Source: Micromonospora parathelypteridis (GTDB lineage Bacteria; Actinomycetota; Actinomycetes; Mycobacteriales; Micromonosporaceae). Taken from it: 64,000 bases of DNA. The stretch lies in contig NZ_JACHDP010000001.1 in NCBI RefSeq assembly GCF_014201145.1, positions 6,138,001-6,202,000 on the forward strand, in the 5' to 3' direction. Below are positions 1 through 64,000 of the stretch, piece after piece. Made by a program: the position numbers and the translations under genes. Under the pieces are notes generated by a model. It saw nothing but the letters and a program-made list of their open reading frames with translations, had not been told where the DNA came from and searched no databases. Position 1 is the stretch's first letter; each line of letters opens with the position of its first letter.

Positions 1-519
1 CGCATTCGCACCGGCAGTGCAGGCCGTCGAGATGCAGAAGTTCGGCCCCCGCCAGCGGAGCTGCCGCGCGATGAGTGATGCCGCCGCGTTCGGCATGATC
101 ATCGGGATCGCCCAAGGGCTGATCCGGTCCGGCCCGTTCTCGATGAACGCGCGGACCTGCGTGTAGAAGCTCTCGGACCCGCCCATGCCGGTGCCGACCA
201 CGACCGCGCACCGGTCCGGGTCGAGCTGCCGGGGGTCGGCGTCGGTGTACGCGTCCAGCGCCGCCGCGATGGCGAGCTGGCAGACACGATCGGTCTGCCG
301 GACCATCTTCGGACTGAGGTAGGCGGTCGGGTCGAAGCCCTGGATCTCGCCCGCGAAGCGGGTCGCCAGACCCGAGGCGTCGAAGCTGCGGATCGGGCCG
401 ATGACGGAGCGCCCGGACCGCAGCACCGGCCACAGCGCGTCGACGGTGTCGCCGGCCGGCGTCCTGGCACTCAGCCCGGTGACGGCAACCCGGTGCCGGA
501 CGGAATCGCCGCCCTCCAT
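1..519 (-). CDS. Beta-ketoacyl-ACP synthase (KAS I/II type), 3' end outside window
   Basis: Reading leftward from an ATG at 519, the frame is open to base 1, giving 173 residues of a thiolase-fold condensing enzyme. The start reads MEGGDSVRHRVAVTGLSA, typical of a KAS II/PKS-type ketosynthase. It continues with GTGMGGSESF and ends in ISTACTAGANA, which contains the TACxxG active-site cysteine. The ATG shares one base with the TGA of the upstream ACP gene (TGATG), so the two are translationally coupled. The enzyme should catalyse decarboxylative Claisen condensation on an ACP-bound chain. The two catalytic histidines expected further on lie outside the window. It could be a dedicated secondary-metabolite KS or a spare FabF; the free-standing ACP partner and the biosynthetic genes further right favour the former. 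Confidence 0.9.
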   Translation of the reverse strand, partial: MEGGDSVRHRVAVTGLSARTPAGDTVDALWPVLRSGRSVIGPIRSFDASGLATRFAGEIQGFDPTAYLSPKMVRQTDRVCQLAIAAALDAYTDADPRQLDPDRCAVVVGTGMGGSESFYTQVRAFIENGPDRISPWAIPMIMPNAAASLIARQLRWRGPNFCISTACTAGANA

Positions 520-818
520 CAGGCGGGCGTCTTTCGCTCGGCCGCCTCCACCGCCCCGGCGCCCTCGGCGGCAGCACCGGCCCCGCCGTCGAGCACCATG
601 TCGAGCGCCTGCCCGACAGTGTTGATCTCGCGCAGCCCGTCCTCCGGCAGTCGGATCCCGAGCCGGTCCTCCAACGCCATCAGCAGCTCCACGAGGTCGA
701 GGCTTTCCGCATCGAGATCCTTGCGAAAGTCCGCGTCCTCGGTCACCGCCTCGGGCTCGACCACCAACACCTCGACCGCGACCTCACGTAAAACCGCAAG
801 AGCCTGCAGTCTGTCCAT
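519..818 (-). CDS. Acyl carrier protein (free-standing)
   Basis: A 99-residue discrete carrier protein. The phosphopantetheine attachment serine is S39 in DAESLDLVELLMALE, the usual start of helix II. A second acidic stretch and an Ala/Gly-rich tail follow. The ATG at 818 is chosen over one nine codons upstream because GGAGGG sits three bases before it. The gene is coupled to the ketosynthase downstream. It most likely carries the growing chain for that KS. The Ala/Glu-rich C-terminal extension after about residue 80 is longer than in FabC-type ACPs (about 75-80 aa), so this is unlikely to be the housekeeping ACP. Confidence 0.9.
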   Translation of the reverse strand: MDRLQALAVLREVAVEVLVVEPEAVTEDADFRKDLDAESLDLVELLMALEDRLGIRLPEDGLREINTVGQALDMVLDGGAGAAAEGAGAVEAAERKTPA

Positions 819-1074
819 GTGCCCTCCAACAATTACCCGAGGCAATCGGTGCCGAATTGGGGCTTCACCTGCAAGAGCTGAGGCAGGCTAGCACGCAAAG
901 TCGTTGCCCAGTAAGGGCATCGTCACTCCTGCGTCACGAATCCGACTCGGGCAATATGGCGGGCTAATTCCAACTCTGTCCATAGTCGATGCTTAGTGAA
1001 GATCAATAGCAAGGTCTTCGCCGGCGCATTCGTAGACGCCGAAACACCCATGACTTACGTCCTTACGGACTCCA
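819..1074 (-). promoter_or_regulatory. Upstream region of ACP-KS operon
   Basis: A 256-bp non-coding gap between the LuxR-type regulator and the ACP-KS operon. On the minus strand TTACTG, an 18-bp spacer and TAGCCT form a weak promoter-like pair, with the -10 about 70 bp ahead of the ACP start. GCTAATT (963) and GCTTAGT (991) resemble motifs seen in other promoters of the window, but not at 11-bp spacing. No gene is visible. Confidence 0.35.
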
Positions 1075-3807
1075 TCAGCCCGGGCCGACACCGAGCGCGG
1101 CGAGGTCTCGTCGGCCCTCGGCGGCCCGGTCGGGTAGCAACAGGAGCGTGCAGGCTCGTTCGAACCGGGCGCCGATGCGCTCCCACCCCGCCACGGATGC
1201 GGTGAGGGCGGCGGCGTCGCCGTACAGGCGGCCCCGGGCGCGGGCGGTGCAGGCCGCGGCCCACGCGCTCTCGTGCCGCTCGGCGGCCGACAGCAGGTCC
1301 GCCGCGTCGGGAAGTTCGGCGACGACGGCCAGCTCGGCGCCCACCGCCCGCGAGTAGGGCGGAGACCAGCTGCGGACGCCGTTGAACGTCAGGCGGACAA
1401 GCGCCGCAGCGTCCTCGACCCGCCCGGCGTGTACGGCGAGCCGCGCGTCGACCATCGACACGAACGTGGAGTGCGGGGGTAGCTCCCCGATGACCTCGAT
1501 CGCGCGGGAACGCCACAGCGCGTACCCCTCGTCGTCGCCGCGCAGCCCAAGGACGAGGGCGACCGCGGCCATCGGTGGCGACATCGTGCCGGTGCGCGGA
1601 CGGCCAGCCCGCCGCCAACCCTCCCACGCGGTGCCTGCCATCCGCAGCGCCTCGTCGAAGCGTCCGCTGAGCACGAGGGGCGTGATCAGGAGGGCGGCCG
1701 AGTAGTAGGAGCTGCCGGCGAGGTCGTCGTCCATGGTCCGCTGGCCGACCGACAGGGCGGCAGGTAGGTCACCGACGCCGAGGGCAGCCAGGTGGGCCAT
1801 CAGGTACGTGTCGACGATCTCCGGGGCGGCGTTCGGGTCGTGCCGGGACATCGCGGGTAGCAGGGTCAACCGTTCGTCCATGATCCGGCGAAGGTCCGCG
1901 CCCCGCCCGGCCACGATGTCGGCGGTGGCCACGGTGTCCAGAGCCGCGCTGATCAGCACCGGATCGCCGGTGGCCCTTGCGGCTGCCACGGCGGCCGCGG
2001 CGAGCGCCGGGTCGGCCTCGTACCTGTCGGAGGTCGCGGCCCAGGCCACCGCCTCGGCGAGGCGGGCCGCCACCACGGCGTCACTCGACCCGTCGGCCGC
2101 CGACACGGCCTTGTCGAGGAGGTCACGCAGGCGGTCGTGCGGAACCTCGGCGGCGAACCCTGCTGGGTGTCGCCGCGCGGTGGTGACCGCCTGCGCCAGC
2201 GCGGTGGCGGTGGCCCCACGGTCCCCGGCCTCCCGGGCTTGTCGCGCGGCGGCGAGTAGCAGGTCGAAGGGCTGCTGACCGTCGTCGCCGATCGCATGGG
2301 AGACGGCGGAGGCCGCGCGTAGGTCCGCCGCGGCATCGCCAGGCGCGGGGGCGCGAACGGCTGCGGTCCGGTAGTGACCGAGTGATTCCATCAGGAATCG
2401 CCGTGTGTAGGCGAGGTGTGCCAGTGCCCGAGCCAGCCGATGCGGCAGCTCACCTGGGCCTTCGGGAGCGACGGCGAGGGCGGCTCTCAGATCGTCGGCC
2501 ACGCCGTCGAACTCTTCGTACCACTCGTCGCCGTCCAGCCTCGTCTCCAGCTCCGAGGCGACCTCCGCCGCCCAGCGCAGGTGCCGGTCCTGGACCTCCG
2601 GCCGCTCACCCGAACCGTCAAGCTGTTCGATGGCGAACGCGCGCACCGTCTGCAGCAGCCGCCACCGGGCCACCCCACCCCGACGGTGCACGCTGACCAG
2701 GCTCTTGTCCGCCAGCCTGCCAAGCACGTCGGCAACCGCACCGCGGGTGCTCCCGGCAGGGCTCACCCCGACGACGGCGGTGAGGTCGAACGCCCCGGCG
2801 AAGACGGCGAGCCGCCGGAACAGTGCCTTCTCCTCGTCATCGAGCAGGTCGTGGCTCCAGCCGATGACCGCGCGCAACGAGCGGTGCCGCTCGTCCACAC
2901 CCCTACCGCCAACCACCAGCCGTAACTGGTCATCGAGCGCGGCCATCAACCCGTCCTCGCCCAGGGTGGCACTGCGGGCGGCGGCCAACTCGATCGCCAG
3001 CGGCATACCGTCCAGTCGCGCGCACAGCTTGGCGACCACCACGGGGTCCGCCCGGAACCCGGGGTCCGCGGCGGTAGCGCGGTCCATGAAGAGCCGTTCG
3101 GCGTCGGACTCCAACGGCAGTGGGCCCAGCGGTACGGCGCGCTCACCTCGTACGCCGAGGCGTTCCCTGCTGGTGGCGAGGATGTGGGTGCCGGGGCAGG
3201 CGGCCAGCACCCGCTCCGCGAACGGTGCCACCACGTCGATCACATGCTCGCAGTTGTCCAGCACCAGCAGCGATCGACTCTCCCCGAGCCGCTCCACCAC
3301 TGCGTCCTCCAGCGACTGCTGGGGGCGTTCGCTGACCCCGAGCGCGCTGGCCACCGCCTGTGCGACGTACCCGCCGCGTGCCGGGACGAGGTCGACGAAC
3401 GCTCCACCGGCGGGGAAGGAGGGCCCCGCCGCTCCAGCGATCTGGCCCGCCAGCCGGGTCTTCCCCATCCCGCCTGGTCCCACCACGGTCACGAGTCGGG
3501 CGCCGCGCAGCGTCTCCGTCAGGTGCTCGCGTTCCGCGCTTCTGCCGACGAACGTGGTGAGCGCCGATGGAAGGCCGGCCAGCCGCCCCGGTACCGGTGC
3601 CCCCGCCTGCACCTGTACGGCGAGCTCGCCGAGCGCCCTCCGGTCGGTTACGCCGTACTTGCGCAGTAGCGAGGAGACGTGGTTCTCCACGGTCCGAACG
3701 GAGATGTGGAGCCTGCCGGCGATGTCCGCGTTGGACAGACGCGCGCCGAGCATGACGAGCACCTCGAGCTCCCGCTTCGACGCTCCGACGGGATGCGTGA
3801 CGGCCAT
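1075..3807 (-). CDS. LuxR-type HTH / NTPase (NB-ARC-like) / TPR transcriptional regulator
   Basis: A 910-residue regulator. Residues about 8-60 are a LuxR/GerE helix-turn-helix (ADIAGRLHISVRTVENHVSS). An ATPase domain follows, with Walker A GPGGMGKT (110-117), Walker B-like LLVLDNCEHV (181-189) and the AFSR/LAL-type GMPLAIELAAAR near 266. A winged-helix segment and a long helical TPR-like C-terminal half of about 500 residues complete it. Placing the LuxR HTH at the N-terminus is the reverse of MalT/LAL proteins, where it is C-terminal; here it takes the position that the OmpR-type domain has in SARPs. The gene lies downstream-convergent to the reductase at 3942 and next to the ACP-KS pair, so it may regulate that operon. 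That link is inferred from position only. Confidence 0.85.
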   Translation of the reverse strand: MAVTHPVGASKRELEVLVMLGARLSNADIAGRLHISVRTVENHVSSLLRKYGVTDRRALGELAVQVQAGAPVPGRLAGLPSALTTFVGRSAEREHLTETLRGARLVTVVGPGGMGKTRLAGQIAGAAGPSFPAGGAFVDLVPARGGYVAQAVASALGVSERPQQSLEDAVVERLGESRSLLVLDNCEHVIDVVAPFAERVLAACPGTHILATSRERLGVRGERAVPLGPLPLESDAERLFMDRATAADPGFRADPVVVAKLCARLDGMPLAIELAAARSATLGEDGLMAALDDQLRLVVGGRGVDERHRSLRAVIGWSHDLLDDEEKALFRRLAVFAGAFDLTAVVGVSPAGSTRGAVADVLGRLADKSLVSVHRRGGVARWRLLQTVRAFAIEQLDGSGERPEVQDRHLRWAAEVASELETRLDGDEWYEEFDGVADDLRAALAVAPEGPGELPHRLARALAHLAYTRRFLMESLGHYRTAAVRAPAPGDAAADLRAASAVSHAIGDDGQQPFDLLLAAARQAREAGDRGATATALAQAVTTARRHPAGFAAEVPHDRLRDLLDKAVSAADGSSDAVVAARLAEAVAWAATSDRYEADPALAAAAVAAARATGDPVLISAALDTVATADIVAGRGADLRRIMDERLTLLPAMSRHDPNAAPEIVDTYLMAHLAALGVGDLPAALSVGQRTMDDDLAGSSYYSAALLITPLVLSGRFDEALRMAGTAWEGWRRAGRPRTGTMSPPMAAVALVLGLRGDDEGYALWRSRAIEVIGELPPHSTFVSMVDARLAVHAGRVEDAAALVRLTFNGVRSWSPPYSRAVGAELAVVAELPDAADLLSAAERHESAWAAACTARARGRLYGDAAALTASVAGWERIGARFERACTLLLLPDRAAEGRRDLAALGVGPG

Positions 3808-3941
3808 CGCGCCATCATGCCCGACTCTGGATCACTGGTGCGTAGTCCAGTGAGTGGCGGAATGCGTGCCCACCACCGATGCCCGTCGCGTCCCCGTCCC
3901 GCAAGCTCGACCTGAGTCCACCGAAGCCACTTGGGAGACAC

Positions 3942-4502
3942 ATGGGGCGCGTCGTCCTGTCCATCTTCACCAGTGCCGACGGGGTCGTCGACGACCCGCA
4001 GCGGTTCACCTTCCAGTTCGTCAGCGAGGACTCCATGCGGACCGGGCTGGCGCAACTGCGGGCCGCCGATGCGCTGCTGCTCGGCCGGGTCACCTATGAG
4101 GGGTTCGCCGCGTCCTGGCCGACCATGACTGACGAGGCCGGCTTCGCCGACAAGATGAACAGCATGCCCAAGTACGTCGTCTCGACGACGCTGGACCGGG
4201 GCGAGTGGAACAACACCACCGTCATCAGTGCGAACGTCGCCGAGACGGTCACCAAGCTGAAGGCCGAGGTGGACGGTGACATCTTGATCTACGGTAGCGT
4301 CGCACTGGTCAGGTGGCTGCTGCGCAACGAACTCGTCGACGAACTGCGCCTCGTCACCTACCCCGTAGTGATGGGCGGTGGCGTGCGCCTCCTTGAGGAG
4401 TCGAGCGAACCGGCGGTCCTCCGGTTTGTCGGCGCGCAGGCATTCGACTCGGGCGTGGTCGTGCTGACCTACGCCCCCACCGGGGACAAGCTCCTCGGGT
4501 GA
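3942..4502 (+). CDS. Dihydrofolate reductase family protein (RibD C-terminal domain)
   Basis: A 186-residue single-domain protein of the RibD_C/DHFR-like fold. Signatures are the N-terminal VVLSIFTSADGVVDDP, the nucleotide-binding LLLGRVTYEGFAASWP, and a C-terminal part with ILIYGSVALVRWLLRNELVDELRL followed by PVVMGGGVRL. These stand-alone proteins are presumed NAD(P)H-dependent reductases of unknown substrate and are common in actinomycetes. The ATG at 3942 is used because GGGAGA lies four bases before it; an in-frame ATG at 3879 lacks an RBS. A paralogue sits at 57442. No link to folate or riboflavin synthesis is visible locally. Confidence 0.85.
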   Translation: MGRVVLSIFTSADGVVDDPQRFTFQFVSEDSMRTGLAQLRAADALLLGRVTYEGFAASWPTMTDEAGFADKMNSMPKYVVSTTLDRGEWNNTTVISANVAETVTKLKAEVDGDILIYGSVALVRWLLRNELVDELRLVTYPVVMGGGVRLLEESSEPAVLRFVGAQAFDSGVVVLTYAPTGDKLLG

Positions 4503-4600
4503 GAGCAGTTGAGGGTGGGAGCGCTGCGACACTCGACCCTCGGCTACGACACGTTCTATCGGCCCGTGCTCTTTAGCGAACAGTGATGAAGGAGAAGACC

Positions 4601-4945
4601 GTGAACGACGATGTCACCCAGTACATCAACAAGACGCAGCCGTGGCAGATCGACGTCTGCGAAAAGCTGCGTGCGATGATCGGCGAAACCATCCCAGACG
4701 TAGAGGAACAGCTTCAGTACGGCAAGCCGCACTACCTCAAGAACGGCCAGTTCGCCGCCGTCATCGCGGTAGCCAAGTCCAAGATCTCGTTCATGGTCTT
4801 CAACGCGACGGACATCCCGGAGGTCAAGGGATTCCTCCGGTCAATGGGCAACGGCGAACGCAAGACCGTCGACATCAAAGAGGGGCAGGACGTCGACTAC
4901 GACGCGCTCGCCAGCATCCTCGGGAAGACCACGGCTGCCCTGTAG
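4601..4945 (+). CDS. DUF1801 (YdhG-like) protein
   Basis: A 114-residue protein with the DUF1801 pattern: helical start, GETIPDVEEQLQYGKPHYLKNGQFAAVIAVAKSK split by the conserved Y-GxP-Y turn, then FNATDIPEVKGFLRSMGNGERK. The fold resembles a frataxin/SRPBCC-sized alpha-beta domain and its biochemical role is unknown. The GTG at 4601 is chosen because AAGGAG ends six bases before it; in-frame starts at 4583 and 4586 would put the RBS inside the gene. It probably stands alone, with a 98-bp gap after the reductase. Confidence 0.8.
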   Translation: MNDDVTQYINKTQPWQIDVCEKLRAMIGETIPDVEEQLQYGKPHYLKNGQFAAVIAVAKSKISFMVFNATDIPEVKGFLRSMGNGERKTVDIKEGQDVDYDALASILGKTTAAL

Positions 4946-4985
4946 TTGCCAGCGGGTCTGCCGTCGTGGGTCTGATCAATCCGAC

Positions 4986-5878
4986 TCAGTTCGTGGGCGT
5001 CAACCGGCCGGTCTCGTCGCCCTGGGCGTCAAGGAGCACCAGGGCATCACCGTCGAGGCCGGCCCGCCTGGCCGTCGCGAGCCATTGGCCGACCGGCACG
5101 CTGTCGGTGCAGAACGCCAGCGTGACCCCTCTCCCAGTGGGAGCAGGGTGCCGCCGGCACCGCTGATCCACCGACCGCTCTCGTCGTTGCACCCGTCGGA
5201 CCCGCGCCACTCACCGTCTGCGGTGAACTCCACGTACGCCGCCTTGTGCCCGCTGAGGGGCACCCAGCGACCCACCAGCCGGCGTTGATCCATGGGTACA
5301 AGCGTCACCGGTAGTGCGACAGCGGGTGCCAGGGCTCGCCGAGCCTCGTCGGTCACCAGCGGCGGTTCCAGCACCGAGTCGGCCAGGTTCGGCTCGGGGG
5401 TCGGTGTCGCCCCGGGAATCAGCCGGGCAACCGTCTGCCTCCCTCCGTCCAGAAGGACGGGTAGCCCCTTGCCGTCGAACTGGTACGCCGTCACGCGCCG
5501 CAGCCACTCGGGAGTTTCCTGACTAGCCTTCTCGCAGCCAGGGATGCCTTCGACCGCGGCAGCGAAAGCCTGCCAAATGTCGGCGAGAAAAACACCTTCG
5601 CTGTTGGCCCGCCAGGTCCCGCCCAGGGTGCCGCAGTGGGTGCCGACCAGGTGCAGCTCGCCATGTGCGAGGTGCAGGATCTTGCCCGCGCCGGGGTCGG
5701 CAACGTCAATGAGCGTCCAGGACCCGATCAGCGCCTCCGGCGCCAACGGCACCACGGCCGCCGTGGTGCCCGATAGTGGCGGCCTTGGGTCAGCGGGCTC
5801 CGAATTGCCCTGCCGACCGCATCCGCTGAGCAGCACAGCCATCACCATCAACGTCGCCAAGCGGCCCTGATCAGCCAT
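4986..5878 (-). pseudogene. META-domain lipoprotein gene with a frameshift
   Basis: The reading frame starts at an ATG at 5878 with a lipoprotein signal peptide (LATLMVMAVLLSGCG, lipobox LSGC). It contains two repeats of a META/HslJ-like domain; the second reads FTADGEWRGSDGCNDESGRW. After GTLLPLGEG the frame changes abruptly to Arg/Trp/Ser-rich nonsense and stops near 5000. In the neighbouring frame the expected continuation appears, VTLAFCTDSVPVGQWLATAR through to DETGRLTPTN, ending at 4986. Restoring one G in the run of four (CCCC on the plus strand, 5126-5129) joins the two parts. The full product would be a surface-attached protein of unknown role. The lesion may be a real single-base deletion or a homopolymer sequencing error. 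Confidence 0.75.
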
Positions 5879-6064
5879 CTCGGTTCCCCATTCCCCGGTC
5901 TCCTGGCACCCTGGCGGGGCCGGACGGCACACGCGGTGAACACCTGCTTCTGCTCCTACCAACGGTTGCTCGGGGCGTCGGATGCGCGTTCGTGGGACCG
6001 CCATTCCGTCACCTACCTACCCAACGCGACAGGGGTCTGGACGGGCTCACGTACTCTTCCCGCC

Positions 6065-7018
6065 GTGCCGGACGAACCGAAGCCGATGCGCTTCCGCTGG
6101 GCGATTGTCGGGCCGCCCCTCGCGACGGCCCTCATGCTCGCCCTCCTCGCGACGCTCGGCGCAGTGCGGGGCAGCAACCCCGAGCTGTGGATGCGTCCGG
6201 CCTCGTTGGCTCCGGGCGGCCCGTTGGTTCTGATGTGGTGGCACATGGTGGTGCGCCCGCGGCGTCGCTGGTGGGCACTTGGCGCCGCCCTCGGGGTGAT
6301 CATCGTTGTCTATCTGGTGCTTCACCGGCTGGTTCTTACCGAGTTGCCGTTCCCGTGGGACGGCGTGGTCAGCTTCGTGGTCGCCGGTTGGTTCGGCGCC
6401 TTCGCGTATGTGTCTGTTACGCGGCGGCCCGCGGCACCGTCGTCCCGCGAAAAGGCCGCCGAGGGCAGCGGGATCGCGCCAGGTGAGGTGTACGAGGCGC
6501 GGTTCGGCTTCACTCGCCGCGACCTGCTGCTGGTGCCTGTCAGCGTGGTCTTTGTCGCCGTCGGCGTTCTGATTCACCGCGACGCACCTGTCGCCGGGGT
6601 CGTCGCTGTCGTGATGGGTGGCGCATTTCTGCTGCTGCGGCTCATCACTGTGCTGGGCCGGCGTGTCGCGCTGCGCGTCGACGCGGCCGGGGTCACTCTC
6701 GGCCACCCGCCCCCGTGGCCGTCCTCGCGGACTGCGGTGGTGCCGTGGTCCGACATCGAAGCTGTCGTGCTGTGGACGCAACGGGCCGGCGGGACAACGG
6801 TTCCGTACGTCGGCCTGCTGCGGCGCCCCGGCCTGCCGCCGCTGCCCGGCTCGGCACGTTCGCGTGGCGTGCAGCGGATGAACCAGGGGGTCGTCCGGCA
6901 CGTGCCGCCGTCCGTGTTGGCGGACAGCCGGCCGGCGACCTTCTGGTCGCTGCACCGGGCGAGCCTCGATGCGGCGGTCCGCCATTTCGCCCCTGCGGTG
7001 GAGATCGTCGACTTGTAG
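6065..7018 (+). CDS. Polytopic membrane protein with PH-like C-terminal domain
   Basis: About 317 residues. Five to six hydrophobic helices are visible: an N-terminal pair, WALGAALGVIIVVYLVLHRL, VVSFVVAGWFGAFAYVSV, LLLVPVSVVFVAVGVLI and VVAVVMGGAFLLLRLITVL. They are followed by a soluble part with a bacterial PH-like pattern, ALRVDAAGVTLG...VPWSDIEAVVLW. This fits the two-helix bPH-type architecture, duplicated. The GTG at 6065 is proposed because TACTCT at 6052-6057 ends seven bases before it, the spacing of a leaderless transcript; an ATG at 6087 is the alternative. Function unknown. The gene diverges from the META lipoprotein. Confidence 0.65.
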   Translation: MPDEPKPMRFRWAIVGPPLATALMLALLATLGAVRGSNPELWMRPASLAPGGPLVLMWWHMVVRPRRRWWALGAALGVIIVVYLVLHRLVLTELPFPWDGVVSFVVAGWFGAFAYVSVTRRPAAPSSREKAAEGSGIAPGEVYEARFGFTRRDLLLVPVSVVFVAVGVLIHRDAPVAGVVAVVMGGAFLLLRLITVLGRRVALRVDAAGVTLGHPPPWPSSRTAVVPWSDIEAVVLWTQRAGGTTVPYVGLLRRPGLPPLPGSARSRGVQRMNQGVVRHVPPSVLADSRPATFWSLHRASLDAAVRHFAPAVEIVDL

Positions 7019-7028
7019 CGGCTACAAG
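7012..7028. repeat. Palindrome spanning two convergent stop codons
   Basis: CTTGTAGC-G-GCTACAAG is an 8-bp perfect inverted repeat around one base. The TAG of the rightward gene (7016-7018) and the TAG of the leftward gene (7022-7024) lie symmetrically inside it. It may serve as a very short shared terminator. No U-tract is present. Confidence 0.5.
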
Positions 7029-7606
7029 CCCTTGCACAGCCGGTGTCGGCGGTACTCAGGCTGAAGCTGCCCGAACGCGAGTCCGTTCTCGTCCAAGGCG
7101 TTGTAAAGGGTCAGCCAGCCGTCCGGAAAGCCCAGGGCAACAGCGACGGCGCCGTCCGCCAGGTCTCCGCCAGCCCATTCGAGAAGCTCGACCGCCTCCA
7201 GCCGCTGCCCGCGCCGGGCAGCCAGCACGCCGGGAACGTCGTCGCGCCAGACGAGCCGGAAGTCGTCCGATGTCGGCCACACCGGTGGCCGGGTCACGTC
7301 CACCGAATCCCACGTAATCGACAGGTCATCGAACTTCTGGTGGTTGACTTCCAGACGCTCGCCGGCGAAGTCGAGCATTACCGGGCAGTCGGCGAACCAC
7401 TCGTCGGCCTCTGCGTCCCACACAACCCATGGGCCCGTCAGCTCGCGCCCGACAAGCCTGGCCAGTCGTCGTCCATGCTGTTCGGCGACTTGATCTATCC
7501 CGTTCAACCAACGCGGCTGATACCCCGCGATCCCGAAGTCGAACACCAGCGAAGTATGCCCGTCCAGGTGTTCGAGCCGCTGCCCTCGTGGGAGCCGGCC
7601 ATCCAC
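7022..7606 (-). CDS. Conserved hypothetical protein
   Basis: A 194-residue acidic soluble protein with no family I can name. It is Trp/Asp-rich (LTGPWVVWDAEADEWFADCPVMLDF, ITWDSVDVTRPPVWPTSDDFRLVWRDDVPGV), with no signal peptide or membrane helix. The GTG at 7606 is proposed because GAGAG lies about eight bases before it and codon use becomes typical from here. The gene begins two bases after the stop of the GyrI-like gene, suggesting co-transcription. It could be an accessory small-molecule-response or immunity-type protein; the sequence alone does not decide. Confidence 0.6.
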   Translation of the reverse strand: MDGRLPRGQRLEHLDGHTSLVFDFGIAGYQPRWLNGIDQVAEQHGRRLARLVGRELTGPWVVWDAEADEWFADCPVMLDFAGERLEVNHQKFDDLSITWDSVDVTRPPVWPTSDDFRLVWRDDVPGVLAARRGQRLEAVELLEWAGGDLADGAVAVALGFPDGWLTLYNALDENGLAFGQLQPEYRRHRLCKGL

Positions 7607-7608
7607 TT

Positions 7609-8238
7609 TCAGCTCTCGCTGGTGATTGGTTGCCGGAGGATGGTGCGCCGCTTGTCGGGTGCGACCTTCCGAAAGTCGCTGAGATAGATCTCGTGGTGGG
7701 TGCCGGTCAGGCGAAGGCCGTGTCCCGGGATGAACTCTTGATGCAGTCGTGCGAGCACGTCGGCCTCTTCGTCGAAGGAGCCGACGTGCAGCGTCTGCAC
7801 GCACCGCCCCTCGGTCAGGGTCTGGAGGCGGACGTCGTCCAGGCGCGCTGGTCGGTTTTTCGCCCCGGTCTGCTCGACGGCGGCGGTGAACATGACCTGG
7901 TCGATCCAGTCCGGGACCATGAGCATCAGCGTCCAATCCCACTGCGACTTGTCCCGGGCAGTGGTGAACGCGGCCATGTCCTCGGCCCACCACAAGCCCT
8001 CCATCGGGGGGACGACGTAGTCCCGCAGGAGGCTCCGCTTGCTGGCGAACTTCAGCTTGTACGCGACGGGGTAGAGCGCCTCGATCGCCTCGGTGAAGGC
8101 GGTCGAGGTATTCGGGTCGCCGTGGCCGTCGACCATGAGGTACTGCAGATCGGGTACGTCGACGACCCGGAACTGGCCTCGTCGCGCTTGGTAGCCGTCG
8201 AGTGTCCTCTTGAAGTCGATCTTCTCGTCGCCGCTCAT
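7609..8238 (-). CDS. GyrI-like small-molecule-binding domain protein
   Basis: A 209-residue protein with the GyrI-like (AraC effector-binding fold) pattern: MSGDEKIDFKRTLDGYQARRGQF, then VPDLQYLMVDGHGDPNTS, YPVAYKLKFASK and a C-terminal LTGTHHEIYLSDFRKVAPDKRRTILRQP. Stand-alone members without a DNA-binding domain bind or hydrolyse small molecules. The ATG at 8238 is preceded by GGGAG and overlaps the TGA of the glycosyltransferase gene (ATGA), so the two are translationally coupled, an unexpected pairing. The catalytic versus binding role cannot be told from sequence. Confidence 0.8.
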   Translation of the reverse strand: MSGDEKIDFKRTLDGYQARRGQFRVVDVPDLQYLMVDGHGDPNTSTAFTEAIEALYPVAYKLKFASKRSLLRDYVVPPMEGLWWAEDMAAFTTARDKSQWDWTLMLMVPDWIDQVMFTAAVEQTGAKNRPARLDDVRLQTLTEGRCVQTLHVGSFDEEADVLARLHQEFIPGHGLRLTGTHHEIYLSDFRKVAPDKRRTILRQPITSES

Positions 8239-9350
8239 GAATCTCCCGGCGGCCGGGCGCCGGGGGGACGTCGGGGTGGATCCTCCCGGGTTGGTACCGC
8301 CTGCTGGCCCCGGTCGGTCGACCTGGCCGCGGGCCGGGTCGGCATCCGGGACGCATCGCTGGTCTCCGCGACCAGGTGCTCGGTCTCCTGCACCAGATAG
8401 TGCGGTCGGCGCTTGGTCTCGTAGTAGATCCGGCCGATGTATTCCCCGATGACTCCCAGGATCGTCATCTGGATGCCGCCGAGCCCGATCACGCTGACGA
8501 TGATGGTGGTATAGCCGGGAACGTCGATGCCCTTCTCGACGGCGTCCGCGACCACCCAGGTCATGTAGGCCAGCGCGATAAGGGTGAGGAACATGCCTCC
8601 GTAGATCGCCAGGCGCAGTGGTCGGTTGTTGAACGACAGCAGGCCGTCGAACGCGTAGTTGAAGAGCTTGCTGAAACTCCAACGGCTCCGCCCCGTCTGC
8701 CGGGTCTCGTTGTGATGGGCCACCACCACCGTCCGGAAGCCGATCCAGGAGAACAGTCCCTTGGAGAAGCGGTTGTATTCCGGCATCGCCAGTATCGCGT
8801 CCACCGCGAGCCGGGACAGCAGCCGAAAGTCGCCCGCCCCGTCCAGCAGGCGCACGTCGATCCACCAGTTGATCATGCGGTAGAAGGACCGCGAAGCGAC
8901 CATTCGCACGAACCGGTCACCGCGCCGGTCCCGGCGGGCGATCACCTGGTCGAAGCCCTGCCGGTACAGCGCCACCATCTCGGGCAGCATCCGCGGAGGG
9001 TGCTGCAGGTCGGCGTCCATGATGACGACCGCGTCGCCGGTGGCCCGCTGCAGACCGGCGAGCATCGCCGCCTCCTTGCCGAAGTTGCGGCTCAGCGACG
9101 TGTAGCAGACGGCGGGGTCGGCGGCGGCGAGGCGGCGCAGCGCCGCGAGGGTGCCGTCCTGACTGCCGTCATCGACGTACACCACCTCGACGTCCACGTC
9201 GGGCAGCTCGGCGAGCGCCAGGCTCACGGTCTCGTGCAACCGCTCCACCGACGCTTCCTCGTTGAAGCACGGCACCACGACGGACAGGCGCACTCCCTTC
9301 ACCCCGCCCGGCCCGTACGCGGGCATCCGCCGCCGGCGCGCCCGGCGCAC
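8235..9350 (-). CDS. GtrB/ArnC-like polyprenyl-phosphate glycosyltransferase, GT2
   Basis: A 371-residue GT2 enzyme. The catalytic domain starts at LSVVVPCFNEEASVERL, with the nucleotide-sugar VDDGSQDGT, the DxD-type MDADLQHPP and GAGDFRLLSR motifs. Two C-terminal transmembrane helices (LRLAIYGGMFLTLIALAYMTWVV and TTIIVSVIGLGGIQMTILGVIGEYIGRIY) follow, as in GtrB and dolichyl-phosphate sugar synthases. The expected reaction is transfer of a hexose from UDP-sugar to polyprenyl phosphate at the inner membrane face. The start is uncertain: the GTG at 9350 is taken, but an ATG at 9326 or GTG at 9302 would be closer to family length. The membrane protein upstream is only six bases away and is its likely partner. 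Confidence 0.85.
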   Translation of the reverse strand: MRRARRRRMPAYGPGGVKGVRLSVVVPCFNEEASVERLHETVSLALAELPDVDVEVVYVDDGSQDGTLAALRRLAAADPAVCYTSLSRNFGKEAAMLAGLQRATGDAVVIMDADLQHPPRMLPEMVALYRQGFDQVIARRDRRGDRFVRMVASRSFYRMINWWIDVRLLDGAGDFRLLSRLAVDAILAMPEYNRFSKGLFSWIGFRTVVVAHHNETRQTGRSRWSFSKLFNYAFDGLLSFNNRPLRLAIYGGMFLTLIALAYMTWVVADAVEKGIDVPGYTTIIVSVIGLGGIQMTILGVIGEYIGRIYYETKRRPHYLVQETEHLVAETSDASRMPTRPAARSTDRGQQAVPTREDPPRRPPGARPPGDS

Positions 9351-9356
9351 CCCTGG

Positions 9357-11141
9357 TCAGAGGTGGTAGACCAGCGTGCCATCGAGATCCTCTCGGGTGA
9401 TGCCCAGTCCGTCGATGGGCCGGGCATCGATACCCTCCCACGGCGTCCCCGCCGCGCGGCTCGGCACGAATAACACCGACCGCACGCCGATCCCACGCAG
9501 GTACGCGACGCTGCCCGGGTCGGGGAACGAGGCCACCGCCGTCCGGGTCTGCGCCTGGCTGACCGGCTCGAAACCGGCCAGCCCGTTGGTCACCCGTGGG
9601 AACCCGTCGGTCGTCCACAACATGTACGTCAGGTCGCCCACACCGCCGGCGGGCAGCACCAGCATCGGTTCCTGCGCGGTTCGCATCGCGGCCGGTGGCT
9701 GCGGCACGGTCGGGTGGGGTGTCCGGTTGACGCCTTCCAGAGTGACCAGGGCCAGCGGCACCAGCAGGACCAGCGGCATGACGAACCGCGTCCAGCGGCG
9801 GGTCGAGGCCTGGCCCGACGATTCGGCCAGCGCCGTCACCGCTCCGGCGGCCAGCACCGCCAGCAGCAGGCTGGTCCAGTGCATCATCCGGCCCGGTGTA
9901 CGCAGCGCGTCCCAGCCCGGCAGGTGCAGGGACAGAGTCAGATAGCCGGGATCGCCGTCGCCACCGAGGGTGGCGCCCAGGCCCAGCAGCACCGTGCCGA
10001 GCGCGCCCAGCCCCAGCGCGACCTGGTGCCGCAGCCGGAACACGGAGAAGAACAGCCCCGCGGCGGCCAGCCCGATCAGCGTCATCCCCGGCAGCAGCGC
10101 CATCTCCGGGGGCCAGGACAGCTGTTCGCGTGCGGCCGCGTGCGGCTCGCCCCACAACCACGAGTCCGCTGGCGCGGTGACGAACCCGATCAGCGGCGGC
10201 GAGAACATCTTCGTCCAGTCCAGTGTCCGCTCGGCCTGCGGGTTGAGATCGACGACGCGCAGGTAGACCAGGCCGAGCAGCAGGGTCACCGCGCCGAACA
10301 CGGCCCCACCGGCCAGATCCGCGAGCAGCAGCCGCCGGCCGAACGGCGGGCGTTCCCGCTTCCGCCACCAGGCCCAGCCGTAGCAGCCGGCCGCCACCAG
10401 CACCGCGGCCAGCAGGAAATACACCAGCGGCAGCCCGATGCCGAAGCCGAGGGTGACCTGCCAGGCGGCGACAAGCCACCCGGCCAACGCCCAACCGGGC
10501 CGTCGTCGCTCTGGCCGGTACCCATGGCGCAGTGACCAGCCATGACCACGGGCCAGCATCGCCAGGGACAGCGCGATTCCCGCGCTGGACAGGATGTTCA
10601 GGTGACCGGAGTGCGCCAACCGCCAGGGCGCGTACGCCCACGCGATCCCGGCGACCGCCCCGCCCCACCGGTTCGCTCCGAGCTGCCGCGCCAGCGCGTA
10701 CGCCCCGAGGGACGCCAGCGCGTGCAGCAACACGTACAGCACGTTGTATCGGATCACGGCGGCCTCGAAGCCGGAACCGAGCATCCCGATCGGGGCGTAT
10801 CCGAGCAGGGTGTCGCTGTAGGCGTACGTGTACTTCTCGGGGAAGAACGTGTTGGAGTGCCAGAGGTCCAGCGGATTGCTCAGAAGAGCGTGCCCAGACC
10901 AGGCGACCTGCCACGCCTGCAACGTCGGGTCGCCGAGGTCGCCGGGGATCGTGCTCGCCGGATGCCGAAGCGTCGGCCAGGTCAGCGCCGCCGCCAGCAG
11001 CAGGCTCGCCAGTGTTGCCAAGGTCCATTCGTGCCGGGCCCAGCGCCACCGGCCCCGTTCGCCCGGAGTCGGGTCGTCGGAGGTCTGTTCGGGGCTCGCA
11101 TTTTCGGCGGTTTGCCGGGTCACGGTGGAGCGGGTATTCAC
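9357..11141 (-). CDS. Polytopic membrane protein, probable GT-C-type glycosyltransferase
   Basis: A 594-residue protein with about 11-12 hydrophobic helices and a C-terminal extracytoplasmic domain. The first loop carries PGDLGDPTLQAWQVAW, an acidic-motif loop typical of GT-C membrane transferases that use lipid-linked sugars; later loops have RTPGRMMHW and WTTDGFPRVTNGL. The GTG at 11141 is chosen because GGAGAGG lies nine bases before it, whereas the longer frame to 11264 has no RBS and is not hydrophobic. Together with the GtrB-like enzyme it forms a plausible two-step module: GtrB charges polyprenyl phosphate, and this protein transfers the sugar to an acceptor outside the membrane. The acceptor is unknown. 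Confidence 0.7.
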   Translation of the reverse strand: MNTRSTVTRQTAENASPEQTSDDPTPGERGRWRWARHEWTLATLASLLLAAALTWPTLRHPASTIPGDLGDPTLQAWQVAWSGHALLSNPLDLWHSNTFFPEKYTYAYSDTLLGYAPIGMLGSGFEAAVIRYNVLYVLLHALASLGAYALARQLGANRWGGAVAGIAWAYAPWRLAHSGHLNILSSAGIALSLAMLARGHGWSLRHGYRPERRRPGWALAGWLVAAWQVTLGFGIGLPLVYFLLAAVLVAAGCYGWAWWRKRERPPFGRRLLLADLAGGAVFGAVTLLLGLVYLRVVDLNPQAERTLDWTKMFSPPLIGFVTAPADSWLWGEPHAAAREQLSWPPEMALLPGMTLIGLAAAGLFFSVFRLRHQVALGLGALGTVLLGLGATLGGDGDPGYLTLSLHLPGWDALRTPGRMMHWTSLLLAVLAAGAVTALAESSGQASTRRWTRFVMPLVLLVPLALVTLEGVNRTPHPTVPQPPAAMRTAQEPMLVLPAGGVGDLTYMLWTTDGFPRVTNGLAGFEPVSQAQTRTAVASFPDPGSVAYLRGIGVRSVLFVPSRAAGTPWEGIDARPIDGLGITREDLDGTLVYHL

Positions 11142-11342
11142 GGAATAGATCCTCTCCGATGACCTGGACCTTGTCCACCAGTTGTCCGAACCGTGGATCC
11201 GCGCGCCGACCTTTCCGATGATTTCGGCACCCTCCGCGGAATGAGGGTTCTCCTGTCCCAGCAACGGCTGAGTGGCTGTCTGGGTGACGACGAGTACGAC
11301 CAGCGGTGGACGCCCGCCGTCGGGGTGGCGAATCCGGACTGC

Positions 11343-13112
11343 TCAGGTCGCTCGGTCGGACGCCTGCCATCGGGCCACTTCCGCCAGATCACCCGACAGG
11401 TACTGGCGGCGGGCGAGCCAGCGTTGAACCTTGCCGCTGGAGGTTTTCGGCATGGTGCGCGGTTTGATGAGCACGATGGCGTACGGTGCCACGCTCGACT
11501 CCCGTGTGACGGAGCCGCGAATGCCATCGAGGATCGCCTGGTGTTGCGCGGCGGTCATGCCGGGATCGATCTCATAGACCACCACGAGTCGTTCGACGGC
11601 GCCGGCGTCGTCCTCCACCGCGAATGCGGCGCCACAGTCGCGCCGGATCCCGGCAACGTCGATCTCGCAGATCTGCTCGATGTCGATGGGATGGTAGTTG
11701 CGACCGTTCAGGACGATGAGGTCCTTTGTCCGGCCGGCAACGAAGAGATCGCCGTCCGCGACGAAGCCAAGGTCGCCGGTACGCAGGTAGGGTCCCTCGC
11801 CGGTGGTCGTCGTGGCGCCGAAGGTGTCGCCGGATTCGGTGGGGCGACGCCAGTAGCCGGCGGCAACGCTCGGTGAGTCGATCCAGATCTCGCCGACCGC
11901 GCCGGGTAGGACCGGCTCGCCGCTGGTGGGGTCGACGATCCTGATGCGCGTGTCCGGTCCGGGCGCGCCACACCCGACGATGTTCCTGGAGGGTTCTCCG
12001 GCCATCGCCGGTCGAGCAACCCGCTCCAGCTCAAGAGCCTCGCGGGCGACCGATACCGAACGCCACCCGCCCAGGCGGGCGCCGCCGGTCACCAGCAACG
12101 TCGCCTCGGCGAGCCCGTAGCAGGGGTAGATGGCTTCCGGCCGCAGGCCGTGCGGCTCGAAGATCTTGAGGAAGCGCTCGATCGTGTCCAGCCGGATCGG
12201 CTCCGCACCGGTGAAGCTCAGCTCGACCGAGGAGAGGTCGAGGCCGACCAGGTCGGCCTCCTTCACCCGCTTGACGCAGAGGTCGTAGGCGAAGTTCGGC
12301 CCGCCGGTGTGTGTGGTGCGGTATCGGGACACCACCTGCAACCAGGACATCGGGCGCCGCAGGAAGCTGATCGGGGACATGAACGTCGCGGGGATTCCGC
12401 TGGCTACGGGGGTCAGCAGACCTCCGATCAGCCCCATGTCGTGGTAAGGGGGCAGCCAGAAGGTCGCCGACGCTCCATCGTGCAGACCGAAGCTGCGGGT
12501 GATGTCCGCGGTGTTCGAGATCAGGTGGCCGTGGTTCAGCATCACGCCCCGCGGCAGCGAGGTGGACCCCGAGGTGTACTGAAGGACCGCGAGGGAGTCG
12601 GCGGACGTCGTCGGCGAGACGTCGTGCTCGGCGTAGCCCGCCAGATCGGTCGCGACGACGCGCGGCGTCGGGTCCACGGACGTGCTGGTCAACCAGTCGG
12701 CGATCGTGGGCGCGCCGTGCGACGTGGTCAGGACGAGGCTGGCTCCGGCGTCCTCGATGATGGCCATCAGCCGTGACATGGTGCGTGGTTGTCGCGTCGC
12801 ACCGGGCGGAAATGCCGGTATGGCCACCGCGCCGGAGTAGAGGCAGGCGAACAACGCGGTGAGATAGTCCAGCCCGGGCGGGTAGAGCAGCAGGGCACGC
12901 TCGGGTCGCCCGTTGGTGATGTCGAGGATCTTGATCGCCACCGCGCGGGCGCGCCGATTCAACTCGCCGTAGGTGATCTCCTCTGCGCGCCCGCCGTCGA
13001 GCACGAAGCGAAAGGCCAGGGCCTCTGCCGACTCGCGGGCTCGGGCGCGCAGAACGTGTGCGAAGCCATCCGACGAGCAGGACTGTCCGGCATGGACCGT
13101 TTCGGCCTGCAT
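11343..13112 (-). CDS. Fatty-acyl-AMP ligase (FAAL), ANL superfamily
   Basis: A 589-residue adenylate-forming enzyme. The P-loop-like A3 motif is LQYTSGSTSLPRGV (177-190), then YGLAEATL, RTGDLGF, GRTKDLIVLNGRNYHP, and the C-terminal catalytic lysine in PKTSSGK (about 561). The spacing and wording (YHDMGLIGG, AIPAFPPG, NGRNYHPIDIE) are those of FAALs, which make acyl-AMP and hand the chain to an ACP rather than to CoA. The start ATG at 13112 is four bases after the SnoaL-like stop, so it belongs to the SARP-SnoaL-FAAL operon. Its carrier is probably the ACP at 16523-16837. The chain length accepted cannot be read from sequence. Confidence 0.92.
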   Translation of the reverse strand: MQAETVHAGQSCSSDGFAHVLRARARESAEALAFRFVLDGGRAEEITYGELNRRARAVAIKILDITNGRPERALLLYPPGLDYLTALFACLYSGAVAIPAFPPGATRQPRTMSRLMAIIEDAGASLVLTTSHGAPTIADWLTSTSVDPTPRVVATDLAGYAEHDVSPTTSADSLAVLQYTSGSTSLPRGVMLNHGHLISNTADITRSFGLHDGASATFWLPPYHDMGLIGGLLTPVASGIPATFMSPISFLRRPMSWLQVVSRYRTTHTGGPNFAYDLCVKRVKEADLVGLDLSSVELSFTGAEPIRLDTIERFLKIFEPHGLRPEAIYPCYGLAEATLLVTGGARLGGWRSVSVAREALELERVARPAMAGEPSRNIVGCGAPGPDTRIRIVDPTSGEPVLPGAVGEIWIDSPSVAAGYWRRPTESGDTFGATTTTGEGPYLRTGDLGFVADGDLFVAGRTKDLIVLNGRNYHPIDIEQICEIDVAGIRRDCGAAFAVEDDAGAVERLVVVYEIDPGMTAAQHQAILDGIRGSVTRESSVAPYAIVLIKPRTMPKTSSGKVQRWLARRQYLSGDLAEVARWQASDRAT

Positions 13113-13116
13113 TCGG

Positions 13117-13524
13117 TCAGGCCTCCGCCATCCGGCGACCGACCAACCGGGCGAGGGAATGCGCGGCGGTCAGCGGTCGCACCAGCACGGTCACCTCGCT
13201 GATCAACCCGTCGTCCCCGGTGGCGAGGACGTCCATCCCCGTGATCGACTTGCCGTCGACCGTCGCGGTGAACTGGAGCGCGTGCCGGGGCGAGCCGACG
13301 TCCGGGCGAACTGCCTCGGTGCTGTGCCCGTCGAACTCCGCGGTGTAGGCGAAGTCCTCGAACACCTCCGCCAGGGCAGTGAGCAGCGGTGCCACGGCCG
13401 CCCTGCTCCGGTAGGGCTTCGGCATGACCGGGCTGTGGAAGGTGATGTCGGGCGAAAGGGTCGCAAGAATCGCAGGGACGTCCTTCTCCAACACCGTACG
13501 CCGGAAATCGTCGACCACTCCCAT
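13117..13524 (-). CDS. SnoaL-like / NTF2-fold protein
   Basis: A 135-residue protein of the NTF2-like superfamily: VDDFRRTVLEKDVPAILATLSPDITFHSPVMPKPYRSRAAV, then the sheet-rich ALQFTATVDGKSITGMDVLATGDDGLISEVTVLVRP. SnoaL-like proteins act as cyclases, isomerases, hydratases or hydrolases in polyketide and lipid pathways, and many have no known activity. The ATG at 13524 follows AGGGGA; an upstream in-frame ATG (13548) lacks one. It lies between the SARP and FAAL genes on the same strand with short gaps, so it is probably co-transcribed and part of the pathway. Which reaction it performs is unknown. Confidence 0.8.
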   Translation of the reverse strand: MGVVDDFRRTVLEKDVPAILATLSPDITFHSPVMPKPYRSRAAVAPLLTALAEVFEDFAYTAEFDGHSTEAVRPDVGSPRHALQFTATVDGKSITGMDVLATGDDGLISEVTVLVRPLTAAHSLARLVGRRMAEA

Positions 13525-13563
13525 GCAGTTCCCCTCACTGTGAAACATTCCCCGAAAAGCGGT

Positions 13564-14337
13564 TCAGCTTGCGAGAGATGTCGCCGGGTCCAGATTTGGA
13601 TCGCGGGACAACACCATTTGGTGCAACCGTTTGAGTCGCGGCCCGGGTTCCATTCCGAGCTCCTCGACCAGTCGCCGGTGCAGTTGTCGGTAAACCCTCA
13701 GGGCTTCCGCGATCCGGCCGGCACGGTAGAGCGCCAGCATGAGATGCTCGTGGAGGTTCTCCCAGGTGGGATGTTCGGCGACCACGCCGTAGAGTTCGCC
13801 GACGAGGTTGCGGCGGTAGCCCAGGCGGAGGTCGAGGTCGATCCGGCGCTCGTACGCGATGATCCGGCTCTCGTCGTACTGCCGCGCCACGTTCTCGAGC
13901 AGACCCGAGCCGCGTACGTCGGCCAGGACCGGACCCCGGCAGATCTCCAGTGCCCTGGACAATTCCATGACCTCGACTGCAGGCATGCCGTCGGCCTCGG
14001 CGCGGTCGGCCGCGGCGAGGTGGTTCTGGAAAATCGTGAGGTCACAGCTGTGCCCGGCGAGCGAGAGCTGGTATCCCGACGGGTGACTCACCACGATCCG
14101 GGGGTTGACCCCGTCGCCCAGGTGCCGGCGGAGCTTGGAGATGTAGACCTGAAGCCCGGTGCTTGCCGTCCTGGGTGGCGCGCCACCCCACAATTCCTCA
14201 ATCAGGCGTTGCGTCGAGACAATTTGGTCACCCTGCGTCACGAGAAGCGCGAGCAGTGACCGCAGTTTCAAGGCTCGTGGTGTCCGATTGCAACCGTCGT
14301 CGGTGACAATGACCGGGCCAAGGATGCCGAATCTCAC
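13564..14337 (-). CDS. SARP-family transcriptional activator (OmpR-type HTH + BTAD)
   Basis: A 257-residue Streptomyces-antibiotic-regulatory-protein type activator. The N-terminal OmpR-like winged helix spans about 1-95 (MRFGILGPVIV, RALKLRSLLALLV, VSTQRLIEELWGGAPP, TGLQVYISKLRRHLG, SGYQLSL). The bacterial transcriptional activation domain fills 100-250 (ENVARQYDESRIIAYERRIDLDLRLG, HEHLMLALYRAGRIAEALRVYRQLHRRLVEELGMEPGPRL). It has the size of small SARPs such as ActII-ORF4 and RedD. SARPs activate biosynthetic clusters by binding heptamer direct repeats with 11-bp spacing near the -35. A matching repeat lies about 90 bp upstream at 14423-14441. It most likely controls the surrounding lipid-type locus and perhaps itself. 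Confidence 0.92.
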   Translation of the reverse strand: MRFGILGPVIVTDDGCNRTPRALKLRSLLALLVTQGDQIVSTQRLIEELWGGAPPRTASTGLQVYISKLRRHLGDGVNPRIVVSHPSGYQLSLAGHSCDLTIFQNHLAAADRAEADGMPAVEVMELSRALEICRGPVLADVRGSGLLENVARQYDESRIIAYERRIDLDLRLGYRRNLVGELYGVVAEHPTWENLHEHLMLALYRAGRIAEALRVYRQLHRRLVEELGMEPGPRLKRLHQMVLSRDPNLDPATSLAS

Positions 14338-14733
14338 CTTGCATTCCTCTCGCGGGACCGAGGGTTTCGGCCGCTAGGCAGCACCAATCGTCCGCCCACT
14401 GTAAGTGGTGGACGAAAAATTGCGTAACCTGACCGTAACCTCCCATTCGCCATTGGTTCGCGTGAGCGCCACCCGACACCATACACGAGTCCTAGAGAGC
14501 CAGAATCCATCGAGAACAAACGATGCAAAGCGTGATCAATGCGGCATCCAAATAGTGGGATCATGGTACGTATTGAGCTTGAGGTAACGGTCAGGCATGG
14601 TGCTGTCCACTGTGTTCCCGCTGGTTGGCCTGATCGTGCGGCAGGGTCGGATCCCAGTCGCCGTCGGCGCGGGTTGATTGGGCGAATTCGCCGAATCTCC
14701 CATTGTGGGGCGGGTTGGAACCAGGTGCCCGGC
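14338..14733. promoter_or_regulatory. Intergenic region upstream of the SARP gene
   Basis: A gap of about 396 bp between the aminotransferase stop and the SARP start, both genes on the minus strand. It is more AT-rich than its surroundings (14480-14600) and holds the 11-bp-spaced direct repeat described separately. No credible coding frame is visible. It should contain the SARP promoter and the terminator of the ACP2 operon, though no strong hairpin stands out. Confidence 0.5.
14423..14441. promoter_or_regulatory. Candidate SARP operator: 8-bp direct repeat, 11-bp spacing
   Basis: CGTAACCT occurs at 14423-14430 and again at 14434-14441, an exact repeat whose copies start 11 bp apart, one helical turn. 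This is the layout of SARP binding sites. It lies 86-104 bp before the SARP start codon, so autoregulation is suggested. The repeat reads on the plus strand while the gene is on the minus strand. Confidence 0.6.
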
Positions 14734-15915
14734 TCAGTGCACGCCGGCCTCGAGACGACTGGCGTCGCGACACACCCCGGACGGCGAGAGCGCGGCCAGC
14801 GTCTCGTCCAGCACCAGGAAGAAGCGCTTGACGTCCTCGGTCGTCAACTGCCCCATCGTCGCGACGATCGCCACTTCCTGGGTCACCGACGATGCCGGGT
14901 AGATGACCACCCCGGCGGCCGACATCGCGTCACAGAGCCTGGCCGCGGTCAACGGCGGCGGCACCTCGAACGCGGTGACCGAACTCGACCGGTCCGGCAC
15001 GGGCACCAACAGCCGTAGGCCCCGTCGGGACAGACCGTCCCGGACCTGCTCCGAGTGGGCGGCATAGCGGGCCGAACGCGCAGGGACGCCCTCGTCGAGA
15101 GCGAGCGCCAGAGCCTCGTCCAGAGCGAGGAGCAACTGCACGGCCGGCGTGAACAGCGGCGCGTCGTTACGCTGCTGAGCCAGGTAGTGCTGGTGCAGAT
15201 CAAGATAGAAGCTGCGCGGGCCGATCGCGGCGAGAGACTCGAAGCGCTCCGGCCGGGCGCAGACGAAGCTGAGGCCCGCCAATGCCTCGATGCACTTGTT
15301 CGCCGAACCGACCAGCCAGTCCACCGGGTCGTGGGCGAGGTCGAGTTGCTCCGCCCCGATGCTGCTGATGCCGTCCACGATGAACTCGGGACCGGCAGCT
15401 CGTACGATCCGGGCGATCGCCGGCACCGGATTCAGCACACCCAGGCTGGTCTCGTGCTGCACCATGGCGACATGGGTGACCGTCGGGCGGGCGTCGAGCG
15501 CCTGCTGCACCGCCACGGGATCGACTGCCCGGCCGACCGGTAGGCGCAGGGTGGCGCACCGCAGCTTGTGCACCGCCGCGATCTGCTCCAGCCGGTCCCC
15601 GAAGCGGCCGTTCGACACCACCAGCAGCTCGGCGTCCGCCGGTGTGACCGAGCAGAGCACCGCCTCTAGCGCGGCCGTCCCCGAACCGGTCAGCAGCACC
15701 GACGTGTACTGGTCCGCGCCGCCGCACAGCGACGCGAGCTTTCGTCGTACCTCGGCCAGGCAGCGCCGGGTCACTACCTCCCGATGCCCCAGGTCGGTAC
15801 GGGCGACGGCCTGGCGCACCGACGGCGCGACGGCCACCGGCCCCGGCGTCAGCAGCAACCGGCCGCCGGCCGGGATCCGGGCCGGTGTTCCCACGACCCG
15901 TGGCGCGTCCGTCAT
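14734..15915 (-). CDS. Class V aminotransferase, PhnW-like
   Basis: A 393-residue fold-type I PLP enzyme. The start LLLTPGPVAVAPSVRQAV, the GHREVV motif, SNGRFGDRLEQIA, HETSLGVLNPV, the PLP-contact VDGISSIGAEQ (D181) and SANKCIEALAGLSFV (Schiff-base K207) are the signature series of 2-aminoethylphosphonate:pyruvate transaminases (PhnW) and related AGXT-type enzymes. The ATG at 15915 overlaps the GDSL stop (ATGA). No phosphonate gene (PepM, Ppd, PhnX) is visible here, so it probably acts on an aldehyde or keto group of the ACP-bound or released acyl product. The amino donor is likely alanine by family analogy. Substrate is inferred, not shown. Confidence 0.88.
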   Translation of the reverse strand: MTDAPRVVGTPARIPAGGRLLLTPGPVAVAPSVRQAVARTDLGHREVVTRRCLAEVRRKLASLCGGADQYTSVLLTGSGTAALEAVLCSVTPADAELLVVSNGRFGDRLEQIAAVHKLRCATLRLPVGRAVDPVAVQQALDARPTVTHVAMVQHETSLGVLNPVPAIARIVRAAGPEFIVDGISSIGAEQLDLAHDPVDWLVGSANKCIEALAGLSFVCARPERFESLAAIGPRSFYLDLHQHYLAQQRNDAPLFTPAVQLLLALDEALALALDEGVPARSARYAAHSEQVRDGLSRRGLRLLVPVPDRSSSVTAFEVPPPLTAARLCDAMSAAGVVIYPASSVTQEVAIVATMGQLTTEDVKRFFLVLDETLAALSPSGVCRDASRLEAGVH

Positions 15916-16526
15916 GACGCGGTGTCCCCGCCGGCCGCGGCCACGGTCGGTGACATCCGGCGGGCGGTGTCCGCGAGCACGGTGGCGACTCGCACGTGCC
16001 CGGCGGTGTTGAGATGGATTCCGTCGTCGCTCCACATACTCTCGGCCTCGGCCGGCGCCACTTCGACGCGGACAACCAGGCCACGGGCCGCATCCGCACG
16101 GAGCAGGTCGTCGAACTCGGCGATCCAGCGCTCCATCCGCCGCCGTCGGAACGTGGAGACCGGTAGCTTCGCCGACGGCGTCGGCAGCGCCGGCATCAGC
16201 ACGAGCGCTCCGGCCTTCGTACCCCAGGTGAACAGATCCGTCAGGGCGGTCCGCACCGTGCTCAGTGGGGTGCCCTGAACAGCGTCGTTCATTCCGCAGT
16301 TGATGACGACGAGATCCGGTCGCAGTTGGCGTACCGCAGCCAGTTGGCCGGCCGCGACCTCGGCCGTGGTGGCACCCTCGGAACCGGTGTTCACCACCTC
16401 GTCGGCAGCGATTCCGAGAAGGCCCGCCAGCCGCCGTGACCAGCCGATCCAGCCTCCAGCCGGATCCGGATCCCCACGCCCCAGCGTGAGGCTGTCGCCC
16501 ATTGCAACGAGCTGCACGGTCGTCAC
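15912..16526 (-). CDS. SGNH/GDSL hydrolase (cytoplasmic)
   Basis: A 204-residue SGNH hydrolase. Block I is VAMGDSLTLG with the nucleophile serine, block II the glycine of NTGSEGATTAEV, block III the asparagine of VVINCGMNDAV, and block V the Asp/His pair in SMWSDDGIHLNTAGH. There is no signal peptide, so it acts in the cytoplasm. The GTG start overlaps the ACP stop (GTGA) and its own stop overlaps the aminotransferase start, making a tightly coupled ACP-GDSL-aminotransferase operon. It may release the acyl chain from the ACP (thioesterase role) or cleave an ester intermediate. GDSL enzymes often have both activities. Confidence 0.88.
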   Translation of the reverse strand: MTTVQLVAMGDSLTLGRGDPDPAGGWIGWSRRLAGLLGIAADEVVNTGSEGATTAEVAAGQLAAVRQLRPDLVVINCGMNDAVQGTPLSTVRTALTDLFTWGTKAGALVLMPALPTPSAKLPVSTFRRRRMERWIAEFDDLLRADAARGLVVRVEVAPAEAESMWSDDGIHLNTAGHVRVATVLADTARRMSPTVAAAGGDTAS

Positions 16527-16837
16527 GCTCCGGCGGAAGCCACGGGATCCGCTGTCTCGTCACGGCGGGCGGTCAGCGTCAACAGGTAGCCCACCAGCGC
16601 GTCGATGGTGGGGTACAGCCGGGCGGCGCCGAGGTCGACCTCCTGTTGGATCCGGTCCTCGATGTCGCTCACCACGCTGAGGGCGTACACCGAATCGACG
16701 CCGTACTCGGCCAGGTCCACGTCGGGTCGGATGGTCTCCGGGCCACGGTCAAGGTAGAACGCGACGCGTTCGGTGAGCCAGACCGTCAGCTCGGCCGCCG
16801 AGTCACTGTTTCCAAAGTCGATCACTGCCACTCCCAT
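16523..16837 (-). CDS. Acyl carrier protein (second, FAAL-associated)
   Basis: A 104-residue carrier protein with the attachment serine S49 in EYGVDSVYALSVVSDIEDRI, the GxDS pattern of PKS/FAAL-type ACPs. The gene leads a three-gene coupled operon. The start is ambiguous: the ATG at 16837 is reported, but the GTG at 16825 has GGGAG five bases before it and would give MIDFGNSDSAAEL. Its likely loader is the FAAL at 11343-13112. The acyl dehydrogenase on the opposite side of the shared promoter region probably works on its acyl thioester. Confidence 0.88.
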   Translation of the reverse strand: MGVAVIDFGNSDSAAELTVWLTERVAFYLDRGPETIRPDVDLAEYGVDSVYALSVVSDIEDRIQQEVDLGAARLYPTIDALVGYLLTLTARRDETADPVASAGA

Positions 16838-17120
16838 CAATCAGCACCGACAGAGCCGACCCCGGCCTCCGCGCGAACCCGCCTGAGGCGGCCGGCGGCG
16901 ACCGGACCGAGGTCGGCGTACGACGTCGTCAACCCGCGGGCGGTGAAGAGCTCGCGCATGAGCGAGCGACGCACCGTCGCCCTTTCAAGCGGCGTCCCCA
17001 ACGTAACGGAGTCGGCTAATACGCTGCTTAGCGCGAACCTGCACGGCCCTATCCCGCCGTTGATCCGTCATCGCGAAGCCCCGCCCGCGCGGCTAGCCTG
17101 ATCGCCTTGGTCACTGATCA
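16838..17120. promoter_or_regulatory. Divergent promoter region between ACP2 and acyl dehydrogenase operons
   Basis: 283 bp with no gene. Between 17003 and 17033 there are three imperfect heptamers at 11-bp steps (CGTAACG, CGGCTAA, CTGCTTA) which loosely resemble the repeats at 14423, 22220 and 23331. TAATAC at 17019-17024 and TAGCCT further right are promoter-like hexamers. The motif similarity is weak. Confidence 0.35.
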
Positions 17121-18872
17121 ATGCGGGGGTCCGTCGTGGCACACCGATACGCCGCCCTCGACATCGCCGCCGAGCTCGACCTGCTGCTCGGTGACCCGAT
17201 GGCGGGTGGCACGCCGTTCTCGTTCGAACAGATCGTCGAGGCCGAGGAGCGCGACGCCCTTCCGGATGGCGCGGTCGACGTCCTACGGGACTGGGGCTTC
17301 GCGGAGTTCCTGGTGCCCACCGCCCTCGGCGGTCGGCTGCGCTCTCTCGACGAGTTGCTCTTCGTCGCCAGGACCGTCTCCCGGCGTTCGCTGGCCTTCG
17401 CCGTCATGTACGGGTCCGCGCTGCTCGGTGCCAACCCGGTGTGGTTGTGGGGCGATGAGGAGCAGCGCGGACGACTGGCCAAGGAGATCGTCGGCGGCGC
17501 CCTGAGCGCGTTCGCCGTCTCCGAGGCCGACCATGGCAGCGACCTTCTCGCCTCCTCCGTGGCCGCCGAGCCCGTGCCGGGAGGCTTCGTCCTGACCGGG
17601 CAGAAGTGGCCGGTCGGCAACGCGACCCGGGCCCGGTTTCTGACGACCTGCGCCCGCACCGGCCCTCGCAGCTTCTCGCTGCTGCTGGTCGACAAGGAGG
17701 AGCTGAGCCGCGACAGTTTCCGGGAGATGCCCTTCGTCCGGACCGTCGGGCTGCGGGGGCACGACCTGAGCGGGATCGAATTCGAGGGGTCGTTCATCCC
17801 GGCCGCCGCCGCCATCGGCAACCAGGGCATCGCGGTGGTCCAGGTGTTGAAGGCCCTTCAGATCACCCGCGCCGCGATCCCGGCGATGTCGCTCGGCACG
17901 ATGGACTCGGCGCTGCGACTCGCCCTGACCTACAGCCACGAGCGGCGCCTGTACGGGGCGCCGATCGCGGACCTGCCGGTCATCCACGACCACCTGGTCC
18001 GTGGTCACGTCGATCTACTGATCGCCGAATGCGTCGCGGTCGGCGCGGCCCGCGCCCTGACCGTGGCACCGGACCGCCTCAGCCTCTGGTCGTCGGTGGC
18101 GAAGTACCTCGTGCCCGTCATCGGCGACGAGACGGTGCTCAGCATGGCCACGGTCCTCGGCGCCCGCAGCTACCTGCGTGAGGGGGTCGCCCACGGCGTC
18201 TTCCAGAAGCTTCAGCGCGACCACGCGATCGCGGCGATCTTCGAGGGAACCACCCACGTCAACCTGCACGGCATCGCCGGGCAGATGCCCTTCGTCGCCG
18301 CGCGCCGCCACGAGCAGCCTGCCGCCGATCAGCTCGACGACCTGTTCGACACCCTCTTCTCCTGGAGTACGGACGCACCGATCTGGCAACCCGCCGGCGC
18401 CGATCTGCGGCTCACCAACGAAGGACGCGACGAGCTGATCCAAGGCTGGCCACGGTTGGTACGACGTGTCGAGACGGCCTGTGCCCGCCCGGACCGCCCG
18501 TCGGTGGCCGACGAACTGCTGGCGACCGTGGCGCACCTGTCTCGGGTCCACGAGGAGACGTACGCCTCCGTCACGCACTGGGACGCCCGGTCGCTGCCGG
18601 CCATGCGCGCGGCGATCACGCACTGTCTGCTGCACGCGGCGTCGGCCTGTGTGGCGACGTGGTTGGCCAACCGTGCGACGTTCGGCGGCGCGTTCGCCGA
18701 CGGCGGCTGGCTGTTGTTGTCGCTGCAGCGTCTGCTCGCGCGGCTCGGGGAGCGCGTCGACCTCGCCGAGCAGCCGGCCAGGGAGTTGCTCTCGGCCGCT
18801 GCCCGCACGGCGCAGGCGTGGCCTTCGTACTTCTCCATCCGCTGCCTCGGCAGTGGGCCAGCCGCTGACTGA
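17121..18872 (+). CDS. Acyl-CoA/acyl-ACP dehydrogenase with C-terminal extension
   Basis: A 583-residue flavoprotein. The N-terminal helical domain contains GGRLRSLDELLFVARTVSRRSLAFAVMYGS. The FAD/substrate loop is AFAVSEADHGSDLLAS and the middle beta domain GGFVLTGQKWPVGNATRARF. The C-terminal helical domain holds YSHERRLYGAPIADLPVIHDHL and the catalytic-loop motif AIFEGTTHVNLHGIAGQ. About 180 extra residues follow the usual 380-400, as in larger ACADs that act on bulky or carrier-bound chains. The start is the ATG at 17121; a GTG at 17136 is possible. It should introduce an alpha-beta double bond. Being divergent from the ACP2 operon suggests an acyl-ACP substrate, which is inference. Confidence 0.88.
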   Translation: MRGSVVAHRYAALDIAAELDLLLGDPMAGGTPFSFEQIVEAEERDALPDGAVDVLRDWGFAEFLVPTALGGRLRSLDELLFVARTVSRRSLAFAVMYGSALLGANPVWLWGDEEQRGRLAKEIVGGALSAFAVSEADHGSDLLASSVAAEPVPGGFVLTGQKWPVGNATRARFLTTCARTGPRSFSLLLVDKEELSRDSFREMPFVRTVGLRGHDLSGIEFEGSFIPAAAAIGNQGIAVVQVLKALQITRAAIPAMSLGTMDSALRLALTYSHERRLYGAPIADLPVIHDHLVRGHVDLLIAECVAVGAARALTVAPDRLSLWSSVAKYLVPVIGDETVLSMATVLGARSYLREGVAHGVFQKLQRDHAIAAIFEGTTHVNLHGIAGQMPFVAARRHEQPAADQLDDLFDTLFSWSTDAPIWQPAGADLRLTNEGRDELIQGWPRLVRRVETACARPDRPSVADELLATVAHLSRVHEETYASVTHWDARSLPAMRAAITHCLLHAASACVATWLANRATFGGAFADGGWLLLSLQRLLARLGERVDLAEQPARELLSAAARTAQAWPSYFSIRCLGSGPAAD

Positions 18873-18890
18873 TCACGACGGAGGCATCTC

Positions 18891-19547
18891 TTGCTCAACG
18901 AGGTTCTGAGGCCAATCGTCTCACCCGTTGCCCGCGCCCTGTACCGACCGGTGATCGAGGGCGCGGAGAACGTACCCCGGCGAGGGCCGGTCATCCTCGC
19001 CGCGAACCATCTGTCCTTCGCCGAGAACTGGCTCATCCCGATCGCGACCCCACGGTCGGTCCGCTACCTCGTCAAGATCGAGTACCTGCGCACGCCGTCG
19101 CTCGGTGGCCGGATGGCTGGGTGGTTCTTCAGCGAACTCGGGTTCGTGGGAGTCCAGCGCGGCGGACCCCGCGACGCCACGTCGTCGTCCCTGGAGGCGG
19201 CGATGGGAGTGCTCCGGGCCGGCCGGGCATTCGCCATCTACCCCGAGGGCACCCGCTCACTCGACGGCCGGCTGTACCGGGGCAAGACGGGTGTGGCACG
19301 GCTGTCGCTGGCCACCGGCGCCCCGGTCGTACCGATCGGGATCATCGGCACCGAGGTGATGCAACCTGTCGGTGTCCGCGTGCCCCGACGGCGTCCGGTG
19401 ACGGTCCGGTTCGGCACGCCGATGACGTTCGACGAGTACCGCGACTCGCAGGACCCGGCCGACTGGCGCACGGTGACGGACAAGATCATGGTGGCGATCT
19501 CGGAACTGTCCGGGCAGGAGTACGTGGACGCGTACCAGAAGCGCTGA
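18891..19547 (+). CDS. PlsC-type lysophospholipid acyltransferase with HX4E active site
   Basis: A 218-residue LPLAT-family protein. The acyl-acceptor motif IYPEGTRSLDGRLYRGKTG, the AP-PVVPIGIIGT segment and the first block LAANHLSFAENW are clear. In block I the canonical HX4D is HX4E (H40, E45). The aspartate normally forms the charge relay with the histidine, so glutamate there is unusual and may alter or abolish activity. The TTG start is supported by GGAGG eight bases before it. The gene follows the dehydrogenase by 18 bases, so they form an operon. It would transfer an acyl group from ACP or CoA to a (phospho)glycerol-like hydroxyl. A paralogue with the normal HX4D is at 27767. Confidence 0.85.
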   Translation: MLNEVLRPIVSPVARALYRPVIEGAENVPRRGPVILAANHLSFAENWLIPIATPRSVRYLVKIEYLRTPSLGGRMAGWFFSELGFVGVQRGGPRDATSSSLEAAMGVLRAGRAFAIYPEGTRSLDGRLYRGKTGVARLSLATGAPVVPIGIIGTEVMQPVGVRVPRRRPVTVRFGTPMTFDEYRDSQDPADWRTVTDKIMVAISELSGQEYVDAYQKR

Positions 19548-19555
19548 GTGGGGGA

Positions 19556-19587
19556 GGGCGGCGGCGGTCTTCGTTCCGCCGCCGCCC
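19556..19587. terminator. Bidirectional hairpin between convergent genes
   Basis: A perfect 12-bp GC stem (GGGCGGCGGCGG paired with CCGCCGCCGCCC) with an 8-base loop lies between the stops of the acyltransferase genes at 19547 and 19595. It is the obvious terminator for both, without a U-tract, as is usual in high-GC actinomycetes. Confidence 0.75.
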
Positions 19588-19594
19588 CTTCCTC

Positions 19595-20971
19595 TCAGCG
19601 TCCGCTGCTCGACGGCTGGGCCGGCACCGCGTCAGCGACGGGCTTCTCCTCAACCATCGACACCGTCTCGGCGGTCGGATCAGCCTCGACCAGCGGCTCC
19701 GCCAGCACCTCGGGATCGTTGTGCCTTGCCGGCCCGGGCTTGCGGACGGACTCCTTCACCGTCGGTGGTTTCGGCCGCAGGAGTCGTGCCGCGGGCAACT
19801 CGACGAACCGGTAGAGCAGCCACGCGACCGCGGTGCAGAGCGCGAAGAGACAGACGATGACTGCCAGCTCGACCGGCAGCGGCGGACGCTCCGCGGTGGA
19901 GCCGATCACGCCGGCCCCCACCAGGAGATCCTTCACGACCGGGCCGAGCGGCAGGAACACCAGCAGGTGCGTCAGATAGAAGCTGTAGGAGATCTCGCCG
20001 AACCAGACCAGCGGCTTCGCGTGCAGGACCGAGCGGCGGCCCTTCGCATCGGCGGTGGCCAGGGCGGCGAGCAGTATCGCGACCGGTATCAGCAGCGCGC
20101 CTACCCGCTGGATCCGTTCGGGGAGCAGCAGCGTCACCGAGAAGACTGCCGCGAGGATGGCGAGACAGCCCCCGATGCCGGGGCCGCGCCAGGTGCCGCG
20201 ACGCAGGAGCAGACCCACCGCCACGCCGACCGTGAAGTCCAGGGCGCGGTGCAGCGGCAGCACCATGGTGAACCAGTACGCGAAGTCTCCGCCGCTCGGT
20301 GCGGTGTTGAAGAACGGCGGGCCGGCATCCTTGACCAGGAACATGTTGCCCACGAGGAACGGCAGTGCGCAGGCGAGCAGGGTGGCTACGACGATGACCC
20401 GACGCAGGGCCCGGTCGCCGAGCGGCACCAGGGCGGCGAAGAGCACCGGGAAGATGAGGTAGAAGAAGGCCTCTGCGCTCAACGACCACGACACCGGGTT
20501 GAGCCCGTAGATGACGCTCTGCTGCGGCACCCAGCCCTGGACCATGAACATGTTCGACAGCACGTTCTTCCAGCCGGGCGGCATGCCCAGCACCACGAGC
20601 ACCAGGGCCGCCACGGCGGTGGTGGTCGCGTAGATCGGGTAGATCCGCGACACCCGACGCCGCCAGAAGACCCGGGCGGTGTCGCCGTTGCGGACGACCC
20701 AGGTGAGCACGATGCCGCTCATCAGGAAGAACGCGTTCATCCCGCCGTACGAGATCACGGCGACCCACTCCGGGATGGCGTGGGCCACGAACTCGATCCC
20801 ACCGCCCTCGACCGCGACGAGTTGCAGCGCCGTGTAGTGGACCATGAACGCCATCGCGGCGAGGATGCCGCGCAGCGCGGTCAGCGAGTCCAGGCGCACC
20901 ACCTTGGTGCCGCGCGCGGCCTTCGCCGCCTCCACGACCGTGTTCGGCACACCGGTGACCGCGCCGCTCAC
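19595..20971 (-). CDS. Acyltransferase family 3 (OafA/NodX-like) membrane O-acyltransferase
   Basis: A 458-residue integral membrane protein with about ten helices. It begins LDSLTALRGILAAMAFMVHY, the LxxLRG start and helix-1 histidine of family 3 acyltransferases; RRRVSRIYPIY, VSWSLSAEAFFYLIFPV and ISYSFYLTHLL are further family marks. A charged cytoplasmic tail of about 60 residues follows the last helix. The GTG start overlaps the amidohydrolase stop (GTGA). These enzymes O-acylate sugars, macrolides or lipids using acyl-CoA at the cytoplasmic face. Here it may decorate or complete the product of the surrounding locus. Confidence 0.88.
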   Translation of the reverse strand: MSGAVTGVPNTVVEAAKAARGTKVVRLDSLTALRGILAAMAFMVHYTALQLVAVEGGGIEFVAHAIPEWVAVISYGGMNAFFLMSGIVLTWVVRNGDTARVFWRRRVSRIYPIYATTTAVAALVLVVLGMPPGWKNVLSNMFMVQGWVPQQSVIYGLNPVSWSLSAEAFFYLIFPVLFAALVPLGDRALRRVIVVATLLACALPFLVGNMFLVKDAGPPFFNTAPSGGDFAYWFTMVLPLHRALDFTVGVAVGLLLRRGTWRGPGIGGCLAILAAVFSVTLLLPERIQRVGALLIPVAILLAALATADAKGRRSVLHAKPLVWFGEISYSFYLTHLLVFLPLGPVVKDLLVGAGVIGSTAERPPLPVELAVIVCLFALCTAVAWLLYRFVELPAARLLRPKPPTVKESVRKPGPARHNDPEVLAEPLVEADPTAETVSMVEEKPVADAVPAQPSSSGR

Positions 20972-22128
20972 GGGCGGACCTTCGCCACCCGGGAGCCCAT
21001 CAGCTCGGCGAAGTTGCCGGCGAAGAAGCGGTCCTTGACCTTCTCGTCGGAGCCGGCGAGGAACTTCTCCGCCGCGCCGAGCGGGTCCGTGCCGCCCTCG
21101 GTATGCGGGAAGTCCGTGCCGAACATGAACAGGTCCGGGCCGGCCTGCTCGATGAGCCAGTCCAGTGGCTCGACGAAGAACGCCGTGAACTTCACCTGGC
21201 GGCGGACGAAGTCCGACGGGCGCATCGACAACGCGCGCAGGTCGGGCTCGGTCCGGCCGAACGCCATCTGCGCGATGTCCAACTGCTTCATCCAGGGCGC
21301 CACCCACAGGCCGCCCTGCTCGATGCAGCCGCAGCGCAACGTCGGGAAGCGGTCGAAGACACCGTCGAGCACGAGCATCGTCAGGAACGTCTGCGGCGGG
21401 ACCTGCATCCCCATGTAGTCCTTGGACCGGATGTTCTCGCCGCCGCCGAGGAAGTCGGCCGGCGGGGTCCGCCCGTTGTTGCGGTACGCGTCCGGCACCA
21501 GAGCGCCGCCCGTACAGACGTGCAGGAAGAACGGCATGTCGGCGTCCTGGAGGGTGGCCCAGAAGCGGTCGTACGCGGGGTGCGCCGGAGAGAACTCCGG
21601 CGGTGCGACGGAGGGCACGATGACTCCGTCGCAGCCGAGCTCGATCGCGGCCTCCAGCTCGGCAACGCTGCGCTCCGGATCGGCGAGGGGTACGAATCCG
21701 ACGGGCAGCAGCCGCCGGTCGACCGAACACCAGTCGACGATCGCGCGGTTCAGGGCGCGGGTGCCCCCGTACATCAGCTCGGGGTGTTCGTAGTACCAGA
21801 ACTGTTCACTCGCGACCGTGCTGAAGACCAACTGCGCCGAGAATCCGAGCAGGTCCAGGGCGCGGCTGCGTTCGCCGGCGTCGGTGCCGCCGAAGCTCTC
21901 CCAGCCCTTCATGGTCATGAGAGTCTGCTCGGCCTGCGCACGGCGTTCCTGGTCGTCGTAGCGGTGCCGGATGTCGGTCTCGGCGCGGCGCGCCCGCTGC
22001 ACCTTGTCCGCGCCAAAGGAGCGGAGAAGCTCGCGTGCGGAGGGCTCGGCGTACTCGGTGAGCCAGCCTTCCCGCTCCATCACGTGGCTGTCGGCGTCGT
22101 AGTAGACCCGACCTTCTGCGTACGGCAT
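20968..22128 (-). CDS. Amidohydrolase-2 family metal-dependent hydrolase/decarboxylase
   Basis: A 386-residue TIM-barrel amidohydrolase. The N-terminal DADSHVME is the HxH-type metal motif variant (D-x-D-x-H) seen in the ACMSD/LigW-like subgroup. Further metal-site candidates are the histidine in MPFFLHVCTGG and the C-terminal FMFGTDFPHTEGG aspartate. It contains LLGFSAQLVFSTVASEQFW and GFVPLADPERSVAELE, typical of this subgroup, whose members hydrolyse C-N or C-C bonds or decarboxylate. AAGGAG precedes the ATG by about nine bases. It is coupled to the OafA-type acyltransferase and lies downstream of the repeat at 22220-22237. Its substrate is unknown. Confidence 0.85.
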   Translation of the reverse strand: MPYAEGRVYYDADSHVMEREGWLTEYAEPSARELLRSFGADKVQRARRAETDIRHRYDDQERRAQAEQTLMTMKGWESFGGTDAGERSRALDLLGFSAQLVFSTVASEQFWYYEHPELMYGGTRALNRAIVDWCSVDRRLLPVGFVPLADPERSVAELEAAIELGCDGVIVPSVAPPEFSPAHPAYDRFWATLQDADMPFFLHVCTGGALVPDAYRNNGRTPPADFLGGGENIRSKDYMGMQVPPQTFLTMLVLDGVFDRFPTLRCGCIEQGGLWVAPWMKQLDIAQMAFGRTEPDLRALSMRPSDFVRRQVKFTAFFVEPLDWLIEQAGPDLFMFGTDFPHTEGGTDPLGAAEKFLAGSDEKVKDRFFAGNFAELMGSRVAKVRP

Positions 22129-22219
22129 CAGGCACTCTCCTTCAACTCGAACTCCCGGTGGACGTTAGAGCGGATCGACACCCTTCGGTGTACTGGCGCA
22201 ACGCAGCGGCTGCGGCCGT

Positions 22220-22237
22220 GTTAGCGACCGGTTAGCA
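22220..22237 (-). promoter_or_regulatory. Direct repeat, 11-bp spacing, upstream of amidohydrolase operon
   Basis: GTTAGCG (22220-22226) and GTTAGCA (22231-22237), read on the minus strand as TGCTAAC and CGCTAAC, start 11 bp apart and share six bases. The site lies about 92-109 bp before the amidohydrolase ATG. It overlaps the end of the lipid-kinase gene, whose stop codon is part of one copy, so coding constraint could explain part of the match. Confidence 0.4.
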
Positions 22238-23168
22238 GCGGGATCGGCAGGGCGGCCGGTACGGACCGGAACGTCGCCTCCGTCCGCATCCCCAGGAAGT
22301 CGCCGTCCACCTGGACGGCGATCGGACGGCTGGACCGCACCGTCAGGTCGTGCTGGTCCTCGGCGCTGACGACGTCCGGGCCGGTCAGCGACGCCCGGGC
22401 GGTCATCATCTGCCGCACCACCCGCAGTGTCGGCAGCGTGCCGAGTGACGTCAGGCCGAGCACGTCGAGCCCCCGGTCGAACGAGGCCCTGGGGGAGGGC
22501 GCCACCGGCCGGTCCCCGAGGAAGGTCCACGGTGCGGAGTTGCAGACGAACGCCATGAAGATGGACTCGCCGTGCGCCCCGCCCGTCCCGTCGAAGGTCA
22601 ACGCCGGATGCCGGCGGTCGGTCCGGTAGCGCTGCCGCAGGAGCAGGGTGATGTAGGCCGCGGCGGGCATCCGCGGCGGGCGGACGCCAGCGCCGAAGCG
22701 CAGCCGCTCGGCCTCACGCACGATCTCCGCGTCGAGTCCGAAGGAGCACACGAAGGCGAACCAGCGGTCCCCGACGATGCCGAGGCCCAGCCGCCGACTT
22801 CCACCCGCGGTCACCGCGTCGCGCACCAGACGGGCCGCGTCGTTGATGCGGTTGGGCAGGCCGATCGAACGGGCGAAGACGTTCGTGCCACCGGCGGGCA
22901 GCGGGGCGAAGACCGGTACGTCGTCAGCCACACCGTCGGCGAGCAGGCCGTTGACCGTCTCGTTCGCCGCACCGTCGCCGGACGCGGTGAGCACGACGTC
23001 GTACCCCTCGCGGCGCGCCGCACGGGCCAGCTCCGCCGCGTGGCCACGCCGCGTGGTGTCCACGACGTCCAGCTTCAGTCCGGCGAGGATGTCGGTGAGC
23101 TCGTCGCGGGCAGAGGGGTTCATCCGCGTGGCCTGCGGGTTGACGATCAGCAGGCATCGGGGCGGCAT
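22221..23168 (-). CDS. Diacylglycerol/sphingosine kinase-like lipid kinase
   Basis: A 315-residue protein of the DAGK catalytic superfamily. It starts CLLIVNPQATRMN, has the nucleotide loop SGDGAANETVNGL (63-75), then PLPAGGTNVFARSIGLP and a C-terminal beta domain with VQVDGDFLGMRTEATFRSVPAAL. The usual loop is GGDGTxNE; serine for the first glycine and alanine for the threonine are departures, but the Asp and the NE are kept. Family members phosphorylate the hydroxyl of diacylglycerol, sphingoid bases or related lipids with ATP. It diverges from the KASIII operon and is same-strand with the amidohydrolase operon. A role in phosphorylating the lipid product or acceptor is inferred. Confidence 0.87.
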   Translation of the reverse strand: MPPRCLLIVNPQATRMNPSARDELTDILAGLKLDVVDTTRRGHAAELARAARREGYDVVLTASGDGAANETVNGLLADGVADDVPVFAPLPAGGTNVFARSIGLPNRINDAARLVRDAVTAGGSRRLGLGIVGDRWFAFVCSFGLDAEIVREAERLRFGAGVRPPRMPAAAYITLLLRQRYRTDRRHPALTFDGTGGAHGESIFMAFVCNSAPWTFLGDRPVAPSPRASFDRGLDVLGLTSLGTLPTLRVVRQMMTARASLTGPDVVSAEDQHDLTVRSSRPIAVQVDGDFLGMRTEATFRSVPAALPIPLLTGR

Positions 23169-23442
23169 GATCGGGCGACCTCCTTCTGCGCCGGCACGAC
23201 AGGTTGCTGGCGAGGCGCCACTGTAGAGCCACCGGTGCTCGCTCGGGAGAACGCTGAAGTGGGTCTTTAGCGAGCCGTTGTGGCCGCGTCAGCGGCAGGT
23301 TTGCCGAGGGTCCGGCGGGACCGGGACGGTCGCTAAAACCCCGCTAAACCCATGCCTTCGGGCGGTGTCCACACCCCTGTCGAACGGTCTGACCCGTGCA
23401 ATCATCGGCACCTCTACCGCCGCGAGACGAAGGACGGGTCGG
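23169..23442. promoter_or_regulatory. Divergent promoter region, lipid kinase / KASIII operon
   Basis: 274 bp without a gene between the lipid-kinase start and the KASIII start. It contains TTTAGCG at 23266-23272 (CGCTAAA on the minus strand, toward the kinase) and the CGCTAAA direct repeat at 23331-23348 (toward KASIII). Confidence 0.5.
23331..23348 (+). promoter_or_regulatory. Candidate SARP operator: CGCTAAA direct repeat, 11-bp spacing
   Basis: CGCTAAA at 23331-23337 and 23342-23348 is an exact heptamer repeat whose copies start 11 bp apart, about 95-112 bp before the KASIII start. Heptamers at this spacing are the known SARP-box layout. A third, inverted copy lies at 23266-23272. Confidence 0.55.
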
Positions 23443-24420
23443 ATGGCGATTGGCATCATCGATATGGGGTCCTACGTCCCCGATCGCGTTGTGACGAACG
23501 ACGACATCTGTGCGTGGAGCGGCGCCACCCACGAGTGGATCACCAACCTGACCGGCATCAACGAGCGCCGGTACGCAGAGCCCGAGCAGACCACCTCGGA
23601 CCTGGCGGTCCTCGCCGCGGCGCCCCTGGTCGCCGACCCCTCCGTACAGGAACGGCTTGCCTGGTTGTTCCTCAGCACCAACTCGCCGGACCAGCCGTCC
23701 CCGGCGACCGCCGCCGTGGTGCAGGCGAAGCTGGGCCTGCCCGCGCTGCCGGCCTTCGACGTCGGCGTCGCCTGCGCTGGGGTGATCTTCCACATGGCCC
23801 TGGCGAACGCGCTGATGCGCGACGACGGCGGACAGGTCGCACTGGCGATCGGCGCCGACAAGGTGTCCTCCATCGTGGACCGAACCGATCGACGCACCGT
23901 CGCGCTCTTCGGCGACGGCGCCGCGGCGCTGCTCCTCGGCTCGGTGCCGGACGGCTACGGGATCCGCAGCACCAGCCTGCTCACCGATGGCGCGCGCTGG
24001 GAGAACATCGGCATCTACGCGGGCGGCAGCCGGCTGCCGCTGACGCCGGAACGGTACGCCGAGGGCGGCCAGTTCACCCGGATGGACGGGCGGGCGGTCG
24101 CGGCGTTCGTCCTGCAGACGCTGCCGAAGGTGATCGACTCGGCGCTGGAGAAGGCTGGCGTGGGCCTGCACGACATCGACCGGTTCGTGTTCCACCAGGC
24201 GAACGGGCGTCTGCTCGCCGGGCTCGGCAAGAAGCTCGGCATCGATCCGGACCGGGTGCCGACGACGGTGAGCAGATTCGGCAACTCCGGCGTCGCATCC
24301 CTGCCCGTCACGCTGGTGCAGGCCAACCAGGAGCGTCCCTTCCAGCGTGGCGAGAAGCTGCTGCTCGCCGCGGTGGGCGCGGGGATGACCGCCGGCGCGG
24401 CCGTCCTCACCTGGTACTGA
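23443..24420 (+). CDS. 3-oxoacyl-ACP synthase III (KASIII/FabH-like)
   Basis: A 325-residue condensing enzyme. The catalytic triad is readable: C111 in FDVGVACAGVIF, H251 in FVFHQANGRL and N281 in RFGNSGVASLP. EWITNLTGINERRYAEPEQ is the FabH-like N-terminal arginine region. The ATG at 23443 is used; the frame is open further left but has no codon bias or RBS there. It heads an operon of KASIII, SDR, F420-type oxidoreductase, MFS and LPLAT with overlaps or short gaps. It would start a chain from an acyl-CoA (or transfer an acyl unit) onto a malonyl-ACP or other acceptor. Divergent KASIII enzymes also make ester or C-C bonds in secondary metabolism. Confidence 0.9.
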   Translation: MAIGIIDMGSYVPDRVVTNDDICAWSGATHEWITNLTGINERRYAEPEQTTSDLAVLAAAPLVADPSVQERLAWLFLSTNSPDQPSPATAAVVQAKLGLPALPAFDVGVACAGVIFHMALANALMRDDGGQVALAIGADKVSSIVDRTDRRTVALFGDGAAALLLGSVPDGYGIRSTSLLTDGARWENIGIYAGGSRLPLTPERYAEGGQFTRMDGRAVAAFVLQTLPKVIDSALEKAGVGLHDIDRFVFHQANGRLLAGLGKKLGIDPDRVPTTVSRFGNSGVASLPVTLVQANQERPFQRGEKLLLAAVGAGMTAGAAVLTWY

Positions 24421-24445
24421 CCGTTCGGAAGGCTGCGGAGATCGG

Positions 24446-25186
24446 ATGCGTCTGAAAGGCAAGAACGCCGTCATCACCGGCGGGAACCGTGGGCTGGGCC
24501 GGGCCATCGCCCGGCACTTCCTGGCTGAGGGCGCGACAGTGACCTGTGCCTCCCGTACCGGCAAGGGTTGGGAGGAACTGCATCGGGACGCCCCCGACCG
24601 GTCGTTCCACGTGCCGGTCGAGGTCAGCGATCCCGCGTCGGTCGAGCAACTCGTCGCGACCGCCGCGGAGCGCATGGGTGGCATCGACGTCCTGGTCGCG
24701 AACGCCGCCGTACGGCACGACGGGCGGGTCGAGCGGCTGGCGCCGGAGGCGTGGACGGAGACCCTCACCGTCAGTCTCACCGGGGTCTTCCTCTGCACCC
24801 GCGCGGTGGTCCCGGTGATGGCCGGCAACGGCGGCGGTTGCATCATCAACATCTCGTCCGGCCTGGCCACCCGCGTGGCCGTCGGCACGGCGGCGTACAG
24901 CGCGGCCAAGGCCGGCGTCGAGTCGCTCACCCGGACCAGCGCCATCGAACTCGGCCCGAAGGGCATCAAGGTCAACTGCATCTCGCCGGGGCTGATCGAC
25001 AGCGGGATGAGCGAGGCTCTGCGGCCGAACGTCGCGCTCTGGGAGATGTACACCAAACGCATCGCCATGGGCCGAGCCGGGCATGAGGACGAGGTCGCCA
25101 GCGCGGCGGTCTTCCTCGCCTCGGACGAGAGCTCGTACGTGAACGGACACGTGCTCGAAGTGAATGGAGGACTGCTATGGGCGTGA
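24446..25186 (+). CDS. Short-chain dehydrogenase/reductase (FabG-like)
   Basis: A 246-residue classical SDR. The dinucleotide motif is ITGGNRGLGRAIA (TGxxxGxG), then VANAAV (NAG variant) and the catalytic Ser in INISSGL. YSAAKAGVESLTR supplies Tyr and Lys, and the C-terminal SSYVNGHVLEVNGG is typical of FabG-like enzymes. It should reduce a 3-ketoacyl thioester with NADPH, the logical next step after the KASIII just upstream (25-bp gap). Its last 10 bases overlap the F420-type oxidoreductase gene. Confidence 0.9.
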   Translation: MRLKGKNAVITGGNRGLGRAIARHFLAEGATVTCASRTGKGWEELHRDAPDRSFHVPVEVSDPASVEQLVATAAERMGGIDVLVANAAVRHDGRVERLAPEAWTETLTVSLTGVFLCTRAVVPVMAGNGGGCIINISSGLATRVAVGTAAYSAAKAGVESLTRTSAIELGPKGIKVNCISPGLIDSGMSEALRPNVALWEMYTKRIAMGRAGHEDEVASAAVFLASDESSYVNGHVLEVNGGLLWA

Positions 25187-26067
25187 GGCCCTTCCGGTTC
25201 GGGGTGAGCCTGCACCACAACTGCGGCGCCGAGGAGTGGGCGAAGAAGTGCCGCCGGGCCGAGGAGTTGGGCTACGACGTCATTCTCATTCCCGACCATC
25301 TCCACATGCCCGCGCCGTTCCCGTCCATCGTCGCGGCCGCGTCGGTCACCGAGCGCGTGCTGTTCGGTACGTTCGTCCTGAACGCCGCCTTCTGGAACCC
25401 ACGCCTGTTGGAGCGGGAGATCGCCACGACGCACCGGCTCACCGGGGGGCGCCTGGAGGTCGGCGTCGGCACCGGCTATGCGAAGGCCGAGTTCGACGAG
25501 GCGGAGATCCCCTTCGAGTCACCCGGTCGGCGGGTACGGCAACTCGACACCGTGGTCCAGCGGCTGACGGCCTCGTTCGCCGACCGGTCACAGTGGTCGG
25601 ACTGCGCGGCGGCGCCCCGTCTGATGATCGGGGGCAGCGGCGACAAGGTGCTCGGCATCGCCGCTCGACACGCCGACATCGTCGGCCTCAGCCCGGTGGT
25701 CCGGGTCGACACGCCGGAGAAGTGGCGGGCGCTTCCCGCCGAGACGGTCGAGGAGCGGTCGCAGTACCTGCGCAAGCAGGCCGGTGACCGGTTCGACGAC
25801 ATCGAGGTCAACCTCATGATCCCCGCGGTGGTGCTGGCCGAGGACCGGCAGGCCGCGGCCGCGTTCGCCCAGCAGACCCGGACCCCGTACCTCACCCTGG
25901 AGCAGGTCCTGGAGGCTCCGGCGGGCCTGATCGGTACGCCGGAGGAGATCGCCGACCAACTGGTGCAGCGCCGCGAGCGGTACGGGATCTCCTACATCAC
26001 CGTCCACGAGGAGTTCATGGAGCCGCTCGCTGCGGCCATGGCTGTTCTGGAGGACCGAAGCAGTTGA
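25177..26067 (+). CDS. LLM-class F420-dependent oxidoreductase
   Basis: A 296-residue luciferase-like TIM-barrel protein of the actinobacterial F420 type: PFRFGVSLHHNCGAEEWAKKCRRAEELGYDVILIPDHLHMPAPFPSI split over strands 1-2, VLFGTFVLNAAFWNPRLLEREIATTHRLTGGRLEVGVGTGY, and MIGGSGDKVLGIAARHADIVGL. The GVGTGY and GGSG loops are cofactor-binding marks. It should carry out a two-electron hydride transfer with F420H2 (or FMN), reducing or oxidising a C=C, imine or hydroxyl. It overlaps the SDR by 10 bases and the MFS gene by four, so it is part of the same operon. Confidence 0.87.
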   Translation: MGVRPFRFGVSLHHNCGAEEWAKKCRRAEELGYDVILIPDHLHMPAPFPSIVAAASVTERVLFGTFVLNAAFWNPRLLEREIATTHRLTGGRLEVGVGTGYAKAEFDEAEIPFESPGRRVRQLDTVVQRLTASFADRSQWSDCAAAPRLMIGGSGDKVLGIAARHADIVGLSPVVRVDTPEKWRALPAETVEERSQYLRKQAGDRFDDIEVNLMIPAVVLAEDRQAAAAFAQQTRTPYLTLEQVLEAPAGLIGTPEEIADQLVQRRERYGISYITVHEEFMEPLAAAMAVLEDRSS

Positions 26068-27722
26068 CCGCGCTCCGGGGGAATCCCCGTTACATCCTCC
26101 TGGCGGTGTCGCTCGCATCGTTCATGACCTCGCTCGACATGACGATCATCAACATCGCCATGCCGAGCGTGGTCCGCGATCTCAACGCCTCGTTGACCAC
26201 CGTGGCGTGGGCGGCCAACGCCTACCTCATCGTGGTGGCCGTGCTGGTCATCGTGACCGGCCGGCTGGGAGACCTGTACGGACCCCGCCGGCTGTTCGTC
26301 ATGGGTTCGTTGCTGTTCACGCTCGCCTCGGCGGCGTGCGGGTTCGCGCAGAGCGAGGGTCAGCTCATCGCCGCCCGGGCGGTCCAGGGCCTCGGTGCCG
26401 CCCTGGTATATCCGCAGTCCATGTCGATCATCGTGGCCACCTTCCCGCCGCAGCGTCGCGGCGGGGCAATGGGCCTGTGGACGGCGGTCTCGGCACTGGC
26501 CTCGATCCTCGGACCGGTGATCGGCGGCACCCTCACCAGCTTCCTGAGCTGGCGTTACGTCTTCTTCCTGAACCTCCCGGTAGGCGTGATCATGATCGCG
26601 CTCTGCCTGGCGGCGGTGCCGCCGCTGAAACGCGGCCGGCGGCAACCGCTGCATCTGCAGGCCGTCATCCTCAGCACAGCCGCCCTGGTCTGCCTCACGT
26701 TCGGCCTGGTGGAGGGCGACCGGTTCGAGTGGGGGGTGATCTGGGGGCCGCTCAGCATTCCGCTGTTGCTGGTGCTGAGCGTCGTCCTGGCGGTGGCCTT
26801 CGTCGTGCTGCAGAAGAAGCGCCAGGACCGTACGCCGTTGGTGCCGTTCGAGCTGTTCGAGCTGACCAACTTCCGGCTCATGATCATCGTGACCACGATC
26901 CTGTCGATCGGCATCGTCGGCACCTCCGTACCGCTGTCGCTGTACGTACAGGCCGCCCTGGGCTACAGCCCGCTGAAGGTCGGGCTCGTCATGACCCCGA
27001 TGTTCCTCAGCATGGCGTTCGTCGCTCCCTTCGCCGGCAAGCTCAGCGACCGGCTCAGCGCCCGGTACGTGCTGATGACCGGGCTCAGCCTCTACGCCGC
27101 CGGGATGGCACTGGTGGTGTGGGTCTCGAGCACCACGACGCCCTGGCAGCACTTCGTCCCCGGCCTCGTCGTGGCCGGCGTCGGCGCCGGCTGCACGTTC
27201 GCCCCGATGAACTCCATCGCGATGCACGACGTGCGACCACCGCAGGCGGGGGCCGCCGCCGCGCTGATGATGACCGCCCGCCAACTCGCCTCGGTCTTCG
27301 CCGCCGCCGTGCCCATCGCCCTGCTCCAGGGTCAGCTTGTCCGGCGAATGCCGGAGGAGGCCGCCGCGCTGGCGCCGACCCTGCCGGCCGGTGTCGGCGA
27401 ACCGTTCGTGAATGCCTTTCGGCAGGCGTCGGCGTCCGGTCCGGATCAGACGGTGAGCGAGGTACTGGACGCGGTTCGTCGCAGCGGAGCGTCACCGGAC
27501 GCGGTCGAGGCCGCCGGCCGGGCGGCGCACACCGTCTACAATGACAGTTTCGTGACGGCGCTACGACCGGCGTTGATAGTGCCGATCGGGCTGTTGCTCG
27601 TCGGCGTCGTATTCGCGTCCAGGGTGGTGCCCGCCGACCGGAGAGCGCCGGCCGCAGCGGACGATAACGATCATTCTGGCGTCGCCGAAGAGACCGACGC
27701 GCTGCCCCGGCCGGTAAGCTGA
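26064..27722 (+). CDS. MFS transporter, DHA2 (14-TM) drug/product exporter
   Basis: A 552-residue membrane protein with fourteen predicted helices. Marks of the DHA2 family are MTSLDMTIINIAMPSV in helix 1, GRLGDLYGPRRLF (motif A), ARAVQGLGAALVYPQSMSII, and LGPVIGGTL with the following WRYVFFLNLPVG (motif C region). TTG start with TTGA overlapping the preceding stop. DHA2 proteins export antibiotics, lipids and dyes with proton antiport and often provide self-resistance in biosynthetic clusters. Its place inside the KASIII operon makes it the likely exporter of the product or of a lipid intermediate. Confidence 0.9.
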   Translation: MTALRGNPRYILLAVSLASFMTSLDMTIINIAMPSVVRDLNASLTTVAWAANAYLIVVAVLVIVTGRLGDLYGPRRLFVMGSLLFTLASAACGFAQSEGQLIAARAVQGLGAALVYPQSMSIIVATFPPQRRGGAMGLWTAVSALASILGPVIGGTLTSFLSWRYVFFLNLPVGVIMIALCLAAVPPLKRGRRQPLHLQAVILSTAALVCLTFGLVEGDRFEWGVIWGPLSIPLLLVLSVVLAVAFVVLQKKRQDRTPLVPFELFELTNFRLMIIVTTILSIGIVGTSVPLSLYVQAALGYSPLKVGLVMTPMFLSMAFVAPFAGKLSDRLSARYVLMTGLSLYAAGMALVVWVSSTTTPWQHFVPGLVVAGVGAGCTFAPMNSIAMHDVRPPQAGAAAALMMTARQLASVFAAAVPIALLQGQLVRRMPEEAAALAPTLPAGVGEPFVNAFRQASASGPDQTVSEVLDAVRRSGASPDAVEAAGRAAHTVYNDSFVTALRPALIVPIGLLLVGVVFASRVVPADRRAPAAADDNDHSGVAEETDALPRPVS

Positions 27723-27766
27723 TCATCGATGTTGGATCGGCGCGACCGGTGTGATGGGAGGCGGGA

Positions 27767-28525
27767 ATGTTCTACTGGGCATTGAAGTACACGATCGGTT
27801 CAACCGTGAAGCTGATCTTCCGTCCCGAGGTGGCGGGCCGCGAGAACCTGCCGGAGAACGGCGCTGCCCTGCTGGTCGGAAATCACCCCTCCTTCTCGGA
27901 TTCCGTGTTCCTCTCGGCGGTCATGCGTCGCAAGGTCGTCTACATCGCGAAGCTCGAATACTTCACCGGCACCGGGCTCAAGGGCCGGCTGCGGCGAATG
28001 GTGATCGGCGGGATGGGAAACATCCCGGTCGACCGGGCCGGCGGACGCAAGGCGGCCTCGACGCTCGGCACCGCGCAGGAGGTGCTGGAGCAGGGTGGCC
28101 TGGTCTGCATGTACCCGGAGGGGACGCGGCCACCGGACAACCGGCTCTACCGGGGCAAGACCGGGGCGGCCCGGATCGCGCTCGCCACCGGCGTACCGGT
28201 CATCCCGATCGCCATGCTGAACACCTACGAGATCCAGCCTCCGGGCAAGCTGATCCCGAAGGTCATGAGGGCCAGGATGGCCGTCGGTACGCCGATCGAC
28301 CTGACCCCCTTCCGGGACCTCCCGTCCGGCGTCGCCTCGCGTGCCCTGACCGATGAGATCATGCGACGACTCCAAGCCCTCTCCGGTCAGGACTACGTGC
28401 ACATGTACGCGCAGGCCGCCAGGCAGAAGTTCGAGAGCGGCGACCGGCCGCCGACCTGCCCGGAGGGCCCTCCGGACACTGGTAGCGGTGTCGTGACGCC
28501 GACCGGGGACGCCGCGGTCAGCTGA
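27767..28525 (+). CDS. PlsC-type lysophospholipid acyltransferase
   Basis: A 252-residue LPLAT with the canonical HX4D in LVGNHPSFSDSVFL and the acceptor motif YPEGTRPPDNRLYRGKTGAARIALATGVPVIPI. It shares the RLYRGKTG-AR--LATG-PV-PI block and the LSGQ-YV ending with the enzyme at 18891, so the two are paralogues. GGAGG lies seven bases before the ATG. It should acylate the sn-2-like position of a lysophospholipid or a similar hydroxyl. It is the last gene of the KASIII operon and runs convergently, by 8 bp, into the HAD phosphatase gene. A Pro/Gly/Thr-rich tail of about 30 residues is probably disordered. Confidence 0.88.
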   Translation: MFYWALKYTIGSTVKLIFRPEVAGRENLPENGAALLVGNHPSFSDSVFLSAVMRRKVVYIAKLEYFTGTGLKGRLRRMVIGGMGNIPVDRAGGRKAASTLGTAQEVLEQGGLVCMYPEGTRPPDNRLYRGKTGAARIALATGVPVIPIAMLNTYEIQPPGKLIPKVMRARMAVGTPIDLTPFRDLPSGVASRALTDEIMRRLQALSGQDYVHMYAQAARQKFESGDRPPTCPEGPPDTGSGVVTPTGDAAVS

Positions 28526-29216
28526 CCGGTCCCGATGCCTTGTCCTCCCGGGAGAGGCGGCCACCCTTCCAGGTCACCGTGGTCAGCCGGGCACCGAGCA
28601 GCCGTCGTGCCCTCGCGACCTGGCGCGCGTTCGCGTTGACCAGCACGGCCCGCTCCGCGGCGGCAAGGACGGGAAGATCCGACAGCGAGTCGCTGTAGGC
28701 CACCCGCCAGGGCGGCGTCACTCCCTGGGCGGCGAGCTGCACCACCTTGGTCGCCCCGTAGTTGTGCACAATCAGCTTCGGCCCACGGATGTGCGAGGCC
28801 ACGAGCTCGACCTCGGCGAGGCCGATCGCGTCGAGCACCGCGCGCGCCAGGGTGTGCTCGCACCCGGTGACCACGACGACCCGATCGCCCGCGTCGAGGT
28901 GGGTGCGGATCATCTCCAGGCCGGGCGCGATGATCCGCGCGGGCTCCGCGCCGAGGTCCGCGCCGAAACGCCCAAGCTCCGCCCGCAACTGGTCCGCGCT
29001 GCGGCCCAACAGACCGATTCGGCTCATCCACCACGCCGCCCGTGGACGGTAGGCGGGAATGGCGACCATGGGTGCGAGGAGAACAGCCAGGATGACGGCG
29101 ACCGGCAATCGAGCGCCCGCGAAAACAATGCGTCGCATGAAAAGCCCGAATGCGTCCCCGCGCAGCAGTACGCCGTCGAAATCGAAGATGACGGTGGCGG
29201 CGGAAGGTGCCCTCAT
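28518..29216 (-). CDS. HAD-IB-like phosphatase, probable lipid phosphatase
   Basis: A 232-residue HAD-superfamily protein. The nucleophile motif is VIFDFDGVLLRGD, motif II VVVVTGCEHTLA, and motif IV VAYSDSLSDLPVLAAAERAVLVNA. A hydrophobic stretch (LPVAVILAVLLAPMVAIPAY) in the cap looks membrane-associated, as in PgpC-like and SerB-type HAD-IB phosphatases linked to phospholipid metabolism. Its 3' end overlaps that of the PlsC-like gene by 8 bp. With a lipid kinase and two acyltransferases in the same locus, dephosphorylation of an acyl-glycerophosphate-like intermediate is a reasonable inference. Confidence 0.8.
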   Translation of the reverse strand: MRAPSAATVIFDFDGVLLRGDAFGLFMRRIVFAGARLPVAVILAVLLAPMVAIPAYRPRAAWWMSRIGLLGRSADQLRAELGRFGADLGAEPARIIAPGLEMIRTHLDAGDRVVVVTGCEHTLARAVLDAIGLAEVELVASHIRGPKLIVHNYGATKVVQLAAQGVTPPWRVAYSDSLSDLPVLAAAERAVLVNANARQVARARRLLGARLTTVTWKGGRLSREDKASGPVS

Positions 29217-29426
29217 CAGTCTATCGGCTCCCAGGACACAGGTGATTCGACATGCGCCGAGTGTACGGGAGAGGGGTTACGGCAAACGGTTGGATCGCTT
29301 TCGGCTCGCTGAAGCGGCAGTTTCCACCGGCCAATGTGCGGGCGACCACGGCGACGGTAGCCCGTGATCTTGGAATGGATGACCCGGCGCGCTGGGCTCA
29401 GGCATAGCCGAGTGCACAATGTGCTG

Positions 29427-29618
29427 GTGTCAGAATCCCCTGAACCCCTCCGCTACCGGCTTATTACCGGACCCGACGATGCCGACTTCTGCGCCCGTAT
29501 CAGCGGCCTACTCGACCAGGGCTACCGGCTGTACGGCTCCCCGGCGCTGACCTTCAACGGAGAACGGGTCATCGCCGCTCAGGCGGTGGTGCTGCCGAAC
29601 TCGGCCGGCGAGCAGTGA
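29427..29618 (+). CDS. DUF1737 small protein
   Basis: A 63-residue protein carrying the whole DUF1737 domain: RYRLITGPDDADFCARISGLLDQGYRLYGSPALTFNG, ending in ERVIAAQAVVLP. Family members are short, single-domain, often next to housekeeping or stress genes, and of unknown function. The GTG at 29427 gives MSESPEPLRYRLI, matching the family's short N-terminus; GTGs at 29412 and 29421 are possible. Confidence 0.75.
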   Translation: MSESPEPLRYRLITGPDDADFCARISGLLDQGYRLYGSPALTFNGERVIAAQAVVLPNSAGEQ

Positions 29619-29717
29619 ACGTTGATCCGTGCGTCGCGCGAGCGATGCTGATCCGGGCGAGATGATCGGCGAGACTCGCCTCGAAAACCTGCCGAATCAC
29701 CCCCCGAGAGGACCGAC

Positions 29718-30005
29718 ATGTCTTACCAGGCGTACCTGGATGCCATCGAAGCGAAGGCCGGCAAGACCCCGCAGCAGTTGCTCGACGAGGCCGAGAGTCG
29801 CGGCTTTGGTCCGCAGACCAGGGCAGCGATCGTGGTGGACTGGCTCAAGGAGGAGTACGGCGTCGGCCGCGGCCACGCCATGGCGTTCTATGGCGTGCTG
29901 AAGAACGGCGCGACGATTTCCGCGAAGCATGTCGGCACGTCCGGCAGTCATCGCGACGAGTCGCAGACCTTGCACCTCGACGGTGTCGCGAGTCGCCCCT
30001 CATGA
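29718..30005 (+). CDS. DUF4287 protein
   Basis: A 95-residue protein starting SYQAYLDAIEAKAGKTPQQLLDEAESRGF, the DUF4287 signature, followed by VDWLKEEYGVGRGHAMAFYGVLKNG. The C-terminal Ser/His/Thr-rich tail of about 20 residues is not part of the domain. GAGAGGACCGAC precedes the ATG. Function unknown. It is sometimes fused to DUF1801-like or DUF5655 domains in related bacteria (family knowledge). Confidence 0.8.
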   Translation: MSYQAYLDAIEAKAGKTPQQLLDEAESRGFGPQTRAAIVVDWLKEEYGVGRGHAMAFYGVLKNGATISAKHVGTSGSHRDESQTLHLDGVASRPS

Positions 30006-30387
30006 GACCCGGCGTCAACTGGCGCGCAGAACCAGGCCGGGCGTCGGCGCCGGCGCGCAGCGTGTCCCCACGATCGCGCTCGAACATGGATGTAGTGGCC
30101 TCCTGAGAAGGCGAGGCCACTACATCCTGGATCGAGCGCGATCATGCCGAACATCCGGCCGGACGGACCGGCGGGTCGGCGCGGCTGGCGGAGTGGCGTA
30201 CCCCGCGGCACGCCGCCGGAGGTCGGCGCCTGACTCCGCCGCACGGCAATCCGTCTGCGCCGCGACACCCGTGCGTAGGTCGGGACGGAGGTCAGCCATA
30301 CGCTGGCACCCAGAAGAAGGACGTGGAGCTCCGCACTCATCGGGCGGCGCGACCCGCTCCGTTCCGACTCTCAGGGCTGGGCAGAGC
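30006..30387. other. Non-coding interval with one long hairpin
   Basis: About 380 bp between the DUF4287 stop and the GntR start. Apart from the hairpin at 30072-30143 nothing recognisable is present. Frames running through it on both strands are rich in Arg/Pro/Ala and match no family, so they are taken as non-coding. Confidence 0.6.
30072..30143. repeat. 72-bp imperfect inverted repeat (31-bp arms)
   Basis: Left arm 30072-30102 and right arm 30113-30143 pair over 31 positions. Outer 12 bp (GATCGCGCTCGA) and inner 14 bp (GATGTAGTGGCCTC) match perfectly, with a short mismatched patch between (ACATG against TCCAG). The loop is 10 bases. It lies after DUF4287 and may be a terminator or a mobile intergenic repeat (REP/MITE-like). 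Confidence 0.75.
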
Positions 30388-31161
30388 ATGCGCGACATTC
30401 CGGGTAGGACTCCGAAGTACATGGTCATCCGCGACGACCTGATCAGGCGGATCAGCAGTGGAGAGTTCGCTCCCGGCGACGCGCTACCCGGTCAGCGCCA
30501 CCTGAGCGAGGAGTACGGCGTCAGCCTCATGACGCTGCGGCAGGCGCTGGACGAGCTCTGCGGTCGGGGAGTGGTCGAGCAGCTTCCCGGCAAGGGCACC
30601 TACGTCCGGGCGCTGCCGGTCCCGTACTCGATGGGCAATCTGCGCAGCCTGGCCGACGACTTGCGCGCGCACGGCATCGAGGTGCTGACCCGGGTGCTCA
30701 GCCACGAGATCATCTCCGTGCCCGACGACCTCGTCACGCGGTTGGGGATCCCCACGGACGGCGAGGTGCTCAAGCTGGAGCGGATCCGGGTCGTCCGGGG
30801 CAGACCGCTGATCCACCAGCTGTCCTACCTTCCGCAGCCCTTCGCCGGGCTGCTCAAGGACGTCGACTTCGAGGAGCAGGAGTTGTACGCCGTGCTCGCC
30901 GAGCGGGCGGACGCGGTGGCCGTACAGGCCGAGGAGAGGATCTCGCCGGTGCTGATGCCCGAGCGCATCGCCGACCTGCTCGGACTGCCTGCCGGTGAGC
31001 CGGCCATGCGTAGCGAGCGGATCACCCGGGACGCCGACCGGCGCACGCTGGTCGTCGACCTTGCCATCCTCGCCGGGAACAGCGTCGTGATCATGAATAC
31101 CCGTGAGGTCAGCGGCGATCAGGTCAGCTATGCGATGGGCGACGGCACCGGACTGTCGTGA
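30388..31161 (+). CDS. GntR-family regulator, HutC subfamily (UTRA domain)
   Basis: A 257-residue regulator. The GntR winged helix covers about 8-80 (YMVIRDDLIRRISSGEFAPGDALPGQRHLSEEYGVSLMTLRQALDEL, then GKGTYV). The UTRA effector domain follows (LADDLRAHGIEVLTRVLSHEI, VLKLERIRVVRGRPLIHQLSYLP, ITRDADRRTLVVDLAILAGNSVVIMNTREV). The ATG at 30388 starts the conserved part. It lies 155 bp before trpB on the same strand, and the gap holds three GTTCTAGAAC-like palindromes of the kind HutC-type regulators (e.g. DasR) bind. It therefore probably represses trpBA in response to a small ligand. Confidence 0.88.
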   Translation: MRDIPGRTPKYMVIRDDLIRRISSGEFAPGDALPGQRHLSEEYGVSLMTLRQALDELCGRGVVEQLPGKGTYVRALPVPYSMGNLRSLADDLRAHGIEVLTRVLSHEIISVPDDLVTRLGIPTDGEVLKLERIRVVRGRPLIHQLSYLPQPFAGLLKDVDFEEQELYAVLAERADAVAVQAEERISPVLMPERIADLLGLPAGEPAMRSERITRDADRRTLVVDLAILAGNSVVIMNTREVSGDQVSYAMGDGTGLS

Positions 31162-31227
31162 CCGCTGGCACCTCGGCGCGGGACCTGCCTACAGCTCGTC
31201 GTGCTGGCCGTGCGGTCGAGGCAAACT

Positions 31228-31301
31228 GTTCTAGAACTATTTCTCCAGAGATCTAGAACTCGACCCGGCGCCCTGCTATAAAGGCCTTACTGTTATAGAA
31301 C
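31228..31301 (+). promoter_or_regulatory. trpB promoter with three GntR-type palindromes
   Basis: GTTCTAGAAC (31228-31237, perfect palindrome), GATCTAGAAC (31250-31259) and GTTATAGAAC (31292-31301) start 22 and 42 bp apart, close to whole helical turns. A -10-like TATAAA lies at 31277-31282; a 17-bp spacer places the weak -35 (TAGAAC, 31254-31259) inside the second palindrome. The third palindrome falls just downstream of the expected transcription start. This is a repressor layout. Confidence 0.75.
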
Positions 31302-31316
31302 TGTGAGAGGATTGCC

Positions 31317-32519
31317 GTGGATCAGCTACTGCGCACCGTCCACCAGCCCGGCCCGGTCGACTCTCGCCGACCCTCGGGGCTCGGCAGGTTCGGCGAGTAC
31401 GGCGGGCGCTTCGTTCCCGAATCGCTGGTCCCGGCCTGCGAGGAGGTCGAGCGAGCCTTCGCCGAGGCGTGGGACGACCCGCTGTTCCGGGCCGAGCTGA
31501 ACCACCTGCTCTCCGTCTACGTCGGCCGCCCGACGCCACTGACCCCCACGGCGCGACTCTCCGCGGAGCTGGGCGTCAACCTGCTGCTCAAGCGCGAGGA
31601 CCTCACCCACACCGGCTCCCACAAAATCAACAACGTGCTGGGTCAGGCGCTGCTGGCGCGGCGGATGGGCAAGCGGCGGCTGATCGCCGAGACCGGTGCG
31701 GGCCAGCACGGCGTGGCCACCGCCACCGCCGGGGCTCTGCTCGGCATGGCGACCACCGTCCTGATGGGCGAGAAGGACACCGAACGGCAGCAACTCAACG
31801 TCTTCCGGATGAAGATGCTCGGGGCCGAGGTGATACCGGTGACCTCCGGCAGCCGCACCCTCAAGGACGCCTGCAGCGAGGCTCTGCGCCACTGGGTCAC
31901 CTCCGTCGACGACACCTACTACTGCCTCGGCTCGGCGATGGGCCCGCACCCGTACCCCTGGATGGTTCGCCAGTTCCAGCGGGTGATCGGTGACGAGGCC
32001 CGCGTGCAGTGCGCGGCCGACCTCGTCACCGGCACGCCCGACTACGTCGTTGCCTGCGTCGGCGGCGGGTCCAACGCGGCCGGCACGTTCGCCGGCTTCG
32101 TCGACACGCCGGCCCGCCTGATCGGCGTCGAGGCGGCCGGTGGCGCCGCGATCAGCGCCGGCACGACCGGCGTGCTGCACGGCTTCCGATCCAAGGTCCT
32201 GCAGGACGAGCACGGGCAGATCAGCGAGGCCCACTCGATCGCCGCCGGCCTGGACTACCCGGGTGTCGGCCCGGAGCACGCGTACCTGGCCGATTCGGGC
32301 CGGGCCACCTACGTGACGGTGGACGACACCGAGGTGCTGGCCGCGACCCACCGGCTGGCCCGCACCGAGGGCATCCTCTGCGCGCTGGAATCCGCCCACG
32401 CGGTCGCCTGGGTGATCCGCGCTGCCGGCGACGGCACGATCCCTCCGGGCTCGACGGTGATGCTGACGCTCTCCGGCCGGGGCGACAAGGACATGGCGAC
32501 CCTGATGGAGCTGTCGTGA
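31317..32519 (+). CDS. trpB: Tryptophan synthase beta chain
   Basis: A 400-residue PLP enzyme of the TrpB1 type. Key marks are [15 protein letters not shown], the Schiff-base lysine K103 in [23 protein letters not shown], the phosphate loop [10 protein letters not shown], and the C-terminal LSGRGDKDM. It condenses indole with serine to tryptophan as the beta subunit of the alpha2-beta2 complex. The GTG start has GAGAGG eight bases before it. The stop overlaps the trpA start (GTGA). There are no trpE, D, C or F genes beside it, and the promoter has GntR-type operators rather than a leader peptide, so it may be a second, specially regulated copy. Confidence 0.95.
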
Positions 32520-33298
32520 ACGCAGTGGAAAACCGGGCCCGCGCGGCCAAGGCCGCCGGCCGCAAGCTGCTCGTGCCGTACGTGACCGGTGGTGTCACCG
32601 AGAAGTGGACCGACCTGCTGCGGGCCGCCGTGGACGCGGGCGCCGACGCCATCGAGATCGGCCTCCCGTTCTCCGATCCCACCCTGGACGGGCCGGTCGT
32701 GCAGCAGTCGTCGTACCAGGCGTTGAGCCGGGGCGTCACCACCCGACAGATCCTCGACGAGGTCTCCCGGCTCGGACTGCCCGTGCCGCTGGTCGCGTTC
32801 ACCTACGCCAACCTGGTCCTGCACGCCGGCGCCGATCGGTTCTGCGCCGCGCTCGCCGACGCCGGGGTGGGCGGCCTGATCGTGCCGGACATGCCGGTCG
32901 ACGAGATGGAGCCGGTCGCCACTGCGGCGGCGGATACCACGCTGGACCTGGTGCTGCTCGCATCCCCGGCGACCGCGCCACTGCGGCGCACCGAGATCGC
33001 CAAGCGCAGCCGAGGCTTCATCTACGCCGTCAGTGTCATGGCGACCACGGGCGAGCAGTCGCAACTGGGGCAGGCCGGCCGGCAACTGGTGACGTCGCTG
33101 CGGCAGGCCACCGACCTGCCCGTGGTTCTCGGCTTCGGGATCTCCGGTCCACGGCAGGCGGCCGAGGCCTGTGGTTACGCCGACGGTGTCGCGGTGGGCT
33201 CGGCGCTCATGCGTCGCGTGCTCGACGGGGCCGGGGCGGCGGAGCTCGGCGACTTCCTGGCGCAGCTCCGGACGGCGCTGGACACGACCGCCCGGTGA
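32516..33298 (+). CDS. trpA: Tryptophan synthase alpha chain
   Basis: A 260-residue TIM-barrel enzyme. The catalytic pair is E47 in [11 protein letters not shown] and D58 in [15 protein letters not shown]; phosphate-binding elements include [14 protein letters not shown] and VAVGSALMR. It splits indole-3-glycerol phosphate and passes indole to TrpB through the inter-subunit tunnel. The GTG at 32516 overlaps the trpB stop, so the two subunits are coupled. Slightly divergent stretches ([21 protein letters not shown] in place of the usual TGA/G-R loop) suggest a diverged copy, but catalytic residues are intact. Confidence 0.94.
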
Positions 33299-33434
33299 CG
33301 ACCGCCTGGTGACGACCCGCGCCCGCTGGGCGCAGTTGCCGAGCCGCGGCGATGGGTGGCCGCCGGCGTCGTACTGGCCCACGATGGTGGGAAACCGAGA
33401 TGACGTGAGTCGTCGATTGGTGGATCTTGTAGCG

Positions 33435-34004
33435 ATGGCAACCGCGGACGACATGAGCGACGCCGAGAACTGGACGGGCGGGTTCTACGAGGTCATGCTC
33501 GTCCTCGGCGCAACCGACGACGCCCGGCTCGACCGAGCCGTGCGGTCTCTGTGGCGGGCCGCCGGTGTCCGCGAGTGCCGCGTGGGGCCTGAACTGCTCG
33601 ACGTCGAGCCTGGTGCGGCCGCGTTCGAGATGGGTGGGCACCTGCGCGGGACGCTGACCCTGCCGTCGGGCGACCGAATGGTCTGTGGTGGCTTCTCCTA
33701 CCGGTACGAGGGGATCGACAGCCTCGAGCTCTACCTACCACTCGGTGCGCTGGGCCGGCTCGACGAGCGGATCGGCGGATACCCCTTCGATGAACGTAGC
33801 GGCGTCGAATCACTGACGTGGCGCGCGCCGCTCGACCGGTGGCTCGCCGACGTGGCCGTCGCCGTACACGCCGACGTGCCCTTCCACCGTGCCGTCATCG
33901 GCTTCGAGGTCGATCAGGACATCGACATCACCGCCGATGAGAGGTATGCCGCCGTTCTGTTGCCCTACCCCGAAGGCATGGACTACCGGCCAGCAACCGC
34001 ATGA
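33435..34004 (+). CDS. Hypothetical protein
   Basis: About 189 residues, acidic, without membrane helices or signal peptide. Readable landmarks are AENWTGGFYEVMLVLGATDDARLDRAVRSLWRAAGV, then MGGHLRGTLTLPSGDRMVCGGFSYRYEGIDSLELYLPLGALGRLD and a C-terminal YAAVLLPYPEGMDY. I recognise no family. The start is uncertain: the ATG at 33435 is given, and an in-frame ATG at 33384 or GTG at 33405 is possible. It follows trpA by about 135 bp without overlap and need not be co-transcribed. Confidence 0.6.
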   Translation: MATADDMSDAENWTGGFYEVMLVLGATDDARLDRAVRSLWRAAGVRECRVGPELLDVEPGAAAFEMGGHLRGTLTLPSGDRMVCGGFSYRYEGIDSLELYLPLGALGRLDERIGGYPFDERSGVESLTWRAPLDRWLADVAVAVHADVPFHRAVIGFEVDQDIDITADERYAAVLLPYPEGMDYRPATA

Positions 34005-34199
34005 CCGTCTGAGGCCTTCCTGGTCAGGATGTGAGCCGCCGTTTTCTCCTGCGGGGACCCGGCCGTGAGGAAGACTGGAACCATCAGCGGCGGTTCGCGT
34101 TCGATCTCGGTGCTACGACGATCGGATCGCGCGCCTCTCGGGCCTTGGCTGACGGCGGAGCGAGCGCGCTGATGGGCGGGCTTACAAGGAGTGGCGAGG

Positions 34200-35246
34200 G
34201 TGAGCAATACGGATCTTGGCGCCCGCAGTGACCGGGGCAGCGAATACGCCGACCTGTCCCGCCTGGTCCGAGGCGCGGGCCTGCTCGACCGACGACCGCG
34301 CTACTACGCGGCGCGGGTGACGGTGGTGCTGGGTTGCCTCGGGGTCGTGGGCGTGATCTTCGTTCGGCTCGGGCCGTCGTGGTGGCAGGCGGCTACCGCC
34401 GCCGCCGTCGCGGTGCTCTTCGCGCAACTGGCGTTCCTCGGTCATGACGCGGGACATCGACAGATCTTCCGCACCCGCCGGGCGAACGACGTGGTTGGCC
34501 TGGTCTGTGGAAACCTGCTGACCGGGATCAGCTACGGCTGGTGGGTCGACAAGCACAACCGCCACCACGCACACCCGAACACCGAAGGCCGAGATCCCGA
34601 CATCGTGGTGGTGCCGCTGTCCTTCACCCCGGGTCAGGCCGCGGCGCAGCGTGGCCTGCGGGCGCTGTTCGTCCGGCACCAGGCGGCGCTGTTCTTCCCC
34701 CTGCTGATGGTGGAGGGTCTGCATCTGCACGCCGCCAGCGTCAAGGCGATCGTCATCCGCGGCGGACTGAGGCACCGAGCAGCGGAGGCGGTCCTGCTCG
34801 TCCTGCACCTCGCCGGCTACCTCACCGCCGTCTTCCTGGTCCTGAGCGTTCCGCAGGCGATCGTGTTCATCCTGGTCAACAAGGCTCTGTTCGGTCTGTA
34901 CCTGGGCAGCTCCTTCGCCCCGAACCACAAGGGGATGCCCATCCTGAACGAGGCCGACGACCTCGACTACCTACGCCGACAGGTCCTCACCTCCCGCAAC
35001 GTACGTGGCGGGCGGCTCATCGACGGTTTGCTCGGTGGGCTCAACTACCAGATCGAGCACCACCTCTTCCCCAGCATGCCCCGGCCGAACCTGCGCAACG
35101 CCCAACCGTTGATCCGCCAGTTCTGCGTCGATCACGGCATCGCCTACCACGAAACCACCCTGATCCAGTCCTGGGCGCAGGGCCTGGCACACCTACGGGC
35201 GGTCGGGACCAGAGCGACCCGGCCGGGTGACGATCGCTCGTCGTAA
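34200..35246 (+). CDS. Membrane fatty-acid desaturase (acyl-lipid/CoA type)
   Basis: A 348-residue di-iron desaturase. The three histidine boxes are present: GHDAGH (81-86), HNRHHAHPN (119-127) and QIEHHLFPSMPR near the C-terminus. Four membrane helices surround them (VTVVLGCLGVVGVIFV, WQAATAAAVAVLFAQLAFL, AVLLVLHLAGYLTAVFLVL, QAIVFILVNKALFGLYLG). QxxHH in the third box marks the front-end/acyl-CoA group, which includes the actinobacterial DesA3-like enzymes. The GTG at 34200 is chosen because AAGGAG ends eight bases before it; a GTG at 34191 would overlap that RBS. It introduces a cis double bond into membrane fatty acids, with electrons from a partner reductase not seen here. Confidence 0.9.
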   Translation: MSNTDLGARSDRGSEYADLSRLVRGAGLLDRRPRYYAARVTVVLGCLGVVGVIFVRLGPSWWQAATAAAVAVLFAQLAFLGHDAGHRQIFRTRRANDVVGLVCGNLLTGISYGWWVDKHNRHHAHPNTEGRDPDIVVVPLSFTPGQAAAQRGLRALFVRHQAALFFPLLMVEGLHLHAASVKAIVIRGGLRHRAAEAVLLVLHLAGYLTAVFLVLSVPQAIVFILVNKALFGLYLGSSFAPNHKGMPILNEADDLDYLRRQVLTSRNVRGGRLIDGLLGGLNYQIEHHLFPSMPRPNLRNAQPLIRQFCVDHGIAYHETTLIQSWAQGLAHLRAVGTRATRPGDDRSS

Positions 35247-35340
35247 CCGCCGACCAGCCCGGCGGCGAGCTGGTAATCGCCGCCCCCAACGGTATCGTCG
35301 ACGCCGACCGTTGAGACTTTCGAGCGGTATTGGCAGGGCT

Positions 35341-36051
35341 GTGGGGCGAAACCTTCAAGACCGTGGACGACTCAGGCCGGTTGACCTGGCGCGAGCGCAC
35401 GGTCTGTCGACGCAGGCGGTCAGGAACTACGAGGAGGCCGGCATCCTCCCGACCGCTGAACGGACCTCGCACGGCTACCGCACCTACACACCGCGGCACG
35501 CGCAGGCACTGCACGCGTTCCTCGCGCTCGTGCCCGGACACGGGCACCGGACGGCCACGGCGATCATGCAGGCGGTCAACCGGGGCGCGACCGAGGACGG
35601 GCTGCGGCTGATCGACGAGAGTCACACTCAGCTCGTCGAGGACCGTCGCACCCTCGAGGCCGTCGAAGCCGCGCTTGGCGACCTGGAGCCCTCGCCACCG
35701 CAACGGGGAGACCTGTTCGTCGGTCCACTGTCGAAGAGGCTCGGCGTTGGCCCGGCCACCCTTCGCAAATGGGAACGAGCTGGCGTGGTCCAGCCGGACC
35801 GTGACCCGCAGACTGGCTACCGGCTCTACCGCGCGGCCGACGTACGCGACGCTCTGCTCGCGCACCAGCTCAGGCGAGGCGGCTACCTGCTGGAGCAGAT
35901 CGCCCCGCTGATCGCCCAGGTCCGGTCGGCTGGAGGAATCGCGCCGCTCGAGTCCATGCTGAGCGACTGGCGTGCCCGCCTCTCGGCCAGGAGTCGTGCC
36001 ATGCTCAGCGGCGCTGGCGCGCTGGACGCCTACCTTCGCCGTGAATCGTGA
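35341..36051 (+). CDS. MerR-family regulator with two HTH domains
   Basis: About 236 residues with two consecutive MerR-like winged helices. The first is DLARAHGLSTQAVRNYEEAGILPTAERTSHGYRTYT (about 15-60); the second is LSKRLGVGPATLRKWERAGVVQPDRDPQTGYRLYRAADV (about 130-175). Helical linkers and a C-terminal helix follow. Normal MerR proteins have one HTH and dimerise; a tandem arrangement is the layout of the TioE-like group. The GTG at 35341 is proposed because no ATG is near and the frame before it looks non-coding. No metal-binding cysteines are seen. Target unknown; it may act on its own promoter or on the MarR/cupin pair downstream. Confidence 0.78.
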   Translation: MGRNLQDRGRLRPVDLARAHGLSTQAVRNYEEAGILPTAERTSHGYRTYTPRHAQALHAFLALVPGHGHRTATAIMQAVNRGATEDGLRLIDESHTQLVEDRRTLEAVEAALGDLEPSPPQRGDLFVGPLSKRLGVGPATLRKWERAGVVQPDRDPQTGYRLYRAADVRDALLAHQLRRGGYLLEQIAPLIAQVRSAGGIAPLESMLSDWRARLSARSRAMLSGAGALDAYLRRES

Positions 36052-36101
36052 CGGCCGGGTCGTCGACCGCTCAGCTCCGGACCCAGTTGCGCTGCGCCGT
36101 G

Positions 36102-36596
36102 TCAGCGATCGACTGCGCGGGCGAGTTCGCGCAGTAGGTCGGCCAGGCGGCGGGCGTCGGTGGGGTCGAGCTTTCCGAGCGCCTCGCGTTGCACCGCTAG
36201 CCCCGCTGTGACTGCCTCGTCGACGAGGTCGCGGCCGGCGGGGGTGAGCTGCGCGCGAAGCGAGCGGCGATCGCTGGGATCGGATGTACGCGTGATGAAC
36301 CCGGCCTTCTCCAACTTGTCGAGCCGCCCGGTCATGCCGCCCGTGGTGAGCATGAGGGTGTCGGAGAGCTGCTTGGGGGAGAGGTTGAACGGCTCGCCGC
36401 TGCGGCGCAGCGTGGCCAGCACGTCGAACTCGCCTCGTCCGATGCCGAGGCGCTGGTACGCCCGCTCCGTCCGGTCGCCGATGGCGGCCGCGACGCGGTA
36501 GACGCGGCCGAAGACCTCCATGGGCAGCAGATCGTCGAGGTCGGGGCGCTCGTCGCGCCACTGGTCGAGGATCGCGTCGACGGCATCGTGGGTCAT
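36102..36596 (-). CDS. MarR-family transcriptional regulator
   Basis: A 164-residue MarR protein. The winged helix reads FDVLATLRRSGEPFNLSPKQLSDTLMLTTGGMTGRLDKLEKAGFITRTSDPSDRRSLRAQLTPAG, with the conserved DxRxxxxxLTxxG wing, flanked by dimerisation helices. The ATG at 36596 is used. It is divergent from the cupin gene with a 72-bp shared promoter containing an 18-bp palindrome. It most likely represses both itself and the cupin gene and is relieved by a small phenolic or similar ligand, as is common in the family. Confidence 0.88.
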   Translation of the reverse strand: MTHDAVDAILDQWRDERPDLDDLLPMEVFGRVYRVAAAIGDRTERAYQRLGIGRGEFDVLATLRRSGEPFNLSPKQLSDTLMLTTGGMTGRLDKLEKAGFITRTSDPSDRRSLRAQLTPAGRDLVDEAVTAGLAVQREALGKLDPTDARRLADLLRELARAVDR

Positions 36597-36622
36597 GGCG
36601 AACACAATAGCTTGACGGCAAG

Positions 36623-36640
36623 TAGCTTAGTGCTAAGTTA
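36623..36640. promoter_or_regulatory. MarR operator candidate (18-bp palindrome)
   Basis: TAGCTTAGTGCTAAGTTA is a near-perfect palindrome (arms TA-CTTAG / CTAAG-TA) centred in the MarR/cupin intergenic region. It is 27 bp before the MarR start and 29 bp before the cupin start, the usual position for a shared MarR operator. Confidence 0.7.
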
Positions 36641-36668
36641 GTGACAAGCAAACTTGTGGAGGATCGTC

Positions 36669-37145
36669 ATGACGTACACGGCGGAGTTCGGCGCGGTCAG
36701 CGCCCTGCACTATCCGGAAGCCGCGCAGGAGCGGATGGTGATGAGGTCCGGCACGGTCGGTCGGTTCGTTGCGCCGGGCACCGCCACCCAGGGCCGCTTC
36801 GGCCTCTTCGAGTGGCGGATGCCGGCCAGGGCCGGCGGGGCCGACGCACACTTCCACCGGACCTTCTCCGAGTCCTTCTACGTGGTGTCCGGGACGGTGC
36901 GGCTCTACGGCGGGTCGGGCTGGATCGACGGGCGGCCCGGCGACTTCCTGCACGTACCCGAGGGTGGTGTGCACGGGTTCCGCAACGACAGCGACGCAGA
37001 GGCCGTGATGCTGATCCTGTTCGCACCGGGCATCCCGCGCGAGGCCTACTTCCGCGAGCTCGCCGAGATCGCCGCGGCCGGCCGGACGCTGTCCGAAGAG
37101 GAGTGGACCGACCTGTTCGCCCGCCACGACCAGTACCGCGCCTGA
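36669..37145 (+). CDS. Cupin-domain protein
   Basis: A 158-residue single-domain cupin. Motif 1 is GADAHFHRTFSESFYVVSGTVRLYGG, supplying the H-x-H-type metal ligands and the Glu; motif 2 is PGDFLHVPEGGVHGFRNDSD, supplying the last His. A helical C-terminus follows. GGAGG is eight bases before the ATG. Such proteins bind a divalent metal and act as small dioxygenases, isomerases or sensors. Divergent from and probably controlled by the MarR gene. Substrate unknown. Confidence 0.85.
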   Translation: MTYTAEFGAVSALHYPEAAQERMVMRSGTVGRFVAPGTATQGRFGLFEWRMPARAGGADAHFHRTFSESFYVVSGTVRLYGGSGWIDGRPGDFLHVPEGGVHGFRNDSDAEAVMLILFAPGIPREAYFRELAEIAAAGRTLSEEEWTDLFARHDQYRA

Positions 37146-37496
37146 GGAGACGCCTGATCGGTGTCGTACATCTGATGTATGAGCATCCGGGGCGGCCAGC
37201 GGTGGCCCGTCTGCGGCGCCCCACCCCGGCGGGCCGCGGCGGTCCACTGCTGACTCCCTGGCGATTTGCCTTGTCACCAGGGCCGGGTAGGGCGACGCCC
37301 ACGTATCGATCGATCATTGCCTATTTTATGGCTCCGGAGTAACCTTCCCGAAACACATCAGATGTCTGACCGTCTCAGGGTCCAGCACCGGTCTGCGCAG
37401 CAAGGGTCCCGGTTGGCCCATCATGCGGATCCCCCGGTCAGGTTCCGTAGTTGTCACGCTTCGGGGTGGCCGGATCGGTCACCGTTTGGAGGACCG
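37146..37496. promoter_or_regulatory. Regulatory region upstream of GH95 gene
   Basis: 350 bp without a gene. It contains two copies of the odd-centred palindrome ACATCNGATGT (37168-37178 and 37355-37365), 187 bp apart. An AT-rich patch (CTATTTTATGG near 37321) is the most promoter-like stretch. The second copy lies about 130 bp before the GH95 start codon. Confidence 0.55.
37355..37365. promoter_or_regulatory. ACATCAGATGT palindrome, candidate GntR/FadR-type operator
   Basis: An 11-bp odd-centred palindrome matched by ACATCTGATGT at 37168-37178. Short N-centred palindromes of this kind are typical of FCD-type GntR regulators of sugar and sugar-acid genes. No FCD-type GntR gene is in the window, so the regulator would be elsewhere. 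Confidence 0.5.
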
Positions 37497-40484
37497 ATGT
37501 CAGACCTGACCAGACGGCAAGCCCTCAAGATAGGCGCAGCCGGCGCTCTCCTGCCGCTGCCCTGGACGGCCGCGGCCCGAGCAGACTCGGCGGCGCCGCC
37601 GCAGGTGCTGGCCGCAGGGGATCTCGCGCTCTGGTACGACGAGTCCGCCGGCACCGACTGGTTACGGGCGCTGCCGATCGGCAACGGCCGGCTGGGTGCC
37701 ATGGTCTTCGGCAACGTCGACACGGAACGACTGCAGCTCAACGAGGACACCGTCTGGGCCGGCGGCCCCCACGACCCCAGCAACCCCAGAGGCTTGGCGG
37801 CACTGCCGGAGATCCGGCGGCTGGTCAACGCCAGCCAGTGGACCCAGGCCCAGGATCTCGTCAACCAGAACATGATGGGCAACCCCGGCGGTCAGCTGGC
37901 CTACCAGACCGTCGGCAACCTCCGGCTCGCCTTCGGGTCCACCAGCGGAGCGTCACAGTACGACCGGACGCTCGACCTCACTACCGCGACCACCTCGGTG
38001 ACGTACGTGCTGAACGGCGTTCGCCACCAGCGGGAGGTGTTCGCCAGCGCACCCGATCAGGTCATCGCGATGCGGCTGACCGCCGACCGGAGCGGTTCGA
38101 TCAGCTTCACCGCCACCTTCGACAGCCCGCAACGCACCACCGTGTCCAGCCCGGACGGCACGACGATCGGCCTCGACGGCATCTCCGGAAACATGGAGGG
38201 CGTCACCGGCGCGGTCCGCTTCCTCGCCCTGGCCAACGCGACCGTCAGCGGCGGCAGCGTGTCCAGCTCCGGCGGCACCCTGCGGGTCACCAACGCCACC
38301 AGCGTGACCCTGCTGATCTCCATCGGCTCCAGCTACGTCAACTACCGCAACGTCGGCGGCGACTACCAGGGCATCGCCCGACAGCGCCTCTCCGCCGCGC
38401 GGGCCAGCAGCTACGACCAGCTGCGCAGCCGGCACGTGGCCGACTACCAGGCGCTGTTCGGCCGGGTCAGCCTCGACCTGGGCCGCACCTCCGCCGCCGA
38501 CCAGACGACCGACGTCCGGATCGCCCAGCACAACAGCGTCGACGACCCGCAGTTCTCCACGCTGTTGTTCCAGTACGGCCGGTACCTGCTGATCTCCTCC
38601 TCGCGACCGGGCACCCAACCGGCCAACCTCCAGGGCATCTGGAACGACTCGCTGACCCCGGCGTGGGACTCGAAGTACACGATCAACGCCAACCTGCCGA
38701 TGAACTACTGGCCGGCCAACACGACAAACCTGGCCGAGTGCCACAACCCGGTCTTCGACATGGTCCGGGACCTGTCGGTCACCGGCGTGCGCACCGCGCA
38801 ACTGCAGTACGGCGCCGGGGGCTGGGTCACCCACCACAACACCGACGCGTGGCGCGCCACCTCGGTGGTGGACGGCGCCTTCTGGGGCATGTGGCAGACC
38901 GGCGGCGCCTGGCTCTCCACGTTGATCTGGGACCACTACCTGTTCAACGGCGACGTCGAGTTCCTGCGCACCAACTATCCGGCGATGAAGGGCGCCGCGC
39001 AGTTCTTCCTGGACAGCCTGGTGACCGAGCCGACCCTCGGGTACCTGGTGACCAACCCGTCGAACTCACCGGAGCTCAGCCACCACTCGAACGCCAGCGT
39101 GTGCGCCGGCCCGACGATGGACAACCAGATCCTGCGGGACCTCTTCGACGCGTGCGCCCGCGCGAGCGAGATCCTCAACGTGGACAGCACCTTCCGGGCA
39201 CAGGTTCGCGCCACTCGGGACCGGCTCGCGCCCATGAAGATCGGTTCACGCGGCAACATCCAGGAGTGGCTCTACGACTGGGTCGAGACCGAGCCCAACC
39301 ACCGGCACATCTCACACCTGTACGGGCTGGCCCCCAGCAACCAGATCACCAAGCGCGGCACCCCACAGCTCTTCGAGGCGGCCCGACAGACCCTGGCGCT
39401 GCGTGGCGACGACGGAACGGGCTGGTCGCTCGCCTGGAAAATCAACTTCTGGGCGCGGATGGAGGAGGGAAAACGGGCCCACGACCTGATCCGCTACCTC
39501 GCCACCACCGCCCGGCTCGCGCCCAACATGTTCGACCTGCACCCGCCCTTCCAGATCGACGGCAACTTCGGTGCGACCGCCGGCATCGCCGAGATGCTGC
39601 TGCAGAGCCACACCGGCGAGCTGCACATCCTGCCCGCGCTGCCGCCAGCCTGGCCGAGCGGTCGGGTCGCCGGCCTGCGAGGTCGGGGTGGGCACACGGT
39701 CGGCATCACGTGGGCCAGCGGGCTGGCCACCGAGATCCTCCTGCGTCCGGATCGCACCGGCACCGTCCGCCTGCGGTCCCGGATCCTGACCGGCACCGTC
39801 ACGGTGGTCGACACCGCCGACGGTACGGCTCCCCGGACCACCCGGATCGAGTCCGACCTGATCGAGGTCACCGTGCAGGCCGGACGCACCTACCGGGTCA
39901 CCAGTTCCGGCGCCACCACACCGACGCTGGAGCAGAGCTTCACCAACGCCGGCCTCACCAACGACAGCAACACCAACGCCGGAAACTTCGACGGCAACGG
40001 GGCCACGCTCTCCGCGCAGGCCCTGGCACAGGCCGGCGCCAGCCCCGGCAGCACGGTGAGCCGCGACGGGGTCAACTTCCGCTGGCCCAACGTCAGCCCG
40101 GGCGCCGCCGACAACGCCATCGCCTCGGGGCAGTCGATCAGCGTGACCGGCACCGGCAGGAGGCTCGGCTTCCTCCTGACCGGCACCTACGGCACCGTGT
40201 CGGGGACCGGCACGGTGGTCTACGCCGACGGCACCCGCCAGACGTTCACGCTGAGCTCGCCCGACTGGTACGGCGGGCCGCACTCCGGAGGCACGGCGGC
40301 GATCGTGTCCGCGTACCAGAACCGGCCGAACAACCAGCGCCACGCCACTGCTGCCTGCATCTACTACGTGGGTGTCGCGTTGCAGAGCAAGGCCGTGGCC
40401 CGGGTCGAGTTGCCCAACATCAGCGCACGGCCCGCGGCCAACGTCCCGACCATGCACATCTTCGCCATCGCGATCGGGGCCTGA
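37497..40484 (+). CDS. GH95 alpha-L-fucosidase/galactosidase, Tat-exported, with C-terminal module
   Basis: A 995-residue secreted glycoside hydrolase. The N-terminus has a twin-arginine signal ([20 protein letters not shown], ending near ARADS). The GH95 N-domain begins [28 protein letters not shown]. The (alpha/alpha)6 barrel holds [18 protein letters not shown], corresponding to the catalytic asparagines of Bifidobacterium AfcA, and [20 protein letters not shown] with the catalytic aspartate. The last about 190 residues ([25 protein letters not shown] onward) form a separate beta-rich module, probably a carbohydrate-binding or bacterial Ig-like domain. GGAGG lies four bases before the ATG at 37497. 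It should remove terminal alpha-1,2-L-fucose or alpha-L-galactose from plant polysaccharides by inversion. Which sugar is preferred cannot be told. Confidence 0.9.
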
Positions 40485-40508
40485 CGGCACCGGATCCCGC
40501 ACCGGGTG

Positions 40509-40552
40509 AACGCGTCCGGGCCTGTCCCAACCGGGACGGACCCGGACGCGTT
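40509..40552. terminator. Bidirectional terminator hairpin between GH95 and GH67 genes
   Basis: A 12-bp perfect outer stem (AACGCGTCCGGG / CCCGGACGCGTT) encloses a further short stem (GTCCC/GGGAC). It ends five bases before the stop of the leftward GH67 gene and begins 25 bases after the GH95 stop, so it can terminate both. Confidence 0.8.
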
Positions 40553-40556
40553 ACCA

Positions 40557-43500
40557 CTAGCGGATGCGCTCCCCTCGGCTCTCGATCCGGAAGTGGTCGA
40601 AGGCGACGTCGAGGTCGGTGGAGGTGCCGGCCCGGTTGAAGGCCATCAGCCCGGCCTTCGTCGGCTCGGTCGTCAACGTCGTGGAGCCGATGTAGCGGTA
40701 GACGCTTCCGTCGGCCGAGTAGTAGGCGCGGTAGCTGTCCCCGATCTTGGTCAGTCGGAGCCAGATGGCGCCGTCGGGCCCGACGATCCGCTGGGCGTCG
40801 GCGCCGGTGATCTCCAGCGTCGATGCCGCGCCGTTCTGCTCGCGGAGGAGGACGAGCCGGACCTTGTTGGCGGCGGTTGCGTTGCCCATCTCCCAGGCGA
40901 GCTTCACGTAGTTGTTGTCGTCGGCGTACGCGAGAACGCCGCCCTGCTCGTTGTTGTTGGCGAGTGGTCGGGAGAAGGCGATCCTGGATTCGGCCGTCCA
41001 GTCGCCGTTGACATCCTGAAGGGCCAGGTTCTTCGCGGTGTTGGCGTTGCCCTGCAGGTCACCCTGCTGGGCGGTGATGACCAACGATCCGTCGGCCAGC
41101 CGCCACCTGCTCTCGTCCGGCCGTACCCACTGCCACTGGGATCCGAGTTGGGTCGAGCCGAACTCGTCGCTGCCGGTGATGGTGGTGTTGAGGTCCACCG
41201 TGTAGACCGACGATGCCTCGCCGTTCGTGACAGTGACCCGCGCCTGTCCGGTGGCGCTGGTCGCCTGCTCGACGGCGACCGAGGCGGCGGGATCGGCGGC
41301 ACGGGCGGTGACCGTCGGCACGGTCGCGGTGCCGGCCGGCACGAGGGCGTTGTAGCGGAGCACCGTCGGTGAGAAAGACGCCAGGCGCTTGCCATCGACG
41401 CGCAGGGCCGTCAGCGTGGTGTCGGGCACCAGGTTGAAGACGTAGTTCTTCACGAGCGGGCCGAAGAAGCTCTCCGTCGTCACCTTGACGACCGCCTGCC
41501 CGGGCACACCGGCGGCTTGGGAGACGATCTCGTAGCGTGCCTTCCGGTCGGCCGTCCGCACCTTCGTGATGGTCGGCGACGCCCCGGCCGGGACCGGGAT
41601 GGTGTACGAGTCGTCGGACAGGTTGAAGCCGCCGAACTCCTTCCCGTTCACCACGATCTTCGCCGAGAGCGGCGCGTCGTCGACCGGGATGTCCCGCCCG
41701 CTGAACTCCTTCCAGTAGTGCACCGAGGTGTCCCGCCAGTCGGCGGCGTCCGCCTCGTGGACGGCCAGCTTGGCGCGGACCTCCGCGAACCGTCGCGCGT
41801 CGATGTCGGGCTGGAGGGCGTCCCAGGTCTCCCGCATCCAGGTCACGTACTGGACGCCCATCTGGTAGCGGTAGACCAGCTCGTCCCAGAAGGTCCGGCC
41901 GCTGTCCATCCGATGGCCCCACGGCACATGGTGGAACCACATCAGCAGGTTCTCCGGGACCGAGTCGATGTCCCCGTAACGCTGCTGGAGCCGCGGGAAG
42001 TACTGGGCGGCCAGGTTGCTGCCGGTGGGGGAGCGGTCGAAGCCGAGGCCGACGGTGTCGGCCTTGTTGTAGTAGACCGGGCTCCAGTCGTCGCGCCCTG
42101 CCCAGTCGGCGGGGTCGGGGCGGTACTGGGCGCCCTCGGCGAACTGGTGGCCGATGCCCAGCGGCGTCTGGTAGCTGACCAGCGCCTCCCACGAGCCCAT
42201 CATCATCTTCCGGATGGTGTCGACGACACGCCTGTCATTGCCCCAGGTCATCCGGGTCCAGTCGGTCGCGATCTCCGCCGAGTTGAGCTTCCAGTCCCAG
42301 GCCTGGCGGCCGAAGGCGAAGAGGTTCGCCTGAGAGAAGTGGTGCCCGGTCAGGTTGTCGGCGTTGCCGAGGTTGGCGACGCCGACGATGGCGGTGTCCG
42401 GATGGTGCTGGGCGCTCCCGTCGACGATGTCACCAACCAGGCGCTTCTTCAGCAGCTTGCCGTTCTCGTCGGTCGCGTACGTGTCGGTCTTGAGGATCTC
42501 CTCGTACATCGGGCCGAGGTAGCTCAGCATCCAGTTCTGGCCCGTGTACTCCTGAGTGATCTGGAGTTCCAGGGCCTGGTTGGTGTTCTCCATCCGGCCG
42601 AACATCGGGTGGATGGGCTCCCGGGCCTGGAAATCCAAAGGTCCGTTCTTGGTCTGCAGGAACACGTTGTCGGCGAAGCGTCCCCTGGTGCCGTCGGGCT
42701 GGGCCTCGTCGTCGATCGGCCCGAACTCCAGGTAGGCCCGCTTGAGTCGATCGTTGTCGACCTCGGCGTTGTAGACGAACGTCCGCCAGTGGACGGTCAT
42801 CCCGAGCGGTGCGACCGCGGCGCCGATGGCGTTGGCGCCATCACCGTGGTCGTACCCGAAGTCCTGGGGCCCGGGCTGACCCTCCGAGTTGGCCTTCACG
42901 GTGAAGCCCATGAAGTCCGGAATGGCGGTCTTGATCAGTTGGGCTCTGCGGTTCCACCAGCCCCGGAAGTCGGCGCCGTAGGGGTCGAGTTGGCTGTTGG
43001 TCAGCGTGTCCGGAGCGAATCGGCTGTCCGTCGGCGCGGTGTAACGGATCGAGAGGCCCAGCTTGATGCCGTACGGACGCAGGGCGTCGGCGAGAGCGGC
43101 CTCCTGCGCGATGCGAGCGCTCGTCAGGTACGCGTTGTCGGCGTTGACGTTGTTGATGGTGATGCCGTTGATGCCGAGCGACGCCAACGCGCGTGCCACG
43201 ACGATGTAGCGGTCGAGGATGACGGGCAGATTCCTGCCGGCGCTCGCTCCGGTGGCGGCGAAGTTGAAGATCGCCCCGTTCTCCCCGTTCAACCCGCCCA
43301 GTCCGGAGGCGTTGTTGCCGGCGTAGAGGCGCTCGGTCTCCCAGTTGTTCAACAACCGGTGCTTGATCTTCGGTGTCTCCGAGATGCGGAGGTGGTCGAC
43401 GGGCTTCTGCGTCTGCATCAGCCGTAGGAACGCGTAGGTCCCGTAGAGCGCGCCGAGGTCGGTGTTGCCGGCGATGACGGTGAACCGGTCCTTTCCACGG

Positions 43501-44012
43501 GACAGGGAGCGCACGAGGTAACCCTCGTTGCCGACGTCGGCCAGCTCGCGGGTCGAGACGGTGTGGCGCACCAGCGGTGAGCTTGCCGGCGTGCCCACCA
43601 CGACCGAGCCGTCCGGGATCTTGCCGCCGTTCACCGTCGTCACGGGTGGCGCCTGACCGAGGAGCCCGCCCAGACCGCGCACCAACTCGTCCCGGGCGGC
43701 TCCGAGCGTGGTCTCGGCCAGCTTCTCGGTGGAGCCGGGCGCCATGGCGAGGTCTGCCGTGTGCCGGTGGACCTTGTCGGCGTCGGCGTTCTCGACCACG
43801 ATCGCCGTGGCCGTTCGACGGTAGTCGCGGAGCAGCTTCGCGTCGCTGACCGGCACGTACCGCAGCCACAGGTCTGAGCCGCTGTAGTCGTCCGGCGGCG
43901 GGGCGGCGGCAACGGGTGTCGTGGCGACCGCGAGGGTGGACGCGACCATGGCGAGCGCCGTGCCCAGCACGATGAGACTTCGCCGCAGCCTGGGCACCGA
44001 ACCTCGGTTCAT
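40557..44012 (-). CDS. Secreted modular GH67 alpha-glucuronidase
   Basis: A 1151-residue protein. A Sec signal peptide ([25 protein letters not shown]) is followed by the GH67 N-domain (DLWLRYVPV...), the central barrel ([47 protein letters not shown]) and the conserved [27 protein letters not shown] region, then the helical C-domain. After about residue 770 come an Ig-like/cadherin-like part and a concanavalin-like lectin fold (about 930-1145, [22 protein letters not shown]). Known GH67 enzymes are about 650-840 residues, so the C-terminal additions are extra. It cleaves 4-O-methyl-glucuronic acid from xylo-oligosaccharides. AAGGAGGAG precedes the ATG. Likely regulated by the LacI protein encoded just upstream. 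Confidence 0.9.
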   Translation of the reverse strand: [1151 protein letters not shown]

Positions 44013-44119
44013 TGCCTTCTCCTCCTTCGTCCGCTCGAGACGCCGATCGGCCGTCTCGCGAACGCAGTGACGTAGATGGATGGGCGGGTGCGCCGATCCT
44101 GTCCGGCGCCGCCAAGCCT

Positions 44120-44135
44120 CGGCAACGAGTTGTCG
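44120..44135. promoter_or_regulatory. LacI-type operator candidate before GH67 gene
   Basis: CGGCAACGAGTTGTCG is an imperfect palindrome with a CAAC-GA-GTTG core, about 110 bp before the GH67 start. The size and symmetry suit a LacI-family site, but it is only loosely like the repeat at 45344-45367. Confidence 0.4.
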
Positions 44136-44159
44136 TTTCTTGTCGCGGGCCTTCCGGCC

Positions 44160-45242
44160 TCACGACAGGTGCGCCGCCGGCTGGGTCGCGGGCCTCTGCC
44201 GTACCCATGGGGGGCGGGACCGACCCGGGCTCAGGTTGCGCGGGGCCGTCGACTGGCGGACCACGAGCCGCACCGGCAGGACCATCGGCCGGCCGGTGTG
44301 CCCAGGGGCCCCCTCGATCATCGTGAGCAGGTGCCGGGCCGCGGCCGAGCCCGCCGCGTAGAACGGCGCCGCGACCGTGGTCAGCCCCGGCGTGACGATG
44401 TCGGCGGCGAGGATGTTGTCGAAGCCCACGATGCTGACGTCGCCCGGAACGTTGACGCCCTTGCGGGTGAGACCACGGATGAGGCCAATCGCCATCTGGT
44501 CGTTGAAGGCGAGGACCGCCGTCGCCGGACGAGCGCACAACTCCTCGGCGGCTCGCTCGCCGCCCTCGATGGTCGGGCTGAACGGGCCGATCTGGCGCAC
44601 CTTGATCTCCAGCTCCATGCCCGCTTCGAGCAGCGACCGCCAGCGGATGCCGTTCGGCCAGGACGCCTCCGGACCTGCGACGTACGTGATGTGGTCGTGT
44701 CCCAGCTCGCCGAGGTGCTCGGCGGCCCTCCGGGCCCCACGGGGGTTGTCCGTCACGACGCAGGGCACGTCCGCGATGGCGCGGTTGAGGACCACCACCG
44801 GCCGCTGCTTGGCGAACATCCGGATGGCCGAGTCGGACATCCGGCTGCTGGCCAGCACGATGCCGTCGACGGTCGACATCGTGCGTTCGATGGCCGCCCG
44901 TTCCACCTGGTCGGACTCCTGGGCGTCGATCAGCACGGTGGTGTATTCGTCGCCGATCGCCGCCTCCTGTGCACCGCGAACGATCTCGGCGTACACCGGG
45001 TTGGTGATGTCGGCGATGACCAGCGCGATCATGTGCGTGCGGGCCGTGGTGAGCGCGCGCGCCAAGGGGTTGGTCCGGTAGCCCAGCCGCTCGGCGACCT
45101 GCCGGATCCGTTCGGCGGTCTCGGAATTGACGCGGCTCGGTCGGGAGAAGGCGCGGGACACCGTGGACGGTGAGACGGCGGCTTCGAGCGCGACGTCGTA
45201 GATCGTGACCCTCTTGTCGGGCGGCCTGGTGTGGTCGGGCAT
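44160..45242 (-). CDS. LacI-family transcriptional regulator
   Basis: A 360-residue regulator. The LacI HTH and hinge occupy about 12-65 (VTIYDVALEAAVSPSTVSRAFSRPSRVNSETAERIRQVAERLGYRTNPLARALTT). The periplasmic-binding-like sensor follows (IALVIADITNPVYAEIVRGAQEAA, VDGIVLASSRM, AVLAFNDQMAIGLIRGL, VSIVGFDNI). GGGGGGAGC precedes the ATG at 45242; the frame to 45353 has no such site. It stands between the GH67 gene (same strand) and the divergent ABC transporter, so it most likely controls both in response to an aldouronic or related sugar. The C-terminal tail is unusually basic and Pro-rich. Confidence 0.9.
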   Translation of the reverse strand: MPDHTRPPDKRVTIYDVALEAAVSPSTVSRAFSRPSRVNSETAERIRQVAERLGYRTNPLARALTTARTHMIALVIADITNPVYAEIVRGAQEAAIGDEYTTVLIDAQESDQVERAAIERTMSTVDGIVLASSRMSDSAIRMFAKQRPVVVLNRAIADVPCVVTDNPRGARRAAEHLGELGHDHITYVAGPEASWPNGIRWRSLLEAGMELEIKVRQIGPFSPTIEGGERAAEELCARPATAVLAFNDQMAIGLIRGLTRKGVNVPGDVSIVGFDNILAADIVTPGLTTVAAPFYAAGSAAARHLLTMIEGAPGHTGRPMVLPVRLVVRQSTAPRNLSPGRSRPPWVRQRPATQPAAHLS

Positions 45243-45343
45243 CTGGTGCTCCCCCCGGCTGCGCGCCGTGATCATGCTATGACGTCGGTGAGTACCCGGC
45301 AACGCCCACGCAACAATCCGTTCGCCTAGACACATTCGCGCGA

Positions 45344-45367
45344 GGCAATACATGGCAACCCATTGCC
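45344..45367. promoter_or_regulatory. Inverted repeat between lacI-type gene and ABC operon
   Basis: GGCAAT at 45344-45349 and ATTGCC at 45362-45367 are inverted arms around a 12-bp centre that itself contains GGCAAC. It sits in the 240-bp divergent promoter region, about 100 bp from the LacI start and 116 bp from the binding-protein start. It is a plausible operator for both directions. Confidence 0.5.
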
Positions 45368-45482
45368 GTGAGGCCGCGCCGGCTGTCTCAATGCTTCACG
45401 GACGGCGCAGGTAGGGCGACCCCGCCTGAGCGCAGCGTGGACCTACCTGGCCGGTCCGGGTAGTCGATGAAGGGAACGACTC

Positions 45483-46703
45483 ATGGGTATGACGCGGCGC
45501 GGCGCTCTCATGGTCACGGCATCGTCGCTCTTCGTGGGCGCCGTCGGGTGTGGGGCGCCGGACAGTCCCGGCAAGTCCTCGGGCGACACCACGGGCGAGG
45601 TGCCGGAGCGTCCTGGTCGGGCCGTGACGCTCAACGTTCTCGACGTCGCCGGCAACCTGCAGCTGACGCAGGGGATGATCGACGAGTTCGTCTCCAAGAA
45701 CTCCGGGGTGATCTCCCGGGTGACCTATTCGAAGGCGCCGGCGCCCGAGCTGGCCGGCAAGATCAAGGCTCAGCAGGGCGCGGACCGGGTGGACATCGGT
45801 CTCGTGCTGACCGGCGTCGACGGTCTGGCCGCGGGGATCGAGCAGGGCCTCTGGCTCGACGTGTTGCCGAAGTTCCAGGACCGCCTCGGCGGCATGCGCA
45901 ACTACCTGCAACCGGCCGCCGCGATGCAGCAGCTCGCCGGCAACGCCGGCGTCACCGTCACCTACTACCCGTCCGGTCCGCTGCTCGAATACCTGCCGTC
46001 CCGGCTGCCGACACCGCCAACCAGCGCGGAAGCCCTGCTCGCCTGGGCCAAGGGCAACCCCAAGAAATTTCAGTACGCCCGGCCGGCCAACTCCGGCCCT
46101 GGCCGGACGTTCCTGATGGGCCTGCCCTACATCCTGGGCGACACGAACCCCAAGGATCCGACGGCGGGGTGGGACAAGACGTGGGCCTTCCTCAAGGAGT
46201 TGGGCCGGTACGTCGACTACTACCCGTCCGGCACCGCCGAGACCATGAAGAACCTCGCCAACGGCACGGCTCACCTGATCGTCAGCACGACCGGCTGGGA
46301 CATCAACCCCCGGGTGCTGGGCACCGTGCCCAAGGACGCCAGGATCGCCACGCTCGACGGTTTCCACTGGGTCACCGACGCGCACTACGCCGTGCTGCCC
46401 AAGGGCATCTCGACCGACACGCAGGCCGCAGTGCTCGCCCTGCTCGCGTTCATGCTCACCCCCGAGCAGCAGGCGAAGGCGTACGACGAGGGCTACTTCT
46501 ACCCGGGTCCGGCGGTGAAGGACGTCGGGCTCTCGTCGGCGCCGCAGAAGAGCCAGGACGCGATCCGGGAGTTCGGCCGCCCCGAGTACGACGCGCTGAT
46601 CGCCGGCAACCCGACCGAGGTCCCGCTCGACGCGAAGAGCCTCGTGGCGGCGTTCAACCGCTGGGACCGCGAGATCGGCGGCGGGAAGGTCAAGCAGGGA
46701 TGA
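45483..46703 (+). CDS. ABC transporter substrate-binding lipoprotein
   Basis: A 406-residue extracellular solute-binding protein. The signal peptide begins MGMTRRGALMVTASSLFVGAVGCG, with a possible twin-arginine pair and the lipobox VGC. The mature part shows the class-1 two-lobe pattern (VTLNVLDVAGNLQLTQGMIDEF, ADRVDIGLVLTGVDGLAAGIEQGLW, VTVTYYPSGPLLEYLP). The overall type resembles AfuA/PotD-like binding proteins rather than large sugar-binding ones. GAAGGGAAC precedes the ATG. It is the first of four coupled transporter genes and overlaps the ATPase start. The ligand is not clear; the LacI and kinase neighbours suggest a sugar or sugar acid. Confidence 0.87.
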   Translation: MGMTRRGALMVTASSLFVGAVGCGAPDSPGKSSGDTTGEVPERPGRAVTLNVLDVAGNLQLTQGMIDEFVSKNSGVISRVTYSKAPAPELAGKIKAQQGADRVDIGLVLTGVDGLAAGIEQGLWLDVLPKFQDRLGGMRNYLQPAAAMQQLAGNAGVTVTYYPSGPLLEYLPSRLPTPPTSAEALLAWAKGNPKKFQYARPANSGPGRTFLMGLPYILGDTNPKDPTAGWDKTWAFLKELGRYVDYYPSGTAETMKNLANGTAHLIVSTTGWDINPRVLGTVPKDARIATLDGFHWVTDAHYAVLPKGISTDTQAAVLALLAFMLTPEQQAKAYDEGYFYPGPAVKDVGLSSAPQKSQDAIREFGRPEYDALIAGNPTEVPLDAKSLVAAFNRWDREIGGGKVKQG

Positions 46704-47824
46704 GCGCCTTCTCCCAGCTGCGGTTGGACGGTGTGTCCCGTCGGTTCGGCGGCCAGGACGCGCTCACCGAGCTGGACCTGACCATCGAGGCGGGCGAGTT
46801 CATCGCCCTGCTCGGCCCGTCCGGCTGCGGCAAGTCGACCGCGTTGAACTGCCTGGCGGGGCTCCTGCCGCTGACCCAGGGGAGCATCTGGCAGGACGAG
46901 CGCCGGATTGACACGCTGCCACCGGAGCGCCGCGACTTCGGCATGGTGTTCCAGAGCTACGCCCTCTTCCCCCACCTGACCGTCCGGGCGAACATCGCCT
47001 TCGGGCTGCGCATGCGGCGGCTGCCGAAGGAGGAGACCCGCCGGCGTACGGAGGAGGCGGTGCGGCTGGTGCGCCTCGAGGACCACGTCGACAAGCTCCC
47101 CGGCCAGCTATCGGGTGGTCAGCAGCAGCGCGTCGCCATCGCCCGTGCCGTCGTGTTCGAGCCGTCCCTCGTGCTGATGGACGAGCCGTTGAGCAACCTC
47201 GACGCCAAACTGCGCCTGGAGATGCGTACCGAGATCCGCCGGCTGCACCAGTCGCTGGGGCTCACCACCGTCTACGTCACCCACGACCAGGAGGAGGCGC
47301 TGTCCCTGGCCGACCGGCTGGTGGTGCTGCGGGAGGGGCGGGTGCAGCAGATCGGGTCGCCGCGCGAGTTGCACACCCGGCCGGCAAACTGGCACGTCGC
47401 CGACTTCATGGGCTACCGCAACCTGTGGCGGGGGCGGGTGGAGCAGGTGGACGGCACCCGGGCCACGGTCGAGTCGTCCGGCCACCGCCTGCTCGGCGAG
47501 GTCATCGGCGACCTCCCCGCCCGGTCGGACGTGGTGGTCGCGGTACGCCCCGAGGACGTCCGCGTCGATGGCCCCGGCGAGACGCCCAACACCATGTCGG
47601 CGGCCATCGAGGTGGTGGAGTATCAGGGCCGCGAGTTGGCGGCCGAGGCCCGCACGGACACCGGCCAACTGCTGCACCTGCGTACCGAGCAGCGGGTCGC
47701 GCCGGGCGACCAGGTCAAGCTCTCCATGGATCCGCAGCGGCTTCTCGTCTTTCCCGCCGACGCGACGCGGGAGACCGACGCCCGGCCCGACCGCCTCGCG
47801 GACACCTCGGGGGCAACGCGGTGA
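46700..47824 (+). CDS. ABC transporter ATP-binding protein (PotA/FbpC-like, TOBE domain)
   Basis: A 374-residue ATPase. Walker A is GPSGCGKST, the Q-loop MVFQSYALFPHLTV, the signature LSGGQQQRVAIARA, Walker B VLMDEPLSNLD and the switch histidine VYVTHDQEEA. From about residue 235 a TOBE_2-type regulatory domain follows (NLWRGRVEQVDG, VVAVRPEDVRVDG, VVEYQGRELAAEA). It energises import through the two permeases encoded next. ATGA overlap with the binding-protein gene and GTGA overlap with permease 1. Confidence 0.93.
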   Translation: MSAFSQLRLDGVSRRFGGQDALTELDLTIEAGEFIALLGPSGCGKSTALNCLAGLLPLTQGSIWQDERRIDTLPPERRDFGMVFQSYALFPHLTVRANIAFGLRMRRLPKEETRRRTEEAVRLVRLEDHVDKLPGQLSGGQQQRVAIARAVVFEPSLVLMDEPLSNLDAKLRLEMRTEIRRLHQSLGLTTVYVTHDQEEALSLADRLVVLREGRVQQIGSPRELHTRPANWHVADFMGYRNLWRGRVEQVDGTRATVESSGHRLLGEVIGDLPARSDVVVAVRPEDVRVDGPGETPNTMSAAIEVVEYQGRELAAEARTDTGQLLHLRTEQRVAPGDQVKLSMDPQRLLVFPADATRETDARPDRLADTSGATR

Positions 47825-48720
47825 GCGGCGCCGGACCCGGCAGACCGATGGCGCACTGGCAGCACCGTCTCGCCGAGCGGGGCATCGACCGTCAGCTCTG
47901 GTTGCTGGTGCCGGCCCTGGTCTTCGTCATCGCCCTGTTCCTCTACCCGTTCTTCTACGGGCTGACGCTGTCGTTCCAGCCGACCGACGGCGGGCCGTTC
48001 AGCGACTACGCCCGGTTCTTCTCCGACTCCTACGAGCGGGGCACGATCTGGATCACCCTGCGGATCGCGTTGCCCGCCGCGCTGCTGAACGTCCTCGCCG
48101 CCGTGCCGATCGCCTACCGGATGCGCGGCCGGTTCCGGGGCAAGCGGCTGGTCACCACCCTGCTGGTCGTGCCGATCACGCTCGGCACGGTCCTCACTGC
48201 CCAGGGGCTGCTGAACTTCCTCGGCCCGACCGGTTGGTTCAACCGGATCCTGCTCGCCACGAACCTCGTGGACGAGCCGGTGCGGCTGACCCACAACTAC
48301 TGGGGCGTGTTCTTCTCACTGGTGATCACCGGTTTCCCGTTCGCGTTCCTGCTGGTGCTCTCCTACCTCTCCGGGATCGACCCCACCCTGGAACGGGCGG
48401 CCGCGACGCTGGGAGCGGACTGGCGTCGCCGGTTCACCCGGATCACCCTCCCGCTGCTGATGCCGGGCCTGGCCACGACCTTCTGCCTGACGTTCGTGCT
48501 GGCGTTCAGCGTGTTCCCGTCGGCCGTCCTGGTCGGCAACCCGGCCGGTGAGACGCGGGTCATCTCCCTCGCCGCGTACCAGGCGGCGTACGAGCAGTAC
48601 GACTACCCGTACGCGTCGGCGATCGCGATGATCATGGGGTTCGTCGAGCTGGTCGTCATCGCGCTGGTCCTGGCCGCTCGCAGCCGTTTCTACACAGGTT
48701 CCACCGGAGGCAAGGGCTGA
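47821..48720 (+). CDS. ABC transporter permease (PotB-like)
   Basis: A 299-residue permease with six membrane helices (LLVPALVFVIALFLYPFFYGL, LVTTLLVVPITLGTVLTAQGL, GVFFSLVITGFPFAFLLVLSYL, etc.). The cytoplasmic EAA-type coupling loop reads ERAAATLGADWRRRFTRITLPLLMPGL. The GTG start overlaps the ATPase stop. It forms a heterodimeric channel with the next protein. Confidence 0.92.
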   Translation: MSGAGPGRPMAHWQHRLAERGIDRQLWLLVPALVFVIALFLYPFFYGLTLSFQPTDGGPFSDYARFFSDSYERGTIWITLRIALPAALLNVLAAVPIAYRMRGRFRGKRLVTTLLVVPITLGTVLTAQGLLNFLGPTGWFNRILLATNLVDEPVRLTHNYWGVFFSLVITGFPFAFLLVLSYLSGIDPTLERAAATLGADWRRRFTRITLPLLMPGLATTFCLTFVLAFSVFPSAVLVGNPAGETRVISLAAYQAAYEQYDYPYASAIAMIMGFVELVVIALVLAARSRFYTGSTGGKG

Positions 48721-49607
48721 TGGCAACGATCACCCGGGCGCGACCAGCGCGGCCCCCCGCCACCACCGACCGACGGCGGCGCATCACCGCGCGCCCGGCC
48801 GCCTGGATCGTGTGGGGCGTCGTCATCTTCTTCTTCCTCAACCTGCTGGGCGTCGTGGCGTCCGTGTTGGTCAGCTCGTTCGGCCGGCGCTGGTTCGACA
48901 CCTGGTTGCCCGACGGCTACACCACGAGCTGGTACGGCCGGGCCTGGGACGAGTTCGCGCTTCTGCAGGTCATCGTCGTGACCCTGGAAGTCTCCGTGCT
49001 CGTCGTGGGCCTCTCGCTGCTGATCGGCGTGCCGGCGGCCTATGTCCTCGCGCGACGGTCGTTCCCCGGCAAGCGGCTGATCTTCCTCGTGTTCCTGCTG
49101 CCCATCCTCATGCCACCGATCACGTACGGCATCCCGCTGGCGACCGTCCTCTACAAGTTCGGCCTGGCCGGGCACATGTCCGGGGTCGTGCTCGCCAATC
49201 TCGTACCCTCGGTGCCCTTCGTCATCCTGACCATGACCCCCTTCATCGAGCAGATCGACCCGCGGATCGAGAGCGCTGCGCGCATGTGCGGCGCGGGCCT
49301 GCGGACGGTGTTCCTCCGGGTCCTCACGCCGTTGCTCGTGCCGGGCATCCTCGCGTCCGCGATCCTCGTCCTCGTCCGGACCGTCGGCATGTTCGAGCTC
49401 ACCTTCCTGACCGCGGGACCGGACTCACAGACCCTCGTCGTGGCGCTCTACTACTCGATGTCCGCGTCCGGGATCAGGGCGCAGCAGTCGGTCGACGCGA
49501 TGGCGGTCATCTACACCTCGATGATGCTCGTCCTGCTCGTCGTCGCACTGCGCTACGTCAACCCGACCCAGCTCGTGGCCCAGGTCAAGGAGGATCCCGA
49601 GCACTGA
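48720..49607 (+). CDS. ABC transporter permease (PotC-like)
   Basis: A 295-residue permease with six membrane helices (WIVWGVVIFFFLNLLGVVASVLV, VSVLVVGLSLLIGVPAAYVLA, LIFLVFLLPILMPPITYGIPLATVLY). The EAA loop is ESAARMCGAGLRTVFLRVLTPLLVPGI. A basic N-terminal tail precedes helix 1. The ATG shares one base with the stop of permease 1 (TGATG). It completes the importer; there is no further transporter gene after it. Confidence 0.92.
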   Translation: MATITRARPARPPATTDRRRRITARPAAWIVWGVVIFFFLNLLGVVASVLVSSFGRRWFDTWLPDGYTTSWYGRAWDEFALLQVIVVTLEVSVLVVGLSLLIGVPAAYVLARRSFPGKRLIFLVFLLPILMPPITYGIPLATVLYKFGLAGHMSGVVLANLVPSVPFVILTMTPFIEQIDPRIESAARMCGAGLRTVFLRVLTPLLVPGILASAILVLVRTVGMFELTFLTAGPDSQTLVVALYYSMSASGIRAQQSVDAMAVIYTSMMLVLLVVALRYVNPTQLVAQVKEDPEH

Positions 49608-49635
49608 CGCCCGGGCAGCGCGTAGGCCGGCCCGG

Positions 49636-51213
49636 TCAACCACCCAGGGTGTCCCGCGGCGTCGCGCCGACCCGCCAGTCGACGCCCGGGCCGGCCGCCA
49701 CCTCGTCGAGGATCTCGCCCAGGCGTCCCACGACCGTGACGAGCGCGGGCAGCTTCGCGCGCAGACCGCGATAGGCCGTGGCAAGGCTCGGGTCGACCGT
49801 GATCGGCTCGGTTCGGGCCCCCTCGGGATCGAGCAGGGCGACGGCCCCCTTGAGGTCGGTTGCGAGGCCGATGGCGAAGAGCCCGAGCGCGGCCGCGCCA
49901 AGGGCGGCGTCATCGGTCTCGCCCGCAACCTGGGCCGGACAGTCCAGAACCGCGGCCATCACCTCGCGCCACAACGGTGCGCGGAAGGCGCCGCCGGTCA
50001 GCCGTACGCTGCTGATCGGCGTCAGCTCGGCCAGGCGGTCTCGGACACCGCCGAGTTGCAGGCACACACCCTCGACGGCGGCCCGCACCAGATGGCCGCG
50101 GGTGTGCTCGCTCCGCAGCCCCAGATACGCGCCGGGTGGGCCCGACCCCCCTGCCGGTGCCCGGTCGGCCCGCAGATAGGGCAGCATCACGAGGCCGTCG
50201 CTTCCCGGGGGAACCCGCTCGGCGAGACGCAGGAGCTCGGGTTCGGGACGGCCGTCCCGGGACGTCGGGTGCAGGTCGGGGGCGAGGGCGCGTCCCGCCC
50301 ACCGTACGACGTTGGCGCCGTTGCCGACCGATCCGCCGACAACCCAGGCGTCCTCGGTCAACGCGGCGCAGAAGAGGGATTCCGCCGGGTCGGTGAGGGG
50401 AGCGGCGACGACCGTACGCAGGGCCCCGGTGGCCCCGAGCGTCAGGCCACCGACGGCGCTGTCGATCGCGGCGGCGCCCAGGTTGCCCGACGGGCCGTCG
50501 CCCGCACCCGGGACCACGGGTGTACCGGCCGGCAGGCCGACAGCCCGTCCGGCCGCCGCCGACAGCCGCAGCAACGCCGTCGTGGCCAGGACCGGGGGCA
50601 GTTGGCTCTCCGACACTCCGACGAGGTCGAGCACGGCCGGACTCCAGACCCGACGGTGGACGTCGAGCATCCCCGTGCCGGACGCCGAGGACAGCTCGGT
50701 CACCAGCCGTCCGGTGAGGCGATGGAGCACATAGTCCTTGAGGCCGATCCACCACCGCGTCGTCGTGCAGAGATACGGCTCGTGGCGGGCGAACCACAGG
50801 AGCTTGCAGAGAGGGCTCTTCGGGTGCACGGGGGTGCCCGTCAACCGGTGCAGCTCCTGGCTCTGGCCGGAGGTCCACAGATCGCGGGCCGCCTCCGACG
50901 ACCGTGAGTCCCGCCAGGTCAGCAGGGGCGTCTTCGGCGTCATGTCCGCGTCCAGCCCGATCAGGCCGTACATGGCGGAACTCAGCGCGAGCGCGACCAC
51001 CTCCGGCCCGGCGGTGTCGGCGACACAGGTGGCGATCGCCTCCAGAGTGGCCGCCACGAGCACGTCCGGATCCTGAACCTGCCAGCCGGGCACCGGCTGA
51101 AGCAGCGGGTACGTCCGCGTCGCGACGTGCCGCACGGTGCCGTCCAACGCGAAAGTGGACGCCCGGACAGCCGTGGTGCCCACGTCGACCCCGAGAATGA
51201 CACCTGGCCCCAT
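49636..51213 (-). CDS. FGGY-family carbohydrate kinase (gluconokinase/xylulokinase-like)
   Basis: A 525-residue sugar kinase. The N-terminal phosphate-1 motif is ILGVDVGTTAVRASTF. Further marks are LTWRDSRSSEAARDLW, LKDYVLHRLTGRLVTELSSASGTGMLD, PVVPGAGDGPSGNLGAAA, the adenosine motif VRLTGGAFRAPLWREVMAAVLDCP and LGAAALGLFAIGL. The pattern is closest to gluconate/xylulose kinases within FGGY. The ATG at 51213 is used; upstream in-frame ATGs at 51234 and 51249 lack an RBS. Convergent with the ABC importer, it probably phosphorylates the imported sugar or sugar acid. The exact sugar is not decidable. Confidence 0.88.
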   Translation of the reverse strand: MGPGVILGVDVGTTAVRASTFALDGTVRHVATRTYPLLQPVPGWQVQDPDVLVAATLEAIATCVADTAGPEVVALALSSAMYGLIGLDADMTPKTPLLTWRDSRSSEAARDLWTSGQSQELHRLTGTPVHPKSPLCKLLWFARHEPYLCTTTRWWIGLKDYVLHRLTGRLVTELSSASGTGMLDVHRRVWSPAVLDLVGVSESQLPPVLATTALLRLSAAAGRAVGLPAGTPVVPGAGDGPSGNLGAAAIDSAVGGLTLGATGALRTVVAAPLTDPAESLFCAALTEDAWVVGGSVGNGANVVRWAGRALAPDLHPTSRDGRPEPELLRLAERVPPGSDGLVMLPYLRADRAPAGGSGPPGAYLGLRSEHTRGHLVRAAVEGVCLQLGGVRDRLAELTPISSVRLTGGAFRAPLWREVMAAVLDCPAQVAGETDDAALGAAALGLFAIGLATDLKGAVALLDPEGARTEPITVDPSLATAYRGLRAKLPALVTVVGRLGEILDEVAAGPGVDWRVGATPRDTLGG

Positions 51214-51311
51214 GCGCACATGCTCAGGCGGCATTCCGTACACCGGCAAGCGGTTGCGCGCAGTTGTCGTCGAGGCCGTCCGGCGTCTGTCGTCGCGGCC
51301 GCCCGGCGCCC

Positions 51312-52025
51312 TCAGACCAGGAAATGCTCGCGCATCTTCGCACCCAGATTGATCCCACCCACTACCCGAGGGCCGGCCGGGTCGTGCACGTCGATGGTGT
51401 TGTTCCGGCGCATCAACTCACGGATCGGAGGTGGCAGCCGCGGCGGGTCGTCGATGGCCGCGAGGACCTGCCCGGCGCTCGTGATCAGTTGATCGGCCAG
51501 AGTGGCGGCATGGGTGTCCACCCGCACCCGGCCGTACTCCCAGCCGGCGGTGGTGAGGTCGAGCACCTCGAACACTCGGGTCAGCAGCGGGTTCGGGTCG
51601 GTCACCCGGTCGAGCCGGTGCGCCCGGCTGCCGACCACCGCGACGGCGGCGGCCACCTGCGCGTACGGGTGGAAGCCGGACGGCAACGCGAACAGCGGCC
51701 ACCGCAGGGCGGGTCCGGCCTCCCTCCACAGCGGTCGGTAGTTGCGGCGGTGCACCAGGAGCCGCCGGCCCGTCCGTCGGAGGATCTCCTGGGCCTGGGC
51801 CTGCAGGTCCACGTGGGCCTCATCGGCGACCTGGCCCACGACCCGGGCTGCCACCACCAGGCCGTCGTCGCTGTCCAGCGTCGCCGTCAGCGTCTCGACC
51901 TGCTCGGTGAACCGGATCTGCGCATGGGCGCCGTATCGGTGCTGGACGTCCTGCAGGAGCGCCTGCTGTCGTTCCGGATCGAGCTGGACCCGCCTACCGC
52001 CCAGCAACCGCCGGAGCCAGCGCAT
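51312..52025 (-). CDS. Hypothetical protein
   Basis: A 237-residue soluble protein I cannot place in a family. It starts MRWLRRLLGGRRVQLDPERQQALLQDVQHRYG, and its central part contains QAQEILRRTGRRLLVHRRNYRPLWREAGPALRWPLFALPSGFHPYAQVAAAVAVVGSRAHRL. It ends DPPRLPPPIRELMRRNNTIDVHDPAGPRVVGGINLG. GAGGCGAC precedes the ATG at 52025. It lies between the kinase and the two-component system on the same strand, and nothing local suggests its role. Confidence 0.7.
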   Translation of the reverse strand: MRWLRRLLGGRRVQLDPERQQALLQDVQHRYGAHAQIRFTEQVETLTATLDSDDGLVVAARVVGQVADEAHVDLQAQAQEILRRTGRRLLVHRRNYRPLWREAGPALRWPLFALPSGFHPYAQVAAAVAVVGSRAHRLDRVTDPNPLLTRVFEVLDLTTAGWEYGRVRVDTHAATLADQLITSAGQVLAAIDDPPRLPPPIRELMRRNNTIDVHDPAGPRVVGGINLGAKMREHFLV

Positions 52026-52132
52026 GTCGCCTCGTTTCAGCAGAGCCGTCGCGGACGGCGGCAATGTTAGTGCGTCAGACCTTCGTCGTGTGCCGACGGG
52101 GTGGTCCAGCGACCAACGGACCTCGCTGACGG

Positions 52133-52795
52133 TCAGCGGCGGCGCGGAGTGACCAGTCCCGACTCGTACGCCCACACGACCAACTGGGCGCGGTCGCGGC
52201 AATGCAGCTTCATCATCGCGCGATTCACGTGTGTCTTGACGGTCAACGGACTGATCACCATGCGCAGGGCGATCTCGTCGTTACTCAGCCCCTTGCCGAC
52301 CAACTCGACGATTTCCTGCTCGCGGGTGGTCAGCACGTCGCGTCCGGCAGCCGGCTCGGCCGGCGGTGGGCCGGACACGAACTCACTGATCAGCGTACGC
52401 GTGACGGCCGGCGCGAGCAGTGCGTCGCCGCGGGCCACGACGGCGATGGCCTGCAGCAGGTCGGCGGGGTCGGCGTCCTTGAGGAGGAAACCGCTGGCGC
52501 CCGCGCGGAGGGCGGCGAAGACGTAGGAGTCGAGCCCGTAGTTGGTGAGGATGAGGACGTGCGTCGCGGTGAGGTCGGGATCAGCGGCGATGCGCCTCGT
52601 GGCCTCGATGCCGTCGAGCCCCGGCATCTGCACGTCCATGAGCACGACGTCCGGGCGCAGACGTCGCGACAGTTGGACGGCCGAGGTGCCGTCGGTGGCC
52701 TCGCCGACGACCTCCAGGTCGTCCTCGGCATCGAGCAGGGCGCGGAATCCGGCTCGCATCAGAGCCTGGTCGTCGGCGAGCAACACGCGGATCAT
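52133..52795 (-). CDS. NarL/FixJ-family response regulator
   Basis: A 220-residue response regulator. The receiver domain has DD at 8-9, the phospho-acceptor D54 in LMDVQMPGLDG, the Thr/Ser switch in LILTNYG and the lysine in FLLKDADP. The LuxR-type HTH (LTTREQEIVELVGKGLSNDEIALRMVISPLTVKTHVNRAM) follows from about residue 150. The ATG is 76 bp downstream of the histidine-kinase stop, so they form a two-component operon. Probable target is the divergent AhpD-like/multicopper oxidase operon, by position. Confidence 0.93.
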   Translation of the reverse strand: MIRVLLADDQALMRAGFRALLDAEDDLEVVGEATDGTSAVQLSRRLRPDVVLMDVQMPGLDGIEATRRIAADPDLTATHVLILTNYGLDSYVFAALRAGASGFLLKDADPADLLQAIAVVARGDALLAPAVTRTLISEFVSGPPPAEPAAGRDVLTTREQEIVELVGKGLSNDEIALRMVISPLTVKTHVNRAMMKLHCRDRAQLVVWAYESGLVTPRRR

Positions 52796-52871
52796 GCCGG
52801 CTCCTCCCTCCGGTCGGAGACGGCACGATCCGCGGGCGACTGAGCTGCTTGGACCTCGCGCAAGCGCTCGG

Positions 52872-54002
52872 TCATGCCGATTCGTCCAGGGGGAAGGTGG
52901 CCCGTACCGCGAACCCGTGGTCGTCGCGAGCCGCGGCTCGCAGTGTGCCGCCCACTCCGGTCACCCGCTCGCGCATACCGCGCAGGCCCACACCCGGTGT
53001 CATCAGCCCGGCCGGTGACGCCTGGCCGTCGTCGGTGACCGAGACGGTGAGCTGTTCCGGGGTGTACTCGACGTGGATGTGCGCGGTGGCGAGCCCCGCG
53101 TGGCGGGCCACGTTGGTCAGCGCCTCCTGGACCACGCGATACCCGGCCTCGTCGACCTCGGCGCGCAGGTCCCGGGGCGGACCGCTGACGGTCACGTGCA
53201 CCGGTACGCCGGCCGCCCTGGTCCGCTCGGCGAGCTCGTCCACCCGGGCCAACCCGACGCGGTCTTCGTCGGCGGGGGAGCGCAGGACGTCGAGCGTCGT
53301 GCGCAGCTCCCGCATCGCGGCACCGCTGGCCTCCTGGATCGCCAACAGCGTTGCCGACGGCTCCTCGCCGTGTTTGCGAGCCAGGTGCACGGCGATCCCG
53401 GCCTGCACCTTGATCACGGAGATGCTGTGGGTCAGGGAGTCGTGCAGGTCGCGGGCGATGCGCAGGCGTTCCTCCCCGGCGCGACGCAACGCCATCTCCT
53501 CGCGGGTGCGCTCGGCCTCGATCGCCCGCTGCTCGACCTGTTCCAGGTATGCCCGGCGCTGCCGCGCGACGAGCCCGGCGACGTTGGCCGCCACGAACCA
53601 ACCCAGCAGCAGGGCCGTCCGCTCGACGATCAGTTGGCCTGCCTGGCCGGCCGGCGCCACCGAGATGTCGCGGGCCAGGAACCCACCGAGGAAGGCGAGG
53701 CTGGCCACGGCGGCGGCCGACCGGTGCCCCCGCCAGGCGGCGACGTAGACCACGCCGAGAACGGGGAACGCGGCGGACACCCCGGGGTGTACCCGGACGT
53801 GGAGGGCCAGCATGGCTACGGTCACCACGCTCAGCGCCACCACCGGGTACCGCCGGCACACCGCCACGGCCACCGCCATGGCGAGGACCAGGACGACGTC
53901 GATCGCCCCAACCTGCGCGGCGTCCGGTGCGAGCGCGGCGTTGCCGAGCAGGAGGGCGCCGAGGGCTGGGCCGCTGAGGGCGTACGGCAGGTCGCGACGC
54001 AT
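52872..54002 (-). CDS. Sensor histidine kinase (HisKA_3, NarX-like)
   Basis: A 376-residue membrane kinase. Five to six hydrophobic helices occupy residues about 10-145 with very short loops, so it probably senses within or at the membrane. A coiled linker follows (RAYLEQVEQRAIEAERTREEMALRRAGEE). The phospho-acceptor is H187 in RIARDLHDSLTHSISV. The HATPase domain has NVARHA (N box) and VTDDGQAS, then GVGLRGMRERVTGVGG. The ATG at 54002 is the start of the conserved part. Pairs with the NarL-type regulator downstream. Confidence 0.92.
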   Translation of the reverse strand: MRRDLPYALSGPALGALLLGNAALAPDAAQVGAIDVVLVLAMAVAVAVCRRYPVVALSVVTVAMLALHVRVHPGVSAAFPVLGVVYVAAWRGHRSAAAVASLAFLGGFLARDISVAPAGQAGQLIVERTALLLGWFVAANVAGLVARQRRAYLEQVEQRAIEAERTREEMALRRAGEERLRIARDLHDSLTHSISVIKVQAGIAVHLARKHGEEPSATLLAIQEASGAAMRELRTTLDVLRSPADEDRVGLARVDELAERTRAAGVPVHVTVSGPPRDLRAEVDEAGYRVVQEALTNVARHAGLATAHIHVEYTPEQLTVSVTDDGQASPAGLMTPGVGLRGMRERVTGVGGTLRAAARDDHGFAVRATFPLDESA

Positions 54003-54145
54003 GGTCGAACTGTAGAACGGGCCGTCATCAGGGGGCATCCACCGGCTGCGGTAGGAGGGCGTACCGCCGACGCGGTATCGGCTACCGGCCAAGTGCCTGC
54101 GGCGGCACGACGTTTTCCCGGTTCGTCGAGACAAGCATCGAGCCC

Positions 54146-55135
54146 ATGACATACCGCTTCTTCACCCCGGCGAGAGCGTCGACCACGACCGGTCTGACCG
54201 CCGCGGTCTACCGCCAACTGTCGGACGACTTCCTCGGGCCGCTGCCCACCTTCCAGGCGCTCTCGGCGGTGCCGGAGGTGCTGGCCGCGACCTGGGCGTT
54301 GATGCGCGAGGCCCTGCTCGCCGGTGACGCCTCCCGGGTCGAGCGCGAACTCGTCGCGTCGGTGGTCTCCCGGGCAAACCGCTGTCAGTTCTGCGTCGAC
54401 GCCCACGTGATGCTGCTACACGCGTTGGGCGAACCGAAGCTGGCCGAGGCCGTCGCCCGGGGTGGGACACCACCTGAACCGAGGCACGCCGAGCTCATCG
54501 CCTGGGCCCAGGCAAGCCGCAGCCCCGAAGCCGCCGACTGGGCCAGCCCGTACCGCCCGGAGGTAACCGGCACACTGCTCGCCTTCCACTTCGTCAACCG
54601 GATCGTGTCGGCGCTGCTCGATCCCGATCTGCTCCCCGGTGGCCTGCAACGGTCCCCGCTGGTGCGGTCGGTCGGAGGGCGGCTCTACGCCAGGGCGGCC
54701 CGGGAGCCGAAGGAACCCGGCCGAAGCCTCCCGCTCCTCCCGGCCGGCACGACCGCGCCACCCGGCTGGGCGGGAGACAGCCCGGTCGGCGTCGCGTACG
54801 CGTCGTTGAAGGACGCCGCCGCACCGGGCGGAGACCTCCTGGGGGACGTGGCGCGCCAGACCGTCGCGGCCACCGTGCGCTGGGAGGACGGGCGGTTCCC
54901 GGCCAGGCCCGCGGACTGGGCCGTCGACCTGGTCCGGGACGTGCCCGGCCGGGATCGCGTCGGAACGCGCATCGCGCTGCTGGCGGCGTTCGCACCGAGC
55001 GCGATCACCGTGGGCGACGTCGCTCTCTGGCGGCTCTCCCATCCGGCCGACGCCGACCTCGTACGGCTGGTCGCCTACGGGGCGATCACGGCCACCGACC
55101 ATGTCGCCCGAGCCCTGGCTTCGGCTCACCTCTAG
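54146..55135 (+). CDS. Carboxymuconolactone decarboxylase/AhpD-like protein
   Basis: A 329-residue protein. The AhpD core motif is SRANRCQFCVDAHVMLLHALG, with the redox CxxC and the following His; the rest is helical. The length is about twice that of single-domain AhpD, consistent with two helical halves, although only the first keeps CxxC. Such proteins reduce hydroperoxides or act as disulfide reductases. It is divergent from the sensor kinase and nine bases ahead of the DUF6220 gene, so it heads a three-gene operon with the multicopper oxidase. A role in peroxide or copper stress is suggested by that company. Confidence 0.82.
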   Translation: MTYRFFTPARASTTTGLTAAVYRQLSDDFLGPLPTFQALSAVPEVLAATWALMREALLAGDASRVERELVASVVSRANRCQFCVDAHVMLLHALGEPKLAEAVARGGTPPEPRHAELIAWAQASRSPEAADWASPYRPEVTGTLLAFHFVNRIVSALLDPDLLPGGLQRSPLVRSVGGRLYARAAREPKEPGRSLPLLPAGTTAPPGWAGDSPVGVAYASLKDAAAPGGDLLGDVARQTVAATVRWEDGRFPARPADWAVDLVRDVPGRDRVGTRIALLAAFAPSAITVGDVALWRLSHPADADLVRLVAYGAITATDHVARALASAHL

Positions 55136-55144
55136 GAGGTCACC

Positions 55145-55597
55145 ATGCGCAAGGCATTCGTCATCGTCAGCATTCTGTTGCTCGTCGCGTTCGCCCTGCA
55201 GTTCGTCCTCGCCGCCGTGGGCGCGTTCACGAAGCCAGCGGACGACGATTCGTACGCGCTGCACAGTGTCAACGGGATGGTGATCATCCCGGTCCTCACC
55301 CTGCTCACGATTCTGTTCGCCGCGCTGGCGAGGGCGCCGGGCCGGCTCATCGGGCTGACGATCCTGCCGTTCGGCCTCGTCGTGGTGCAGGCGCTCACCG
55401 CCATGCTGGCCAACGGGTCCACCGACGCCGCGGGCGTCAGCAGTCCGTTCGGCCTGACCATCGCGGGGCTGCACGCCGTCAACGGAATCATCGCGGTGCA
55501 CGTCGTCGTCGGCATCCTTCGGGCGGCGCGAGAGCTGGCCAACCCGGCGCCGGCCGACGCCATCGGTGTGACCGTCCGCGAAGGGGAGCCGGTATGA
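55145..55597 (+). CDS. DUF6220 four-helix membrane protein
   Basis: A 150-residue membrane protein with four helices (FVIVSILLLVAFALQFVLAAVGAF, VIIPVLTLLTILFAALA, LIGLTILPFGLVVVQALTAMLA, TIAGLHAVNGIIAVHVVVGILRAA). Two histidines in HSVNGMV and GLHAVNGIIAVH repeat a similar motif and could bind haem or metal. GGAGG precedes the ATG by a few bases. Its end overlaps the multicopper oxidase start (ATGA). Function unknown. Confidence 0.8.
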   Translation: MRKAFVIVSILLLVAFALQFVLAAVGAFTKPADDDSYALHSVNGMVIIPVLTLLTILFAALARAPGRLIGLTILPFGLVVVQALTAMLANGSTDAAGVSSPFGLTIAGLHAVNGIIAVHVVVGILRAARELANPAPADAIGVTVREGEPV

Positions 55598-57333
55598 CGA
55601 CGGGCTCGCTGCTCGCGGCCGACCTGGTGATCGCGGTCCTCGCGGCCGGCGGATGGCTGGGCGGAGGTGCCGCGTCGGCCGCCCGGCGCCGCCCGCTCGC
55701 GCTGGGGTTGGCGGCCTTCGCGCTGCTCGCCACGCTCGCCCGCGCGATCACGATCACCGCGCTCGCCCGCGCCGGCTGGTGGTTCGCGGCGGAGAAGGTC
55801 CTCATCGCCGCTCCACTGTCACTCGCGGCGGTGGCCGTCGCCGGGCCGCGGTTGCTGCGGGCCCCGGGCGACATCCGGTCCGTCGCGGTCCCGCTTCTCT
55901 TCGCCGGGTACGCCACGAGCGGCGCCCTGCTCGTGACGGTCCTGCACGGCTATCCGGCGTCGGCGGGAGCGGGGCTGCTCGCGGTCGCCGGGGTCGTCGC
56001 GGCGACGGCGGTCTCGTGGCGTGCCCTCGGCGCGCGCCCGTCGCGGACGGTGTCCCGGGCGACCCTCGTGGTGGCGGTCGCGGCGCTGGTGGCCGGAACC
56101 GGGCTGACGGCCGCTCCGGACGGCGCGCCCGCCGTACCCCATGATCATGCGTATCGGGATGCGCGGACCGTCGGCGAACCCACCAGGCGGTTCACCCTGA
56201 CGGCCGGCACCGCCACGGTGCGGGTGAGTGGCCGCGACGTCGCGGCGTGGGCGTTCGATGCGCAGGTACCCGGACCGGAGCTGACCGCCGTGGTCGGCGA
56301 CGTCGTGGAGGTGACGCTGCGCAACCGGGACATCGAACGAGGCGTCACGCTGCACTGGCACGGGTACGACGTGCCGAACAGTCAGGACGGAGTGCCCGGC
56401 GTGACGCAGGCGGCGGTCCTGCCCGGACAGGAATTCGTCTACCGGTTCCGCGCCGATCAGGCCGGTACGTATTGGTACCACACGCATTCGGTCTCCGACG
56501 TCGGCGTGCGGATGGGTCTCTACGGTGTGCTGGTGGTCCGTCCGGGGCCGATGACCGGCCTCGACGTCACGGTGCCGGTGCACACGCTGGCGGGTCGGCC
56601 GCTGCCCGCGCCGAGAACGGAACGGGTCGAGGCGGGCACCCCGGTGCGGCTACGGCTGATCAACACCGACAGCACGACGCACCGCTATGCCCTGGCCGGG
56701 ACCTCGTTCCGGGTCGCCGCGATCGACGGCTTCGACCTGCGAGGCCCGACGTCGCTCGTGGACACCTCGGTGCTGATCCCGGCAGGGGGTCGCTACGACC
56801 TGGTGTTCGACGCGCCCGCGACGCCGGTGGCGTTGTTCGTCGACGGCCGTGTGGTCTACACGACCGGGGCGGTGTCGACCGCGACGGGCGCCTGGCCGGT
56901 GCTGGACCCGCTCAGCTACGGCGTCGCCTCCCCGGCGCCGTGGTCCCGGATCGACAAGCGGTTCACCCTCGTTCTCGATCGCGGCCTCGACCTGCACGAA
57001 CTGCTTCCGCGTTACGCCCATACCGTCAACGGCGCGGCCGACCCGAACATCCCGCCGCAGGTCGTACGCCTCGGCGACATCATCAGGTTCACGATCGTCA
57101 ACCGATCTCAGATCGTGCACCCGTGGCATTTGCACGGCCATCACGTCCTGGTGCTGTCGCGCGACGGGAAGCCGGCGGTCGGAAGTCCGTTGTGGCTGGA
57201 CTCGTTCGACGTCCGACCGGGCGAGGTGTGGGAGGTGGCGTTCCGGGCGGACAACCCCGGAATGTGGGCCAACCACTGCCACAACCTGGCGCACGCCGAC
57301 GCCGGGATGACGCTGCACCTGATGTATTCATGA
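55594..57333 (+). CDS. Membrane-anchored multicopper oxidase
   Basis: A 579-residue protein. The first about 175 residues form five to six membrane helices. An extracytoplasmic two- to three-domain cupredoxin enzyme follows. All four copper-ligand blocks are present: TLHWHGYDVPNSQDGVPG, WYHTHSVSDVG, IVHPWHLHGHHVLVLS and NHCHNLAHADAGMTLHL, the last holding the type-1 Cys-His and its axial Met. It should oxidise phenolics, metal ions (Cu+, Fe2+, Mn2+) or similar donors and reduce oxygen to water, anchored at the outer face of the membrane. The polytopic N-terminus instead of a Tat signal is unusual for this family. Confidence 0.92.
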   Translation: MTTGSLLAADLVIAVLAAGGWLGGGAASAARRRPLALGLAAFALLATLARAITITALARAGWWFAAEKVLIAAPLSLAAVAVAGPRLLRAPGDIRSVAVPLLFAGYATSGALLVTVLHGYPASAGAGLLAVAGVVAATAVSWRALGARPSRTVSRATLVVAVAALVAGTGLTAAPDGAPAVPHDHAYRDARTVGEPTRRFTLTAGTATVRVSGRDVAAWAFDAQVPGPELTAVVGDVVEVTLRNRDIERGVTLHWHGYDVPNSQDGVPGVTQAAVLPGQEFVYRFRADQAGTYWYHTHSVSDVGVRMGLYGVLVVRPGPMTGLDVTVPVHTLAGRPLPAPRTERVEAGTPVRLRLINTDSTTHRYALAGTSFRVAAIDGFDLRGPTSLVDTSVLIPAGGRYDLVFDAPATPVALFVDGRVVYTTGAVSTATGAWPVLDPLSYGVASPAPWSRIDKRFTLVLDRGLDLHELLPRYAHTVNGAADPNIPPQVVRLGDIIRFTIVNRSQIVHPWHLHGHHVLVLSRDGKPAVGSPLWLDSFDVRPGEVWEVAFRADNPGMWANHCHNLAHADAGMTLHLMYS

Positions 57334-57373
57334 GGTTGAGCTCGTGGGAGCGCTGTCCTGTCACTGTGAGTCA

Positions 57374-57415
57374 TATACCTCTGCGGTATAAATATGACCC
57401 AGAGGTATATACCTC
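57374..57415. promoter_or_regulatory. Operator region with nested TATACC/GGTATA palindromes
   Basis: TATACCTCTGCGGTATA (57374-57390) is a palindrome with 6-bp arms around five bases. GAGGTATATACCTC (57402-57415) is a perfect 14-bp palindrome. The arms ATATACCTCTG and CAGAGGTATAT also pair across the gap. TATAAA at 57387-57392 could be the -10. The region ends 27 bp before the reductase start, so it is probably its operator. No cognate regulator is adjacent. Confidence 0.7.
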
Positions 57416-57441
57416 AACGGCAAATGAAAGGGATCCCCGCG

Positions 57442-58056
57442 ATGGCAAAGGTCATCTCCACGCTGTTCATCTCGGCCGACGGTGTGGCCGAGATCGACCC
57501 GGACTGGCACTTCCCGTACTTCGACGAGAACATGGGTCGGGCGGTCACCGAGGACTACGACGCCGCGGACGTGCTGCTGATCGGCCGTGAGACCTACGAC
57601 AGCTTCGCTGGCGCCTGGCCTGACCGCGAGGCCGCCGGCGGGGAGGACGCAGGGTTGGCCAAGCGACTCGGGGATGTGCGCAAGGTCGTCGTCACGCGGC
57701 AGTCGCTGGAATTTCCCTGGCGCAACTCGGAACTGATCGCGGGTGATCTCGTCGGTGCCGTCACCGCGCTCAAGGCCGACGCCGGCGTCCGAGGCATCCT
57801 CATCCCCGGGTCGATCTCGGTGGTGCAGCAGCTGCTCGCCGCGGGGCTGGTCGACGAGTTGCGCCTGCTGGTGCACCCGGTGGCGGCGCGCAAGGGCCGC
57901 AAGCTGTTCGACGAGGGCGACACCGCCTACCACCTGCGCGTGCTGGCGACGGAGGCGTTTCCGACGGGCGTGCTCCGCGTGATCTACGCGCCCGTTGAGG
58001 CACCCGGAAAGGCCAGTTACGACGACGTCAAGGACCAGGTGCCGGCCGGGAACTAG
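57442..58056 (+). CDS. Dihydrofolate reductase family protein (RibD C-terminal domain)
   Basis: A 204-residue RibD_C-type reductase: KVISTLFISADGVAEIDPDWHFPYF, ADVLLIGRETYDSFAGAWPD, GILIPGSISVVQQLLAAGLVDELRLLVHPVAARKGRKLF. It is a diverged paralogue of the protein at 3942. The ATG at 57442 follows AAAGGGAT; the ATG at 57394 would place coding sequence over the operator palindromes and has no RBS. Presumed NAD(P)H-dependent reductase of unknown substrate, likely under repression at the nested palindromes. Confidence 0.85.
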   Translation: MAKVISTLFISADGVAEIDPDWHFPYFDENMGRAVTEDYDAADVLLIGRETYDSFAGAWPDREAAGGEDAGLAKRLGDVRKVVVTRQSLEFPWRNSELIAGDLVGAVTALKADAGVRGILIPGSISVVQQLLAAGLVDELRLLVHPVAARKGRKLFDEGDTAYHLRVLATEAFPTGVLRVIYAPVEAPGKASYDDVKDQVPAGN

Positions 58057-58087
58057 CCGCCCTAGGCGAGGAGCGTCGTAGGTCCGT

Positions 58088-58777
58088 GTGACGATCGTCG
58101 GCGTGAACGGATGGACGTACAACGATCGCCCCGAGGGCATCAGGTTCCTGACCGATCGGATCCTCGAGCCGGGCCGCAGCGTGATCGAGGACGAGCTCTG
58201 GGCCTGGGTCGTGCGTGGTGAGGACGACGCCGACGAGTTCGTCGACTTCTTCGACGACGACGAGGAGCGCTGCGGCGCCACCGACGAGGAACTGCTCGCG
58301 GCGTACGAGAAGGCATTGGCTGTTCGGCGGGAGCAGCAGCGCGAGTGGGGCGAGGTGCGCGGCAACCTCACCCGCGCCTTCGCCGACCTCAACGGGTTGG
58401 GCGTGCTGGCCCGGGAGAACTTCAGCTGTTGTGGCACCTGCGCGAGCGCCGAGATCCACGACGAGCGGGATGACTCCCGGCACTGGCGCGGCTATCTCTG
58501 GTACCACCAGCAGGACACGGAGTCGCTGCTCGCCAGCGAGGACGGCGAGGTCTACCTCGGCTACGGCGTCTATCCTCCGGCCGACTTCGACGAGGTCGCC
58601 TACGCGGGCCTGTCGGAGGCCGAACAGCAGGCCAACTACCAGGCCGACCTGGAACGGCTACTGGACGAGGTCGCGTTCCCGGTGCTTCGCAAGCACGGCA
58701 TGCGGGTGGAGTGGAACCGCAAGCAGTCCAGGCGGGTCCGGGTCACCGGCGCTCAGTGGTATGCGCCGTTGGTCTGA
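58088..58777 (+). CDS. DUF6891-like protein
   Basis: A 229-residue acidic soluble protein. It has a helical N-terminal half (LWAWVVRGEDDADEFVDFFDDDEERC) and a conserved centre with NFSCCGTCASAEIHDE, GYLWYHQQDTESLL and VYLGYGVYP. It ends in RKHGMRVEWNRKQSRRVRV. The CC-x-x-C cysteines could bind metal. The family assignment rests on the NFSCCGTC/YHQQDTE pattern and is moderately certain. GTG start. Function unknown. Confidence 0.65.
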   Translation: MTIVGVNGWTYNDRPEGIRFLTDRILEPGRSVIEDELWAWVVRGEDDADEFVDFFDDDEERCGATDEELLAAYEKALAVRREQQREWGEVRGNLTRAFADLNGLGVLARENFSCCGTCASAEIHDERDDSRHWRGYLWYHQQDTESLLASEDGEVYLGYGVYPPADFDEVAYAGLSEAEQQANYQADLERLLDEVAFPVLRKHGMRVEWNRKQSRRVRVTGAQWYAPLV

Positions 58778-58900
58778 GCACCACCGATCCATCCCACACC
58801 TCGGAACAGCATTTAGTGAGGCTCATCGATATTGACGTCCGGCGTCGGCGGCGACAGGATCTCGGCACCACCACCACCGTGATCCCCTCTGGGAGGCGTC

Positions 58901-59794
58901 ATGACCCGTCCCCGCCTGCCCCGCCTACGGGCAGCCAGCCGGTTGGCCGCACTCGCTGTGGCCACCGCCGGCGTGCTGCTCACCGTCGCCACGCCCGCCA
59001 GCGCCGCTGTGCCCGCCGGCCGATATGTCGCGCTGGGCGACTCGTACGCCGCCGGTCCGCTGATTCCCACCCAGGTCGACCTGAACTGCCTGCGGTCCAA
59101 CCGCAACTACCCGTCGCTGGTGGCCGCGTCCGCCGGCTCGTCGTCGTTCGCCGACGTGAGCTGTTCCGGCGCCACCACGGACGACATCCTCTACGGTGGC
59201 AGCGGCCAGTTGGGCATCACGGTGCCGCCGCAGCTCAGCGCGGTCACGTCGAACACCGCGCTGGTGACGGTGCAGATCGGCGGCAACGACATCGGCTTCT
59301 CCGGCATCATCGGCGACTGCGCGGAGGCGAGCCTCAGCAGCCCGCTCGGATCGCCGTGCAAGAACCGGTACACCGCCGGCGGCGTCGACCAGTTGCAGGC
59401 GAGGATCGTCGCCGCCACGCCGAAGGTGACCACCGTGCTGCAGGCCGTCCGCCAGGCCGCGCCGGGCGCGCGGGTGGTGGTACTGGGGTACCCGGCGATC
59501 CTGCCGGACACCGGTTACGGCTGCTGGCCCGTCGTGCCGATCGCCTACCAGGACGTGCCGTACCTGCGGGGCATCGAGAAGTCACTCAACGCGATGCTGG
59601 CCAGCGTCGCGACCGCGAACGGCGCCACCTACGCCGACGTCTACACCCCGTCGATCGGCCGCGACGCCTGCAAGGGCAGCGGCACTCGGTGGGTCGAGGG
59701 ACTGGTGCCACAGAACTCGGCTGCCCCCTTCCACCCGAACGCCCGCGGTGAGCAGGGCATGGCATCCGCCCTGCTCGCCAGACTGAACAGCTGA
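58901..59794 (+). CDS. Secreted SGNH/GDSL lipase/esterase
   Basis: A 297-residue secreted hydrolase. The signal peptide has a basic start and the hydrophobic LAALAVATAGVLLTVATPASA. The mature enzyme starts near AVPAGRYVALGDSYAAG, with the nucleophile serine in block I. It continues with CSGATTDDIL, block III QIGGNDIGF and block V FHPNARGEQGMA with the catalytic histidine. Six cysteines fit the three disulfides of the Streptomyces SGNH esterase/lipase group. It cleaves extracellular lipid esters or acetyl groups on plant polysaccharides. A conventional terminator hairpin follows. Confidence 0.92.
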   Translation: MTRPRLPRLRAASRLAALAVATAGVLLTVATPASAAVPAGRYVALGDSYAAGPLIPTQVDLNCLRSNRNYPSLVAASAGSSSFADVSCSGATTDDILYGGSGQLGITVPPQLSAVTSNTALVTVQIGGNDIGFSGIIGDCAEASLSSPLGSPCKNRYTAGGVDQLQARIVAATPKVTTVLQAVRQAAPGARVVVLGYPAILPDTGYGCWPVVPIAYQDVPYLRGIEKSLNAMLASVATANGATYADVYTPSIGRDACKGSGTRWVEGLVPQNSAAPFHPNARGEQGMASALLARLNS

Positions 59795-59814
59795 CCGAAC
59801 CCGCAGTCGGTCGA

Positions 59815-59845
59815 GCCGGCCCCGTCGAGCAGCGGCGGGGCCGGC
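59815..59845. terminator. Rho-independent-like hairpin after GDSL esterase gene
   Basis: GCCGGCCCCG (59815-59824) pairs perfectly with CGGGGCCGGC (59836-59845) across an 11-base loop, 21 bp after the esterase stop. There is no U-tract. Confidence 0.8.
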
Positions 59846-59907
59846 CACCGATGGCTCTTCGCCGACGCGGTGCTTGAGATCGGCGAGTCCGGGGTACCGG
59901 AAGCTTT

Positions 59908-62626
<2,719 letters not shown>

Positions 62627-62830
62627 TTAAGAGGGGTCAGGTCGGTGTCCCATGTGGGGGCCGAGGGCCACCGGGTGGCCGCCGAAATTTCCGGATGGTT
62701 TTCCGGACCGTAGTCACCCGACTGTCGGCGGTGACGGTTTGGCCCCGATGGTGGGCGGGAGTGTTTCGCCTCCAGCGGGTGAACCTGGGGTGAATCGTCC
62801 GACACGACGACGCGCGGACCCTCGTAAAAC

Positions 62831-64000
<1,170 letters not shown>

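Follow-up and report, generated by a model that had tools for sequence, protein, structure and literature searches.

A lipopeptide-type starter set beside lipid-type acyltransferases in a putative SARP-controlled island of Micromonospora parathelypteridis

Which kind of product could be made by a locus that pairs the starter enzymes of lipopeptides with acyltransferases and a kinase of the phospholipid type? The question is raised by a 64,000-nt stretch of Micromonospora parathelypteridis DNA (GCF_014201145.1, contig NZ_JACHDP010000001.1, positions 6,138,001-6,202,000, forward strand), hereafter the window, for which an earlier note had named 17 genes. All of them are present: according to ORF calling, each is encoded at the coordinates collected in Table 1 in an open frame of high GC3, and 17/17 match the expected Pfam families above the curated cut-off in a profile search. 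Read from gaps and strands, they form seven transcription units with the HAD gene included, in agreement with the six or seven short operons claimed before. Sixteen of them, from the FAAL gene to PlsC2, the last gene (end at 28525), make up a discrete unit of ~17 kb at about window 11320-28510, whose borders were set by Micromonospora genomes without the locus. We read this unit as an accessory secondary-metabolite island, a reading to which, joined with the whole explanation developed below, we would give an even chance. Gene starts are predictions from ORF calling, and the promoter distances depend on them.

Table 1. Genes and promoter repeats of the island, with the flanking HAD gene (positions in the window)
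Feature	Position	Strand	Remarks
FAAL, fatty acyl-AMP ligase (589 aa)	11343..13112	-	PF00501 AMP-binding
SnoaL-like protein (135 aa)	13117..13524	-	PF12680 (SnoaL_2)
SARP-type activator (257 aa)	13564..14337	-	Trans_reg_C + BTAD
11-bp-spaced direct repeat	14424..14438	+ (opposite to gene)	exact; 86 bp before SARP start
PhnW-like class V PLP enzyme	14734..15915	-	Aminotran_5; best NCBIfam model PhnW-AepZ, below cut-off
GDSL-type hydrolase (201 aa)	15912..16517	-	PF13472 (Lipase_GDSL_2)
Free acyl carrier protein, ACP (100 aa)	16523..16825	-	PF00550, 37.4 bits; DSV serine motif
11-bp-spaced repeat	17015..17030	+	imperfect (1 mismatch); 90 bp before ACAD start
ACAD, acyl-CoA-dehydrogenase-family acyl dehydrogenase (583 aa)	17121..18872	+	PF02771/02770/00441
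PlsC1 acyltransferase	18891..19547	+	PF01553; HX4E for HX4D
OafA-type membrane acyltransferase (458 aa)	19595..20971	-	PF01757 Acyl_transf_3
"Amidohydrolase", candidate PtmU3-like dinuclear oxygenase	20968..22128	-	PF04909 Amidohydro_2, 87.1 bits vs 26.4
11-bp-spaced direct repeat	22221..22235	-	exact; 92 bp before oxygenase start
DAGK-like lipid kinase	22221..23168	-	PF00781 DAGK_cat, 74.1 bits vs 23.6
11-bp-spaced direct repeat	23333..23347	+	exact; 95 bp before KASIII start
KASIII condensing enzyme	23443..24420	+	PF08545/PF08541; PRK09352 above cut-off
FabG-like SDR	24446..25186	+	profile match
F420-type luciferase-like oxidoreductase	25177..26067	+	Bac_luciferase; NCBIfam TIGR03621 above cut-off
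MFS exporter (DHA2 / EmrB type)	26064..27722	+	TIGR00711 above cut-off
PlsC2 acyltransferase	27767..28525	+	PF01553; HX4D + EGTR intact
HAD-IB phosphatase	28518..29216	-	flanking chromosomal gene, outside unit

The starter set and the fate of its acyl chain

The pathway had been said to begin with a FAAL, a free ACP and an acyl dehydrogenase, and this part stands on the FAAL model scores, the DSV-bearing ACP and the domains of the ACAD homologue. FAAL models score 399-361 bits on the ligase, below their curated cut-offs, which are those of narrow single subfamilies; they rank second to an NRPS/PKS model, to which the match covers the N-terminal part and which is likewise below cut-off. The ligase is 59-64% identical to the FAALs of six Streptomyces/Saccharothrix loci (L001-L006), and the nearest relative of the ACAD within the genus (53% identical) lies directly behind an ACP gene in locus L103. 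FAAL:ACP:ACAD is described as the initiation cassette of the friulimicin, laspartomycin, taromycin and malacidin lipopeptides (PMC9113097). This favours an unlikely alternative, in which the three proteins would supply an NRPS whose genes lie elsewhere, with the other island genes modifying or exporting the peptide. Long frames with AMP-binding domains at about 5.92-5.94 Mb of the genome also speak for it, as does a 1282-aa protein with such a domain, encoded at 6.13 Mb to the left of the window. However, Pfam profiles found no NRPS condensation domain among the island genes, nor was one found in the five neighbouring genes scanned at L109, and the 1282-aa protein has an A-PCP-hexapeptide architecture that recurs in a 1305-aa protein at the matching place in the island-free locus L150.

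Instead, we propose that the lipopeptide-type starter, working without a condensation domain, feeds PlsC-type acyltransferases and so would give rise to a tailored, exported lipid, a proposal for and against which we see roughly equal weight. The FAAL would activate a free fatty acid and load it onto the free ACP, and the ACAD homologue may introduce a double bond into the ACP-bound chain, the role proposed for its counterparts in friulimicin-type lipopeptides. KASIII, whose Cys-His-Asn residues are intact in an alignment to a FabH structure, and the SDR could provide a beta-hydroxyacyl chain or lengthen one, the acyl thioester could be hydroxylated by the PtmU3-like enzyme in an O2-dependent manner, and the F420/flavin enzyme might add one more redox change. 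Because a condensation domain is lacking, the PlsC-type acyltransferases are proposed to take the chain from the ACP and pass it to an acceptor that is small and polar. Completion of the head group would then fall to the lipid kinase together with the OafA-type acyltransferase, editing or release could be the task of the GDSL enzyme, and export of the product that of the MFS pump. A search of the literature on FAAL with diacylglycerol kinase or glycerol-3-phosphate acyltransferase found no matching pathway, characterised-cluster collections being outside its scope; for FAAL with PlsC a single review, on aminolipids, came up, and M. arborensis gene clusters and valanimycin kinase gave nothing.

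Lipid-type enzymes, a candidate oxygenase and a PLP enzyme

Phospholipid-type acyltransferases and a lipid kinase are encoded as the earlier note had read them, with two PF01553 proteins and a DAGK_cat domain above cut-off. The HX4E residue of PlsC1 is Asp in 12/12 copies examined from other genomes. Likewise, the GGDG nucleotide motif of the kinase is altered to SGDGA, and the other Micromonospora copies examined (9/9) have GGDGT. The Gly-to-Ser change presumably resembles sphingosine kinases, and such a likeness would fit an amino-alcohol lipid acceptor.

Could the product be a structural lipid of the membrane (an aminolipid or a modified phosphatidic acid) rather than an exported metabolite? 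The families of both PlsC genes and of the kinase occur elsewhere in the genome and genus, and the O-acyltransferases that finish known aminolipid pathways are described as typically PlsC-like (PMC11631085). Nevertheless, no island-long DNA match was present among the matches listed for the other 159 Micromonospora genomes, with two candidates scored per genome. Furthermore, SARP control, an MFS pump and additional redox enzymes, typical of exported secondary metabolites, point to such a metabolite here as well, and we regard a role in membrane remodelling as distinctly unlikely.

The exported lipid that we favour would be hydroxylated by the "amidohydrolase", previously taken for a hydrolase; its six candidate metal ligands match those described for the LynB7 oxygenase, a relative of PtmU3, and argue against hydrolysis. 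The candidate ligands D13, H15, H203, E270, D339 and H342, all kept in L137 and L138, pair by motif (DxH, H, E, DxxH) with D11, H13, H197, E252, D320 and H323 of LynB7 (PMC10127204); H203, E270, D339 and H342 were aligned with PtmU3, and D13 and H15, outside that alignment, were paired by eye. PtmU3, a nonheme diiron monooxygenase according to the same source, is among the nearest solved structures, at about a quarter identity. AibH2-type members are described with an adjacent Rieske gene, and PtmU3 as working without an AibH1-type subunit (PMC10401708); Pfam found no Rieske gene among the island genes. Judged by these residues, the protein fits a dinuclear oxygenase. A thioesterase reading, reached via PtmU3, was dropped since PtmU3 is the monooxygenase just named (PMC10127204).

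The chain had also been thought to be aminated, by the PhnW-like enzyme. This protein scores 310.3 bits against a cut-off of 360.8 (TIGR03301) and 234.1 against 400.8 (TIGR02326). Its PLP lysine, Lys207, is conserved in 120/120 listed homologues, and a conserved arginine is replaced by Ile350: 116/120 of the homologues have Arg there, two (the island orthologues) Ile and two Gly, and the three solved PhnW sequences aligned have Arg. The two orthologues, from other species, are 91-94% identical to the island enzyme and retain both Ile and catalytic Lys; for the 118 listed homologues that do not belong to the island, identity is 42-50%. EDKx5NS, the motif of PepM, is present in L111 and in none of the three PF13714 proteins above cut-off (a fourth, below cut-off, was left out), for which reason a phosphonate lipid product was dropped. 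Because the arginine kept by relatives is replaced and no PepM-type protein was found among those read, amination is unproven and the ordinary PhnW-type reaction unsupported. The enzyme may instead perform an altered chemistry, other than ordinary alanine/aminoethylphosphonate transamination.

Promoter repeats, borders and integrity of the island

Direct repeats with the 11-bp spacing described for classical SARP sites (PMC5930380) stand before island units, three exact and one imperfect, as expected of one SARP regulon. Three of the four exact matches in the 64-kb window precede island units, with 0.11 expected, odds that are flattering since the repeat was first derived from these promoters and then counted. 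With one mismatch allowed, the window holds 7 against 4.4 expected, which is not above chance; the two-copy repeat beats all 300 resamplings only before the SARP gene, with resampling values of about 0.10 (KASIII), 0.23 (oxygenase) and 0.99 (dehydrogenase) elsewhere. Triple SARP repeats scored no better than in resampled sequence and were dropped. The island is probably under one SARP regulator with the repeats as putative sites, and these suggest a direct route to switching it on.

The HAD-IB phosphatase, formerly counted as a cluster member, falls outside. Its gene occurs in 16 other Micromonospora species (17/160 with the genome studied here), and at four (L150-L153) of the seven loci examined from these 16 it adjoins a MaoC-like gene, with the island absent; two of these loci, L150 and L151, also have the island's left flank. 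Three of the four sites keep island-end fragments, which indicates that the unit was once present there and was later lost; the idea that the island had been inserted at an empty site was given up for loss in sister species after the fragments had been found. Plasmid records searched at E 1e-40 yielded only oxygenase homologues (2 records) and dehydrogenase homologues (31 records), all below 60% identity. A foreign base composition was dropped too (0.689 vs 0.693 and 0.696). The MaoC dehydratase gene, considered as a possible former member of the island, was recognised by Pfam at L150 and L152 and by eye at L151 and L153; another was seen by eye near the KASIII-SDR pair of L172/L173, and the genome studied here has no closer relative than one at 45%, located elsewhere.

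A chance neighbourhood of two or three gene sets with no relation to each other would be in keeping with several transcription units on both strands, with KASIII-SDR relatives in another cluster (L172) and with FAAL and ACAD relatives in other cluster types. We nonetheless consider this improbable, given the repeats common to units across the island, its absence en bloc at sister sites where an island end remains, and the M. arborensis homologues of aminotransferase (94%) and KASIII (97%), both listed with a longest contig of the same length, 476953. Scatter in relatives, which the earlier note had set as its refutation, was found for PlsC and DAGK relatives, but these are separate genes beside the island copies and the island itself stays a unit. 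One biosynthetic locus without modular PKS or NRPS, gained or lost as a whole, is thus retained on the strength of this unity, the repeats and the M. arborensis pair; from the earlier reading, the single locus, starter set and lipid-type enzymes survive, but not HAD membership, the amidohydrolase as a hydrolase or amination.

The altered motifs of PlsC1 (HX4E), kinase (SGDGA) and PLP enzyme (no Arg) could also mean lost activity; yet a decaying cluster without product, as these changes and the loss of most of the island in sister species might suggest, is very improbable, since 16/16 frames are open, GC3 is 0.887 against 0.895 for the remaining window genes, and the PLP enzyme is well conserved in two other species with its Ile and Lys.

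Comparison with known systems

If the proposed pathway is true, ACP-bound fatty acids that start lipopeptides can pass to membrane-lipid-type enzymes, and a class of lipid natural products may escape those cluster finders that rely on PKS/NRPS modules. A bolder claim, possible rather than likely in our view, is that of a new assembly-line type, FAAL:ACP:PlsC, turning a desaturated, O2-hydroxylated ACP-bound fatty acid into a phosphorylatable lipid natural product, with the Arg-less PhnW-fold enzyme performing a new reaction. Two biochemical questions are raised, one concerning a PhnW-fold enzyme without arginine and the other a putative amidohydrolase-family oxygenase on acyl thioesters.

Among the nearest FAALs found are those of Saccharothrix sp. 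ST-888, S. sparsogenes and S. physcomitrii (L001, L004, L005; 61-64%), where an ACAD homologue, 40-41% identical to that of the island, stands third behind the FAAL gene. However, these loci carry MoaD-like, ferritin-like and second ligase genes (by eye) that the island lacks, and no PlsC, DAGK or KASIII homologues were among the genes called in about 21.7 kb there. With the PhnW 2-aminoethylphosphonate transaminase, the island enzyme shares family and PLP lysine, but it differs by scores below the NCBIfam cut-offs, Ile for Arg, and three PF13714 proteins without the PepM motif. In turn, the PF04909 fold and six metal-ligand residues are common to the candidate oxygenase and to PtmU3, AibH2 and LynB7 as described (PMC10127204, PMC10811679, PMC10401708), whereas identity to PtmU3 is 24-27% and the island has no Rieske gene. 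The acyl transfer is reminiscent of the two-step aminolipid pathways (OlsB/OlsA, SalA), in which a PlsC-family O-acyltransferase passes an acyl chain to a polar head group; the account of these two acyl-transfer steps in PMC11631085 describes no FAAL/ACP/ACAD island that is under SARP control and includes a kinase, an oxygenase and a pump. Finally, the island resembles the lipopeptide cassette in its FAAL, free-standing ACP and ACAD homologue, thought to work without CoA intermediates (PMC9113097), but in place of the C(III) acceptor domain of an NRPS it holds PlsC-type acyltransferases, a lipid kinase and an OafA-type acyltransferase.

The island and its borders

Sixteen tightly packed genes, as called on the window, form an island that runs from a fatty acyl-AMP ligase (FAAL) to the second of two PlsC-type acyltransferases (PlsC1 and PlsC2), within the one-contig, 7.01-Mb Micromonospora genome from which the window is taken (G000:C1:6138001-6202000). 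The gene labels of the earlier note were borne out at family level by Pfam and NCBIfam.

Features of the island and its surroundings (window coordinates unless stated; island genes as called, in transcription order)
Feature	Coordinates	Strand	Content
Left cluster, separate from the island	L109 10075-19895 (G000:C1:6128075-6137895) and window 519-3807		A-PCP-hexapeptide protein (1282 aa), epimerase-type dehydrogenase, asparagine synthase; 670-aa KASIII protein, ketosynthase piece, ACP, large LuxR regulator
Island	11343-28525		16 genes
Island unit		minus	SARP (activator)-SnoaL-FAAL
Island unit		minus	ACP-GDSL-PLP enzyme (PhnW-like)
Island unit		plus	dehydrogenase (ACAD homologue)-PlsC1
Island unit		minus	oxygenase (PtmU3-like)-OafA-type acyltransferase
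Island unit		minus	DAGK-like kinase, single gene
Island unit		plus	KASIII-SDR-F420 enzyme-MFS-PlsC2
HAD	28518-29216		HAD-IB phosphatase gene
trp pair	31317-33298		GntR regulator, then trpB-trpA
Fourth exact repeat	36627-36641		flanked by MarR and cupin genes
Polysaccharide locus	37497-48720		GH95-type and GH67-type glycoside hydrolases, LacI regulator, sugar-type ABC transporter genes
KASIII-SDR row in another genome (G205)	L172 15351-19281		consecutive: ACP-like, ketosynthase-like, SDR, KASIII, SDR (partly by eye)

The cluster is real and discrete. HAD is present in 17 of the 160 genus genomes, our own counted, and its neighbourhood was fetched from 7 of the 16 others. In one of these stretches (L150, genome G267) the matches to window 8196-11319 and 28481-29269 lie just 568 bp apart, and in a second (L151, G197) those to 7595-11322 and 28510-29290 are separated by just 541 bp, the gap being filled in both by a MaoC-like gene (in L150 by Pfam). 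Since the flanks nearly adjoin there, the intervening 17 kb are a unit and HAD is part of the backbone, not a member of the locus as had been claimed. Three further stretches (L154, L155 and L156) have HAD flanked by different genes. From the left cluster, L150 also carries the LuxR gene and a protein with A-PCP-hexapeptide architecture, and it retains the trp pair. The glycoside hydrolase region to the right is a polysaccharide locus of the ordinary kind.

Two other sites, L152 and L153, are devoid of the left flank, and HAD adjoins a remnant of the PlsC2 end (437 bp at 84% identity and 258 bp at 80%, respectively), accompanied in L152 by a 37-bp piece of the MFS end (95%). In L150 a 43-bp MFS-end fragment (84%) abuts the final 45 bp of PlsC2 (91%); the remnant in L151 is 16 bp of the PlsC2 end, near chance (E 0.009). 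The MFS piece of L150 reached E 4e-8, versus E 2e-4 for the best unrelated match among 24 control segments, two of which, L152 and L153, matched L150 better because the MaoC gene and the end sequence are common to them. On these alignments the island, or at minimum its MFS-PlsC2 end, was once present in that clade and later lost.

Distribution of the island and of its single genes

When the entire island was used as a DNA query against 160 genus genomes, two candidates being scored per genome, an island-long match came up in our own genome only. M. arborensis has orthologues of the PLP enzyme (94%) and KASIII (97%), both listed with a longest contig of 476953, and Micromonospora sp. NPDC005215 has one of the PLP enzyme (91%). 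At E 1e-60 the PLP enzyme matches 7 of 300 family genomes, including ours, the other six being 44-49% identical; one relative lies in a stretch (L111) bearing the PepM motif EDKx5NS, and others adjoin or are fused to phosphonopyruvate decarboxylase-like proteins (by eye).

Dehydrogenase matches occur in 15 of the 160 genus genomes, our own counted, the best other one at 53%. Among neighbourhoods of 18-20 kb each from 6 of the 14 others, five contain, near the dehydrogenase relative, a homologue of the island's AMP ligase or carrier protein, and none a PLP-enzyme or kinase homologue. Clusters in the fetched stretches L001, L004 and L005 have two FAAL-type ligases each (phmmer), those of L001 and L004 together with MoaD-like, ferritin-like and two dehydrogenase-type proteins (by eye). 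Of the DNA matches listed for the island's KASIII-SDR pair, the longest colinear one is to the KASIII-SDR of L172; near its row are genes for a SARP and a MaoC-like protein (L173; partly by eye).

Altered lipid enzymes and promoter repeats

A genus-wide kinase, matched in 159 of 160 genomes and 40-45% identical to the island kinase among the matches listed, has a copy at 2.17 Mb in our own genome, and the DNA of PlsC2 is ~70% identical to a genus-wide gene (DNA search). The island kinase reads SGDGA where 9/9 other copies examined read GGDGT, and PlsC1 reads HX4E where 12/12 copies examined from other genomes read HX4D. Our genome has ten PF01553 loci, two of them in the island; the motif pattern caught eight, with Asp in six (PlsC2 among them), Glu in PlsC1 and another residue in one.

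The island genes are probably under joint regulation. The direct repeat STAAN7STAA was first derived from these promoters and then counted: the 64 kb contain four sites versus 0.11 expected, and none of 100 shuffled windows held four. Exact sites precede SARP, oxygenase and KASIII, 86, 92 and 95 bp from the predicted starts, and a one-mismatch copy lies 90 bp from that of the dehydrogenase. Since a one-mismatch search over the whole window was at chance level (7 found versus 4.4 expected), the case for this copy comes from its position. When promoters were judged singly against resampled sequence, the SARP repeat alone stood out. Classical SARP sites are described as 11-bp units in an excerpt of PMC5930380. 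The fourth exact site, outside the island, is probably due to chance.

Known parts in a new combination

No published description of this cluster was found; it is a new combination of known parts, whose architecture and two altered enzymes make it worth testing. All steps after FAAL/ACP loading are inferred, and the likeliest to act next would be PlsC-family enzymes; in most known aminolipids the O-acyltransferases belong to this family, according to part of PMC11631085. The starter of friulimicin-type lipopeptides is made by a FAAL, a free ACP and an ACAD, and the dehydrogenases are thought to use FAAL- or ACP-bound acids, as stated in the relevant portion of PMC9113097. The island has FAAL, ACP and ACAD in common with this starter, and there is no condensation domain among its genes.
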